A stretch of DNA of 64,000 nucleotides, taken from NCBI RefSeq assembly GCF_964204865.1, contig NC_135252.1:11863383-11927382 (forward strand), given 5' to 3'. Origin of the DNA: Styela clava (taxonomy: Eukaryota; Chordata; Ascidiacea; Stolidobranchia; Styelidae). How positions within the stretch are numbered: the first letter of the stretch is position 1; each line of letters opens with the position of its first letter. Under the pieces are notes generated by a model that saw nothing but the letters and a program-made list of their open reading frames with translations, was not told the DNA's origin and searched no databases. Positions 1 through 64,000 of this stretch are shown here, in pieces. The position numbers and the translations under genes were made by a program.

Positions 1-298
1 TACAGTATTTTCTACACCAATATCCTATCGACTGATTTTAAAATAAAATCCAAAATGCTGCCACGGAACTTCTAATTATGACGTGACAAAAATGGAGAAA
101 ACAAATACAAATTCATTTCTTGTTTGAATATTGTTATCATGGTCGAAACAAAATTATGATTAAGTCAAGCTTTTTTACAGTGTCAAACAAAAGATGGATT
201 CTATGTATTGGAAGGAACACTTATTTAAAGTCATCTAGTATCTTATATGAAATATGTAAATAACAAACAAAAATTTCTAAATTCATTATAAAATTATT

Positions 299-2537
299 CT
301 CAATTTGAAGAAGATCAACATCTATTTTTGACCCGACTAATTTCTTCACAGTGGGATTGTATGATTCGCAAGTTGATTCCGTGCAGTTTATTCTGCTTTT
401 GCATTCCCCAATGATGGCATCTCCAGTGACTGTCACTAAATAATTTATAATGATATTACATAATGTTATACAGTATATCTGGCTACAAATATTCTATCCA
501 AAAGTTTCTACTATATATACCTACTTTCGCACGTAAGAATATGTGGCCTAATAGAATGAATGAAACGATATCGTGTTAGTATAATAGCATTTCACTTATG
601 AACTACAACCATAAGTCAACCAAAACATTACTTTTTTGCTATTCGTAAGCAAACAATTTTTAGTGAATTACAAATAATATTAAATCAATGATTGAAAATG
701 CTCAATAGAGTGCTTTTTAGTGTTATACCCTAACGAACCCGCACGGTTACGCAACAAAGACGATGGCATTGATTCCTACTTATCACTCATCGCCATTATG
801 CAGCCATATTGAACCATTATTCACCAGTTTACTGCCGTGGACACTATTTTGCTTCTATAATGAATCTCCGCTCTAGAAGACCCTTATTCCCAGTCCCAGT
901 CGTTCTGTCTGTGTATCTGTGTGTCGAAGCTGTAGCGTCTTTATTTGAAATTTCCCATATTTTTTCGCGTTTCGTCGATAATTAGGATTGCTATTTCCGT
1001 TTCTATGGCAGCGACGCAATAACGCGTCGATCGTTAGTAAATTTTCAATTTTCTCACAAGTTTTCACCATTTTCGAAAATTCGTATTCCAAGAACGCTAC
1101 CCTCCGCAGGAGAAAATACTCTTTTTAACAAGACATTTTTTATCTCAATACTCCATAAACTGGAGAAGCCTTGGGAATTTTTATGAAAATGATTAATCGT
1201 TAGCCACAGTATGCCGCTCACTCAAGGATACCTATGAGACGCACAGCGCTCAAAACGAATTGGCAGTGTCGGTAACGCGCTCAATGTTATATAGGCTCTG
1301 TCCATCCTGGGTAGGCTTACCATACGTCCCGCTTTAGGCGGGACAGTCCCGCCTTTTTAGTGTCTTGTCCCGCCGTCCTGACAAGTCAGCTAAATGTCCT
1401 GCTTTTGCGTTCAGCCATCCAGCATAATACACGAACATGTTCTCGTTACTGTTGTTGCTGTGTAGCGCAACGCTAGCCTACTTACTGAAGGTGAATGCGT
1501 TATTTTGTTTGTTTCGTTGTTTCCCGCTAACATTGTTAGCGAAGTATCACATGTAAAATCAATTCTCATTGGTCCTTTCCGGACGTTCACGTGAATGTAA
1601 CATTGAGCAACGTCTTTTTGAAGGTTGTTATCTACAGAAAAGCATGCTTGGGTGAATAAGTAAATTCTCAATGCTTGGGAACGGCAGACTATCTCATTAT
1701 TCTTTATTCCTTTTGGCTTTTGCTGTACAAAAAAATCTAAATTCCGATCCTTTGTATCGTTAGCGTCTATTCCTTTATATTTTTCGAATCGAACCCGATA
1801 TTTAGACAGAGAATATGCGCATTAACTCTCGATGACAATATGGTCAATGAAGACAGCCGGGATGGCTTTAAATGTAGGTCTGTGTAGTAAAATCGGAAAC
1901 TGTAAAGTTACAGGATTACAGCTAAGGGGTCGTGTCCTTGGAGGCGTCCCGCTTTGAAGTCAAAAAAATATGGTAACCCTAATCTTTGGTACATACCGTC
2001 TTGTTATTGCATTGTGTTTTTCACGAAACAGCACGTTGACGCCATCATGAGAACATAAATCAATTTCAATTCCATTTTAGTAATATAGCGGACATGGACT
2101 CCATTTTATTTTATATCTATTGGTAGTGAACTTACATAGAGCATAACAAACAATCTTTTTCATACATGTTAACTTAGACACTCTTCATTGGTCTTCTACA
2201 GTCTTAGACGAGCAAATGTGCGAGTATCTTTGGGAATTCCACAATATGAATGACATTTAAGTTATCAACAACAGCGTTTGTAAACCAAATTAGATTATTT
2301 TAAAAACAAATACTCACTCAAGTTCCCTAATGGATAAGACAGAGATGCTTCTACTTGAAGACATACAGCATCCAATCCTAAAGCGGGACAGCACGTTTTC
2401 GTTGAGATTTCATCCAAGTTGAATAAACCCATAGCATCGACCCTGTACCCATGTTGACATCGTCTGGATTCCACGCTAACCACGCAATATACTAGTATGC
2501 TTGAAAGATGAAAAATTATTCTAAATCCCATAACCAT
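299..2537 (-). CDS. LU-type surface protein, 5' part (partial, possibly degenerate)
   Basis: Exon 1 is 2537..2318 and exon 2 begins at 435. Exon 1 encodes a hydrophobic signal peptide followed by RRCQHGYRV, a TCC and a DAVC. It ends at a good donor (A|GTGAGT) in phase 1. Exon 2 follows a TATTTAG acceptor and carries ECKSRINCTESTC, the C-x5-C-x4-C motif of the other array members. No acceptable GT donor is visible where exon 2 should end (about 299-320). The exon with the CC-x4-CN signature is not present in bases 1-298. The 1.9-kb intron 1 holds a hAT-type insertion. Either the gene continues beyond the left edge through an unusual splice site, or it is decaying. Function is unknown; a secreted or GPI-anchored three-finger-like protein is inferred from its neighbours. 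Confidence 0.6.
1312..1981. mobile_element. Degenerate hAT-type nonautonomous element in intron 1
   Basis: The ends form an imperfect terminal inverted repeat: TAGGCTTACCATA on the left, and TATGGTAACCCTA on the right (reverse complement TAGGGTTACCATA). CGTCCCG-rich subterminal sequence lies on both sides (GTCCCGCTTTAGGCGGGAC on the left, GGCGTCCCGCTTTGA on the right). The flanking octamers ATCCTGGG (1304-1311) and ATCTTTGG (1982-1989) agree at 6 of 8 positions, as expected for an old 8-bp hAT target duplication. No transposase coding is visible. Confidence 0.6.
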
Positions 2538-5280
2538 AATGTTGTTCTATAAGAATACAATTGCTGTTTATGGCATACAGTATTGGTTGGTTCTAAATTA
2601 TTACCAACTTGTCACGCTATTCAATTTAAGACATAGGTAACCTGGGACGCTAAATTGCGGCTTCTGTCCTAAAATTAAAACCCATTATCCAAATTGCAGC
2701 CCTATAGCCATTTATGGTGGCCATCCAAATAGTGATTTTGACCATATATCATATATATATATACCCATCCCCGATACTGAAGTTTACTAAAATGATAAAT
2801 AGGCTGGGTAGGTAAAAATGTGTACCCACAAATCGCTGAATTCAGATTAGTATGCCTTTCTTTTCTTTTGCACTTTGGTTGGTGACAATAATACGTAATA
2901 CAACATTCAAACTAAACTGACAACCAGACGAGAGACCCCATATTTTTCCCTATGGGCTATGAACCGCCATTATACGTTTACATGGAATAAATATGGAAAT
3001 CCTTATACGAGTCGCCATTTTGAACAGGTAATTTTACCAGTTGTATAAGGAATTTTATCCGCGATCAGTTCAACCAGAATCCCCTTGTAGATCATATATA
3101 GTTCGGAATATCAACCACATTAAGTCTAAATATTACTTAACGGTTTATTATTAAGTTCACAATGAATTTCCCTCTTCTGGCAAAGGTCTGGTGATAATAA
3201 CAAAAGCAGTCATGTTCATGCCAAATATATGATCAGTTTTAGCGCAAGCGTATATAGTGCTTCTATGCGATGCGCCCCGCAACAACAAGTCTGTGAACGA
3301 CGTGGCTACATATTTGAATGGTCAGCCTCGCGCAAATTACCTCCGCATCAGACTGCAATTAACTGGAGCAGGAATTAACTGCAGACTGGAATTCGTCATC
3401 TTTTCTCATTCATTTATATTACTATCGCTTGGAACATTCAATTGCAATCAGACTAAAACCCATTATACAGCTATGAGAACTTGGGAAAGGGCCTGTGATA
3501 ATTTTCATCCAGAATAAAAATGTTTTTGCTTTGGGTGCTACACATCTGCTTTCCACGTTTGTGAGATAAGAAACTGAACTGAAGTTATTAGGAATATTTT
3601 GATTTAGAGCAGCGGTTACTGAAGTGAGTGAGTTAATGAGATGGCTACGGATGTAGAAGATCGTTTGTTAGTCAAAAACTCGTCCAAGGAAACGCTGCTG
3701 GAATTTTTTTTTTAGGAAACACTGATTTAGTGTATATATACTGATTTACTCAAACAGGTTTTACAGCTTCAAAATGGAGACGAAATCTGGATATTAAGCA
3801 AACTTGAACACTGATTAAATAGTATGTTTTTTAGAAATTGGGGATATTAAGCTTCGACCTAAATATTATATTGTTTTGTCTTTGTCGGTCTTAAAATATA
3901 AATCGGCAACGATGAGAGTATCAAAAAGGATAATCCGATACAATTGTTATATTCAGCCAGCAGATAAACTGTACAAGTATAAAATTATGACCTGTCTGTT
4001 GTGCAAAACTGTCGGAGTCCAATAGAAACAGTGTAGGCAGTCGCGATCGCGCTCATATTTTGAATAATTTGAATAATTTGGAGATAGGAAACCGGACATG
4101 CAATGATTGCTTTGGTTGAAGACGCACATTTATAGAATACGTGCAATTAATATGTCTTATGTTTTTAATCAATTTCAGTAAGTCGATGACTCTCATCTTC
4201 GAGGATTGACCAAAACAAACTTTCTATACATTGTACACAAATCGGCTGCATATTAGTGCTACATTGGTACTTTTTCTGGTTTGTCTTGTTAAATATAGTT
4301 CAATATTTGAAGTTCAATATTTGGGTTGCTACTTCAGCGCGAATCATCTATAACGCATCGTCGTAGTCATAGTCATAGTCAAGTTTATTTTTTCCAACCA
4401 GTAAAATAATGAATGATGCAAAAAATAAGCAAAAATTCAAGAACATGATTTTACTGGGGAAGGGAAGCCGTGGGGAACCAAAGTTGGTTATCTAGCAGCG
4501 GCACCCAATATTCAACTATCTAATTAACATATAATTTTAGTAGATCAATATAGCATAGTATAGTTTAGCCGTAAATATATACTAATACGGTTTAACGAGA
4601 AATCGTCATGACACTAGGGTGTATCTGAGAGCCACGCAATACATCAGATAGTAATTTGGGGTATTCCCCGTTTCGTAGCTTACAGGCAGTGAATAAAAGC
4701 GTGTTATGGCGAAATATTCGGGAATTTGTAGTGGCTCAGTTATCACAACCAAATTATGATAATCATCAGTTGTAGTGGACTGGACAACGGGAGACAATGA
4801 AGAAAGAACAGGTATAAATGACATAAATCTATTGAAGCAGATGTTTAACATGCCGCACAGTACCGTACCGGTACCGGTAACGTGATGAATAATATTCTAT
4901 CGTCTGTACAGACGCACTGGACTGCACAATATAAGTAACAAATAAGTAACAAACAAAGTAACAAATTGTCTATTTATAAGTTATCGCTTCAATAGCCAAT
5001 ATCTGCATTTAATTCTGACACTTTTAAAAAATGCGTATGCTGAAACTTATGTCTCGACAACAATTCAGAATTAGTAATAGTTTCGTTTGTGTAACCAAAA
5101 CATAAATGATTCAACCCCGTCCAGTTCCTTTGAAATTATTCAACGGCTTGATGCATATACACATTGATTTCGGTTATTTTCATCCGTTAAAAGACATTTT
5201 CTAAAGAGTTTATTAAAATTATCAACTCAAATATCAAGAAAATTAATCCATTGATAGATTTAATGACATTTTGTTAATGC
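2538..5280. other. Intergenic stretch, no supported gene
   Basis: This lies between the first and second array genes. It contains short AT microsatellites (around 2750-2762) and scattered open frames without homology signals or consistent splice sites. I see no exon carrying the array's cysteine motifs. Confidence 0.5.
5209..5214 (-). terminator. Poly(A) signal AATAAA
   Basis: AATAAA on the minus strand, about 67 bases after the stop codon of the gene at 5281-7412. It is a likely mRNA 3' end signal. Confidence 0.5.
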
Positions 5281-7412
5281 TTAATCAAATTTGAATTCCA
5301 TATACACTGACAACATTATAGCAATGAATATTGCAAATGACGGTGCAATTATTTTCGTCCCAGAAGTTGTAAGGTCAGGAGATTCTGCAATAAACAAATA
5401 ATATCTTAAAAAGTCGCAGGAAAAATGCAAATAGAATTTAAAAATCTCCTCCTATTCAATTATCTTTTTAGGAAGAATAGCCCTGCGTCTACTTTTTTTT
5501 AATTCACAAAGCAGTTCAGGGGGGATATACGGTTATTTACATTCCACTCCTTTTTGTTTGTTAACACTGTGTTGGACACGTACCGCGAGGATAAGTAAAT
5601 GAAACAAGAAAAAATGAACGAGTAAAATCACAAATATGTTTTACAAAATATAGCTTTCGTCAAAGATAGAATTTTTATCAATTTTTTCATGTCGTTAAAA
5701 AGCAGTGAAGTGCCAGGATTACCACATGGGAAGTCGACCCAAATATTATAAATAAAATTCATAGAAATAAACATCTGAGACTGGAAGGTTTGTTTTTAGA
5801 ATCCACACCATCTGCTTGATTGAATACACGCAAGAAAATTAAATTGATCCTTTGATCCTTAAAACGAATTTCAACTCCAAAAATTCATATATACTAATAA
5901 TTCACTTTTTCACTGATTTATTATTTACGTATTATTTACGATTTATGTATTATTTACCTGATGCCGTTACGACCGTGGTTTCCGGGCTATCATTCATAAT
6001 AACGCCATTGCAGCTGTTAGTGTCGCAGCATCGAACCTCGCACGATCTAAATTAAATCATGTATATTGTAACTCATTGCATCTATAGTTCAAAAATGCGC
6101 TTCTAACCAGACATAAAATGCTTTCGATTAACTCGTACCACGCCAATAGTGTTGAGGGTATATGTGCATGAATTGTCAATCGGGTCAGATTTTTTACATT
6201 GACACGGGATAAATAATTTGGGACTTGGATTGGGTGAACCTTTTACACATCTGGTTGAGACATATATATACTTGAATTGTACCGTACTCGATCGGTGCTC
6301 AATTTATGAATAACACTTGTATGAGTAAATTATTTTTTAAATGCAGCGGGATAATTTAGTAAGTAGGCCTGTGCACCCCAGTTTGATGTTTTCATGTCGA
6401 GTTGATTATTACCCTATACTGAATAAAAAAAACCAAAATACTTGATTGAATTTTGTATATATCATATGGAATCTACAATAAATATCAAAAGAGGCGCGTT
6501 AAAGTCTATATTACCGTTGGAGTAGTCCGCGAGTAAGAAACTTTGGCTTCCGAATCTGTTCAAGAATTTAGGGCAAAACGTTTTTTTTTTTTTCAGGTAA
6601 GGCGGAGCATCCTATGCAATACAATGTAACAATTCATCTAATATTGTGTGGTTTGTAAGACGAACTGGAATACAGCTTTGAATTAGTTACAAATGTTGAG
6701 ATCTTACTTTATCAGTACTTCATCTGCTTGGATACCTGATGCGTAGTTGAGTAGCGTGTCTTTGTAATCATCGCATGTTATTTCAGTGCAATTGCTACGA
6801 GGATGGCAATTCATATACACACCCTGTGCATCTTATAAAGAACACAATAAATATATATACAAGATCAGAAACAATTCAAATGTTCTGGTTTATTATTTAC
6901 ACCATTTGCCCAAAAATATAAAAAAGAAAGTTTGACTCGTATTAAAGATAGAAAGCAATAGAAAATCACAATCTATATATATCCATTAATAACAGGTATA
7001 GTTACTTGTTTATTATCACATAATAAGTTAATAATTTGTTAATCAGAAAATAGCACTTTGATCTTGAATAACAGTGGAGCATTTTCATTTTTGAACTGAA
7101 TTCCATCAGTCCTTCAAAGTTATGCTAGGTCGCAATGTTAAATATATGATAATTTTCAGAGGGGCGTTTTCGCTATCAATTCGCTTTATGGAACTTACCT
7201 TTTATTACGTTCAATGATATCACTACCTCCATTCGGAAACATACAGGATCTAGCGTCATCCATGTCGTGCAATTTTCGACGACTGTACTTCTGTTTTCTG
7301 ATATGTCCGGAATTGTTAGTTCATAACCCAGTTCACATTCAATACCTTGTACAGGATTGAAATCGGGACAGCTAACAAACATATACAATATTAGGAGATC
7401 AAGTCGAGGCAT
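5281..7412 (-). CDS. LU-type (three-finger-like) GPI-anchored surface protein, 176 aa
   Basis: Four exons: 7412..7199, 6831..6708, 6046..5958 and 5384..5281, all with GT-AG borders and phases 1, 2, 1. The lengths sum to 531 nt (176 codons plus stop). A signal peptide (about residues 1-22) precedes ECELGYEL, ENCTTW and DPVCFRME. Exon 2 gives NCHPRSNCTEITC. Exon 3 gives SCEVRCCDTNSCN, with the CC-x4-CN closing motif of Ly6/uPAR domains. Exon 4 has TTSGT followed by a hydrophobic tail (IIAPSFAIFIAIML), which looks like a GPI-attachment signal with a small-residue omega site. The N-terminal C-x2-C pair of classical LU domains is absent and two other cysteines are added. This supports an extracellular GPI-anchored protein; ligand and role are unknown. 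Confidence 0.87.
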
Positions 7413-8070
7413 TGCAAGTCAGGATTCTATACTTTATAAAGCTATTTTCATTGACAATATTACCATAAAATTACTGAGGATATATATGAAGTCACTCTGA
7501 AAAAAGTGAAGACAGAGTATTTGATGTTAAATTCTTCTTTATTTTGAACTAATCCTCTACTCAACAGTGTAGGAAATTCCCTTTTTAGATAAAATATTAT
7601 GTAGATCTACTCATCTAAAAATTATATAAAAAAAGAATAAAAATAAAGGGAGAAAATCAGAGAACGATGCCCAAATATGTAGACACGAAGACTAAAACAA
7701 AGTTGTACGGGTATGCTATCTGTCACCGTAGACTATCTGTAATACCTGACCACCGAATTGCTACGCGAAGGCGATACAACGTTCGCAATTTTTTATTTTA
7801 ATGACGTCAACGCTCACAAACAAACGAATTTCTTAGAGCCCATGGGAACTTTTGGAATCAATAGAAATAATAGACTTCCAGCGAAAGTGCAATCGTACTT
7901 TATAGGGCAGAATTTAACTGATGAAAATTACGGTAAAGTGGTGTATTCCCTACTCAAACTTATCTCGCCAAGTTCCATACTACTGACAATCAATAAAATC
8001 CCAATCATCTTTGAATGATCAAAACCTAAGATGATATTTTGCAGACGGAATTATACAAGATACAAAAAAC

Positions 8071-8180
8071 GGACCTCCAGAAGTATGTCCACCAAGATGG
8101 CGCACAACCTAAACATAGTAGATGTTCCCGGTTAGGGTTCAGGTTGTGCGCCATCTTGGTGCACATACTTCGGGAGCGCC
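8071..8180. mobile_element. Short MITE, GGNNCTCC-GAAGTATG family (110 bp)
   Basis: The two arms are near-perfect inverted repeats beginning GGACCTCCAGAAGTATG and ending CATACTTCGGGAGCGCC, with CCAAGATGGCGCAC inside each arm. Flanking octamers CAAAAAAC (8063-8070) and CAAAAAAT (8181-8188) match at 7 of 8 positions. The equivalent site in duplication unit 2 (about 14,735) is empty, so the insertion probably post-dates the duplication. Confidence 0.8.
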
Positions 8181-8782
8181 CAAAAAATTATGATATGAGC
8201 GATTCGACAACAAAGATAAATGTAAAATGCAGACATTATTTGTGTACAAACCACCATCGTTCAACAAGAATTTCCTTTAATAATCCTGGAATGCCTCATT
8301 CTGCGCTATCTTACTCATTCTTCGGGTTATGTACATTTTCCGTCTTGTGAAAGCCATTAAATGATTTTTATCTGTTTGTTTAATTTTTATATCGTACTGA
8401 ATCACCTAATAATCAATTTCCTTCCGGAGTATGGGTTTCAAAGAGTGTGCTTTACCGTTTAAACAAAGAGCAATTCAGTGTTGTTAATTTTGACTATCGG
8501 TTGTTGCCGTGGTGTTGCTGGGTAAACAGAACATCTTTCGATTTCTGTCATTGTAGTATGATTGCTTTTTTCAAAAATAGATTTCTGAAAAGAATATAAT
8601 GCATCATATTTCTTCATGTTAAAATACCCACGAACACACAATGAAACAAAATTCTTTGAACATATGTTGTTTATTCTGTTTATACGGGGCGTTTACCACA
8701 ATGAAAAGTGCAAATACTGTCTTCCAGATCATTATTTAATCTAAAGTATTTGGTACCTTTTTGAATACAACAAGGTGGAGAG

Positions 8783-9018
8783 GGTGCTCCCGAAGTATGC
8801 GAACCAAGATGGCGGACATCGGAACGTAACATGGGTAACAGGTTAGGGTTAGGCGATAAATTTTTTCCAATTTTCCTTATTTTAGTCCTTTAATCAGTTC
8901 GAAGACTAGCCAAGAGCCTCCCGTAGTATTTATACCTAAATTTATGGCCTAACCCTAACCTAGTACACATATTACATTCCGATGTCCGCCATCTTGGTTC
9001 GCATACTTCGGGAGCCCC
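8783..9018. mobile_element. Longer MITE of the same family (236 bp)
   Basis: Terminal inverted repeats GGTGCTCCCGAAGTATGC and GCATACTTCGGGAGCCCC enclose CCAAGATGGCGGACATC arms and a core related to TTAGGGTTAGG. A perfect 8-bp target duplication, GTGGAGAG, flanks it (8775-8782 and 9019-9026). The paralogous site near 15,346 in unit 2 reads straight through without the element. The 8-bp duplication points to hAT-type mobilisation. Confidence 0.88.
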
Positions 9019-9187
9019 GTGGAGAGACTTGTTTTTATTGCGGCAACGAACAAAAAACCCTGAATTACAAAGGATTTGTAAACGGAACAAGTTACGATCT
9101 CATTTATTAATACTTCATGATACCATGTTCGGAATAAATTTCAAAAGATAACAATACAGACAACCACAAATATATCTTCGGGTAGCG

Positions 9188-9250
9188 CCAATGTATAAAG
9201 AACAAAGGAAGATGAAATTATATCAAGTCGAGGCATTGCAAGTCAGGATA
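9188..9250 (-). pseudogene. Chimeric relic of LU gene exon 4 joined to another gene's exon 1 start
   Basis: Bases 9188-9223 resemble the last coding part of exon 4 of the LU gene at 9888-11715 (CCAATGTATAAAGAACAAAG, then GATGAAATTATAT). Without a break this continues into CAAGTCGAGGCATTGCAAGT, the start of exon 1 of the gene at 5281-7412. No intact frame remains. It looks like a breakpoint from unequal exchange between array members. Confidence 0.6.
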
Positions 9251-9887
9251 TTATGCCTTAGAAAACTGTATTCATTGACAATATTATTATAAAATTACTA
9301 AGTTTTTCATCGGTTTGTTCAAGTTTTATATCGTACTGAATCATTAATCATCAATTTCATTTCGTTTATGAGCATATGGAATGATGATGCATATGAGTAT
9401 AACTTGAACAATAAAATACAAATTTTGTGCCGATATCATTAAAAATGCGCCCACAAAGCCGAGTTTATTGATAGTGGTGAAATGTTTCGTATGTGTGTCC
9501 GCAGTTATCTGTGTGTTCAGTATCCATTCGTTTTTGTTTATGACCTCATTACCGATCAGTCAGTCGACCGCAAGCTATTTTGAAGATTTTAGTCGATCGC
9601 GGTCAAAGCAGGTTGGCCACCCCTGATTTAGATCATACAATTCAGATTTGTGACCTGCCTAGTTTTTAGTCGTAAGTGTTGAAATTTCATCTTGCTAAGT
9701 GTTATCTAAACTGCAAAAAAATAAATATTCTCAAACCATGATTGTAAAATTTGAACAATAACCATTTGCTAGACTAAGTATGATCTGCAAATAGAATATG
9801 TCTTTCATAACTAAAGATGTAGACGGGGTTTACACAATTATTCTCGCTCTTTGCATAAGTGAGATACGTCAATGAATGTTTCAAAAC

Positions 9888-11715
9888 TTAGCATATTAAG
9901 CAAAGTAGAGCCAATATATAGAGAACAAAGGAAGATGAAATTATATCAGTGCCGGATGTTGTTTGTTCCTGTCCAGCCGTTGGTGTCGAAATCGGCGTTT
10001 CTGTAACAAATAACTTCGATTATTTATAAGATACTGTTGTAAAATTTTCAATGACGAGAAACTTACTTGATGCATCCTCTATTACGCTAAAGGAACCTTC
10101 AGTAGAAAACTTTGCAGCGTCGGTTGTCTCTAAAGCTTTAGTTGTAAGTACCACAGGTCCGAGTAGATCCATCATGTTAATGTAATCTTCATTGCATTTG
10201 TTGGTGTTGCAGCATCCAACAGAGCACGTTCTATCATCAGAAAATGCAAATCATTATGTAAAACCTGCGTAAAGCTATTTACATATTAGATATCTCGTCT
10301 ATCAGAATCTCCCTCGTGTCTTCTGCCAACTGCGCCCTAGTTCGCTTATGCATTTTTACCTTGATTGCCACCTAGCTTCCGATATTTATCAGCTTTTACT
10401 CTTACAGTTTAATAGACTGTAGATTATTGACGCATTTCATGATAGTCGCTTAAATTGAGGGTAAATCATAAGTAAGTTTGATACATGCTCGATGCTCATC
10501 AGAGTTCACACATCAGAGCAATTTTATTTGGTAATAATAACCCTTGTATGAGAGAAAGAGATTTATTTTTTTTGTCAACCGAAATAAAATACCAGTCATC
10601 GTAATAATAATAAGTAATAAATTAGTTTGGTATAGACAGGAGGGAGTGATACGACCAAACGGTCATCGAAGTCATCTTCCCCGTGGAAGCCGAAGGTACT
10701 TTATACTCATAACACTGTTAGATATAAGGTTATATGTTTATTATTGCGAAAAGGTTCTCACGTGATGTCAATGTCTGAAATACTACTGCCAAAGCTCGAC
10801 GCTTGCAATTCTTGGAGTATTAGTTTTTTATATTGGCCGCAAGTTTGTTCAGTGCAGTTGATACGAGGGTGACATCCACTATACATGGCCTCTCCACCTG
10901 AAAAAATATTAAGTACCTATCATATTTTTAATAGGCGAGCGTGGGATTTGATTGTACAATAAAGTGAATGTATCATGAATATTCAAAGCGATTTTTGATT
11001 CATTCTTAAAAATATAGCTCAAACCAATATGTTTCTCTACTCAGTCCATAGTACAGGACACAACGGCAAGGAGTCAAATGGACCGCTATCAGCATATATA
11101 TCATAGGTAATTTATTCAAACCAAACCGCTATTTTGCTATTGGGTAGATAAAACAGAAGCGACATTTAACATATAATGAGAACTATAAAGCAACAACACA
11201 AAATAGTAAATTGGTAATGAGTAACGTCGAGTGAAAGCTGGATAAATGGGCTTCGACGGGAATACATGTAGGATGGTACATGATAAGCCAGTTTCGTGGA
11301 ATGAGTTTGGTAAAAGTTCTGATTTTGTTGACACAGTCCTGTTGTAAGTGGACTTATGAATAACTACATAATAAAAAGAGCAATCAAGTTCCTCAGTACC
11401 ACAGGTCCTCTATAGTCATCTGTTATTACACGACTATGCTGCTCCAAGTGAAGCAACAACTGATTTTACTGAACAACTTAACTTACTGATTGTGAACCCG
11501 TGATATGAAATACTGGCGGTTGATTCAATCCGAAAACACACAGGATTCGAGGTTGTCCACTCTGTGCAGTTCCCTGTGGTTATACTCGTCAGACCACTTA
11601 CAAGTGACGAAGTAGATGTTACTTCATATCCTTGTTGGCACTCTATACAATTGACCACGGTCATCTCAAAAAGCAATATCGATGCGAAAACCGACTTCCA
11701 GTATTGCCTCGACAT
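9888..11715 (-). CDS. LU-type GPI-anchored surface protein, duplicate copy 1, 213 aa
   Basis: Four exons: 11715..11487, 10897..10762, 10230..10067 and 10000..9888, with GT-AG borders and phases 1, 2, 1. The total is 642 nt. A signal peptide (MSRQYWKSVF plus a hydrophobic core) leads to ECQQGYEV, GNCTEW and PVCFRIE. Exon 2 gives GCHPRINCTEQTC. Exon 3 gives TCSVGCCNTNKCNED followed by a Ser/Thr/Ala-rich stalk. Exon 4 encodes TTSGT then a hydrophobic tail ending LALLCLIC, a probable GPI signal. Ten cysteines sit in the array's own spacing. The copy at 15748-17439 is about 94% identical in protein. Intron 2 carries a block absent from that copy. The role is unknown; extracellular and membrane-anchored is inferred. 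Confidence 0.9.
10547..10690. repeat. Interspersed repeat block in intron 2, absent from the paralogue
   Basis: The stretch AGATTTATTTTTTTTGTCAA through GGTATAGACAGGAGGGAGTG and CGACCAAACGGTCATC has a relative at about 32,425-32,545 (GAGATTTATTTTGTCAACC and GGTATAGACTGGGGAGCGAT). The matching intron in copy 2 jumps from TTATATGA straight to AGGGTACGAT near 16,400. It is either a transposed element that arrived after duplication, or a deletion in copy 2. Confidence 0.55.
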
Positions 11716-11995
11716 TTTAGTTATATATAACGAGTCTTACATGTAAAATAATCTGAAAACCTGGTTGTAAAGTAATTATTTGTAAAACTTCGTTAAAACT
11801 GATACCTGGATGGCTGCATCCTGATAAACCATCTCATTCTTTCGATGTTTTTCATTTGCGTAAGTTAGTAAACATATTATTGATCAGAATTATTTCCCAG
11901 TGATTATCATACGACTTAAAATATATGTGAAGACATGGAGGAAGGCTGAGTTGACATTGTCAGATCTCATTAGTTATTGCATGTTTCCAATATAC

Positions 11996-13370
11996 CAGTG
12001 GTGGCCAACCTGCTTCCAACCGCGAGCGACCGAAATCTTCAAAATAGCTCGCGCTCGACTGATAGGTAATAACGTCATACACAAAAACGAGTGAGTACTG
12101 GATATGCGGTTAACTGCACACAGGCATACAAAAAAATCCACCGCTACCAGAAAATTGCCACAAAATTTGTCCTTTTTTGTGTCCCATTTGATTTGTCAAC
12201 TTGATTAAGTGTAAGTGTTTCATCATTTATTTAAGAATTATTTAGAATTTAGATCATACACTTCTGATCTGGGGCCTGCCTAATATTTAGTCGTAAGTGT
12301 TGAAAATTGATCAAAACAACTTGCCAAATATTATCTACACAGCGGGAAATAAATATTCTCAATTCATAAATGTTCTGTACTAAATAACTGTTCAAACATT
12401 AGCATCTAATTTACAATTTCTTTCAAGTCCGATTCTTTACTCACTTGGAATTAGAATATTTACGCTACCGCTACCATTGCGAATAAAATAGAGTAAAACA
12501 AAAACTTCCGCATACTGCGAAAGTTATTGGAGGATCGTTTTTCAGTCAAGGCACACGATATTCGACACGTTGGTTTCTAAACCTTGGCAGTGAGAAACTT
12601 GCATTTGTTACATGCTGTTAGATTTGATCTCACACATTTCGCCACTTATATTTCTTTATTATCTTACCAATTCCAGACAAACAATGTTCTATCTTTATTA
12701 TTTCATGTTTATAGTGACTCATTATTGCGCCAAAGTGAAGATATAAAACGCAAGATAACGCGCTTCTGATTCTTTTTTCTATGCGATATACCAGGGGTGG
12801 CTGACACGTCGATCGTCACTTCTCGAGCAGTCGATCGCGTCTGATGTTGAGTGAATTTTATTGAAATATCACCAAAAATTTCCTCGAACCAGTTGTGTGT
12901 TTTACAACAGAAAAAATACAGTACTTTACATGCACAAAATACAATATACACATACAATATTTGAGTCTGGGCAATCCCGATAAAGAATATTATTACGTAA
13001 CAAATGCAAGTTTTTTCCGCTGCCAAGGTTTAGAATGAAGTGCCGAATATCGCGTGTCTAGACTGACAAACAATCCTACAATAACTTCCACAGTATGTGA
13101 AAGTTATTGTCTCACTCTAAGAGTAGTGGGATAAATTTTATTCGCAATGGTAGCAGTGGCATCAAAATGCCCAATTTGTTCTAATTCTGAGCAAGTGAAG
13201 AATCGCGTTTAGAGGAAATTGTATATTAGATACTGAAGTTTGCGCAGTCATGTAACATTCAAGGCAAGGTTTCTTGAAGAATTTTCAACACCACTGAAAA
13301 TTAGGCACGTTCTTCATCTGAATTGTATGATTTAAATAAATCTTAAATAAATGATGTGCTACTGAATACT
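11996..13370. repeat. hAT-type relics forming an inverted pair
   Basis: CAGTGGTGGCCAACCTGCTT at 11,996 is a typical hAT-style terminus. Its counterpart in opposite orientation ends at about 9630 (GGTTGGCCACCCCTG), and a further copy starts at about 17,724. A second terminus, CAGGGGTGGCTGACACG, begins at 12,792. Bases 12,990-13,350 are roughly the reverse complement of 12,240-12,620; both hold AACCTTGGCAG and the AACTTGCATTTGTTAC string. The second arm is missing in unit 2, so it was probably added after duplication. Confidence 0.6.
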
Positions 13371-13784
13371 ACTGTACTACTGAATAAATGATACTAATGA
13401 GTGCTTGAGCATTCTTGAAAAGATAACTCGAACTACCGGATATGAGCAATAAGATTTCGGATGTAATGTTATTTATTTGCTACCCACAACAATCGGAGTT
13501 CACAAATGACTTCGATGATTTCATTGTTTCATTGTGTTACCACACATACCATATTTTGATAATTGTAACGGAAAACTTTTCATCTATTAATAATTTAGGA
13601 TACCATGTTCGGAATAAATTATAAAAGGTAGCGATACTGACAACCACAAATATATCTCCGGGTAGCATGGATGAAATACGTTGCGTAGCCAATTGATATA
13701 ATGGACTGAAGGTAGTCATTATGGATTTTATAACTACACATTGTTGTTTTCATTATCGTTTAAATGACATGTAAAATTTGAACA

Positions 13785-14010
13785 ATAACCATTTGCTTGA
13801 ATAAGATGATCTGCAAATAGAATATGTCTTTCATAACTCATGCTTAACAAAAGGTGTAGACGAGGTTTACACAATTAATCTCTTCCTTTGCCTGAGTGAG
13901 GTACATCAATGAATGTTTCAAAACTCAGCATATTGAGCAAAGTAAAGCCAATATATAAATAACAAAGGTAGATGAAATTATATCAAGTCTAGGCATTGCC
14001 AGTTCGGATA
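13785..14010 (-). pseudogene. Third copy of LU gene 3' end fused to an exon 1 start
   Basis: Bases 13,785-13,979 match the 3' flank and last exon of the two duplicate LU genes (GATGATCTGCAAATAGAATA, then AGCATATTGAGCAAAGTA). They join CAAGTCTAGGCATTGCCAG, a mutated exon 1 start of the 5281-7412 type. The join is the same as at 9223. No upstream exons remain, so this is a relic. Confidence 0.6.
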
Positions 14011-15747
14011 TTATGCCTCATAAGGCACAACTATTTTCATTGACAATATTATCATAAAATTACCAAGTATATTTATGAAGTCACTCTGAAAAATGTTAAG
14101 ACAGAGTATTTTCTATGAAATTCTTTCTCATTTTCAAACAATCATCGACTCATCAGTGTAAGAAAAGTCCTATTCTAAAGAAAATACCATGCAGATCTAA
14201 TCAACTACAAATTATATAAGAAAAAATATGAGAGCGATGCTCAAATATAAAAAAATAAAAGTAATAGCCTTCTAGCGGGAAATACAATCTTAACCATTGA
14301 AATTTCGAAGCAATTGGTTCAGTATAGGTAATGAAAAAAGCGATTTTTTTTTCGTAACAACCAAAAAAAGAAAAGAAAATTCTAAAAACGACAAATATCA
14401 AAACGATCTTTATGTCAATTTCGTGTCCGAAGATGACAACTGATTTTTCGTTACGTAGGCAGTAACGCTATGATCACACAGAACTGACATTCTCTAACAA
14501 AAGCTCTATTGTTCAATTTTAGTAGGTCTTTATAATATAACGAGGTACTGTGAGTTAATTAGTGCAATCGTAGTTCCGGATATGATTGATAAAAATAACA
14601 GAAAAGTAGTGTATATATTTCATTTTTAAACTTTTCTCACCAAGCTTCCGTACTAATATATATGCTAAATCCCAATGCTAATATCAATAAAATTCCAATC
14701 ATCTTTGAATGATATTTTGCCAGTAGAAATCATACAAGATACAGAAAATGATTGAAAATGAACGGTTTGACAATAGAAGTAATTGCAAAATGCAAGTAAT
14801 ATCTGTCAACAAACCACCATCGTTAAACGAGAATTTCAATTAATTATCTTGAAATCCTTCATTCTTGGCAGCTTTCCTCATTCTTCGTGGTATGTACATT
14901 TTCACCTTGTGAAAACCATTAAATGTTTTTCATTTGTTTGTTTGAATTTTATATCGTACTGAATCATTTTTATATTATTATTATATAATCAATTTTATTT
15001 CGTTTCTGTGCATATGTGTTTTGAAAAGTGTGCTTCATCGTTTTGAACAAAGAGCAATTCAGGGTTGTTGAATTTGACTATTTGATGTTACCGTAGTGTC
15101 GCACTTATAAGTAAAATGTATCTCTCTCGATTTCAGCCATTGTAGTATGATTGCTTTTCCAAAAATAGCTTTGTAAAAAGCTAAAAAATGAAGCATCAGA
15201 TTTCCTAATGTGAAGATACACAAGAACACACAATGAAACAGAATTTCCTAAAAAAATTTGTTGTTTATTACGTCCACAATCAATGATGTAAATATTCCAG
15301 ATCATAATTTTACCCTCACGTGTTTGGTACCTTTCTGAACACAACAAGGTGGATATAAATCTGTTTTATTAGGGCAACAAAGTTTAATGCTAAATTACAA
15401 GGACTTCGCCAACGGAACTAGTTACGATCCCGTTCAATATTACTGTACTTTACAGTACCATGTTCGGAATAAATTTTAAAAAGTAGCGACACAGATAATC
15501 AGATATATATATATCTTTGAGTATCAATGATGTAATACGTTGCGTATAGTCTACTGATCTGATGAAGCTTTGATGTTAGATTGTTGGTTAGTCATAAAGG
15601 ATTGCGCATCCACACATTGTCTTTATAAAAATTTGAATAGAATAATATGTCTTTCATAACTCATGCTTAACGAAAGATGTGGACGAGGTTTATACAATTA
15701 ATCTCTTTCTTTACATGAGTGAGATACATCAATGAATGTTTCAAAAC

Positions 15748-17439
15748 TTAGCATATTGAGCAAAGTAGAGCCAATATATAAGGAACGAAGGAAGATGAAA
15801 TTATATAAGTGCCGGATGTTGTTTGTTCCTGTCCAGCCGTTGGTGTCGAAATCGGCGTTTCTGTAACAAATGACTTTGATTATTTATAAGATACTGTTGT
15901 AAAATTTTCAATGACGAGAGACTTACTTGATGCATCCTCTGCTACGCTGAAGGTACCTCCAGTAGAAAACTTTGAAGCGTCAGTTGTCTCTAAAGCTGTA
16001 GTTGTAAGTACCACAGGTCCGAGTAGATCCATCATGTTAATGTTGTCTTCATTGCATTTGTTGGTGTTGCAGCATCCAACAGAGCACGTTCTATTATCAG
16101 AAAATGCAATTTATTAGGTAAAACCTGCGTAAATTCATTTACATATTAGATATCTCGTCCATCAGAATCTCCATCGCGTCTTCTGCCAACTGCGCCCTAG
16201 TTCGCTCATGCATTTTTACCTTGATTGCCACCTAGCTTCCGATATTTATTAGCATTTACTCTTACAGTTTAATAGACTGTAAATTATTGACGAATTTCAT
16301 GATAGTCATATAAATTGAGGATTAATCATTAGTAAGTTTGATACATGCTCATAAGGGTTCACACATCAGAACAATTTTATTTGGTAATAATTACCCTTAT
16401 ATGAAGGGTACGATATACTCATAACACTGTTAGATATAATGTTATATATATGTTTATTATTGCGAAAAGGTTCTCACGTGATGTCAATGTCTGAAATACT
16501 ACTGCCAACGCTCGACGCTTGCAATTCTTGAAGTATTAGTTTTTTATATTGGCCGCAAGTTTGTTCAGTGCAGTTGATACGAGGGTGACATCCACTATAC
16601 ATGGCCTCTCCACCTGAAAAAATATTAAGTACCTATCATATTTTTAATAGGCGAGCGTAGGATTTGATTGTACAATAAAGTGAATGTATCATGAATATTC
16701 AAAGCGATTTTTGATTCATTCTTAAAAATATAGCTCAAACCAATATGTTTCTCTACTCAGTCCATAGTAGCCTACAGGACACAACGGCAAGGAGTCAAAT
16801 GGACCGCTATCAGCATATATATCATATGTAATTTATTCAAACCAACCCGCTATTTTGCTATTGGGTAGATAACACAGAAGCGACATTTAACATATAATGA
16901 GAACTATAAAGCAACAACACAAAATAGTAAACTGGTAATGAGTAACGTCGAGTGAAAGCTGGATAAATGGGCTTCAACGGGAATACATGTAGAATGGTAC
17001 ATGATAAGCCAGTTTCGTGGAATGAGTTTGGTAAGAGTTCTGATTTTGTTGACACAGTCCTGTTGTAAGTGGACTTATGAATAACTACATAATAAAAAGA
17101 GCAATCAAGTTCCTCAGTACCACAGGTCCTCTATAGTCATCTGTTATTACACGACTATGCTGCTCCAAGTGAAGCAACAACTGATTTTACTGAACAACTT
17201 AACTTACTGATTGTGAACCCGTTATATGAGATACTGGCAGTTGATTCAATCCGAAAACACACAGGATTCGAGGTTGTCCACTCTGTGCAGTTTCCTGTGG
17301 TTATACTTCTCAGACCACTTACAAGTGACGAAGTAGTTGTTACTTCATATCCTTGTTGGCACTCTATACAATTGACCACGGTCATCTCAAAAAGCAATAT
17401 AGATGCGAAAACCGATTTCCAGTATTGTCTCGCTATCAT
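15748..17439 (-). CDS. LU-type GPI-anchored surface protein, duplicate copy 2, 214 aa
   Basis: Four exons: 17439..17208, 16613..16478, 16090..15927 and 15860..15748, with phases 1, 2, 1 and 645 nt in total. The protein is nearly the same as that of 9888-11715, with one extra residue near the start (MIARQYWKSVF). All ten cysteines are kept: ECQQGY, GNCTEW, PVCFRIE, GCHPRINCTEQTC and CSVGCCNTNKCNED. Exon 3 differs by about ten bases, of which I count seven as amino-acid changing and three as silent, mostly in the stalk. The hydrophobic tail is retained with three changes. Both copies look intact and are probably expressed, although only the frame shows this. Confidence 0.9.
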
Positions 17440-18789
17440 AGTTATATATATATATAACAAGTCTCACATGTAAAACAATCTAAAACCTAGTTGTAAGGTA
17501 ATTATTTGTAAAATTTCGATAAAACTGATACCTGGATGGCTGCACCCTAATAAACCACCGCATTCTTCAGATTTTTCCCATTTGCGAAAGCTATTAAACA
17601 TATTATAAATCAGAATTAGTTTCTAGTGATCATCACACGACTTAGGAAAACATATCTGACGACATGAGGGAAGGCTGAGTCGATCTTGTCAGATATCATT
17701 AGTCATTGCACGTTTCCCATATACCAAGGGTGGCCAACCCGCTTCCAACCGCGAACGACTGAAAAGTTCCGACTTATCAGTATTAACGTCATACACAGAA
17801 ACGAATGAGTACTGAATATGCAGTTAACTGCACAAACGCATACACAAAATTCCACCACCACCAATATACTCGGCATTCTTAATAAAATCGCCACAAAATT
17901 TGTATTTTTCATGCTCCATTTTACATTGACAAAAAAATTTTTTTCCCGGCCCCAAATGTTCTATGACTGTTCAAACATCGGTATATAATTTACAATTTCC
18001 TTCAAGTCCGATTTTTTTACTCGCCTGGAATTATATACGCTACCGCCACCGTTGCAAATAAAATAGAGTGTGACCAAAACATTCGCGTACCGCAGAAGTT
18101 ATTGAAGGATCGCTTTTCAGTCAAGTCACACGATATTCGACACGTTGGTTTCTAAACCTTGCTAGCGTGAGAACTTGCATTTGTTAATTCTTACGTGATG
18201 TTCGATTTGCCCTCGCACGCCTCATACATTTAGCCACTTATATTTCTCTATCATCTTACCAATCCCAGACAAATTATGTTCTATCTTCATTACTGTTTTA
18301 TTTCATGTTTATAGTGACTCATTATTGCGCCATAGTAAAGACTTAGGGAGTAAAACTTTTCGCCCTGGTTTTGAGATAACGTGCTTCTTATCCTTTTTTC
18401 TCTGCGATATACTATACTAGTATAGACTATTAGTTAATGAATTTTATTATCATTCTTTAATTCCATCTTTCTGCATAATTAAGGAGTACTTGAGCACTGT
18501 AGAAAATATACCTCGAACAATCGGATATGAGCAATACGATTTCGGATGTGATGTTATGCGTTTGCTATACCCACAACAATCAGAGTTCACAAATGATCTC
18601 GATGTTGTTATTGTTACTCTCTGCGTTGTGACTTTACCACACATACCATATTTTGATAAGATTTAAGCTTCCAAGTAAATTTTGATGATCTCGTTGAACC
18701 TGTGATTCAACACCACCGTTAGCTGAAGCTTATCTTGACAAAGTAAGCAATATCACAGTAAGATCTAATTCGGTATTACATTGAAAAAC

Positions 18790-19121
18790 ACCGCGTTTCC
18801 CCGAAAATAAATCCTAGCCTGAACATAAGACCGAGCACGAAGTTTAATAATGATTTTAATATAAGCCCTCCCCTTAAAATATAACCTAGTCGAAAGCGCG
18901 AATTTTTTTTTTCGTTATTTCGACCTAGTCGATAGCGAGAAATCTCTCCTACATGTTTTAAAATTTAAATGATTTGTATATTTAAAAATCTCGTAATTCT
19001 TTCCTTTGTAATGCTGTTTTTGATGAATGAAAATGAAAGACATCCCCCAAAAAAAGCCCTAGTGTTATTTTTCGGAAGCAATTTGAAACAAAACCCTGTC
19101 TTATTTTCGGGGAAGCACGGT
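18790..19121. mobile_element. Palindromic MITE with CCCCGAAAATAA termini
   Basis: Left end ACCGCGTTTCCCCGAAAATA and right end TATTTTCGGGGAAGCACGGT are inverted repeats. The interior repeats CCTAGTCGA twice and has A/T-rich arms. No clear target duplication is visible. It lies directly beside the hAT element at 19,132. Confidence 0.65.
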
Positions 19122-19131
19122 ATGATTATGG

Positions 19132-19658
19132 CAGCGGTTCCTAAAGTTGCTAAGTGCGCCGCGAAACTCACTAGAATTGTGTTGAGGGTATCTAAAATAT
19201 AATTGAATATTTTAGATACGGTGTTGCATTTATTATAAATGTTTTATTATTTTAAATGCTGTGTATATGAATCAATTAATTCATTTCATCTCTATATTTC
19301 GTTTACTTTCTGTTAAAGTAGTGTCTGCATTTATTGTTACTTAAAGATATACTCGTGTACACTACTGCAATTTCGTGAGCTGCAGTTTATTTATCTGCTG
19401 AACCGAATTCAGCGAACATGAGTGATGTTTTCAGCATTTCAAAGGAAAATCAGGCAAATATATATCAGGAAGAAGAGTTGACCCCTAGCTTATTCCTTAG
19501 GCTTACCTGTTTACATATCTTAAATTATATCAACTGAAGTACACATTAACGATCACAAAATTGAGCTTCCTTCTAAAGCAGCGTTTTTAGTGTAAGTGCG
19601 CCGTGAGTTTTTTCCCTCATAATATGGCGCGCACGAACAAAAAGTTCGGGAACCGCTG
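19132..19658. mobile_element. hAT-type nonautonomous element (527 bp)
   Basis: Termini CAGCGGTTCCTAAAGTTGC and AAGTTCGGGAACCGCTG are inverted repeats, with GTGCGCCGC and GTGCGCCGTG or GGCGCGC subterminally. Flanking octamers GATTATGG (19,124-19,131) and GACTATGG (19,659-19,666) match at 7 of 8 positions, the hAT hallmark. There is no transposase frame. Confidence 0.78.
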
Positions 19659-20445
19659 GACTATGGAATTAAATCGGGTTGAAGTTTTATAATATTTTTA
19701 ATTTACGGTAGTTGTTTCATCTAGATCAGAATCGTGAGTTGAATAAAAAGTTTCACCAATGATATGAAAGTCAAGAGTTGATTTGTATGGACGAATAGTT
19801 TAGAATTTTTAACAGGTCAAGTCAAATAAATATATCTTTTTGTATTTGGATTTTGTTACATTGTTAAGCATTCATTTGCAATATATGTCTAGATTGTTCA
19901 TTCACGCATTTATCCAAAATTCAATTTTATAACTCAATAATCAACCAAATAACGGAAGATTATGAATTTTCTGTGCTGGACCCGACGGCTTAAGTCTACG
20001 AATACTGTTATTAGGATTCGTGTTTTGCATAACAATGCTTTATGCATTCCTTTGCGGTCTCGCCTACCCGTTGGCCGTTACTCATATCCAAAATGTACTA
20101 CTGAAAGGGATAAACTTAAAAACAAACAAAACCCAGTTAGGAGTCTTCCTGGTAACTATCCCTTTCCTTTTTTTACAATGATGTTTCTCGAATTGTTTCT
20201 CGTGTCTCGTGTAGTCCGCATTCTGCTGACTTGCATATATATATCATATTGGCCTATATATTTTCTTGGAAAATCTTTTGAATATCTATTTACTATAGAT
20301 TATGATGCTGCGATGTTGTTTTTATCGAAAAATCGAAAAACTGTCGCTCAGCCGCCCTTTGCAATTGACTTAAGATTGTCTATTGATTTTCCAAATACCA
20401 TATTCAAATATCAGTGAATGCTAAAAAAAGACTGTCATTTATGCT

Positions 20446-22284
20446 TTACTTTTCAATATTATTCAATACAATCAGACGTAACAAATAATACGTAAGAATG
20501 TGTGCAAGCAGTCGAGTTTGCATAAACACTGAATGGCCATTAGATGTCGTTGCAATATCAGTGGGTGTTGTGGTCTGTTCATTAGTCATACTGGCAATTG
20601 TTGCATTGTTGCAGCTGTCCGTTGAACAACATTCATATTCGCAACTTCTAAAAATAAAAAAAACAGCAGAACCAAAATGAATGGGGTTATTTTGTTATTA
20701 CTGTTTATGTTGATGTTTAGCATATAGTCAAAAATATGCATACACAGACAAGTCATTTACGTATAGTATAGAGCCAGGCAAATATACATGTACAATCAAC
20801 TTAATATACATGTACAGCCATTTAAGTGATGTACATACACATAAAATGACATTCGCATATATATTTGATTTAATGTGATGTACAGTCATCCAAGTAATGA
20901 ACGTATACACAGAAAATGTCATACGCACATAGAGCCAACTCAATAAACATATACATCCATTTAAATGGTGTACCGTGCACATATAAAATTCAATGTCATA
21001 TACATGTACAACCAACTTAAAATGCATTAATGATGTGCATACAAACGATAACGTCATATGCACTTTTGTGTAAAAGTAGATTGCAACCTCCTTTACGTAT
21101 TCATCTACAACGTTCGTCAAATTGGTATGCATCGTTATGCGCAACTACGTACAGACGTGCCACTGATGCTTGTTTCATAGCAATTTAGTACATCTACTTT
21201 ACACTACACTTGGTATGATAATTTCTAATATTTCGATCAAAAGCCGTTCTGGAGTTTCTGTGAACGTTTTAACGCACTCATTGCGACCGATCATCTGCAA
21301 TGGGATGATATGACTTCTGAGATTACGACTTCCCATATATATCTATAAATCAGCTGCTACAAGCTGAATCATTATGAACATAACATGTAAATGCAAACGT
21401 TTTAATATACAATATACATAGAGTGCATGCATATGACAGGTTGCCGGGGTTGGATGTATTTGTATATCACCTAAATGGCTGTATATGTAAATTTGGTTTG
21501 CTGTATATGCTAACTGTCTTAAAGATGGGAATGACAACAAGTGATATCGCATATTTCGTATGCATTCGACTATACATATAATAGTTTTTAAAAATTTGAA
21601 TGTAATACTGCAAGATCTGGAAGAAACTTCAGTAAAATTGTATACAAATTGGGAATTTGGAGGAAATATTCGTTACGTTCAAATTTTTTTCTGTTTATAA
21701 ATCCTTACTTGACTATATAAGATCCAAGTAGGTTAGATCCAATTTGTTCAGTAATAACCTCAGGCGCATAAGATGTACAATTTACCGTGTCGCAGAAAGC
21801 TGTTGTAGAGCAATTTGCAAATGCTACCTTCAAGTCAGGAATCGAACTTACTGTGGAAATACCTAGAAGAATTATAAAACAGTGCACTAGCTGAAATCCA
21901 AAGATAAACCAGGTGAATATATCAGCTCGTCAAAATTAAAATTATACAAGAAAATTTAAAATAATCACGTTGGGTGAAATATATTGTGAAGGCAATGACA
22001 AATAGATGCCAGATAGATTCCGCTACGGATAGATTTCTATATAATAACCGGATGCGTATCAGTGACTGCTTGATTGAAGACTTGTTCGGAATGAAAACGA
22101 CTCACCAAAATAACAGTCGGTATAGTGCTTTACCTGCTACAGCCTCTATTCGTAAGCATGTTACATCATCTTCTTGTCCACAGTCAATTTCTAGTATAGT
22201 TGGAGAAGTAGATAAACATTTCAACGAGTGAATTACGCGAAAGAAACATAAAATGACAATGAAAATAATTTTCCCAAATAGCAT
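20446..22284 (-). CDS. LU-type surface protein, 168 aa
   Basis: Three exons: 22284..22134, 21862..21709 and 20647..20446, with GT-AG borders and phases 1 and 2. The total is 507 nt. The signal peptide (MLFGKIIFIVILCFF) is followed by LKCLSTS, EIDCGQ and VTCLRIE. Exon 2 gives ANCSTTAFCDTVNCTSY. Exon 3 gives SCEYECCSTDSCNN, then a short Thr-rich stalk and a moderately hydrophobic end (LLAHILTYYLLRLIVL) before NNIEK. The tail is less typical for GPI attachment because charged residues follow it. A fourth exon, as in the genes to the left, is not needed. Intron 2 holds a degenerate minisatellite. Function unknown. Confidence 0.82.
20740..21165. repeat. Degenerate minisatellite in intron 2
   Basis: Variants of ATACATGTACA, CATTTAAGTGATGTACAT, ACACATAAAATGACAT and CCAACTTAAT recur many times with irregular spacing. 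The 138-codon open minus frame here is a by-product of this low-complexity repeat. Confidence 0.6.
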
Positions 22285-24343
22285 TTTGTAATATTGATAT
22301 TTGGATGAAAGACTATCTAATCAGATTACAATATCGAGATTTTGACTAATTATACCGCCTTGCATAATCTGTAAGTAAAATCAGGGTATTTTTAAAATAT
22401 GTAACATGAACGAGGCGTCCTATCAAATTGCGTTCTTTCTGTCTGTGTCACTAGTGAGGTATGTAAAAACAATAGTATTAGATTTATTGTACAGATGGCA
22501 TTTGATCATCCACAAGAATAATACATCAAATATGATTGACTCACAATTGGCGCCTAAACTGAAGACTCTTTCCCATCAACGAAATGTTGCGTCTCTGTGC
22601 TTATTTCAAAAACATTTTACCAGAATTTATTTCGGTCGTATTCGCTTGATTGCGAGCTCTCACGCTCACTCTCAGTATACCCACCAGACAAACGAACTTT
22701 TATGCCGAAAAGTTTATCCAATAATACATTTTCAAACTGTCAATTGTCAGCTCAATCGGTATACTTACGCGTACCACCACCACAATTCCATACAGTTTAG
22801 ATCGCTTTTCAATAGCCCCTAACCTCGCTTATAGATTATTATTCTTCACTTCTTGGTGAGTGCGGATGACCTTGCTTTGGGTAAATTTTCCGTAAACAAA
22901 TATCTGATGTCATTTGACGCATCATCAGATGATACGTTGTCAATTATTTGTATATGCATACGGCGAAATACAAGCGTTGTCAGATCATCAATTATTCGGA
23001 GACACAATTACCTTAATATGTTTTGGCTGAAACATCCTTATTCATAAAAGGAATCACGGCAAACATTTACAACACTTTTTACTGCGTTACAGTTGGTCTT
23101 TTACATAGCATTATTACTTTCCAATAAAACGGTGTCCGGTCCTAGTAACTTTGCGATGAATCCATCAGGCCTCAATTTGCTATAAATATGCTACTATCTA
23201 AGTAACTGTGATATCTATTCATTTGCACAGGTACTAGTCACGCACCGTGACTTCCCATTCGGAAATCGCGTAAATTGCGTCTTATTCTAAGAGCCTCCGG
23301 CCAGTAGCAATTTGCCAGTCACGCATGGGCTATTTAGGCATACCACAAATAAAATGACAACCTGCTCATTATTTCAAATTTCTTTGCAAATATCAGAGGT
23401 ATTAAAAATCCTTTGCGCTTGATTGTTACACCATACTGATCAAATCAAAACAACCACGGGCACATATTCAAGATCAAATAAATATTGAAATAGTTATAAT
23501 TGTGGGGCAATCCTATTGACATGATATGAGCTATACATGTGAATCTACACTACCGTGGATAGGTCTGTTGATACCAATGATCATAAAACGCGAAGGTCAA
23601 GGTTGTTGTTTTTTAATCAGTAATTGTTTAGGTATTTTTATTTCATTTATTGCATCTGTGAGGGCCAAAACAATATATGGTATCGATAAATTGACTTTGC
23701 ATTTGTAAGACTTTATGGGCATCCTATATATCACAAGGATAGTCGATAAGAATAAAAAAAAAAAAAAACGTTAAGCACATGCTGACAGTTTACCGCTTAG
23801 CATAATGATTTTCACAAACCCAGTTGGGTAACCAGCATCGACATTGTAGTGTAGTGAACTCCGGAGTTTCAGAACTCCAGTCAGAAATAGTGACCAGAAC
23901 GAATATAATATTGCTTGTGAAGGACATATTGAAATGGTATACATGAATATTTCAATTCAATAACTATGGAAACATTTCAAAAATGACCAATATCCTAAGC
24001 ATTACCCCTTTCAAGATATTCAAAGATCCAGAATATCAATCAAATATTTATTACCATTCATCCCTTTTTGTAAATAAAGTACATGGTAAATATATGGTTT
24101 ATGAGACTGTGTTTGTTTGTTATATACTATGTTCAGAAATAGGTATTGATAATACAAGAGATAATGCAAGGCACAAAAATATGTATCCAATGGTCAATTT
24201 TATCATAAAAGCATCTTCGATTATGAAATTGAACTATCGATTCATATATATATATATTGTGAAACCCATAGTCTTTTTTCAAAATAATATACAATTTCTC
24301 GAACCATTCTCGGCTATGTCACTATTATAATCTAATATGTAAC
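22285..24343. other. Intergenic stretch, no supported gene
   Basis: Open plus-strand frames (for example 22,406-22,822) show no domain motif or matching splice sites. A 16-base A tract is at about 23,753. I see no exon with the array's cysteine spacing. Confidence 0.45.
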
Positions 24344-25271
24344 CTACAGAACTAGCAACAACAAAATAGAGTACAGAGGGTAAAACAAGCTTGGTGACTT
24401 GAACATCGAACCGCTTCCTGACGTGGTGAGTTCTTCTCTTCCATCTGATGTGGTGAGTTCTTCTCCTTCATCTGATGTGGTGAGTTCTTCTCCTCCATTT
24501 GATGTGTTGAGTTCTTCTCCGTCATCTGGTGCGGTGAGTTCTTCTACTCCATCTGGTGTGGTGAGTTCTTCTACTCCATCTGATGTGGTAGGATTCGCGT
24601 TTTCAACAACAGGTTTAGTTTTGGTTTCATCTGTCACGTCACTGACCACAACAACTGTACCTGGAGTTGATTCAGAAATTGGTGTCGTACTTTCCATAGA
24701 AACGCTGTTGCAATTGTCTGTAGAGCAGCACGAAAATGTACAATTTCTAAAACAAAGAAAAATTTATTTGTAGTAGTAGTATATTGTAATAACAAATGTT
24801 CGTAAATAAGAGATTTGATCTTACTCAATAACAACACCCGGAAATATTTTTGCAGATTGATCTTTTGCATATTCTTTGCATTTCATCTCGTCACACTGTG
24901 TTTTCGTAGAGCAAGAATCAAACGTCCTATATTGTGTCCCACCCCCTTAAAAATAAAGTCTTCCGTTAGCACTTTTCAGCTTACAATTAAGTATCTTTGG
25001 AGTATTTAGACCAGCGCCTCTCTCAAACCTAATCATACCTTGTTTGGCAACTTTGTTGAAGAAAAACTTTTGAAGCAGCAAAAATAAGTAAAAAACCCTT
25101 ACCTAATGAGATTACTACGTCCATGTGTAAACAAGTTGTAGTGGTGCTCGAACAAAGGGTTTCTTGCGGGTTGCTCGTCAGAGAGGTAACAGCGCATTTC
25201 AGCGAACTGCCTTTCTCAGAAAGTATGAAGATCGCTAGCAAAGCAATTTGTCCACGCAGCATTTTAACCAT
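24344..25271 (-). CDS. LU-type GPI-anchored protein with acidic repeat stalk, 230 aa
   Basis: Three exons: 25271..25103, 24945..24825 and 24746..24344, with phases 1 and 2 and 693 nt in total. An alternative start lies nine bases downstream (25,262). Signal peptide, then LKCAVTS, ETLCSS and TTCLHMD. Exon 2 gives DSCSTKTQCDEMKCKEY. Exon 3 gives NCTFSCCSTDNCNS. The stalk that follows contains about six 9-residue repeats of the type DGVEELTTP. It ends in SGSGS and a hydrophobic tail finishing ILLLLVL, a good GPI-signal candidate. The stalk is acidic and Thr-rich, so O-glycosylation is likely. Function unknown; an exposed cell-surface protein is inferred. Confidence 0.88.
24419..24590 (-). repeat. 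27-bp tandem repeat coding the stalk
   Basis: On the plus strand the unit reads GATGTGGTGAGTTCTTCTCC followed by a variable TCCATCT, about six times. It encodes nine residues ending in EEL-T-T/S. Sequence differences between units are mostly in the first two and last two residues. Confidence 0.85.
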
Positions 25272-26839
25272 ATTGTAGTGTTGAATTTCTGAAATAAGTA
25301 GAGACGCTATGAAAAAAGTTTGTATAAAAATACAAGATCTCGGTTTTGCCTAACAGCATTTGTAAACTCAAGTTTAACCATTCTTCATCTACAAAAAACA
25401 TTTCTGGTCTTATTCTCTGTTGTTTTCCTAGACACATTGTAGCTCCCCTGTTTTATCGAGTAAGGAAATATTCATGGAAGCAATTTCACCGCTTTTTCAA
25501 ATCGTGAGTTGCGTTATGTTTTTTAGATTTGACGCATGCGCCTGTGTGATGACCATAATATTAAAATGAGTTTACCAACATATTTACTCGGTGATATATG
25601 CCTGAAATACATGTAAATTTCAAGCATATTGACAAATTTCCGGTTAGGGCCGAGTTTTTCGAGAAATACAATGACTCAACAGTTGTCGCTTCCTGTTATT
25701 CAGGGCAAAATGTTAATTGACCATGATATTATATTCTACAAATCTACAATAGCCAAAATCACTGATGAACATCTATTCTACACGATATAAAATAATTAGG
25801 TCAATTCTGGTAACAGACACCAAAATGCTATTTATCAAGACTAATGAAATGAGACACATTTGAGAAGTAGAACAATCTATTCGACCCATCCGCATTGAAG
25901 AATTATCCTATCAATTTTTCACATATTTATATTTACATAGATCATTAAAATTGTGCTCAAGCAAGTGCTGGAATAGTTTTGGCATAATTTCATTTTTATT
26001 CTGTATCCGATATAATAATTCGTTCAAGAAGTGGCGTTATAGATATGTGTTGACGGTGTGTCTTTTCTAATATATATATATATCAAAGATTTACCCCCAA
26101 CACATATTTTCGAAGCCACATACATCAGAGTCGGAGTGAAGATGACTTAGGTTAGTAGCCAACAGTGAGATAAACTTTAGACGTTTATTTATCTTCAATG
26201 TCTCATCTAGTGGCAAGTCAGCGAGTGTGAAAGCTACCCCAAAAAACACCCCGCCACCATTAAAATAAAAATATAATAGTAATTATCCAGCAGTTAGGGT
26301 TAGGAAAACAAATTGCGCAGAAAATTTAAATTTCAAATCGTTTCTAACATGAACCCTAACTGAATAATTACAAATTTTCTATCTAATACGAGGCTGAAGT
26401 ATTTTTCTCAAATGTCGCATTTTTTTTAATATAGTGGCGTTGGCTTTCTACAAAAGATCCCAATTTTATTGTCTAATATGCAATAAACTTCGTGCGTATG
26501 GGATAAGTTTCTGTCTAGTGTGTGTTTCGTAGCAGTGAAATTTCTACATGAAACAAAATTTGTCCTTTTTACTTTTAAAGAGGCGTGCGCACCCTTGACT
26601 TGCCCGTTAATGTTCTTACCAAATTTGAAAAATGAGCTGGTTGGCTGAACAAAATTCATACCACTGTGGCGTATATTTGCAAGTAAAATGTTATCACTAT
26701 TGACATATGATGTATGCATTAATTTATGAACAAGGAAGCGATAAACACGAAGTACGAAGTCACAGTAGACTACCTAAATCGCAGTCACCTGACCACTGAC
26801 GGGAACACGGAACCGCCGGGGATTGCGCAATTTTGAATT

Positions 26840-27005
26840 TGATGACGTTCTTGCACAAAAAAATGAATCCACTAGATCCCACAGTATTTTTTAAAATTAA
26901 TAACAGAAATAGTCTTCTAGCGAAAATGGAATTTTCAACCACTGCAACTTTGAAGTAATTGGTCCGGTAGCTAATGAGAAAAGCGATTTTTCCACAAAAA
27001 GACGA
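26840..27005 (-). repeat. Dispersed AT-rich repeat family, copy
   Basis: The minus-strand core reads roughly GGACCAATTACTTCAAAGTT, then CAGTGGTTGAAAAT and CGCTAGAAGACTATTTC, then AAATACTGTGGGATC. Related copies are at about 14,215-14,360, 28,740-28,860, 34,380-34,560, 37,985-38,060, 42,580-42,660, 60,090-60,220 and, more weakly, 7780-7930. No coding is visible. Confidence 0.6.
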
Positions 27006-27261
27006 TAAAATAATTACTTACAAGAACAACAACATATTACCAAAGCCATTCATGTGTACATTTTGTGTCCAATAATTCGACATAAACGTGACACCATAGA
27101 AATGTGATTAATACTGTATTAAAAGAGACAGAGCGTGAAAGGAGACAATAATACATTAGGTATACAAAGTTTATATTTTAATAAACAAAACAAAAAAGTA
27201 AAAACGTTTTTTTTGGTCTGAGCAGTTAGAATAATTAATTCCAAAAATCCTTTATAACTTT

Positions 27262-27267
27262 TTTATT
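27262..27267 (-). terminator. Poly(A) signal AATAAA
   Basis: Minus-strand AATAAA about 40 bases downstream of the stop of the gene at 27306-29129. Confidence 0.5.
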
Positions 27268-27305
27268 CATATGAACTGTGAGTATACAAGTAAGGTAAAC
27301 GTAAT

Positions 27306-29129
27306 TTACGAGAAAACATTTAGAATCAGCGAGATACAAAATAAAATTGGTATCCCAACATTTGACTGCACAATAAAAGTTGTAGAACCAGAAGATGTTG
27401 TTGACATTTTGTATTTATCTGTAACTACGTTTTGAATTGAAAATTTGTTTGTGATACTTTCGCTCGAACTATCCGTTGAATTCGATGTTTCCATTGTTGT
27501 TATCAATATCGAAACCCTTGGCATATTTTCCGTAACTATGAAAGCATCATCAAATGGTGGAGAATCCCCGGAAGATTTTGACTTTTGATTTGCAGCCTTT
27601 GTGAACACGGGTGATTCATATATAGTTTTGTCGGTTTGTACAGAAAGTGCAGAGATGGGTATTGAGGCGGTACTTAAAAACTCGTTTAAAGTAGTTTGAA
27701 CATTTGTGATTGTAGAATCAGTTGTGCGATTTACCTCGTCAGTATTGAAACTTTGACTCACAGTTAGATTACATGTCCCCGAGATTGTCAGTATCGGCAA
27801 TGTTGATAGTGATGTCACAGACGATTGTTTGGTCGGTTTCGTTACAGTTGTTGGGAGAATTTTCGGCTTCTCCGTTTTTGGTAAAACCGTAGTAGTTATA
27901 GGGAAGTTAGTTGAGTGGATTCTATTTGAAAGAAAAGGCGTAGACGTCTTGGGGTTTTGTAGCTTACCCGTGCCCCTGGTAGAAGGTGTAGTTTGAATTG
28001 TTCGTGGTGGCCTGGTAGTTCTGGGTTTGAAGCTACCATTTTTTGTTCTTCCCTTTCCAGTGGCGCCATTTGAATTGCAATTATCTTCCTCGCAACATGC
28101 GATTTTGCAATTCCTGTTATAAATGTAGTTCATACAACCAATAAAGATATTGTTTTTCCTGTTTATAAGAAAAGTTACATACTCCTACGCATCTACCTAG
28201 TATAAAAAAAATTATTTCGAGTTGACATAGATAGCAATGAATGTCTACACGAGTCTATAGCGCAAATGACTCATGCTTGAGCCTGTTGAAATTTTAGAAA
28301 GTTGATTTTCCACTTCATTACTTAGCACGTTGCACCACGTTATATATTCGAGCCTGAACGTTAGGTAATTACCATTACATATTTCTTACTTTGAAGCACT
28401 CAAGACTTGAGGACTTGAGGCTCGGAATCTTGCTCCCATCGACGATTTTATGAATTCTTTAGATGTCGCACATGTCAATCTAGAACATCTTACTCGTGCA
28501 GAACACGCGTAATATATAGCTTTTCCGGAACCTACATTAAAACAAAGAATTAACAAGAAACGGATGCTCAAATATATGGACACGAAAGCCAAAACAAAGA
28601 AGTACGGGTATGCAATCTGTCACATGCAATCTGAGTAGACCACAGGCACCGCAATCTTCACGGATCACGACTAACGCGGACGCGTCACAAAGTGCGCAAT
28701 TTTCGATGACGTCCTTGAACAGCAAAACAGATTATATGGAGCCCACAGAATTTTTAAAATAAATAAAAGTAAAATCTTCTAGCGAAAAATACAATCTTCA
28801 ACTAATGAAAAGTTCAAAGCAATTAGTCAGTAGTAGATGAGAAAAGCGATCAAATACAATACTATCGATTAAATACAATATCGATGATAAATTACCCACT
28901 TTCGCAGTTCAGATATTTTAACGAAATTATATAGAAACTCACCTTCAACCGTGGAGGTAATCTTCATACACGCAGGACGTGGTATTGATACGGGACATTT
29001 TTTCAATTTTTGCGTTTTTATTGTGACTGGTGAGTTACTGGATATCGACTCGTACCCCACCTGGCATTTTAGGCCGGCAGTCCACTTGACTGCAATGCAC
29101 GCAAGCAGAATGCGATACAGAAATTGCAT
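27306..29129 (-). CDS. LU-type surface protein with long Ser/Thr-rich stalk, 378 aa
   Basis: Three exons: 29129..28943, 28531..28390 and 28113..27306, with phases 1 and 2 and 1137 nt in total. Signal peptide (MQFLYRILLACIAV), then LKCQVGYES, LKKCPVS and PACMKIT. Exon 2 gives YACSARVRCSRLTC. Exon 3 gives NCKIACCEEDNCNSNG. It then runs on for about 250 residues of Ser/Thr/Pro-rich, mucin-like stalk (for example TTRPPRTIQTTPSTRG). A hydrophobic end, VGIPILFCISLILNVFS, is probably a GPI signal. It is the longest member of the array, and all the extra length is stalk. Intron 1 contains a copy of the dispersed repeat. Function unknown. Confidence 0.88.
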
Positions 29130-31735
29130 ATTAATATTATATATATACTGTAAATATATATTATTGAACCTACGAATATGATATAACTTTGTAAGAATGA
29201 CTTGTACATATTTAAGAGTTTCATATGTCTCGAAACATTTTCCAAAATTTGGCAACTGCATTTTGTATTGCCAACACATTAGAAAAGCATGTTCATCTGC
29301 TTTTTGGTCGTTTCATATAGGCCTATAGATAGCATATTACAAGATGGTTTCACTGGCTATCTAAAGCAAGATTTAAAGATTCTTGTATTTTCGTCGTTTT
29401 AAGCATCAAGCAGGGATTGCAACAAGACAAGATCTATATTGCCATAAAAAAAAAATTTCCCGATAAAAGCCAACTGCGACATTTCTACTTCATACTTTCT
29501 TTATCATACCAGAAACTATCAGAAATATCTGTAGATGATAATTAAATTAGTGGGCAGAGGTACGGCATCTCAATAATGCCTAATACACGTGAACATTTCG
29601 TATTTAAATATTTAACGTCACGAGTGCATGGAGGAATAAATGAGAGGACGTCGGAACGTGATAGAAACTGCATACAATCCTACTTCCGGTATGAACGCAG
29701 TAATTATCGGTTGTTTTGAAAAAATTTGAAAAAAACAGTCACATCACCATTGTCAATTACGTGTAAGCTGTCAGTACCGCATTGTTGTACAGCTTTTGCA
29801 ACGAATCACTGTGCGATTTAAAATTGTTTTGAAATTGCAAAAATGTTGGTATGACTAACTAGATAACGTTCCGCTAATTTTGTTGATCATTACTCTTGAA
29901 ATGCATATTTTGAAGCCCTTTACTTGTTATATGTCAAGATTGCGTAGTTTTTATTATCAAGTTTTCCGTTTTCCAGATCAACTTGACATGCAGTCCTTTA
30001 TTCAAATATCGTGTGAAGTTACTCGACAAATTAACACGTTCAAGGTGGATATTGTGTTCGTCTGCTATATTACGACGACCTACACAACATGCAATATTAT
30101 TTAATTTAAAGCAGTATGCATCATGTCTGGTAAACTACGTGAAACGTATACCTAATAAGGAGAGTGAAGAAGGCAGTCATTGTGTATGGTGTATACGTTT
30201 GCCAAGAGCAGAGTGATGTCGTGCATTTTAGAGCACTATCGTAATACGTAACTTTACTGAACATCCACGTGCTATAGCAGTGGTTTCCAACCTTTTTCAA
30301 TAAATTTCGTCCTCTGCTTATTTCGGATCCCTTCATTTCTCCCTCACTACGTATATAAATTCTTTTTCGTTATTTGTTCAATCTATCCTTAGCAAGTTCT
30401 ACGCACAATTTGAACTCTGGCTTTTGCAGTGTTTGAATAGTTTATAACACATCCATAAATACGTTCTATGGTAATATTTTTAGAACTAAACAATATTTAT
30501 GAAACTACACAAAATGCAAAGTGATATTTCCTTCTCAAGAACATCAAAATTTCTTCGTGAGGAAGAATTCCTTCCCGATGGGGAAACGTTGTACCATAGA
30601 GTCCGTGTAAAATAATTAAATAGTATGATTTTATATTATAAACCCACGATGTAGATAACTGTATACTCTGACTGCTGTTCTGAGTCCAGTAAGCAATGGA
30701 ATATGTACGAGTAGCGATCAAATTTTTTCTTCATTATATATTTAGAATGTGAAAAAGATAACATTTTCATGGCCCACCCTGTATATATAGGGCTGGATCA
30801 TGCCTTTCGGGTGCCCTAAGCACTTGAGACTTTAGTGCCCTATATAGAAAAAAAATAGTAATAGGGAAACAATGTTCCATGTTATCTGAAATTGAATAAG
30901 TTTCAGTATGAATATTTCCCCTGGAACCGATTTCTTCGTTTATTTCGTAACAATGACCAATCAGCAATGACGTTGTGACAATTGAAATTTGTGTGACCCT
31001 TCAGCAGGGCCGGATTCAGACAATTAGAAGCCCTATGCTATGCAATTTACGAGGCCCTTCCTTAACAATGACGTAACAATAATCCATTATGGCTTCATAA
31101 TAGACATTTCACGGTTATGTAAAAGTGTGATATGACGTCATGAATAAAAATTTTAATTGCGTGAGATACAAAATTTTTACTACAGGTAAGAAGAGCACGC
31201 TAATCACCCAAGTAAATTAAATAGTAGGTTAAATATAAGAACATTTTAACAAACTCAAGCTGTAATAAAACTTCATGGCACCAGAAATCCAACGCCATAA
31301 TACCCGTTTATAGTCGCGAGAGGTGGGAAGACACGGCTCAGAAATTTTGAACCGGTCTTATTATAAAACAAGCCTTTTCAGTTTTAAAACGATTTGGAAA
31401 TGATTGATACTCCAAATTTAATGTCGAGGCCCCTAAGCTTGCCTATTGATAAATCCGTCACTCAGACATTTTATTCGCTCAGACCGATATCTAAGAATCA
31501 TTGTGCGCATTGCTTCGTTTTAGTGGTTTTGCGTGTTATTTGTCAGTTTCAGTCAACTAACAGTTAGTACTTGCAAGTGGCACGCGGTCAGATAGTTTCA
31601 ATAAAAATTAAACATGTAAACCAGTTCGCATTCGTAAGCGTCAACTCTCTCAAAATAAGTATCAAAATTATCGCAATAGTGAAATATAGGGAAAATTTTC
31701 CGGGGTCAAGGGTCGGGGAAAGTCAATTCAGTACT
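29130..31735. other. Intergenic DNA with hAT fragments
   Basis: No gene is supported. CAGTGGTTTCCAACCTTTTT at 30,279 is a classic hAT-like left terminus with no recognised right end. A stretch at about 30,789-30,850 (GGGCTGGATCATGCC, GGTGCCCTAAGCACTTGAG) and another starting at 31,005 (CAGGGCCGGATTCAGACAAT, possibly ending at 31,464) resemble the hAT element at 33,155. A fragment at 31,695-31,728 resembles the termini at 59,035 and 63,880. Confidence 0.5.
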
Positions 31736-34177
31736 AATAGACCTTATTCATTAAAAAACCCATCCTACGCGAAAAAAAATAAAAGTGATGTAAAAATTTT
31801 TTTTTAACATTAGCTCTTATGGGAAATGTGATCACCAGAGCAGAAATTTGCATTTTTCGTAATTTTCTAGATATCTTTCATTGTATACGTGAGCAGTTTT
31901 GAGGATAGAATATTTTTTACATCTTTTTTGATATTTTTATAATGATAAACATGGTCAAGATTTTTGATAATCGTTCATTAAAATTTTAATGAGCGCGGTG
32001 TTTCCAATGACGTCATTCTCACTAGACCATGAGATTCTGCCAACGCGCCGGGCTCTGTGGGATATGCGCTGCAAATGCGGCCCTAATGTCGCTTTGGGTC
32101 CGTGTCCGTCCGGTACTGGAAGCGTTTAACATTGACAATCTATAACCCGTACCATTTCTATCACGTTTGTTTACTGGTTTTACGCATTTATACCTGTACA
32201 GCTAGCAATCATTTACTACCGGTACCGTACCAAGGCTGCAAGAGGTGAAAACTAAATTATTTAGTAAATACTGAAATAGGCCTACCAACAAAAATGTTGG
32301 CCATCTTGCCAATAGGCAGGACCCGTTGTACGGTACCTGTATACAAAAAAGATGAATATATCCAACCTATCATGGTACAATACCGGTCTCGTAACTAGGT
32401 TAAAAAGCATGACTGAATACGAGAGGGAGATTTATTTTGTCAACCAGAATACAAGCATTGAATCAATAAAAATCATATACAAAACACACAGTTATTCGGT
32501 ATAGACTGGGGAGCGATACGACCATCACAGTCAGCTCCCCCCTGCCCCCCATGTTTGCTATCAAGATTAACAGTTATTTAAGATGTTTTAACAAAAACTC
32601 CTCGGAGGAAGGGTTGACTAAGTTACGGAATATTTTTGGATTCGGTTAAAAATGTAGTCCATTATTAAACACTGCTTTTTTTTGCAGATTTTCACTTAGT
32701 GGACACTTAGCAAGTACGACAGTTAATTTATAAAAAAAATTGTAAATTAATAACAAATCAGTAGAAGTCAGCTCGGGTATTCAAACATGTGATGATTGAA
32801 GTGAGAAAAAAATTTGAAGTCACGTTTAGGATATTACATTAAACAACAATGGAAAAGGTACATTGGAATCAGTCAAGCTTCAAATGCTAATGGCATTAAT
32901 GAAAAGAATATGCGAAATGAAGACTGAAGTTTCCATCTGAGACATTGGAAGACGCTAAAACCTTATAGACTTGATAGTGTGGAAAGCCTTCTCACAATGC
33001 AGTAATAATGGGACATATATTTATATCATTATACAGGCTTCAAGTTGAACTATATGTTTAATTAAAATATCTATCTTTGCTAATAAATGCGGAAAACCAT
33101 TTATTTCAATCTGCTGAGTGATTAGGGCTAGAAATTTGCTGTAGGGACCATCACCAGGGCTGGATTTACCAATAGGCTAGGCAGGCTGAAACCTAGAGCC
33201 TCGAAATTCGGTTTCAAAGTTTTTAATTCTTTTGAAAACTTGACAAGTTTAAACCCTACAAAAAGTATATATATATATCAAGCTTTTTAGAGTAGAAAAT
33301 TCTGTATACAACAAGTTTCAACCACATTGTAAACAGCCATTATTGCGCCGTTTGCATCATAATAAGGGAAATTATTATTATGCGCATTCTGCTGGAAGTT
33401 TCTATGTTAAAGTATGGCTGTAGCGGTTGTTTGATCAAAGAAATTGAAAGCAAAACTGCCTCAAGTAAATTATCATTCTTTTAATTAAAAATTCACACCC
33501 ATGAATGGGGAGAATGAAAAGTTTAATGCTTTCATATTTTTAAATTTTAAGCAATTAAATGTGGTGTTGTTTAGAGAGAAATTCTGAGCTCAAAAATATG
33601 AAGGGTCTCTCATGGTCTGAATCCAGCCCTGAACATCACCAATTTTGGGATAGGTACCGTACGTGGTAGGTACCGTCAACATATGAACTGAGTTAGGCCA
33701 TTGGATTTTGAAAAGGTGTACCAGAAATGTACATGGAATTCATGAAATATATAACATCCAATTAAAACCAAAATAGGTCTTTCGTTGAACGCCAGTTGTG
33801 GTCCCGGTACCGGTATTCCAGTATTCTGTTATCACAAGCAGTTGGAGCACATATTCCACAGAGCACGGCGCGTTGGCAGAATCTCATGGTCTAGTGAGAA
33901 TGACGTCATTGGAAACACCGCGCTCATTAAAATTTCAATGAACGATTATTAAAAATCTTGACCATGTTTATCATAATGAAAATATCAAAAAAGATGTAAA
34001 AAATATTTTATCCTCAAAACTGCTCACGTATACAATGAAAGATATCTATAAAATTACATAAAATGCAAATTTCTGCTCTGGTGATCACATTCCCCATAAG
34101 AGCTAATGTTAAAAAATATTTTTTTACATCACTTTTTTTTTGCGCGTAGGATGGGTTTTTAATGAATAAGGTCTATT
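31736..34177. mobile_element. DNA element with about 310-bp terminal inverted repeats (2.44 kb)
   Basis: The left arm (31,736-32,052) and right arm (33,866-34,177) are about 90% identical in inverted orientation. They begin AATAGACCTTATTCATTAAA and include TTTGCATTTTTCGTAATTTT, AATGACGTCATTCTCACTAG and CCAACGCGCCG. No transposase frame is seen in the 1.8-kb interior, which contains a nested hAT insertion. No clear target duplication is visible. Confidence 0.85.
33155..33631. mobile_element. Nested hAT MITE (477 bp)
   Basis: Termini CAGGGCTGGATT and AATCCAGCCCTG are perfect 12-bp inverted repeats. Flanking octamers ACCATCAC (33,147-33,154) and AACATCAC (33,632-33,639) match at 7 of 8 positions. 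The interior is AT-rich and non-coding. It lies inside the long-arm element, so it is the younger insertion. Confidence 0.85.
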
Positions 34178-35499
34178 GAAGACCAAGTTAGAAATCTTCC
34201 ACATATTTTTATCGCTTCCAAACATTTATAGAGAGGTTTAAGATGATACTTGAGAAAAACAATAAGCATACATTGATTTTAACATGTTTAAGGTCTGACC
34301 AACTCAAATTATTGGACACGTAATGGGACCTATGGATCGCTTTGTTATTATGTTGTTCTTGTTCTTTGCGTTACTTCCTATCGTTATGAAAAAATCGCCT
34401 TTCTCTTCAACTATTGGACCAATTGCTTTGAAATTTCTAGTGGTCAAAGATTGATTTATTTCAAATGTTTTTGTGAGCTGTATGAAATACGGTTTTTGTG
34501 TGCCATGACGTCATCAAAAATTGCCACCTTGTGGCTGTTACACGAACGTATATCAGCGGATCTTGTGCGCTGCGAAGTCGGTGGATCGCGTGCTTAGCGA
34601 AAGTGGAAGGTTTTCTATGGGGAACAATGTACTGCGGTACCTGGTCTGGTAATACAGAAGTGACTCGGATCAGTTGGTATTTCAATTTACGTTTAAACTG
34701 AATCATAAAGCTATGACAGTTCCTGTACCGTCACCGGTATCCCGGGTAGGGATGGCGGAATCGACTCCGGATTCGAGTAGAATCGACTCCGGTGCATTGG
34801 AATCGATTCGTAGGGTTAAAATTTGAATTGCAAACAGTGTATAATGTTCTGTGACAAGTTCTTCACATATATGTATAAACTGATATGTGGAATTGCTATA
34901 ACGGCGAAAACTTGACTATATTTCTACAATGTCCTTCTCGCTCGTTTGCGCGGGTTGAGGGCACATGCCACATTAGGACCATTCCCGTATAATTTCTCCT
35001 ATTTATTGCGTTCATTACTCCTATTTACTTGGAGCAAGGGGTATCAAAAATAGGTAAAAAAATTCAGTTGCAGTTTGAGGTAAAAAATTTTCAGAGATGG
35101 AACAGTCTGCAGTCCAATAGACCAAAATAGCAAATGAACTCTTCCATAGAAATAATTAAGCATGTATTGAAAATCTGATCAGTGATGGTATGGGTAGCTC
35201 TGAAGTGACTGGCGGTGACATTGATGAATTGACCAGAGAGGTGGAGGCTTCAGCTGAGATATCGAAATATTTGAATGACAGAACTCTTGTCATATCTGCG
35301 ACCCACAAAAAATGTTGCAATGTTGGCAACAAAACAAAAACGTATATATCCAAACATCGCAAGTTGGTATCCAAAACTACCTTTGTATCCCAGCAACATC
35401 CGCTGCATCAGAATGAGCATTTAGATCAGAGGAGCTTTTTGTATCCGAATTCCGATCGAGCTTACAGGAAGACATGTGAACCAATTGAACTTTTTGCTA
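34178..35499. other. Intergenic DNA
   Basis: Holds a dispersed-repeat copy (about 34,380-34,560) and a short repetitive stretch GAATCGACTCCGG or GAATCGATTC at 34,757-34,810. No supported gene. Confidence 0.4.
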
Positions 35500-37888
35500 T
35501 AGGCCGCGAGCCGAGGCCCTGAAAAACGCCTAGAAAGTGAGTTTCGTAGCGCACATCAGGTTACTACCTAAAAATGATTTCAAAATGTTCCTTAAAAATT
35601 TAGTAACAAATATTGCCTTGTTCCCACTTCCAAAAGTTGCACGTTTTACGGAAAAGACGCTTTTACTACAAGAAATATGTGCTACGATCTGTCCTATATT
35701 CTCTACATTTCCGGCAATGAATAATGACTTCTGCATGACGTAACAATTGAATCGAATCAGCTGTTAGCGAGCGGATGAATCTTAGTTATTACTGCTCGAT
35801 CTTGCGTTGAGTTGGGCAGCCTTTCCATAGCCCTCTTTAGTTATTATTAGTTAAGTTATGCTAAGACGTTGTTAAAATGTATAATTAGGTTATTAAACAC
35901 TTGTAGATCCTTACCATGGATATGGGCCGTGAGACGAAGCCTTGAAAACGCCCAGAAAATGAGTTTCGTAGCGCACTTCTGAAAACTAAATAAATTCTTC
36001 AGTTTTGTGTGAAAATGAACATACTGAACGCATTACAGCTTGTTCCACAATCCTGATGCGAAATTGAATATAACAGGTTCCCGGAAATTCAATAACCATA
36101 AGTTTACAACACATACATAAGAACAATGCAATTCGAGAGCCCTACAGCACACTAACACAAATGTATTCCTGTAACGTTTTGTCTGACCAAAATCAGACTT
36201 CCTCAATCATAATTTATTAGGTAGATCACGAAAAATATGGCATACATGTAACCAACAACAAAATACTTTAATTGTGTGACAAGAGTCGCGAGTTACCTCG
36301 AAAGGTCGAATAAATTTTATGTAATAACCACAAGAAGTTTACAACAAGAACAGCATAAAAATCTACATTCATTTATAGAAGCTATCAAACGTATTTATTT
36401 TTAAGCAATGAAGTCACAAATTAACATCGTGAGCACGAAAACACAAATAAGTCAGTTATTTCTCACTTAGAAATTTACCGGAAAAGTCACGAAAATTAAA
36501 TGAATGTACAGTATGTACATAACATAGTGAACAAAAATATTACAATTAGTCTTTTTTTGGTTTATGTGGTTATGTATTTGAACAAAGGCAATATTATTTC
36601 TAGAAACAGGACTACGACACTAACAAATGTCCGAAAAAACAAACAAATAAATGATACTTATTAAATCAACTGCAATATCTAATTCACTTTCTTCTGAATT
36701 GTTTTCGAAATCCACTATCTCGAAAATCGACTTTTCCTCTATAAGTGTACTGTGATTTTTGCAGTCAATACAAAAACAAAAATCTGTGCAATTTAAGTTG
36801 ATTTTGCCACACTTGCACAAATTATTTTGACTATTTTTCTTACACTTGCAGTTTGCCAACTTAAGAACTGATTTGAGGGCCACATGCTTCTTCAGTGAAT
36901 CATTGTTGGGTGGAGAGTATAATCCTTATGTTTGCCAGTGTTAAATAGACGTGCCCTGGTATCATTTACATTCTTCATATCCTCTTTATACAGTAAACAA
37001 ACAAATCCTCAGCTTTATTTATTAATTCCTCGTTAACCTCAACAGATCTTCATAGTTGAGAAAAAAATGAATTGAAAACCTCAATGAAGTCTCCAACATG
37101 AGTTTGAGGAGCAGTTCCAATTGCAGAAAAATGCTGAAGTATTTCAATATGAAAACCCCTCTAAGCTGTTTGCAACTATTATGATTCTCATTTACCTTTA
37201 CGGTTCAAGACTTCTTGTTTAATCCATTTTATAGCACTGATACCAGCAGGGATTGAAGCCTGCGTTAGGTCGGATTGGTGGAACATTGCAGTTTTCTTTT
37301 GTAGTACAGTATCTAAAATGAGGAAGAAAATCATATTTTGAACAGCATGAGTGTAAAAATACCACTAAATCGCTTCGATCTCTCAATCGCTTTCAATGCT
37401 ACTTTCTTTCCACGGCATAACTTATCATTGCTTCCCAGGTTCTTGTCAACCTTATGAATTCAGATTTAGACCAACCGACATTAGTAAAATTGATTATTTT
37501 CTTCTCTTTCACATAACCGTGCATTACAGAAACTAATAATAACTGAAAAAAACTATGGAAAGGCTACCCAACTCAACGCAAAAGCGAGCAGTAGTACATC
37601 TGATATTCATCCGACCACGGGAGATCCACCTACAGCTGACTAATTTGATTGTTACGTCATGCAGAAGTCTGCGTTCATTGGCCCATGATACCGGAAAAGC
37701 AGAGAAAATAGGACAGATGGTAACACATATTTATTGTAGTAAAAGCGTCTTTTCTGTAAAACGTGCAACTTTTGGAAATGGGAACAAGGCAATATTTGTT
37801 ACTAAATTTCTAAGGAACATTTTAAAATCATTTTCAGGTAGTTACCTTATGTGCGCTACGAAACTGAAAGATAAATGGCCTCGGCCTA
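35500..37888. mobile_element. DNA element with about 210-bp inverted arms (2.4 kb)
   Basis: Bases 35,536-35,745 return inverted at 37,649-37,866: GTTTCGTAGCGCACATCAGG, TTCCTTAAAAATTTAGTAAC and AAAGTTGCACGTTTTACGGA, through to a TGACGTAACAAT end. The outermost TAGGCCG and GAGGCC strings are also shared. A direct repeat of the left boundary (GAGTTTCGTAGCGCAC) recurs at 35,958. The interior holds a Cys-rich coding remnant. Confidence 0.72.
36620..36883 (-). pseudogene. Cys-rich (CxC-type) coding remnant inside the element
   Basis: An 87-codon frame contains CKCKKNSQNNLCKCGKINLN, then CTDFCFCIDCKN and an acidic segment (ENNSEESELD). The dense C-x-C spacing resembles CXC/tesmin-type zinc-binding cysteine clusters, which also occur in transposon-encoded proteins. 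It lacks an obvious upstream catalytic domain. It is most simply the C-terminal remnant of a protein once encoded by the surrounding inverted-repeat element. Family assignment is uncertain. Confidence 0.45.
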
Positions 37889-38389
37889 CTATGACATAAA
37901 TTATTTGACACAAAGTGGATATTTGAATTGTTTTGTTATTATATTTTTCGTTAAAATTCATTTTTTTGTTCTTGGTATTAAAAAATATCTCTTATCATTA
38001 TCTACTGCACCAATTGCTAGAAAAATTTTCAGTGGTTCTCAAACCCATACTATTTAGTTTGGGCTTTCGTGTCCATATATTTGAACATCGCTTACTTGTT
38101 TAATTTGTTAGTATTGTTTAAGTGCGTATGTTTTCTCGGTAAGTTATGTCAAGAAATCGAAAATTTAGGAATCGGATAAGAATCGAATACTTGTAAGTAC
38201 TCATACTTAGCATCCTTAATCCTGGGTAGTCCCGTTATCTCTAGGATTTATCCGTTTAGTCGAGTTGCAGTGTGGTGTAGTCGAGTTGTTCGTCTTTCGA
38301 CACGGCTACTGGTTAGGGTACCAAGGAAGAGGGGGCATCACAGAGAAATCTTTAATGGTGCCTCAGGGACGCGCTCTTTTCGCTTGATG

Positions 38390-38674
38390 CAGGGGTGGGC
38401 AATTACTTTTCCAAGTAGGCCAGTTACAGGTAATAGACTCGGTTACTGAGCCGGAGGCTTAAAACTCAATATGAAAAACTATGAATAAAAACAGTTTATT
38501 TACATCAGCTAGCCTAACGTTTATATAAAACAAAGACGCGCAATGTAACAACCAGGGCCATTATGACGTTATTTTTAAAGAAAATTTATATCCATAAAAA
38601 CTATAGTCGCGATTTCAGCAGACACAAGTGGGCCGGTTGAAACACTTCGACGGGTCGTAATTTGCTCACCCATG
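38390..38674. mobile_element. Short hAT-type element (285 bp)
   Basis: CAGGGGTGGGCAATTACTTT at the left and AATTTGCTCACCCATG at the right form an imperfect inverted pair of the common CAGGGGTGGGCAA hAT type. Flanks GCTTGATG and GCTTTTAT agree only in the first half, so the target duplication is doubtful. Confidence 0.6.
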
Positions 38675-39603
38675 GCTTTTATGGGTTATCCAGATCTGTG
38701 TATATGTAAAGTGTAAACTCAAACTCGATTTATCACTGCGCATCTTTCAAATTTCCCCAAATTACTTTTCATGACAGAAGCACTTTATCTTCCATCCAGT
38801 TGAAAAGGGAATCCCCCGTTCATCTGCGGTCTGATGGTTCTTATATACAATCTCTAATAATTATCTTATCTCCAGCAAGAAATTTTAGTTATATTATTAG
38901 GCAAAACCGTACGGTACTCACCAACAATAACAGTAGTTTCATAAGCAAAATTCCCGATCTTTAGTCATTAGTACTTTGAGTGTTGCTTCTCGATGACCAG
39001 CTTTGGTTCCCCGCGACTTCCCTTCTCCAGGATTATATTTATTTAATACCATATGCTCGATTTTACTGGTTGAAAAAATTGAACTTGACTCGAGCAGACA
39101 CATTGATATACCAGGCAGGGACAATAATCTCTTCTTTATCCTACTATCCGTGACTAACTATGAACCTATGTTCTTGTCAGTGTTCGCTTCAAAAACATTA
39201 CATGCTGCTATTCTTATCGACTGTTTAGGACAAAAAAGAAACTCAACCAACTCTATTGGAGTCTAAGCTTTTCTGAACTAGATCAGAGCGAGCCCACGTG
39301 AAACGAGTAGAATGCCATGTTCATCCAATCCTACAAACGCGAAACATATCAATCTAGTACATTTCATTTAGTATCATTGCGAATAGCTCAAATTCTGATC
39401 AGGCTAAACATCAAACCAACAACTTTAACATTTCATTTTCAGAACTTGAATATAAAATTACAAACAGTCGTGAATGAACAACGAACATAACACGCCGAGT
39501 TCCCTATAGTATCGCACGCATAATTCTCAGCATTATTAGACACTGTATAATTGTTATTGTGGACAAAGACAGCGATCAAAGAAATGATTAGGGGGGAGCT
39601 TTT

Positions 39604-39609
39604 TTTATT
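39604..39609 (-). terminator. Poly(A) signal AATAAA, membrane isoform
   Basis: Minus-strand AATAAA about 35 bases after the stop codon of the last exon of the convertase gene. Confidence 0.5.
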
Positions 39610-39642
39610 CCATTTCAACCCAACGAATTATCAGAAAATATT

Positions 39643-42600
39643 TTAGTTTTCATCATATCTTGGGTGAGGTAATTCATTAAGAGGTAAAGCCTGATATTTC
39701 GGAAACCTTCTTTTAAACTTGATACGAACGAAAATACCCACTGCCAAACCTATGACAAACAGAGATATACATAAAAGGACAAGAACCGCGGCTGTGGAAT
39801 TTTTACCAGACGCCCAAGATGGAGAATGTTCGCCAGGTGAAGTGCTATTGAGAGTAAACATTCCAGAATCAGTCGTAAAGTGACTAGGTGTGGAATTTTT
39901 ACCAGGCGCCCAAAATGAGGAATGTTCGTCAAGTGAAGTGCTATTGAGAGTAAACATTTCAGAATCAGTCGTAAAGTGATTAGTGCGAACTCGTGTGATG
40001 TTGATACAAATTCGCCTTTCGTCGTCTGGGAAAATGTCTTTCAAATTCGGACATCTGCTACGGCATTTGTTTCCTACAAAAACATATATACCTCGACTCA
40101 TATTACCGACTTTTGTATGGTGTGCGAGACCGCATGATAAATAAAAAAAATCTGACGTGAGGGTGACCCAAAAAACAGATCCTATAAATTTCTTAATTAT
40201 TTTTACAAAAATGAAGAAATTTTATGTGACACTCGAACTTCGTTTGTGCACGATTGTACCCAAATGTTTCAGTAATCTGGGTCGCTTTGCAGAAAAGTCA
40301 AGTTTTCCCTGAAATATGTTCTAAATCTAAATGAATAATATGTTCCTGGGTTCTGTTTTTTTTTTTTTTTTTTGTGAGTATTTCTGTACATAATTGAATT
40401 TTACACAAAGGGTTCTAATTCGAATATTCGTAACGTCCGAAACGCATCGGCTATAGACCTGGTCTTGGCGCTCCGGAAGTATTCGTACCAAGATGACGCA
40501 CAGCCTGAACAACCTGGTACACATACTATGTTCAGATTGTGCGCCATCTTAATACGAATACTTCGGGAGCACCCTGGTCTTACCAGCTGACACAAAGATA
40601 AGCTCTTTTTCTACCTATTTCACTAATAGCAAACTCACCATATAAATAATATCCAATTCCACACTTTGTGCAAGCATTGACACCAAAACTAGTGCATGAT
40701 TCACAAGTATGAAAGCATGATCTACATTGATTTGTTCCGCGTTGAACATATGTCATATCAGGACACATTTCCAAGCAACTCCCAGCATACTCGAAGTATT
40801 CATCTATAACCAAAAACTTAATGTTATGTCCGCTAAAATAGACAACCCCTTAACTATCGATATAACGACAATATTGTAAAGCAACGGCCGTGAAAGAAAA
40901 AACGTTCCAGTCAAACAATCCACCCGTTGCCCACAATCGAGAGAGACTACAATATTTAGTGAGGATAAAACAGCATATTTACATGCAGCTTAACCGGGTG
41001 ATGCTGAAATACTAAATAATTACGAAAGAGTCGTTAATGCTTACTACAGACTGACCGAGAAAATTGGATTGTTTTCTCTCTTATCATAAATTAAAATTCA
41101 GGTATCAGAATTCCCCGTTTGGTACATATTTTTACATAGTACACGTGGTGCAACTAGTCAAGAAAAATACTATAATACCTCCAATGAAGTTATGCTTTTA
41201 CCACACTTAAAACGTTTTAACCGACATTTTTAGAACATGTTAATATGTCAAGATGTAAACACCTTCACACAGCAGACAATCGTCCATAGAATCGCAGTTT
41301 ATGCAGGTTTCCCGGCACTCTTCGCACGAGTTGGTAAGGTCAGAACTAAATTTTCCCAATCCACATTCGTTGTAATCGACGCAGGTCCCATTCATTAGAT
41401 ATTTACCAGGGATACATTTGGTGCAGATGTCGCTGTAACGATCACTTTGTTAGATATATGCGGGGATCTCAACATCAATTACTCAAAATGCAAGACTGTA
41501 TATACTTAAACTTGAATTAAAAAAAATCTACTACCTTTGACATTTTTCACAAAATTGTGGGCAAACTGTGTTCCGCTTCCTCCGCTGGATTATGTCGTTC
41601 CATCGATCTAGTTTGTAGCGCCATCCTGCGGGAGAAAGTAATTTCACAAGGACACGGACAAAGACACTAGAGAGCACATTTCCCAGGACAGCGAAACGAA
41701 GTGAAAACTGCGCCACGACGGGATGGTAAGGAAGGCTAAGGTCGTCAGCAAATAACGAACATGATAGAGCACCGCGAGATTTGGCTTACCTATCCACACG
41801 TTACCGTAGATGACAACTCATGGAGAGAATCCAAAAATTGTGATCAAAAATGCTCTGGTCAACTTTCAACCGAAACTTCGAATACACCTTGGGCTCGAAA
41901 TTATGGTGGCGGAATCCGGAATAAACACAAACCAGCCTTTATAATTTCTCACATAGAACAGAGAGAGACATCACATAGTGCTAGACTCGAAACTTTATTT
42001 ATAAATGGTGTAATCTATGTACAAAAATCTGACAAAACAGGCAGTAACAAAAATGGGGTTACTTAATATCCAAGTCAACAATAACAAAATAATTTTAATA
42101 CCATTAGGCCTGATTATATTGCAATATCCCCCCACTTTTAGAAGTTGCGGTAGGACGGTAAATTTTCCCACATAGTAACATTAATATAAGTACGATTTCG
42201 TTTCCAGGAATCGCAAAGTTAAAATTCGGATAATAATCAAGATATAAAAAGTCGCTTTCTTACATTCCCAGTAGAATCACTAAAAAAATTGGCGCTTAGG
42301 CACTGCTTTGTCAGAAATATAGTAAAAAAGGACACAAAAAATAGCAGTAAGGTGTAAAATCATAATTGTGCAACAATTCATACAAGCGTGTAGATAAAAA
42401 AAATAAGCAGAAAAATATCGAGAACATGAGAGCAGCGAATAACATTCGAAAGTACTACATAAAAAGCGCTAATTTTGACGAGGCTGGCACATACACCAAA
42501 AGGTAGTATTACTGGTATTGAAATTGGTGTGTGAATAAATCGAATAGGAAGGCGTTCACGACAAAGCACCATTAAAAGTTCACTTTTGACTCCATGGGAA

Positions 42601-45600
42601 TCTTAAAATAAATCACATAGATAGTAGCATTTTAGAAATAGGCTCTTCAAATGTGGATTATAAATAGTTCAGCAGCCAGCGCTTCGTAAAAATCGAGTCA
42701 TTTGAAGATAAAATCCAAAGTAATACCTTTTTAATAATTCCCTGTCATGCTGATTTAAAACCGCTAACATACGAGAATAGTCTAAAGGAGAAAATACCCC
42801 CAAAATAAAAATTAACATTGTGTTGTATCGTTAATAGTTGGTTCCAGCTCAAAATTCAACAGGCATCAGCAGCAAGGATTCATCCATGGGATCAAATAAA
42901 AGGTAGAATGAGGGTATTTTCACAATTAATAAACACCAGAGCATGTTCCACAACACTGCCAGCCCCAGAACCTGTTTTTGCAAAGTCCCCTCGACTTTGC
43001 TGAGGAACAGAATGTGTTTCGAGAGTACACTGCTAGAAAGAATAAAATAGTGAAAACAATATCACATACAAAAAGTACCTTATGAAACTCTATAGCATGC
43101 CATATGTCAGTTCAACCTAATTTTATAAATACATAAAACTTGCATGCATAATGCGCTTTAAGCCCTGAAAATGACCATGCGTGCATACTATATATGAGCA
43201 AAATTACACATGCAAATACTGTACTTTGATTTTCGTACCAAATACGTAAGAAGCGAAAATATTGATGTTTATATAATTGAAAACAAGCAAGGTGTTTTGA
43301 AACGCAGTGTGGAACGAATTTGGAAGATTAGCCCATATCAAGCATTCCAACTGGTATCAACATAGTGCATACAAGTACGTAAAGGGATTTCATTCGGTAT
43401 TTCGCATAAGGAGTGACGATGAGAACCCACAACAAGTAAACAGATAGGATATTTACCAAAACTTAGACATTCCAACGAAATCAATATGTTGTCAGTATTC
43501 CGAAGAAGCGATAACATTTTTGTGACGACCGCACAGACTCTATATTACAGGTATTTACCGGATAATTTTAAACCTTCAACATATCGTCAAAGTGCGTGAT
43601 CACGCGCTTGACATATTACGCGCGACCATAATAAGGTTAACAAGCCGTCCTTTGTGCGTCATAAGGCCTCATGTCATCATAATAACAATAGCTTCATATG
43701 AAAAATTTATCCAAGGTTTACTTTCGAAATCTTCCGTAATCCGAGACAGCGGCGCAACAAAGCCAATAAAAATAACATTATTTAAACGCATTTGGAAAGT
43801 GTACCTAATCATTTTTCAGAGTTTAGCTTTCGGATACTAAACCATATTTTATGTCAGGTCATAGCGCCCTTTGCCCAGCTTTGTTGGAAACATGTCTAAC
43901 GTAAATTGCACGTGGAAAAATCAAACGCGAACGCCATTTTGTGTACATCCTTAACGTTTTCGTATTTTGATCATACGAATCTAAAATGAGACACTTGAAA
44001 TATATTAGATTCTGATACTGGTTAGAAATAGGATATACCTGATTTTTTTTCTTTCATTCGGAATCATCTTGACGGAGTTTCCGTCTCCGCTGCCGTTTAC
44101 TAGTTAAAGATATTCGATCATGAGTCGCATCTTCTCCATTCCTGTTCCTACCACTCGAGATTTGTCTATTAATACCATTCCTTGCAGAGGATTGAACTAA
44201 AACTGGTTCAACATCTGGTACCTCGGTAATAACACGTACTTCGTGCGCATCGTCTTCTCCGCCAAATTTACTACTATCGCCGTCTTCAAATTGACCTAAG
44301 AGGTCATTATCGTGGATAACAGAGTCGTCTTCATCATCATATTCGCTATAATCGTATCCATCATATTCTTCGTCGTCATATTCTTCGTCGTCATAATCTT
44401 CGTCACCGAAATTAAAATCGGGCGTAGGTACGAACATTTCTCCGCTTTCGTACTGGGTACATGTGTGACAGCATAGGGTGTGGAAAATATCGACGCTGCA
44501 CCATTTCATTTGTATGACCAGGAGGCATGGATAACTTGTGTAATTACCAGCATAGCCTATTATTTTATGAAAATTTGTCACGAAAAATCGGAGAATAGGC
44601 AATTGGCGTTGCGCAGACAGTTTTGACATGGGAGCGCAATAGCATTCGATAAAATGCAACAAATTTGCGAGATGAGATGCGATTCCAAACATGTGAAAAT
44701 TAGTGATATATAAGCATTGGTGAAATAATTAATGAGTAAACAACAATAATTATACACAAGTCATGCAAGCATGCCCAAGCAAACCAGCAAAGATTGTCGT
44801 TGTTAGGTCGAAGAAATCAGTCGGGTCGGCATTTGTCCGATGGCCGTGTCCGAAGATAGACGGCGTCGGCGGATTGGCAGAGATGGTAGTGGTGGTAGTA
44901 GTATTGGTAGAGCAGACAGCGCATAAGAAGCAATGAAAAATAATAAAACTTCAATAAGACTTAACTCAAGTCATAAATTGTATTCGCCGTAGTATAAACC
45001 AGAGGCGGAAGCGCATACGATACGCTCCACATATGATTATACTGAGCGATATTTCTGGGCAAAGAAAGTTGGTTATACACTGCATACTCTGAGTGCAGTT
45101 GTAATTTAACCCTTTATTCCTATTTGTTTGTTTCACCTAAATTAATTAATGATATTATGACCATAAGTTGATGTGCGCAATCCAAATAACAAATATTGAA
45201 GTTTACAAAAATTTTGTAAAATGGCTTTAAAACTTAGTCTCCATTCTTGGTGTATTACGTGACTTTAATAAGCATATATACATGGATTTTTTTTGGTCAA
45301 GGCTATTACTTTAAAATCCATTTGGAAAATCCAAACCGTTTTAGATATCCATAAATCCTTTGTTAATTTATTACCGAGCAAATACACGCACTAGTTAGTA
45401 CCGACTTCTTTCAATTCATATAAAAATACACGACGACGTAGATAGCAAAACGATTGAAACGAACATGCATAAAATATTTGCTTACCGTCTCTACAGATTC
45501 TCCTACATTCCCCATTCAATAATACATAGTCTGCGTTGCATGAAAGACAATTGGTAGAAAGTGGACCGTCACAAGACTTACAAGACTGGTGACATCTAGA

Positions 45601-48600
45601 AATATATCATGAATATATACTTACATTCCATGGGAAATTTCATCATGTTTTAAATTAGATTATCCTCATATACTAATTTTTAACATGTCAGTAAGTTCGA
45701 AGTAGAAATAGTTGTTCGAGTACTACTGCGGAATGGAAGCAATTTCGTAATACAAAGTTTGCGCACATTCCGCATCATAAAAATAGAATACGTTCACATA
45801 CACTTACAATTTACAAGAAGGTTTCGATTTCGACTCATCTATATAGTGCTTTTTCGGACAATACTCGATACAACGTCTCTTGTGCAAAACCATCTTATCG
45901 CCACATGCAGTGCATTGTTGTTGAGACTGACCAGTGCATTCAAGACACGACGGGTGACAAAAAGAACATCCAGATTCGTACGACAATAAAAAAGTACCAG
46001 CAGGACAAGATGGCTCACAAGAGTAACCTTGATGCCTACAAAAAAATGGCTGTTAGAGGAAGCTAGTGCATTTTCAAACTACTAATAATAGCGATCCCCG
46101 GAAGCCACGAATGAACTGAAACAAGCTATGGTATACCCTGCGAAATAACTTACTCAAAACCAGGACGACATGATGTGCACTTATCCCTCCTTTCTTCACA
46201 AGTAAAACAGCTTTCATGACAGATTAAGCATCTTTGGGTAACTGAAATTAGAAAAAAAAAAGTCAAAAGCTTAGCTAATTATTATTGCCTGACAGCCCTA
46301 AAATGTGTCAGACAAAAAAGTTATTCTCACCGTGATCCAAGAAGAATCCTTTCGCACATTGCTTCATACAACGACCCTCAAAAAGAGCAAAACCATCGGC
46401 ACATGCAGTACAATTATATTCGTAGGCTGCAGAACATTCCCTGCATGTTTTCCAGCATGGCTGTAAGTGAAAATATAGCATTGGAAAAAATACTTATTAT
46501 GTAAAAAATAGAGAAAATATACATCATTTCATGCAAACTCCTTCCATGGTTCATCAATAAGGTTCTGATATCCATCTTTGATTTGATTACAATCATGGAT
46601 GTCCATATCGAATCGAATATTCGAATACATTGGAAATCAATTATATTTATTATAGTAAATTTTGGAATTTGGAAATAATTTAGACCATTTTTTTTTCAAA
46701 TTAGGGAATTTGTGCAGCCAGACAAGTAGAAAGAACATACAATATATCAACTGGTAAGAAACAACACGAGAAACAATAATCTTTTATATTTGTGTTGTTT
46801 TAGAAGTGATCAATGTGAGAATATAGTGATCTATGTGATTTTCAAATGAATGAGCCTCTAATTTAGAATTTGTTTGAAATTCCATATTCGAACATATTTT
46901 CTCAGGATATTTCAGAAATAGTAAAATACTTGGTCTTGGCAATCCCTGATTATAATATTGTATCATATTGAATTTGTCAATTCTATTTTAATTAAGATTG
47001 GAAAAGAGTTAAATAAGTTTACTATATTGAATAATGTTAATTATACCTGGCAAATCCTTGTGTATGGATGAGGAAATTGATGATGTGGGCAAGCAGGTAT
47101 ACATGTTCCGGTAAAGGTAGAAACATGCTTACATGCCCTGCATTCTTGTTCAGTTGGTCCACAACAACCATTACATTCTCGATGACATTGATCTTGTGGA
47201 AAAGCTGTAAATTGAAACATGATGATAAAATGATGCCATCAGGGGAAAAACTAACAACAAATAAAAAACACACCATCACAACTGTTATAATAAAAGTTTG
47301 GTTGAGGATGTGTCTTTGTTCCATAAAACACCATTTGCCATTTCAGAAGCTGGTTTTTGATATTATTATCTCTGAAATGTAAGTAAACGAGAGTTAAAAA
47401 AAATTTTATATCTCTGAGCAGAAAGCACAAATGACAGAAAGTTTGGTACCAACCTATACCTGTGTCTGTAATAAGAATCAAATATTTCTAGAACCCATAC
47501 ACCTTGTGGATTTTCACCCCAATGATGGGTTGTCATAAAATTCCACTCGTCAAAACCAACAGTTGATCGATCGAGATTTCTAGAAATAATACCAAAACAA
47601 TTTAGAATTCTCAAGAAAAGTATAGCTATACATATTTACATTACAATATTATCATCACTGACCTTCGTTCCAAAATGTTGGATCTCGTCCCCGCTGGTGA
47701 TGTCAAAAATATTTGTAAGTCACCTCGCCGGACATGAGAAAGTGATATGCGTAGAACGACATGTTCCAGATATTCGATCTCATTTGCCTTCCCATGGCAT
47801 GCTCGTGTTTCCACTGACAATTGAAGAGTTTGACTGTTGTTTATCGAGCTGAAGAAAGTAAATACAAAATGAAAATAAATGTAGTGCCATAAACCATATT
47901 TCGAGTATTTGAGAGATAGAAGATGACACAAAAAACATAACCCAAGCCCTAAAGAACACATTCTAGAGAAAACATAACTTTTGTACTAAGCGACCTAGAC
48001 TACTGAAACAATCTGGGCACAATTATACACAAACAGAAAATGTGGATTATTATTCAGTAACCCTGTAGTACAAAGTGTTGTTTGGAATTTTAGAATTGTA
48101 GAATTGTGTTAAACGAACATTGAAATACCAGATGTAGTTGAAGGTCTTCAACCACCTTCTAGTAACAAGTATCACCATCATTAGGCAACACTGGAATATG
48201 CAGGCCCAAAAAATGAAGAATCAAAAGAAGATAACTTACTGCACGCCATCATTTCGCCCAATGGGTGATACTGGACATTGCTTTTGTTCGGGAACAGTCG
48301 TCCAATTTTTTGAAACATGGGTGAGCTTTGCAGCATCCATAAGGCCAAAGCCAAATACGTGAGACACATTATAACCCGCACCATTCATCACCCAGTCATG
48401 CGCTTGTAAACCATATGGATTTGAAGTTTGTACGATAATGTGTTGAACATCTCTCCATGTTAAATTTTTATTTGCGTCAAGCATTAATGCGATGACGCCA
48501 GCAGCCATCGGAGCAGACGCAGAGGTGCCAGTGTGAGCGTAAGTGCATTGCCTCCGAAGATCCGTTGTAATCTATAGACATAAACAGGATTATAGATGAT

Positions 48601-51600
48601 AAGAATAGAACGACACATTCTTGAAATATTTTGCACATGCCATTTGTCACGCTTAAGATGTTATCAGATTCTTTCATGTCAATAGAGTATGACAGGTACT
48701 CTGGAATAAATGTTCCTGTCTGAAACGAGATCTGATAAAATGTCTGAAGCAGACTAGACATGATAAATAAGTCTAAAAAGTTCAAGAAATTTCTAGATTT
48801 AACCGCAAAGTATTTATTATAGGTTACGAGACTATCAAGGTTTATAGGTGATTTAGAATTATTTCTATCTTTACATAGAAATACTCAGATGTAAAGATAT
48901 GCTCACCACAATTACGCCAAATATGTGAAAAGATAGTACATTGACCAAATCCAGAAAGGATAAAATGCTTTTAATATGTTTACAAATTCGATGATAAAAT
49001 ACTTAAGCAAATTTAGGAAAGCTAAACTCACAATTTTTCCCTCATCAATCTCCCCACTACTATACGTAGTTGCCAAGGTGGAAGCACAACTCTCCAAATA
49101 CCATGGTCTTTTGCCATTCTGTGATACACTGAAATAGGGAAAAAAATTTGAGTTACAACGCTTACATTATATATTACACATGTCACGTTAAAATCACTGC
49201 TTTTATAATATAGTTATTCAGCTTAACCCTGTGTATATCGTGTTTATTCAGAATTAATTTCAAGTTAACAATGGAATGTAATGCACATGCAACTTGTGCA
49301 AGATGTGTGCGTGGAAGTGCTGTTAAGGAATACTGAAGCACAATGTGTCCAGGTCACATTACATAGCATTCTTATAAATGAATTGGTTAAAGAAATGCAA
49401 ACTTTGGTTTCAAATTAAAGTATCCATTTATAATTACAGGTGAAGTCTTAACAAAAATCCTAAATGGGTCATATTGAATTATAAGCCAAATGGGCAAACA
49501 TATTCGTCTAAAAAATATAAAAAAAAACACTTCTATTCACATCCGCATGTGAAAGTTTCGGTGAAAAGAATCTTGAAATAGATCTAAGCCTTTTGCGACA
49601 TTTATTGAGGACTTGAGTGTGATAGATTGCCCACTTAAGATAAATAGTATTTATGAGATATTTACCTACTGATACCGATTGTATAAATGCTGTTTATATA
49701 GCCATCACAAGAACATGTATCCTTGTTGTGCCCTCCGTTGCCGGACGCCCAAACAAATATTGAGCCTTTCCCATTACGCCCCTTTCTAGCACCTTCTTTG
49801 AAGGCAGCCATGGCCAAAAATCCAGGTCCTGCGAACAATATTTATAGCTTAAAAGGAAATCTATTAAAATAAGATGAGATGATAAGGCAAGATAGGAACT
49901 CGTATAGCATCACTTTGGGACACCACAACTGTCAAGGGAATAAATATTCACAGAACAGGCTTCCGCATTCCACAACATCAAAGCTCATATAACCTCTATA
50001 CCTCACCTTCTATAGTAACTCCATCATCATCTGGTCCCCACGATGCACTGTAGATGTCAATATAGTTATGATTGTATCCCAGAGATTGTGCTTCTACATT
50101 GTCCGTAACTTCGCCATCTAGCATTCTTATGCCTGTATAAATTTATCAGTCAAAGGATGAATAATATCATTAATAATGGACAACCCCTCCGGCAGGTTCA
50201 ACAGATTGTTGACCACCTTTTCCCGCTGAAGTTTTCTTTGATCAAATATCACCAAATAGGCTTTATAACATAAGATTTTCCTTGGCATAAATAGTACTCC
50301 TCTTAATTTCCACCCAATCTCTAAAATATGTGAATGTGACATGTGATTTCCCCACATCAAAGCAAACTTACGTTTCTATGAAGCCACAATCATCGTTAAA
50401 CAACGTAGTGAGCAACTGGCACATTAATTAATAATCAGATAACTTCCATAACATTGAATAGTTAGTATTTACCTCCGATTTTTGCTTTGGAAGCAATACC
50501 CACACTGCATATGCCATTGTCAGATACAGCAGCAACAACACCAGCACATCTCGTTCCATGTTTGTTTTCATTGGAATGATCATATCGTGGCATTGGATCG
50601 TTGTCTAGTGAATTGATATCGTATGATGCATTAGCATCCTTGAAAAAGTTTAATTTAAAATGTGTAAATAAAGAGCCATGTGTAGTATTTGCTTAACTCA
50701 GATTATATAAATGTCCTCTTACATAATTTTGCCATAAATCTGGGTGATTTGTTTCGATACCATCATCTAATATAGTGACCACGACGCCATCTCCGTGATA
50801 ACCAGACCTCCAAGCATCAGAAATTCTCATGCTAGTAGGGCATACACTGTTATTTACTCCACCACAATGCTGGAATAAAACGAAAAAATATTTCGATTGA
50901 AACAAGTGCCATATTAGATGGAGCTCGCAAGAAAATTATAACAAATATTTATTTAACTCTCACCATATACCACATTTTCGTCCAAGCCGGATCATTAGGG
51001 ATACTTCTCTTTGTTCTTTTGAGGACAACTTGTTGTTCAACAATGAAAACCTGAAAGCCAGTTTCATTAATAATTATATACTATAAAATACACGGAAATC
51101 AATTCCTAGTGTTTCATAAATGTTAAAGAACCATACATGAGGGTCATTCTCTAATCTGTGAGAAGATGATGGTTTGTGATGAACTTTAAGAGACCTCTTG
51201 TGAACTTTTTTGTCTTCAAATAAGTACCAGCCTTCCAAGGTGCCAATCTATAAACCAAAAATATTGCATGTGATTAGCAAACATATAATTTCAAACTGAA
51301 ATTAGAAACAAACAAGAACAGGCTTTATCTCCTGCGCAAATACATTTCAAAAGTTAATTGAACCTTTAAACGGAAATGAGTCTTCCTTACAAAGTAAGAG
51401 TCACAGAGGTATAGGTACCTATTAAAATATTTGAGCATGTAGCATTTGAAATAATTCAGAAGTAAATCTACTGAATTTTAAACTATGAAAGAGCGGTTTC
51501 TATACGATATAAATATGTTTAGTAAAGAAATGTAAAATATATCGAGCTCAATTAAATGGTTTTCCGAAAAGTCAAGTTTAAAAATTATAGCAAAATAAAA

Positions 51601-51908
51601 TCATAAAATTTATATAATTGCTAATAATATCAATCTACCTGCCCTTTGAAAACAAATCCATATTTCCTTGCAAGTGCTATTGCCACTGCTTCATCGCCAT
51701 TTATTAAATTAACTGCAAATTGATTTAAATATGTACGAGGTTGCTTTTGATGGCCCCGTCTTGAATGTGCAATGTGTCTTGAAAATCCACTTGAGGCAAA
51801 CTGACCTCTAGTGTGTTGATTCGATGGGACGGCTGATGCCAAAGTAAAGTACACAGTAAGAATAAATAGAAAGGTCACACAATACGCTGACCAGCAGCTT
51901 TTGTGCAT
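39643..51908 (-). CDS. PCSK5: Proprotein convertase, PCSK5/PACE4 type (membrane isoform, 1157 aa)
   Basis: Ca-dependent serine endoprotease of the kexin/furin family; cleaves secretory precursors after basic residues. Exons: 51908..51639, 51247..51137, 51050..50964, 50869..50723, 50638..50473, 50132..50007, 49828..49666, 49128..49032, 48571..48240, 47848..47663, 47579..47460, 47371..47274, 47204..47047, 46460..46331, 46241..46154, 46035..45808, 45595..45486, 41625..41535, 41432..41263, 40803..40639, 40073..39643 (3474 nt). Signal peptide (about 1-28); prodomain with HKR|SL (108) and LKRTKR|S (142); catalytic Asp191 (TILDDGIE), His232 (NKHGTRCAG), oxyanion Asn333 (WASGNGG), Ser406 (HTGTSASAP), spaced exactly as in furin. 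MWYMHC and THHWGE favour PCSK5/PACE4 over furin. P domain with RRGD (541-543); furin-like Cys-rich repeats; transmembrane segment about 1109-1130; tail with YQAL (1141). Upstream in-frame Mets reach 52,109. Confidence 0.95.
39793..39984 (-). repeat. 96-bp tandem duplication in the juxtamembrane stalk
   Basis: Two 32-residue copies, each with [17 protein letters not shown] and GKNST, are encoded in tandem just before the transmembrane segment. N-glycosylation sequons (NST) occur twice per unit. The copies are about 85-90% identical at the DNA level, so the doubling is fairly recent. Confidence 0.85.
40467..40573. mobile_element. Short MITE, same family as 8071 (107 bp), in a convertase intron
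   Basis: GGCGCTCCGGAAGTATTCGT and CGAATACTTCGGGAGCACC form inverted termini, with CCAAGATGACGCAC and GTGCGCCATCTT arms. A perfect 8-bp target duplication, CTGGTCTT, flanks it (40,459-40,466 and 40,574-40,581). Confidence 0.9.
41626..45485. other. Long convertase intron holding the alternative terminal exon
   Basis: Apart from the exon at 44,054-44,556, this 3.9-kb stretch has a dispersed-repeat copy near 42,580-42,660 and AT-rich sequence. No other Cys-rich exon was found, and plus-strand open frames at 41,761 and 43,592 lack support. Confidence 0.5.
44054..44556 (-). CDS. PCSK5: Alternative terminal exon of the convertase: PLAC domain and acidic tail (soluble isoform, 1039 aa)
   Basis: The acceptor ATAATAG|GC accepts phase 1 from the exon ending at 45,486, so exons 1-17 plus this one give 3120 nt with one stop. 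The start has the PLAC-like spacing C883, C892, CC901-902 and C905 ([10 protein letters not shown]), which ends soluble PC5A in vertebrates. A very acidic, Tyr-rich run with DEEYD repeats follows (about 924-950). The end is strongly basic (KRQRRRKLR, about 1027-1035). It has no membrane segment, so a secreted enzyme, possibly bound to matrix or proteoglycans, is predicted. The downstream four exons also accept phase 1, so the two ends are mutually exclusive alternatives. The 135 bases upstream of the acceptor are open in the same frame but look like intron. Confidence 0.82.
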
Positions 51909-54456
51909 TGAAACCAAAGAAATAAATTGTGAATCATCTTTGCATGTTGTATTTCCATGGGAATACTTTTTCAAATTTTTTTTATAATCTGTATTATTAT
52001 AACAGTTTCGACTTGAATGTCCAGTGGCCTTCGACATTCTGCACTCATTCCTTTCTTCAGATGTGATATCTTGACAAGGGCAAGTTCTCGCCAAGTGAAT
52101 CCTCATCATGCCCCCAAAATAGGGTGAGATTAAAAAGAGTATATAAATTGCTAAGTACTATGATTCTCTAAAATCAAAGAATATGAACATGAGAACGAAG
52201 TTATTTGTGAATATGGAAAAGTCAGAAAGTGTATGATTATTCCTGCTGTATTGTCAACAACATTATACATTTGTTTTTTTATCAAATATGAAACTCTTTC
52301 AAAAGTATTGGATATGCGTTTTCATTTATAATTGTTATTACAGTATTTCATTACATTAATCAAAATTGAAATCCCCAACTACCGTATTATTTGTAATCCT
52401 ACAGGAAGTTGTTGGTGCCAAATTGCGCCAGCAATACTTATCAATCACGCTTATACAGGCAAGTCTTTATTAATTCCCAAGGCTACGATATTTACGACCT
52501 ATTTTAATAAATGAAAACATTATTAAAGTTTCGATTGTCGTGCGGGGCTAAGCAACCCTGTGATATTTTTATAAATCCGTCATTTCGATGCATCGATGAA
52601 GACCAAAGCCCGATTCCCCAATCGCCCAGCGATCGTGCGACTCAAACATCGGTTCAGCTCTGGTTATATGTTCCTATACTCAACAACGCGTATTATGCCA
52701 GAGCGACCACCTCTCATTCATCTGCTACTGCTAGCGTTTATTTACAAAACAAAATCACGCCACGAGACCCAATTACGAAAATGGAGAGGCTGTCACCTCT
52801 GATACTAACTACAGTTTATTGTGCGTTTCTCAAGCTAATTCCTGCATTAGTCATTCAACCAAACAAAACTCAGACAGTCATTAACCTAAAAAAATCGACA
52901 CACTTGAAAACTGATAGGTATCCTTTCGTTACACTGTAAGAAATGTTCCCATTTATGGCGGAATGTAACATTGCCGAAATACCATCAACACGACCTCGTG
53001 GCTTGTTTTGACAGTTCGCGGCGCGTTTATTGTATACTGTAAACAAACGCATAACCAGCGATAAATCTGGGATGCGAGTCCAGCAAATTATGTTTATGTC
53101 CGCACCAAATTTACGTTTGGTGCATCATTGGATCGGAGACGTTGCGTAACATTTCTGATGAGATCGACCGATTCTTGATTGTTCACTTATTCCATCGAGT
53201 CGAAAACCCCATTTGGCGGCCAATTATAGAAGTTCTACAACGGTGTAAATTTTCAAAAATTGATGGAGGAATTTTTTATTAGGAAATTAAGTACTCGGCA
53301 TAATATATACATATACAGTATATATATATATACATATTTCTTTCCGTTCTACATAATTTATTAGGAGGATTTTATCAGGAAATAGAGTATTCGACATGAT
53401 ATAATCTTTTCCATTCTACAGCGATATCATGATTACTTCGTCTATATTTTATTTTTATTAAAACTGCTCACCTGATAGAAATATTCGGATTTGAGCGATT
53501 CCCTGTGAAAATTGTTCTTTTATACTTTGAAGTGCGAATTTAAAGTGATCAAGAGAAATATTTGAATGAATAATTATGGCGCCGATTGTCTGCTCAATGT
53601 AGACGTTTGTCATTGTGGGTTAATGGGTGTAAATATATAATTTTATCCGGAAACGGATATCTCTGTTCAAAACAGTGGTCGCAACCCACATGCTCATGGC
53701 TTTACGACTAACCCTCGTTTATCATATACAGAAGATAATAACTCAATAGCCAATTCCTTTTCATGTGCTTCGAGCAATAGTCGGCGAAGTCTCTGTAGTT
53801 GAAAAATAAATATTTGATATTTGCCAATGCAAATATTGGCCGATCACGACCTGATCTAGAAACATTCGGAAGTCGAATAATTAATAGTGGGCTGTTATCG
53901 GAAGCGTTCTTGTTTGTTCAATCCTATAATAACACATTGAAAACAGTAAAACACTCTTATATAAAAAACGAAGTAAACAAAAAAGCGCCATTCCATCGAC
54001 ACAAACGTTCATAAAAATGAACTCGCATGATGCTGAGAAATATGGAAAAAAAAAAGTTATCATCGCATTTCGTTTGTCCAGGAGGGCCATTCGATTAAGT
54101 TTTGCTGCGATGCTAGGAAAATCGATATGCATTTAAAATGAATCATTTTCGGAAAAAAACTTCCAAATAACGATCAACAACGGAAGTTCATATCACAGTA
54201 ATTTTATCGGCAAAACAAGATCGTATAACACCACAAAACAAACAAAATACTAACGTAGACGAAATGAAGAAAAATGAGATACCACATAATCCATCGAAAC
54301 CAAAATATGCGTTAATGAAAAGTTATTACCCTAGTTAAGTTAATCAGTCACGTGAGACATTTTGAGGGTTCCGTTAGTATGATGCCACTTTTAGGAATTA
54401 TAAATCAGTCCACCCATCAAATTTACCTGGGCCCAGAACATAGTAAATAAAGTATT
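51909..54456. other. Upstream flank of the convertase gene
   Basis: The frame of exon 1 stays open upstream to an ATG at 52,109, giving a possible N-terminal extension before the hydrophobic segment. Beyond it I see no clear TATA box or CpG-rich promoter. Alternating AT microsatellites are at 53,307-53,335. Plus-strand open frames at 52,511-52,939 show no family features. Confidence 0.4.
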
Positions 54457-54566
54457 GGTACTCCTGAAGTATGCGCACCAAGATGTCGCATAACCTGAAC
54501 CCTAAACTGGTACACAACCTGAGTTCAGGTTGTGCGCCATCTTGGTGCGCATACTTCAGGAGGTCC
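54457..54566. mobile_element. Short MITE, same family (110 bp)
   Basis: Termini GGTACTCCTGAAGTATGCGC and GCGCATACTTCAGGAGGTCC, with CACCAAGATG and GCGCCATCTTGGTG arms. Flanks AAAGTATT and AAAATTTT match at 6 of 8 positions. Confidence 0.8.
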
Positions 54567-55553
54567 AAAATTTTTTTATATAGACAAAAATGGAATGAAT
54601 GACTATTTAGTAATTGATGAAAATATTAGAAAGCGGGAACACATTCGAGATCGAAAGCAGATGAAGTATTCGCATGCGGCAACTGGAAATGATATAGATA
54701 AGACGTCATTCAAGATGATCGAGACCGAGCGTATCGAATTTGATACATGATATATTAATACGGCGTAACGAATCATTGGTTATTACTTTAAAATATTTGT
54801 TTAATGCTTCCGCAAACACCGTGAAAGTAATTTTCTTCGAATTCGCTTGATATGAGATGGTCAAGAATTTTGTCTTCTCTATTTCTCATTTATAAATAAA
54901 ATGTTTTATTGAATGAGCTCAATCTAATAACACTATTGCAGTAATTTCAAGCCAGCATAGCAATGTAATGTAATGCTTTAGATTGTTTAGAATTTTGTGA
55001 TAATTAAATATTTTCAAACATATATCTACGTTTATATCAAATATATTAATTTGAAAATAATGTATTGTTTTGACCCTTTATAAAACAATTATCTCTGCAT
55101 TGACTGAATAATACGCGCCTTCGGCATGCACATAACGTCGACAACTTGTACAACACGCATAACGAACACAATTCGAATTATAAAACCATTTAAAGTTAAT
55201 GAGGATATGGCGTGATTAGTTTTGAAAATTCACTTTTCAACGGCAACTTTACCGCTAGAAGCCCCCTGTTGTTACAATTTTAGTGTAGCTCCTTGAGACA
55301 GTAGTAAAAGTACAGTGCGTACGCAATATTCCCTCGGGGATGGGGGTATTTAAAAATTGAAAAATCGTGACATCATAATAAACTATTTTACACAAAGAAC
55401 CAACCCCACTGTGGCGACATGTTAAGTTCGAAAATGCATCATGACAACATACCGACTTTCCCAATTGTGACATCAGGAATAAATTTTTGAAAATCTCATT
55501 CCGTTATAACCGAAAAGCGTGACTTCACAATATCCGTTTCTAATCGCGGATCA

Positions 55554-55793
55554 GGTACTCCCGAAGTACGGTATGTGAACCAAGATGGTGGACACCGGAA
55601 CGTAGTAGGTGTACCAGATTAGGTTAGGCCATAATTTCAGGCACAAATACTACGGGAGTCACTTGGCTAGTCCCCGAACTCGTAATAGAGCTAAAATAAG
55701 AAAAATTGGAATACAAATATATCCTAACACTAACCTGGAACACATACTACGTTCCGGTATCCGCCATCTTGGTTCACATGATTCGGGAGTACC
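55554..55793. mobile_element. Longer MITE, same family (240 bp)
   Basis: Termini GGTACTCCCGAAGTACGG and ATGATTCGGGAGTACC, with AACCAAGATGGTGGACACC and ATCCGCCATCTTGGTTCAC arms. Its core matches the 236-bp copy at 8783. Flanks GCGGATCA and GCGAATCC match at 6 of 8 positions. Confidence 0.8.
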
Positions 55794-58700
55794 GCGAATC
55801 CTCATATTCGCCCCTGCCCGCTCGATACCGCAGTGTAATACTATTCTCGGGTCAATCATTTATAAATGTGAGTTAAGCGAACAACGATTTATATCGTCCA
55901 AAATGCCGAGGATTTGTATTGTATATGCAACCTACTTCGCGCCCTTTTCTAGCTACTCTCATCAAAACGAAGCAGGCTTTCCTTCACACTTCTTGTGAAT
56001 TGTGTTACCGACAAATAGTAATACTTATCATGGAAATTAATAAGCCTGAACCATGGCGATATGAGATTTTTACGGCAGTGATTTTGGGTAACGCCAAACA
56101 GACAAAGCGTTTAAAAGAAAACGCAATATATGTCACGAAACGTAAGCAAGAGCAAACGACAGAACGCGCCAAGCATAACACTCAAATGCGCACCGATACA
56201 TAGTACAAACATATGGATTATGCATCTAGTAACATGGTAACTTCCAGTAACAGTTTTATCACATATTTATTAACGGGATACCACTCGGTGTTTTTCGATA
56301 CCATAATATATGCTATATATGCTGCTATATATAATTATAATCAGCTAGTGAAACAATATATATTAAAATTTCCTATTTTGCACGTATTTGGCCAAATTTG
56401 CTGAACTTACTGTGATACTTAACGAGATATTTGAAACTGAGAATATCATACCCAACTTGCACGCAACCTTTCAGATCATTTCTTTTTTCTCATCGGTACA
56501 ATAATGACATCTCTTACGACAAAAGTCAGTATCACCTATAGTTCCACAGTAGTCGCAATGAAAGCAACTCCGGAAAGATACCTGCCCGACGCCGATGATC
56601 ATATTTAATAGTTTTTAGCCACTCAAGTCGTCCACTTATCCCGGATCTTGGGCGGCACCAAGCGCTCACATAACACATCGTCGAATAAAACGTGCTTCAA
56701 AATTGCATTGAACTTACCTTGGGATATCCCTCATCTCGTGTTTCCAATCACGTTCCTGGATCAATTTTAATAAAATACGGAATTTAATGAAATCAATTTA
56801 TGTCTTTATCAAACATTTTATCGCCTGTTGTGCGTAATATGGAGTCATTTATCATCATATACCACATAATCGTCAGGAAGTTTAATGCGTCCGAGTATAT
56901 TGGGAGTAGGATTTCAACGGACACTTTTTCCATTCTTGAATGATTTCCATTAATGATTTATTTACCCCTTCAGCTTACTTCATTGTCAATCGCGTTCGAT
57001 AGTTGCTAGAAGATGCTATTTAAAATGCAACATATAAATATCTCAGAATTTCTATGCTTTCTTTAGTCCCGTTATCGAGTTCAGTTCATATATATATAAT
57101 CGCCCGGTATTACCCGGATTTGCGCAGGGAGGTCGTATACGCTTCAAAATAAAAGAGCTATGCTCACATACATGATTATGACAAAACGCCTAATTCGAAT
57201 GAAATTACCCGATTTTCAATGACAACTCCACTATTTATAATCAATGTAATAGTAAAATATTTTCAATAACATTTTGTGAAGCAGAAATTGAAATTAATAT
57301 AATACGCCGCCTTTTAATTTAAAAGAAGGTGAAATGAATATAGCGGGATTGGCCCCCTCATTAGGCGCCACGGAGCGATTTTATGGGAGCCATGAGCATT
57401 TATGATTGGCGAATGTTTGCATTCAAATCGAATTGTGATCAATAGAAGCCTTCTTGCTAATGCTGTTGTGAATATGTAATCGACGAGTGTCATCTTTCTT
57501 GATTTTCAAACCGGATGTCATGGCATGCTGTGAGACACTGGGTTTTTGAAGCCTTGTACATGTTCTTTCAAGTACCGAGAGAATGATATGTTTTCGAGTG
57601 ATCTATCACCAAATATTTCAGTAGCGGTTTGTGATGCAGGACAACGGTCAGGTTTTCTCAACCGAAAACAAACAAGAGAGCTATGCTCAAGGACATGGGC
57701 ACAAAAATATTTTAAATTTGATTAAGGTTATGGACGTTGCCGTCTTCATTCGTTCGTGGCCGTTGAAAGGAGAAGACTTTAAAAATAACGGATAACGGAT
57801 ATATATATCCATACATTTCGTATTTTGAGTATCCGGCTAACCGGATAGTTACTGCTATGTGTTAGAGAATTGATTTCTAGGGTGAACTGATCAAAAGTCA
57901 CAAAATAGTTTTATCGTAAATACATACACAAACACTGTACGGGCATATATATAAATGAAATCATGAACATAAATAAAACCATGCATTTTCGGCATTTTTT
58001 GGTGAGAAGTATCCAGAAAATGCTAGTGTTCAGCGGAGACAGAGTTCACTGAAAGTCGATAGCAATGTTCCAGATATCTAAGAAGGAGGGTATGGCAAAT
58101 AAACGAGCAGAAGAATAGAAAGAAATCGACATCTACTCTCTAGCGATGAAAACAGACAAACTGTGTAAGCTGCAGAATAGGGTTTCAGAAGAGTGGGATG
58201 GAATACTGTTTCGTGTGTTCACACTTTTCGCATTTTGCGCTTCCGCCTTTTTTTGATCGGAGAAAGTAGTTCCACACAAGATTGATTTGAAGTGCTTGAA
58301 TTCCATTTTATGGCTTTTAAATTTAGTCACTTAAATAAATACAGACTTAGATAGAATATATTTATTTCGGTTGGCATATCTATACTAAAAATGTACAATT
58401 TGACGGTAACTCGGGGAAAAGGAACCAATCCAAAGTTAAAAATATGCATATAACATGTGTTGGTGTACCGAAAAATTTAGAATAGAACACAGATTACAAG
58501 TATTCAGAGGCTCAGCCTATTTTTACGCTTGAGTATTGAGAAATAAGTTCTCGAAATTTAAACTGGTCTATCATAAAAAGCAATATATTCAAGCAAAAAC
58601 TCACTTCACACCCGACCAAAAACGAACAAAATCAGGAATTCATGGATCGCACTTACGACAATATTAATGATATTTCCGTGAAAGCACAATGCACCAGATA

Positions 58701-59034
58701 AGAAGCATTATCACCCAGTCGCGCCAGGCCAAAAAAAATCCAAATGCGTATTTTGTGATGTTCACTCCGGTTTTTCACGAATTGCTAAAATATAGGCAAA
58801 GAAGTGTGAATATAGATTCAGATTCATATATTTACTTTCATCGTGCGAGAAACAATGCAAAACAATAAACACTCGTAACATTTAAAAAAAAACATAATAC
58901 ATTGAATCTAGCAATTGACTCGGTGAGTCATCCAGACAGCGACACCTCATTGCTAAGTTTAAGCAGCAAATACAGGGAAGAAACAGTTTCTTTTTAAACT
59001 TAACCTAAAGTTGTTATTATATGCTCTGGATGAT
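55794..59034. other. Intergenic stretch, no supported gene
   Basis: Short AT runs and a CGGATAACGGATATATATAT stretch at about 57,789. No consistent exon chain on either strand. Confidence 0.4.
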
Positions 59035-59224
59035 GGACATTTCCCCGACCTTTGACCCACGGAACATTGCTCCTACACTTTACCATTGCGAAATTTTCGG
59101 TGCTTATTTTAGGAGTAGTTTCGCGAGTTGGCGCCTGTAAAATGAGGTTGTTTCGAATCATGATTCTGATTCATAGTATTCAACAATCTGTTTTTAAAAA
59201 GTACCGTTAAAGACTTTTAGCCTA

Positions 59225-60460
59225 GTCTATCACAGCTATTTCTACACTAATTTTTGATTACTGCGATTAAACTGAAACTCCTAAGAAGACAAAGTGTTCA
59301 TTGAATTATTTGATTTATTTTTTAATTCCCGAAACACAAATGGAAGCAAACAAATTCAAAAACACGAATTTAAAAACACGAAAACGAGGAAATGTTTACG
59401 ACCACGCCTGAAAATGTGTCTGAGTGAGAAAAGTGTCTGAGCGGATACGAAAAGGAACATTGTTACGTCACTTTTTGCATCTTGCTGATTGGACAATGTC
59501 ACGAAGTAAACAAGGAAGTCGATGCTCGAGGAAACATCCATCAGCAGCCACTCAACAAAAATTATCAAAATCACTAATCAGCATATGCATTATTTATGCC
59601 ATTTTATTATCCGGTCACATTAATATCCGGATATTAGATAGCAAAATCTCTTTCGGTTAACCGGTTATCCAAATATTACAACCCCAGTTACAAAACGACT
59701 CATTTTTCTCTATATTAGACCAATCAACTTGGAAGCATCAATGACTTTCACAAACAGAGTAGTTAACAGAGTAGTTAAGAGTAGTTAACAGAGCAAAGTG
59801 AGTCGCTTTGTAACCAGGTTTGTAATATCTGGATATCTGTTAATCGAAAATCGCCACTTTTTGTTGCAATCCATCCGAAGTCTATAATACTTTAGGACAG
59901 GAAACAATTTCACTATATTGTCTCGGAACATGAGCTACCGATCGGAGAAAAAAATGCCAACAGCAACGAGTCGCGAAATGAATTTGCTATAGCGGCACCT
60001 CACGAATATAGCGGAAATCTGGGTATGGCGGTGTTAGGAACTACGACTATCCTATTATCGCCACTTACGTCAAACTTTTTTGAATAGCTTTTCTCTTTAA
60101 ATACAGAATCATTTGCTTTGAAATTTTCAGTGATTAAAGATTGTTGCTGCCGCTAGAAGGCTATTACTTTTATTTATTTCAAACAGTTTTGTGGGCCCTA
60201 CGAGATTCGTCTTTCAGTTTGAAGTTTTATGTGGTGACGTTATTTTCGCATCCGCTCAGACACTTTTCTCACCCAGACAGATTTTCAAGCGTGGTCGTAA
60301 ACATTACCTCATTTTCGCGTTTTTGAACTCTATTCGTTAGTTTTCTTCTGTGTTTCGGAAACTTAAATATAAATCAGATTATTCAATGATGACTCTGTCT
60401 TCCTAGGAGTTTTTTAATCGCAGTAATAAAAAAATTAGTGTAGAAATAGCTCTGATAGAC
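59225..60460. mobile_element. Palindromic foldback element (1.24 kb)
   Basis: The left arm (59,225-59,480) and right arm (60,225-60,460) are inverted repeats starting GTCTATCACAGCTATTTCTA. They include TTACTGCGATTAAA, ACGACCACGC and GTGTCTGAGCGGAT. A smaller palindrome is nested inside at about 59,660-59,860 (ATCCAAATATTACAA, CCAGTTACAAAACGACTCA). No coding. Confidence 0.72.
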
Positions 60461-63400
60461 CAATGACATTAAACAACATGATGCGCAACTACGGCATTTT
60501 TGGCCGAAGATCGTATCCGATAGCACGCTCCAATGCACATACTTGACGAGACGTAAACGAGCGAATGTGTGCTGCTTTCAAGGCATAGCATGAATGGTGT
60601 TCGTGCCTGCTTTCGATTTTAATGATATTTTGGAAAGTTGAGGTAAAAGGGTAAGGTAAATACTATTGTTGTATATCACACCCGGGCATCGCCCTGTTAA
60701 GTACATGTGGGAAAGACAGCCTTTGTCAAATACTACGAAGTTATTAATTCAGTACGGTACGTAGTTGCCCATTTGCCGAAATTGCATATTTACTTACCCC
60801 TTATGGTTTCAAATAGTTCATGCACCTCCATTTAGATTTTTTTAATCAGTGAGGATATATAGTCATTGCTGATTGCTGCTCATTGTAACATACTATTGCG
60901 CATTCACTTTTATTTGCGTATTGCATCAAAGTGTTAACAAGTTCACCTAACATTTCACTCATACCGGTCTATATTGTATAGTCTGATCTCTCAAGTATTT
61001 GGAGCCACGAATGCTTGTAATTTTTTGACTAAACCCTTTTATTAGTTGGTTTATATACCAAATTCAGTGAAACATTTTTTCATAAAACATGAGATATTGG
61101 ATTTATTAGCTTTTCCATTCTAAATCATATAGACTGCTTTATTAACGCGAAAATTAATAAATCTCCTCTCTTTCTTCAGATGTGAAAGTTGTGGACAAAC
61201 CTGTCTAAGCATTGTCAGACCCCTGCAGCACAAGAGGCAATAGCAAAAATAGTAAGTATATCAATCAAGAAATTAAGCCGACATAAAGCAAAACTTTCAA
61301 CTATTCGTCTAATCTCAATTTCCTATTATTTAGTAACAGGACAATTATAGCAGAAGGGGAGATATCAGAAGTCTGGCGACATATCAGTGACAGTGTGATT
61401 CCAAGAAATATAATTAGAGTAGAGTACTTGAATAAAACACTTGAGTGATTAAATTAAACGCAAAGTACATGAAGAAGGTGGCATTTTCGAAGAAAATGGG
61501 AGTTGCAATATTTCTGCATTTCACAAAATTCTGAAGCACATTGTTTAATTTGTCATATTTCCATCAATACAATGAAAAAACACAATAAGCTCAGCAGTCA
61601 ATTTGACAAATTCGAAGACCAACTTTGAACAAAAAATTTCCATGTGTTTGTATATTAATATATTTATACAACGACTTAGTTACTAAAAATCAATATCAAT
61701 AATAATTCAAGCAATCCTATGCCACGCAATGTGGTGCAAAATGTCTTTTTGAAAAAATCTGTCATTTGTTTTTTTACTGATCTATATATGAAATGATAAA
61801 AGTAACATTTTTGCATTACTGGAATTAATTAAATATTCGCAAAGATCCAGATTAACCCTTGATCATGTGACCTCGTTAGTTAGAGTTGGTACTATAAAAT
61901 CATTTCAGTCTGGCCTGAGTATGCTGGTGACACAAAAAATGATGCCAAACGTCAGGACAAATGTAATTAAAAAACATTAAGTTTATACTGTAGTATTTTA
62001 GTTAATATTAGGTTCGTATATTTAGATTAAATCATTTTTAGTGTATGTATTATTCTTTCCTTATCCAAAGCTTGTTCAAAAATGATTTTGATGGTTGTAC
62101 ATAGAAGTTTATGATTTTTTATAATGAATACAGTAACTTGCAAATGTTGCAATAATAGTGGAATGCAATTATTAATATGTAATTGCAGTTGAAATTGAAG
62201 AAAATAATAAAACTTAATCCAACTGTTTAGTTGCATCACAATATATGTCACAAACTAAAACTATCTTAAAAATATCTTTCAAGTATACATTATCAAAAAC
62301 TGTTGGCGGCCCTTTTTACAATTTTCAAAATGCAATGCGGCTCTCGAAAACCCGTGAGTTTGACACGACTGATCTGTTCTAAAAGATCCAAGCATTGCTT
62401 TGCGAAATATTATCACTTCAATAAAATTGAAAAAAATCTCGCTATATTAAATACAAAATCGTTGCTATCATAAAGGTAAACCAATTCAGCCACTCGAAAT
62501 ACATTGGGCTTCACAAAGTAATGGAGGCAAAATTGAGAGTTTATGAGCTATGAACATTTGTTCTTTTCTTTGTCTTGAACTTTTCATACTCCACAGCCCC
62601 TCTTAATTTTTCAATTCTAATTACCATGTGATGGTCATACATATCTTTAACTTGTATTTTCTGTCATGATGTATTATCTCAATGTGTCAAACTATTAATT
62701 AGTGTGCATATTTTGCTTCAAGATGACATAAATGTATTGTCTTGTTTATTACCTCTGCTTGTATGGACAAGAAAAAGGTGCCAGTAAATTAGGTAAAAAC
62801 AATTTTTAACTCTTTGTTATAATCAGAATTCACAATTAATAGGAATTATAAACAGCCAACAATCAATGAGAATTATATGCGAAATCCCTCAGAATAAATT
62901 TGTCTAAAATCGGAGGAAGACAAAACATATAGGTAGTTTCCATCCACACAAGCATTTCAAGAAGACTTGCTCGAGCCAAACTAAATGAGCATCGTCAGGT
63001 GATCGGTAATGCTGCAAGTTGAATTCAGCCCTGCAACCTTCTGCATAGAAGATAATATTAATTGTGGGCTATGAGCTAAATTCCTAAATTTAAACAAACC
63101 TATCTACGATGCATTATGTACCAGCAATGTTACCTACGATTAACTGAATATGTAATATGTCTAATAAATTCACCTACAAAAGCAAGTTCGATAGGGGCAA
63201 ACTTTGTGTTATGGAATTGTATCACAGAACCGTTAAGAGAAGTAAAAACATTTTTGCTGTTTTGTATGACACCCTCTTTGAATGAAATTTCAATGTTTAA
63301 GCGCAAACATCAAAATTACTAACTTTGAATTTTGTCAATTTCTGCAAAATGTTCCACTCAAATCTTTCCGCTATCGCGTTTCTAATCTTCTCTGATAAAA

Positions 63401-63765
63401 AATCGTCTATGATGTCCAGAATTGCTCTTTACAACTTGTCTGCCATTCCAGCTTTCCAAGTGAGCAAAACTTCTTAGATATAAAGATTATTTTCTTTCGT
63501 TACAGGCGCAAAAAGGCAGGTACTACACGGAAAAAAGACGCCGAGTAGCAAAAGCAAGCGGAAAACGGACGCGAAAGGCGACGAGAAATATGTGCATTGG
63601 AGCGTATCATGAAATACAATCTTTCACCTGTAGTCTTATGGAGTGACGTCAGAGTTGCCTATCATGTTGTTTAATGTCATTGGATAGACTAAGCAAAAAT
63701 TCTTTACCGGTACTTTTAAAAAACAGATTGTTGTATGCGATGAATCATAATGATGGTTTTAAACA
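60461..63765. other. Intergenic stretch, no supported gene
   Basis: AT-rich with no recognised domain. A stretch at 61,180-61,251 on the plus strand has a good acceptor and a GTAAGT donor, but stops in all three frames. If it is transcribed it would be a non-coding exon. Confidence 0.35.
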
Positions 63766-64000
63766 CTTACCCATTTTACAGGCGCCAACTCGCAAAAGCA
63801 CTCTCAAAATAGCCCCGAAAATTTTGCAATGGTAAAGTATGGAAGGAATTTTTCGGGGGTCAAAGGTCGGGGAAAGGTCCATAGGTACCGGCAAAGCGTA
63901 TATATAATACAAGCGAGGCAACGCTCAGACAATTAACGCCTTCTTGTGCCTATTGTTCTCGGCCATTTAACACAGCGCCTTATGAGAAGTTCTCACACAA

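What the first reader, a model, noticed from the sequence alone, without database searches (positions are those of the whole stretch)
299..29129. Seven-gene array of LU-like surface proteins with a re-wired cysteine pattern
Seen: all members share C...C...C in exon 1, C-x5-C-x4-C in exon 2 and C-x3-CC-x4-C-N in exon 3, with identical intron phases (1 then 2). Established: classical Ly6/uPAR domains have an N-terminal C-x2-C pair and end in CC-x4-CN. Here the N-terminal pair is missing, while one extra cysteine appears in each of the second and third exons. Inference: a lineage-specific three-finger family with a moved disulfide, expanded in tandem. This may be the undescribed system of the window.
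Basis: partly seen in the sequence, partly recalled or inferred. Interest (0 to 1): 0.82.

Follow-up and report, generated by a model that had tools for sequence, protein, structure and literature searches.

The report
Tunicate array of Ly6-like surface proteins
A row of six apparently intact gene copies and one decaying copy encodes small, probably membrane-anchored proteins of the Ly6/uPAR "three-finger" kind; their odd cysteine layout combines two known changes and recurs at other places in the same genome, so this is a lineage-specific branch of a familiar family and not a new system.

Summary
Seven minus-strand copies lie where stated. Six are complete, with GT-AG introns in phases 1 then 2 and ten ectodomain cysteines, C..C..C | C-x5-C-x4-C | C-x3-CC-x4-CN. 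The seventh (G) has exon 3 outside the window, no good exon-2 donor and CC-x5-CA; it looks decayed.

The extra loop-3 pair is not private: human Lypd6 has C-x5-C-x4-C with a solved loop-3 bond, and ACVR2/BMPR2 lost bond 2-3 and gained a loop-3 bond. The same exon-2/3 frame recurs in this genome: 36 copies in two C5 strings (11 of them without C7 and C8) and one exon on C6. A profile of 34 C5 domains scores six of six C3 proteins above 200 cysteine-fixed shuffles each, A only just. A phase-2 intron in loop 3 appears private.

Best reading: GPI-anchored single-LU surface proteins with bonds 1-5, 4-6, 7-8, x-y, 9-10. Fold, bonds, anchor and function are inferred; no structure was predicted.

The parts
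28943..29129 (-). Gene A exon 1: signal peptide, loop 1, first half of loop 2 (C1, C4, C5)
   Evidence: donor GAAG|GTGAGT, phase 1
28390..28531 (-). Gene A exon 2: C6-x5-C7-x4-Cx
   Evidence: AG acceptor, GTAAGA donor, phase 2
27306..28113 (-). Gene A exon 3: Cy-x3-C8C9-x4-C10-N, then 255 residues rich in S/T/P with a hydrophobic end
25103..25271 (-). Gene B exon 1
24825..24945 (-). Gene B exon 2
24344..24746 (-). Gene B exon 3 with repetitive stalk and hydrophobic end
22134..22284 (-). Gene C exon 1
21709..21850 (-). Gene C exon 2
20446..20647 (-). Gene C exon 3 with hydrophobic end
17208..17439 (-). Gene D exon 1
16478..16613 (-). Gene D exon 2
15927..16090 (-). Gene D exon 3 (end of LU domain and stalk)
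15748..15860 (-). Gene D exon 4 (stalk and hydrophobic GPI-type tail; intron phase 1)
11487..11715 (-). Gene E exon 1
10762..10897 (-). Gene E exon 2
10067..10230 (-). Gene E exon 3
9888..10000 (-). Gene E exon 4
   Evidence: end corrected
7199..7412 (-). Gene F exon 1
6708..6831 (-). Gene F exon 2
5958..6046 (-). Gene F exon 3
5281..5384 (-). Gene F exon 4 with hydrophobic tail
2318..2537 (-). Copy G exon 1 (one extra Cys)
298..429 (-). Copy G exon 2; its end is not defined because no good GT donor is seen. Exon 3 lies outside the window at -283..-403 (L003 9717-9597)
9795..12149 (.). Tandem duplicate of 15644-17863 (genes E and D) in two blocks, 90.8% and 91.9% identical

Best explanation
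The array encodes single-domain Ly6/uPAR (LU, three-finger) proteins that go to the cell surface on a GPI-type anchor behind a stalk of variable length. Shown by sequence: a hydrophobic N-terminal segment, one LU-like ectodomain, and 50-255 residues after it (26-40% S, T and P, hydrophobic end included) in six of six complete genes; tandem duplication; purifying selection on signal plus ectodomain of the youngest pair. Inferred: disulfides 1-5, 4-6, 7-8 and 9-10 as in LU domains, bond 2-3 lost, plus a loop-3 staple x-y as in Lypd6. Inferred: the family is a local branch of an LU subfamily spread over this genome, marked by one private phase-2 intron. Inferred and least certain: loops bind protein partners at the surface, and the copies differ in partner and in height above the membrane, most likely in surface recognition or adhesion.
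For: Gene models, phases and Cys spacing. Hydrophobic ends and stalks. D versus E: dN/dS 0.31 overall; 0.13 in signal plus ectodomain (8 silent, 4 replacing changes); 0.65 in the tail (5 silent, 10 replacing). A profile of 34 C5 domains scores six of six C3 proteins above all 200 Cys-fixed shuffles each, 17.7-39.0 bits (A only 17.7 against a shuffle maximum of 17.2); the reverse profile scores 9 of 9 sampled C5 domains (of 34) above all 200 shuffles. In 36 exon-b copies of the C5 loci C7 and C8 are both present in 25, both absent in 11, singly absent in 0, as expected if they pair; the nine of these 11 that entered the tree form one clade, so it counts as one event. Models named u-PAR/Ly-6, Lypd6, QVR, CD59 or activin receptor are reached at E up to 1 by at least nine of 24 family members and by none of 24 Cys-fixed shuffles; one C5 domain passes the Activin_recp cut-off, 21.0 against 20.9 bits. 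Profile-profile alignment to Lypd6 covers 62 columns and beats 60 of 60 column-permuted decoys. Lypd6 bonds.
Against: No window protein passes any Pfam cut-off; its best single hit is DUF7773 (gene B, E 0.004), and unrelated models (MANEC, Kp4) score as well as LU ones. Profile searches of PDB sequences found nothing at E up to 10; a single-sequence search gave a weak three-finger hit (bucandin, E 0.34) behind an unrelated one. The C3 profile alone does not clearly exceed shuffles for any of six references: LYPD6 135, LYPD6B 18, ACVR2A 45, ACVR2B 192, BMPR2 23, CD59 67 of 200 as high, nor for the own-genome Lypd6-like, QVR-like and canonical exons (112, 321 and 490 of 500). In the profile-profile test type II receptors and CD59 also beat all 60 decoys, though over only 10 and 11 columns, and the Lypd6 alignment is off by one at C5. 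No transcript, structure or localisation data. B and C do not group firmly with A, D, E, F.
Confidence: 0.62

Rival explanations
1. The array is a GPI-anchored offshoot of type II activin/BMP receptor ectodomains and acts as a decoy or co-receptor for TGF-beta ligands.
For: Same set of lost and gained bonds in ACVR2/BMPR2; similar long loop 1 (C-x19-C-x9-C in ACVR2A/B; C-x21-23-C-x9-C in D, E, F); BMPR2 scores above 200 of 200 shuffles with the C5 profile; Activin_recp is among the Pfam models reached, once over the cut-off, by a C5 domain.
Against: Loop-3 spacing fits Lypd6 better than ACVR2/BMPR2, whose last three Cys before x4-CN are adjacent; ACVR2A and ACVR2B do not exceed shuffles with the C5 profile (53 and 50 of 200 as high) and none of the three does with the C3 profile (45, 192 and 23 of 200); profile alignment to type II receptors covers only the last 10 columns.
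Confidence: 0.1
2. The proteins are CD59-like guards against complement or other pore formers on the animal's own cells.
For: Small GPI-type LU proteins in tandem; general similarity of build to CD59; the CD59 Pfam model is reached weakly by gene B (E 0.19) and by one C5 domain (E 0.47).
Against: Bond 2-3 of CD59 absent, extra loop-3 pair present; CD59 does not stand out with either profile (16 and 67 of 200 shuffles as high); profile alignment limited to 11 columns; six copies with very different stalks are not needed for that role.
Confidence: 0.1
3. A family of modulators of acetylcholine receptors or Wnt signalling, as Lypd6 and Lynx.
For: Longest profile alignment is to Lypd6, for which both actions are reported (PMC8494132, start of abstract seen in a search listing).
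Against: This genome has separate Lypd6-like and QVR-like exons, so that role may be filled; the C3 profile does not lift Lypd6 above shuffles; tandem expansion and variable stalks would be unusual.
Confidence: 0.15
4. Not LU at all: another small cysteine-rich fold that shares CC-x4-CN by convergence.
For: No match over a cut-off for any window protein; no PDB profile match.
Against: LU-type models in the family scan but not in shuffles; joint loss of C7 and C8; an intron between C5 and C6 as in the classical LU gene (compare); homology to C5 domains, one of which passes an activin-receptor cut-off by 0.1 bit.
Confidence: 0.08

Closest known systems
Lypd6 / Lypd6b (UPAR_LY6_2, PF16975)
   Same: C-x5-C-x4-C, then CC-x4-CN, with a solved extra bond in loop 3 (Cys61-Cys72); GPI anchor; single LU domain
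   Different: Lypd6 keeps bond 2-3 (Cys6-Cys15) and has C-x2-CC where the array has C-x3-CC; no window protein matches PF16975
Type II activin/BMP receptor ectodomains (ACVR2A/B, BMPR2)
   Same: Bond 2-3 lost, loop-3 bond gained, ten Cys, long loop 1
   Different: Extra Cys directly before CC; receptor kinases (recalled); no support from the C3 profile
QVR (quiver) u-PAR/Ly-6-like domain, PF17064
   Same: Own-genome member has an extra Cys pair in loop 3 and CC-x4-CN; weak hits by four of 24 family members
   Different: Keeps C-x2-C; that member is one exon with 12 Cys
Snake three-finger toxins other than the basal type
   Same: Bond 2-3 lost (PMC6600238, passages)
   Different: Secreted, no loop-3 pair (recalled); compared by description only
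Human Ly6 clusters (8q24, 19q13 and others)
   Same: Clusters of LU genes with an intron at the tip of loop 2
   Different: Typically a separate signal exon and one intron inside the LU domain; here signal and first half share an exon and a second, phase-2 intron cuts loop 3

Membership tests
Ly6/uPAR (LU) domain | CC-x4-CN at the C-terminus of the domain | tested here: met
   six of six complete copies; copy G reads CC-x5-CA
Ly6/uPAR (LU) domain | Ten plesiotypic Cys with bonds 1-5, 2-3, 4-6, 7-8, 9-10 | tested here: not met
   C2 and C3 absent in six of six; eight plesiotypic Cys remain. The review treats loss of 2-3 as frequent within the family, so this fails the strict consensus, not the superfamily
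Ly6/uPAR (LU) domain | Match to a curated model of the LU superfamily | tested here: inconclusive
   no window protein over any cut-off; one of 24 family members scanned, a C5 domain, passes Activin_recp by 0.1 bit
Ly6/uPAR (LU) domain | Intron at the tip of loop 2; LU exons flanked by phase-1 introns | tested here: inconclusive
   an intron between C5 and C6 in six of six (phase 1) and a phase-1 intron after the LU domain in D, E, F only; no intron between signal peptide and LU domain
Ly6/uPAR (LU) domain | Three-finger fold | not testable with these tools
   Structure prediction takes only proteins that the DNA gives letter for letter, and these are spliced; no job was sent
Lypd6 family | Extra Cys pair in loop 3 at C-x5-C-x4-C and just before CC | tested here: met
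   C-x5-C-x4-C identical; C-x3-CC against C-x2-CC
Lypd6 family | Bond 2-3 retained and Lypd6 model matched | tested here: not met
   no C2/C3; no window protein matches PF16975
Type II activin/BMP receptor | Ectodomain homology plus membrane-spanning kinase | tested here: not met
   genes end in a hydrophobic tail without a kinase; no support with the C3 profile
GPI-anchored protein | N-terminal signal and C-terminal hydrophobic end with little or nothing after it | tested here: inconclusive
   hydropathy fits in six of six, but F has 11 and C 5 residues after the best 12-residue segment; no anchor predictor or experiment

The most novel reading that the evidence does not exclude
In this lineage the loop-3 staple x-y became the mainstay of LU domains and set other bonds free: 2-3 was lost across the subfamily, and in one series of C5 domains the otherwise near-essential 7-8 bond was lost as a pair while x-y stayed. 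The C3 array would be the single-domain arm of this alternative LU architecture, used in long LU-string surface proteins and in an anchored array with its own intron.
Probability: 0.35. Interest if true: 0.58.

Novelty: new variant of a known kind. Interest (0 to 1): 0.38.

Why it matters
LU proteins do much recognition, fertilisation and receptor-modulating work in vertebrates, while the review used here (PMC6600238) does not contain the words tunicate, ascidian or Ciona. A subfamily in a probable tunicate with a fixed alternative disulfide set shows how far the three-finger scaffold tolerates loss of ancestral bonds. The review states that removing bond 7-8 from single-domain LU proteins gives unstable, aggregated product; the C5 domains without C7 and C8 but with x-y offer a natural test of what compensates.

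Tried and rejected
Considered and rejected: (1) the loop-3 Cys as a novelty of the array - rejected by Lypd6, ACVR2/BMPR2, the own QVR-like gene and the C5/C6 loci. (2) C5 as a row of two-domain genes with the 7-8-less domain at the N-terminus, as in uPAR: dropped, because about 240 bases separate one pair from the next in one young stretch and no signal or anchor exon was seen by eye in five intervals translated; one or a few long LU strings are as likely. (3) C18:1978306 and C18:2849667 as relatives: their letters show no LU frame. C3:17251341, also listed, was not looked at. (4) PF00021 hits on C2 and C13 are canonical C-x2-C exons; the C13 one was tested and does not match this frame.

Led nowhere: PDB profile searches; literature on tunicate LU proteins: paper searches listed no paper on them by title or abstract start; the listings are capped (20 of 152, 20 of 893, 12 of 72), and of those papers only passages of PMC6337849, PMC7407461 and PMC11595613 were read. 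PMC3737499, which holds the words tunicate and Ciona once each, was not opened. Rfam and tRNA scans of the window gave nothing.

Rows dropped and limits of controls: 3 of 29 [CF]C-x4-CN hits at C5 as out of context (23848917, 23861085, 23873799); 1 of 24 rows an overlapping duplicate; 2 of 36 exon-b copies without a usable exon a; 4 of 34 automatic exon-a pairings replaced by hand. Phase 1 was imposed when C5 domains were joined by script, so those joins are no evidence of phase; one C5 stretch was read by eye. The exon-a pattern allowed no Cys soon after C1, so a canonical exon a would have been missed; in the 25 exon-a contexts no Cys stands three before C1. The exon-b pattern requires Cx and Cy, so their retention there is by construction, while C7 and C8 were left free; three of the 25 copies with both were read. 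For the C5:21 Mb and C6 copies unbroken exon b is by construction or by how they were found.
Full report
What is there. Seven gene copies lie on the minus strand between 29129 and 298. Six (A 29129-27306, B 25271-24344, C 22284-20446, D 17439-15748, E 11715-9888, F 7412-5281) give complete open spliced frames with GT-AG introns: phase 1 after exon 1 and phase 2 after exon 2 in six of six, and a further phase-1 intron before a tail exon in D, E and F. Each ectodomain has ten Cys. The spacing C-x5-C-x4-C and C-x3-CC-x4-CN is identical in six of six, while loops 1 and 2 vary. The C-terminal motif is beyond chance: 6 hits, all in these genes, against 0 in 100 simulations.

The seventh copy. Copy G has exon 1 at 2537-2318 and exon 2 from 429 down. 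The own genome is held (window = G000:C3:11863383-11927382). In the flank, exon 3 was found by eye at window -283 to -403, with an AG acceptor in phase 2, but it reads C-x3-CC-x5-CA, and where exon 2 should end there is no GTRAG donor, only a weak GTCAAA further in. G is most simply a decaying copy. A motif scan of the 60 kb further left shows no other member.

Are the genes real? D and E are a young tandem pair, 90.8% and 91.9% identical over two blocks. Changes in signal plus ectodomain are mostly silent (8 silent, 4 replacing; dN/dS 0.13), the tail is looser (5 and 10; 0.65), overall 0.31. This fits two protein-coding copies under purifying selection and supports the exon joins, though it rests on one pair and 27 changes. 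Six of six have a hydrophobic N-terminus and, after CN, 50 to 255 residues with 26-40% S, T and P that end in a hydrophobic stretch. A GPI anchor is likely but was not tested.

Are they LU domains? No window protein passes a Pfam cut-off. The weak hits are in part u-PAR/Ly-6, CD59, QVR and activin receptor models (and ET, of the same kind by recollection) and in part others (DUF7773 for B with the best E, 0.004; MANEC; Kp4). PDB profile searches gave nothing. The case became stronger through relatives in the same genome. A protein search with D hit C5 near 23.84 and 23.86 Mb weakly (E 0.07 and 1.0), one with B hit C5 near 21.09 and 21.11 Mb (E 0.08 and 0.05), and one with a C5 exon hit both regions strongly or moderately and C6 weakly (E 0.13). 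Reading the DNA gives 26 exon-b copies at C5:23.83-23.87 Mb, ten at C5:21.08-21.11 Mb and one at C6. All have Cx and Cy; of C6 only exon b was seen. A profile of 34 joined C5 domains scores all six C3 proteins at 17.7 to 39.0 bits, above all of 200 Cys-fixed shuffles each (A narrowly), and the reverse profile scores 9 of 9 sampled C5 domains above all shuffles, so the kinship goes beyond the Cys. Models of the LU kind are reached by at least nine of 24 family members at E up to 1 and by none of 24 shuffles; one C5 domain just passes Activin_recp (21.0 against 20.9 bits). Profile-profile alignment with Lypd6 runs over 62 columns, with the Cys in register except C5, which is off by one; with type II receptors and CD59 only the last 10 and 11 columns align. 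All three references beat 60 of 60 decoys, so the decoys do not choose between them. Results against: with the C5 profile LYPD6 and LYPD6B are reached by 4 and 5 of 200 shuffles, CD59 by 16, ACVR2A and ACVR2B by 53 and 50, only BMPR2 by none; with the C3 profile none of the six clearly exceeds its shuffles; nor do the own-genome Lypd6-like, QVR-like or canonical exons with that profile.

Which bonds? By register the eight Cys other than x and y are C1 and C4-C10 of the LU consensus. In 36 exon-b copies of C5, 25 have both C7 and C8, 11 have neither (R, K or Q at C7 and F at C8), none has one only. This is what pairing of C7 with C8 predicts, and it leaves Cx and Cy as the remaining pair. The nine 7-8-less domains that entered the tree form one clade (95/90), so it counts as one event.

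Known or new? Human Lypd6 has bonds 3-31, 24-50, 56-75, 76-81, 6-15 and 61-72 (PMC7582953, passages), hence the same C-x5-C-x4-C and a loop-3 bond between the equivalent Cys. The review PMC6600238 (sections 4, 17 and 18 and passages) says that bond 2-3 is often deleted, and that BMPR2 and ACVR2 lost 2-3 and gained a bond in loop 3, resembling Lypd6. So each element, and their combination, is known. The own genome also has a QVR-like single-exon gene with 12 Cys (C-x2-C kept, loop-3 pair present, over the QVR cut-off) and a Lypd6-like exon below its cut-off. I therefore read the frame as an old 12-Cys LU type minus bond 2-3; this order of events is inference, since the link to Lypd6 and QVR is weak by sequence.

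What is private to the array. The intron between C5 and C6 is the classical LU intron. The phase-2 intron just before Cy is not: at C5:23.83-23.87 Mb all 26 exons kept after removing three out-of-context hits run unbroken from C6 to C10. Shared by A-F, with a phase-2 acceptor also in G, it points to one origin of the array, although the protein tree does not resolve B and C with the rest. Other species could not be searched.

Organism. A GH6 domain match over the cut-off exists in this 376.6 Mb genome; GH6 joined to cellulose synthase as a tunicate trait is recalled, not tested.

How it probably works. Anchored LU heads on stalks of unequal length, with free loop tips, suit binding of partners at the cell surface. 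Which partner is unknown; recognition or adhesion is my first guess (about 0.35), Lypd6-like receptor modulation next, decoy receptor or complement guard less likely. No expression data bear on it.

Verdict. A lineage-specific branch of the LU superfamily with a known kind of disulfide change and an intron that appears private. The C5 domains without bond 7-8 are the more unusual find.

Noticed in passing
own genome G000:C5:23830064-23869341 (L022-L026), minus strand: 26 LU exon-b copies in a string, mostly alternating domains without C7/C8 (F at C8) and domains with both; short spacers without visible signal or anchor exons suggest one or a few very long multi-LU genes.
   Followed up: partly
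own genome G000:C5:21084894-21108142 (L038-L041), plus strand: A second LU string of ten domains in two similar blocks, matching copies about 16-18 kb apart, all ten with C7 and C8.
   Followed up: partly
L047 (own genome C9:6669671-6669928): QVR-like LU domain with 12 Cys in a single open frame of 197 residues, over the QVR cut-off.
   Followed up: partly
L046 (own genome C3:290339-290497): Lypd6-like exon with C-x5-C and C-x2-CC-x4-CN; 25.8 bits against a cut-off of 31.5.
   Followed up: partly
window 39643-52157, minus strand: Probable proprotein convertase gene of furin/PC5 type: two Peptidase_S8 exons over the cut-off and Cys-rich repeats (one weak Furin-like_2 hit below its cut-off). An ORF at 40221-39643 with a membrane-spanning stretch, without a Pfam hit, may be its last exon.
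   Followed up: partly
window 31736-32078 and 33838-34177: Inverted repeat, 93.6% identical, perhaps mobile-element remains.
   Followed up: no
window 8783-9014 and 55558-55793; 8075-8196 and 54461-54581: Dispersed repeat copies 75-80% alike, the first pair inverted, lying between and outside the LU genes.
   Followed up: no
window 24344-24746: Stalk of gene B is a run of degenerate repeats of about eight or nine residues (EELTTSDG type), likely to vary in length.
   Followed up: no
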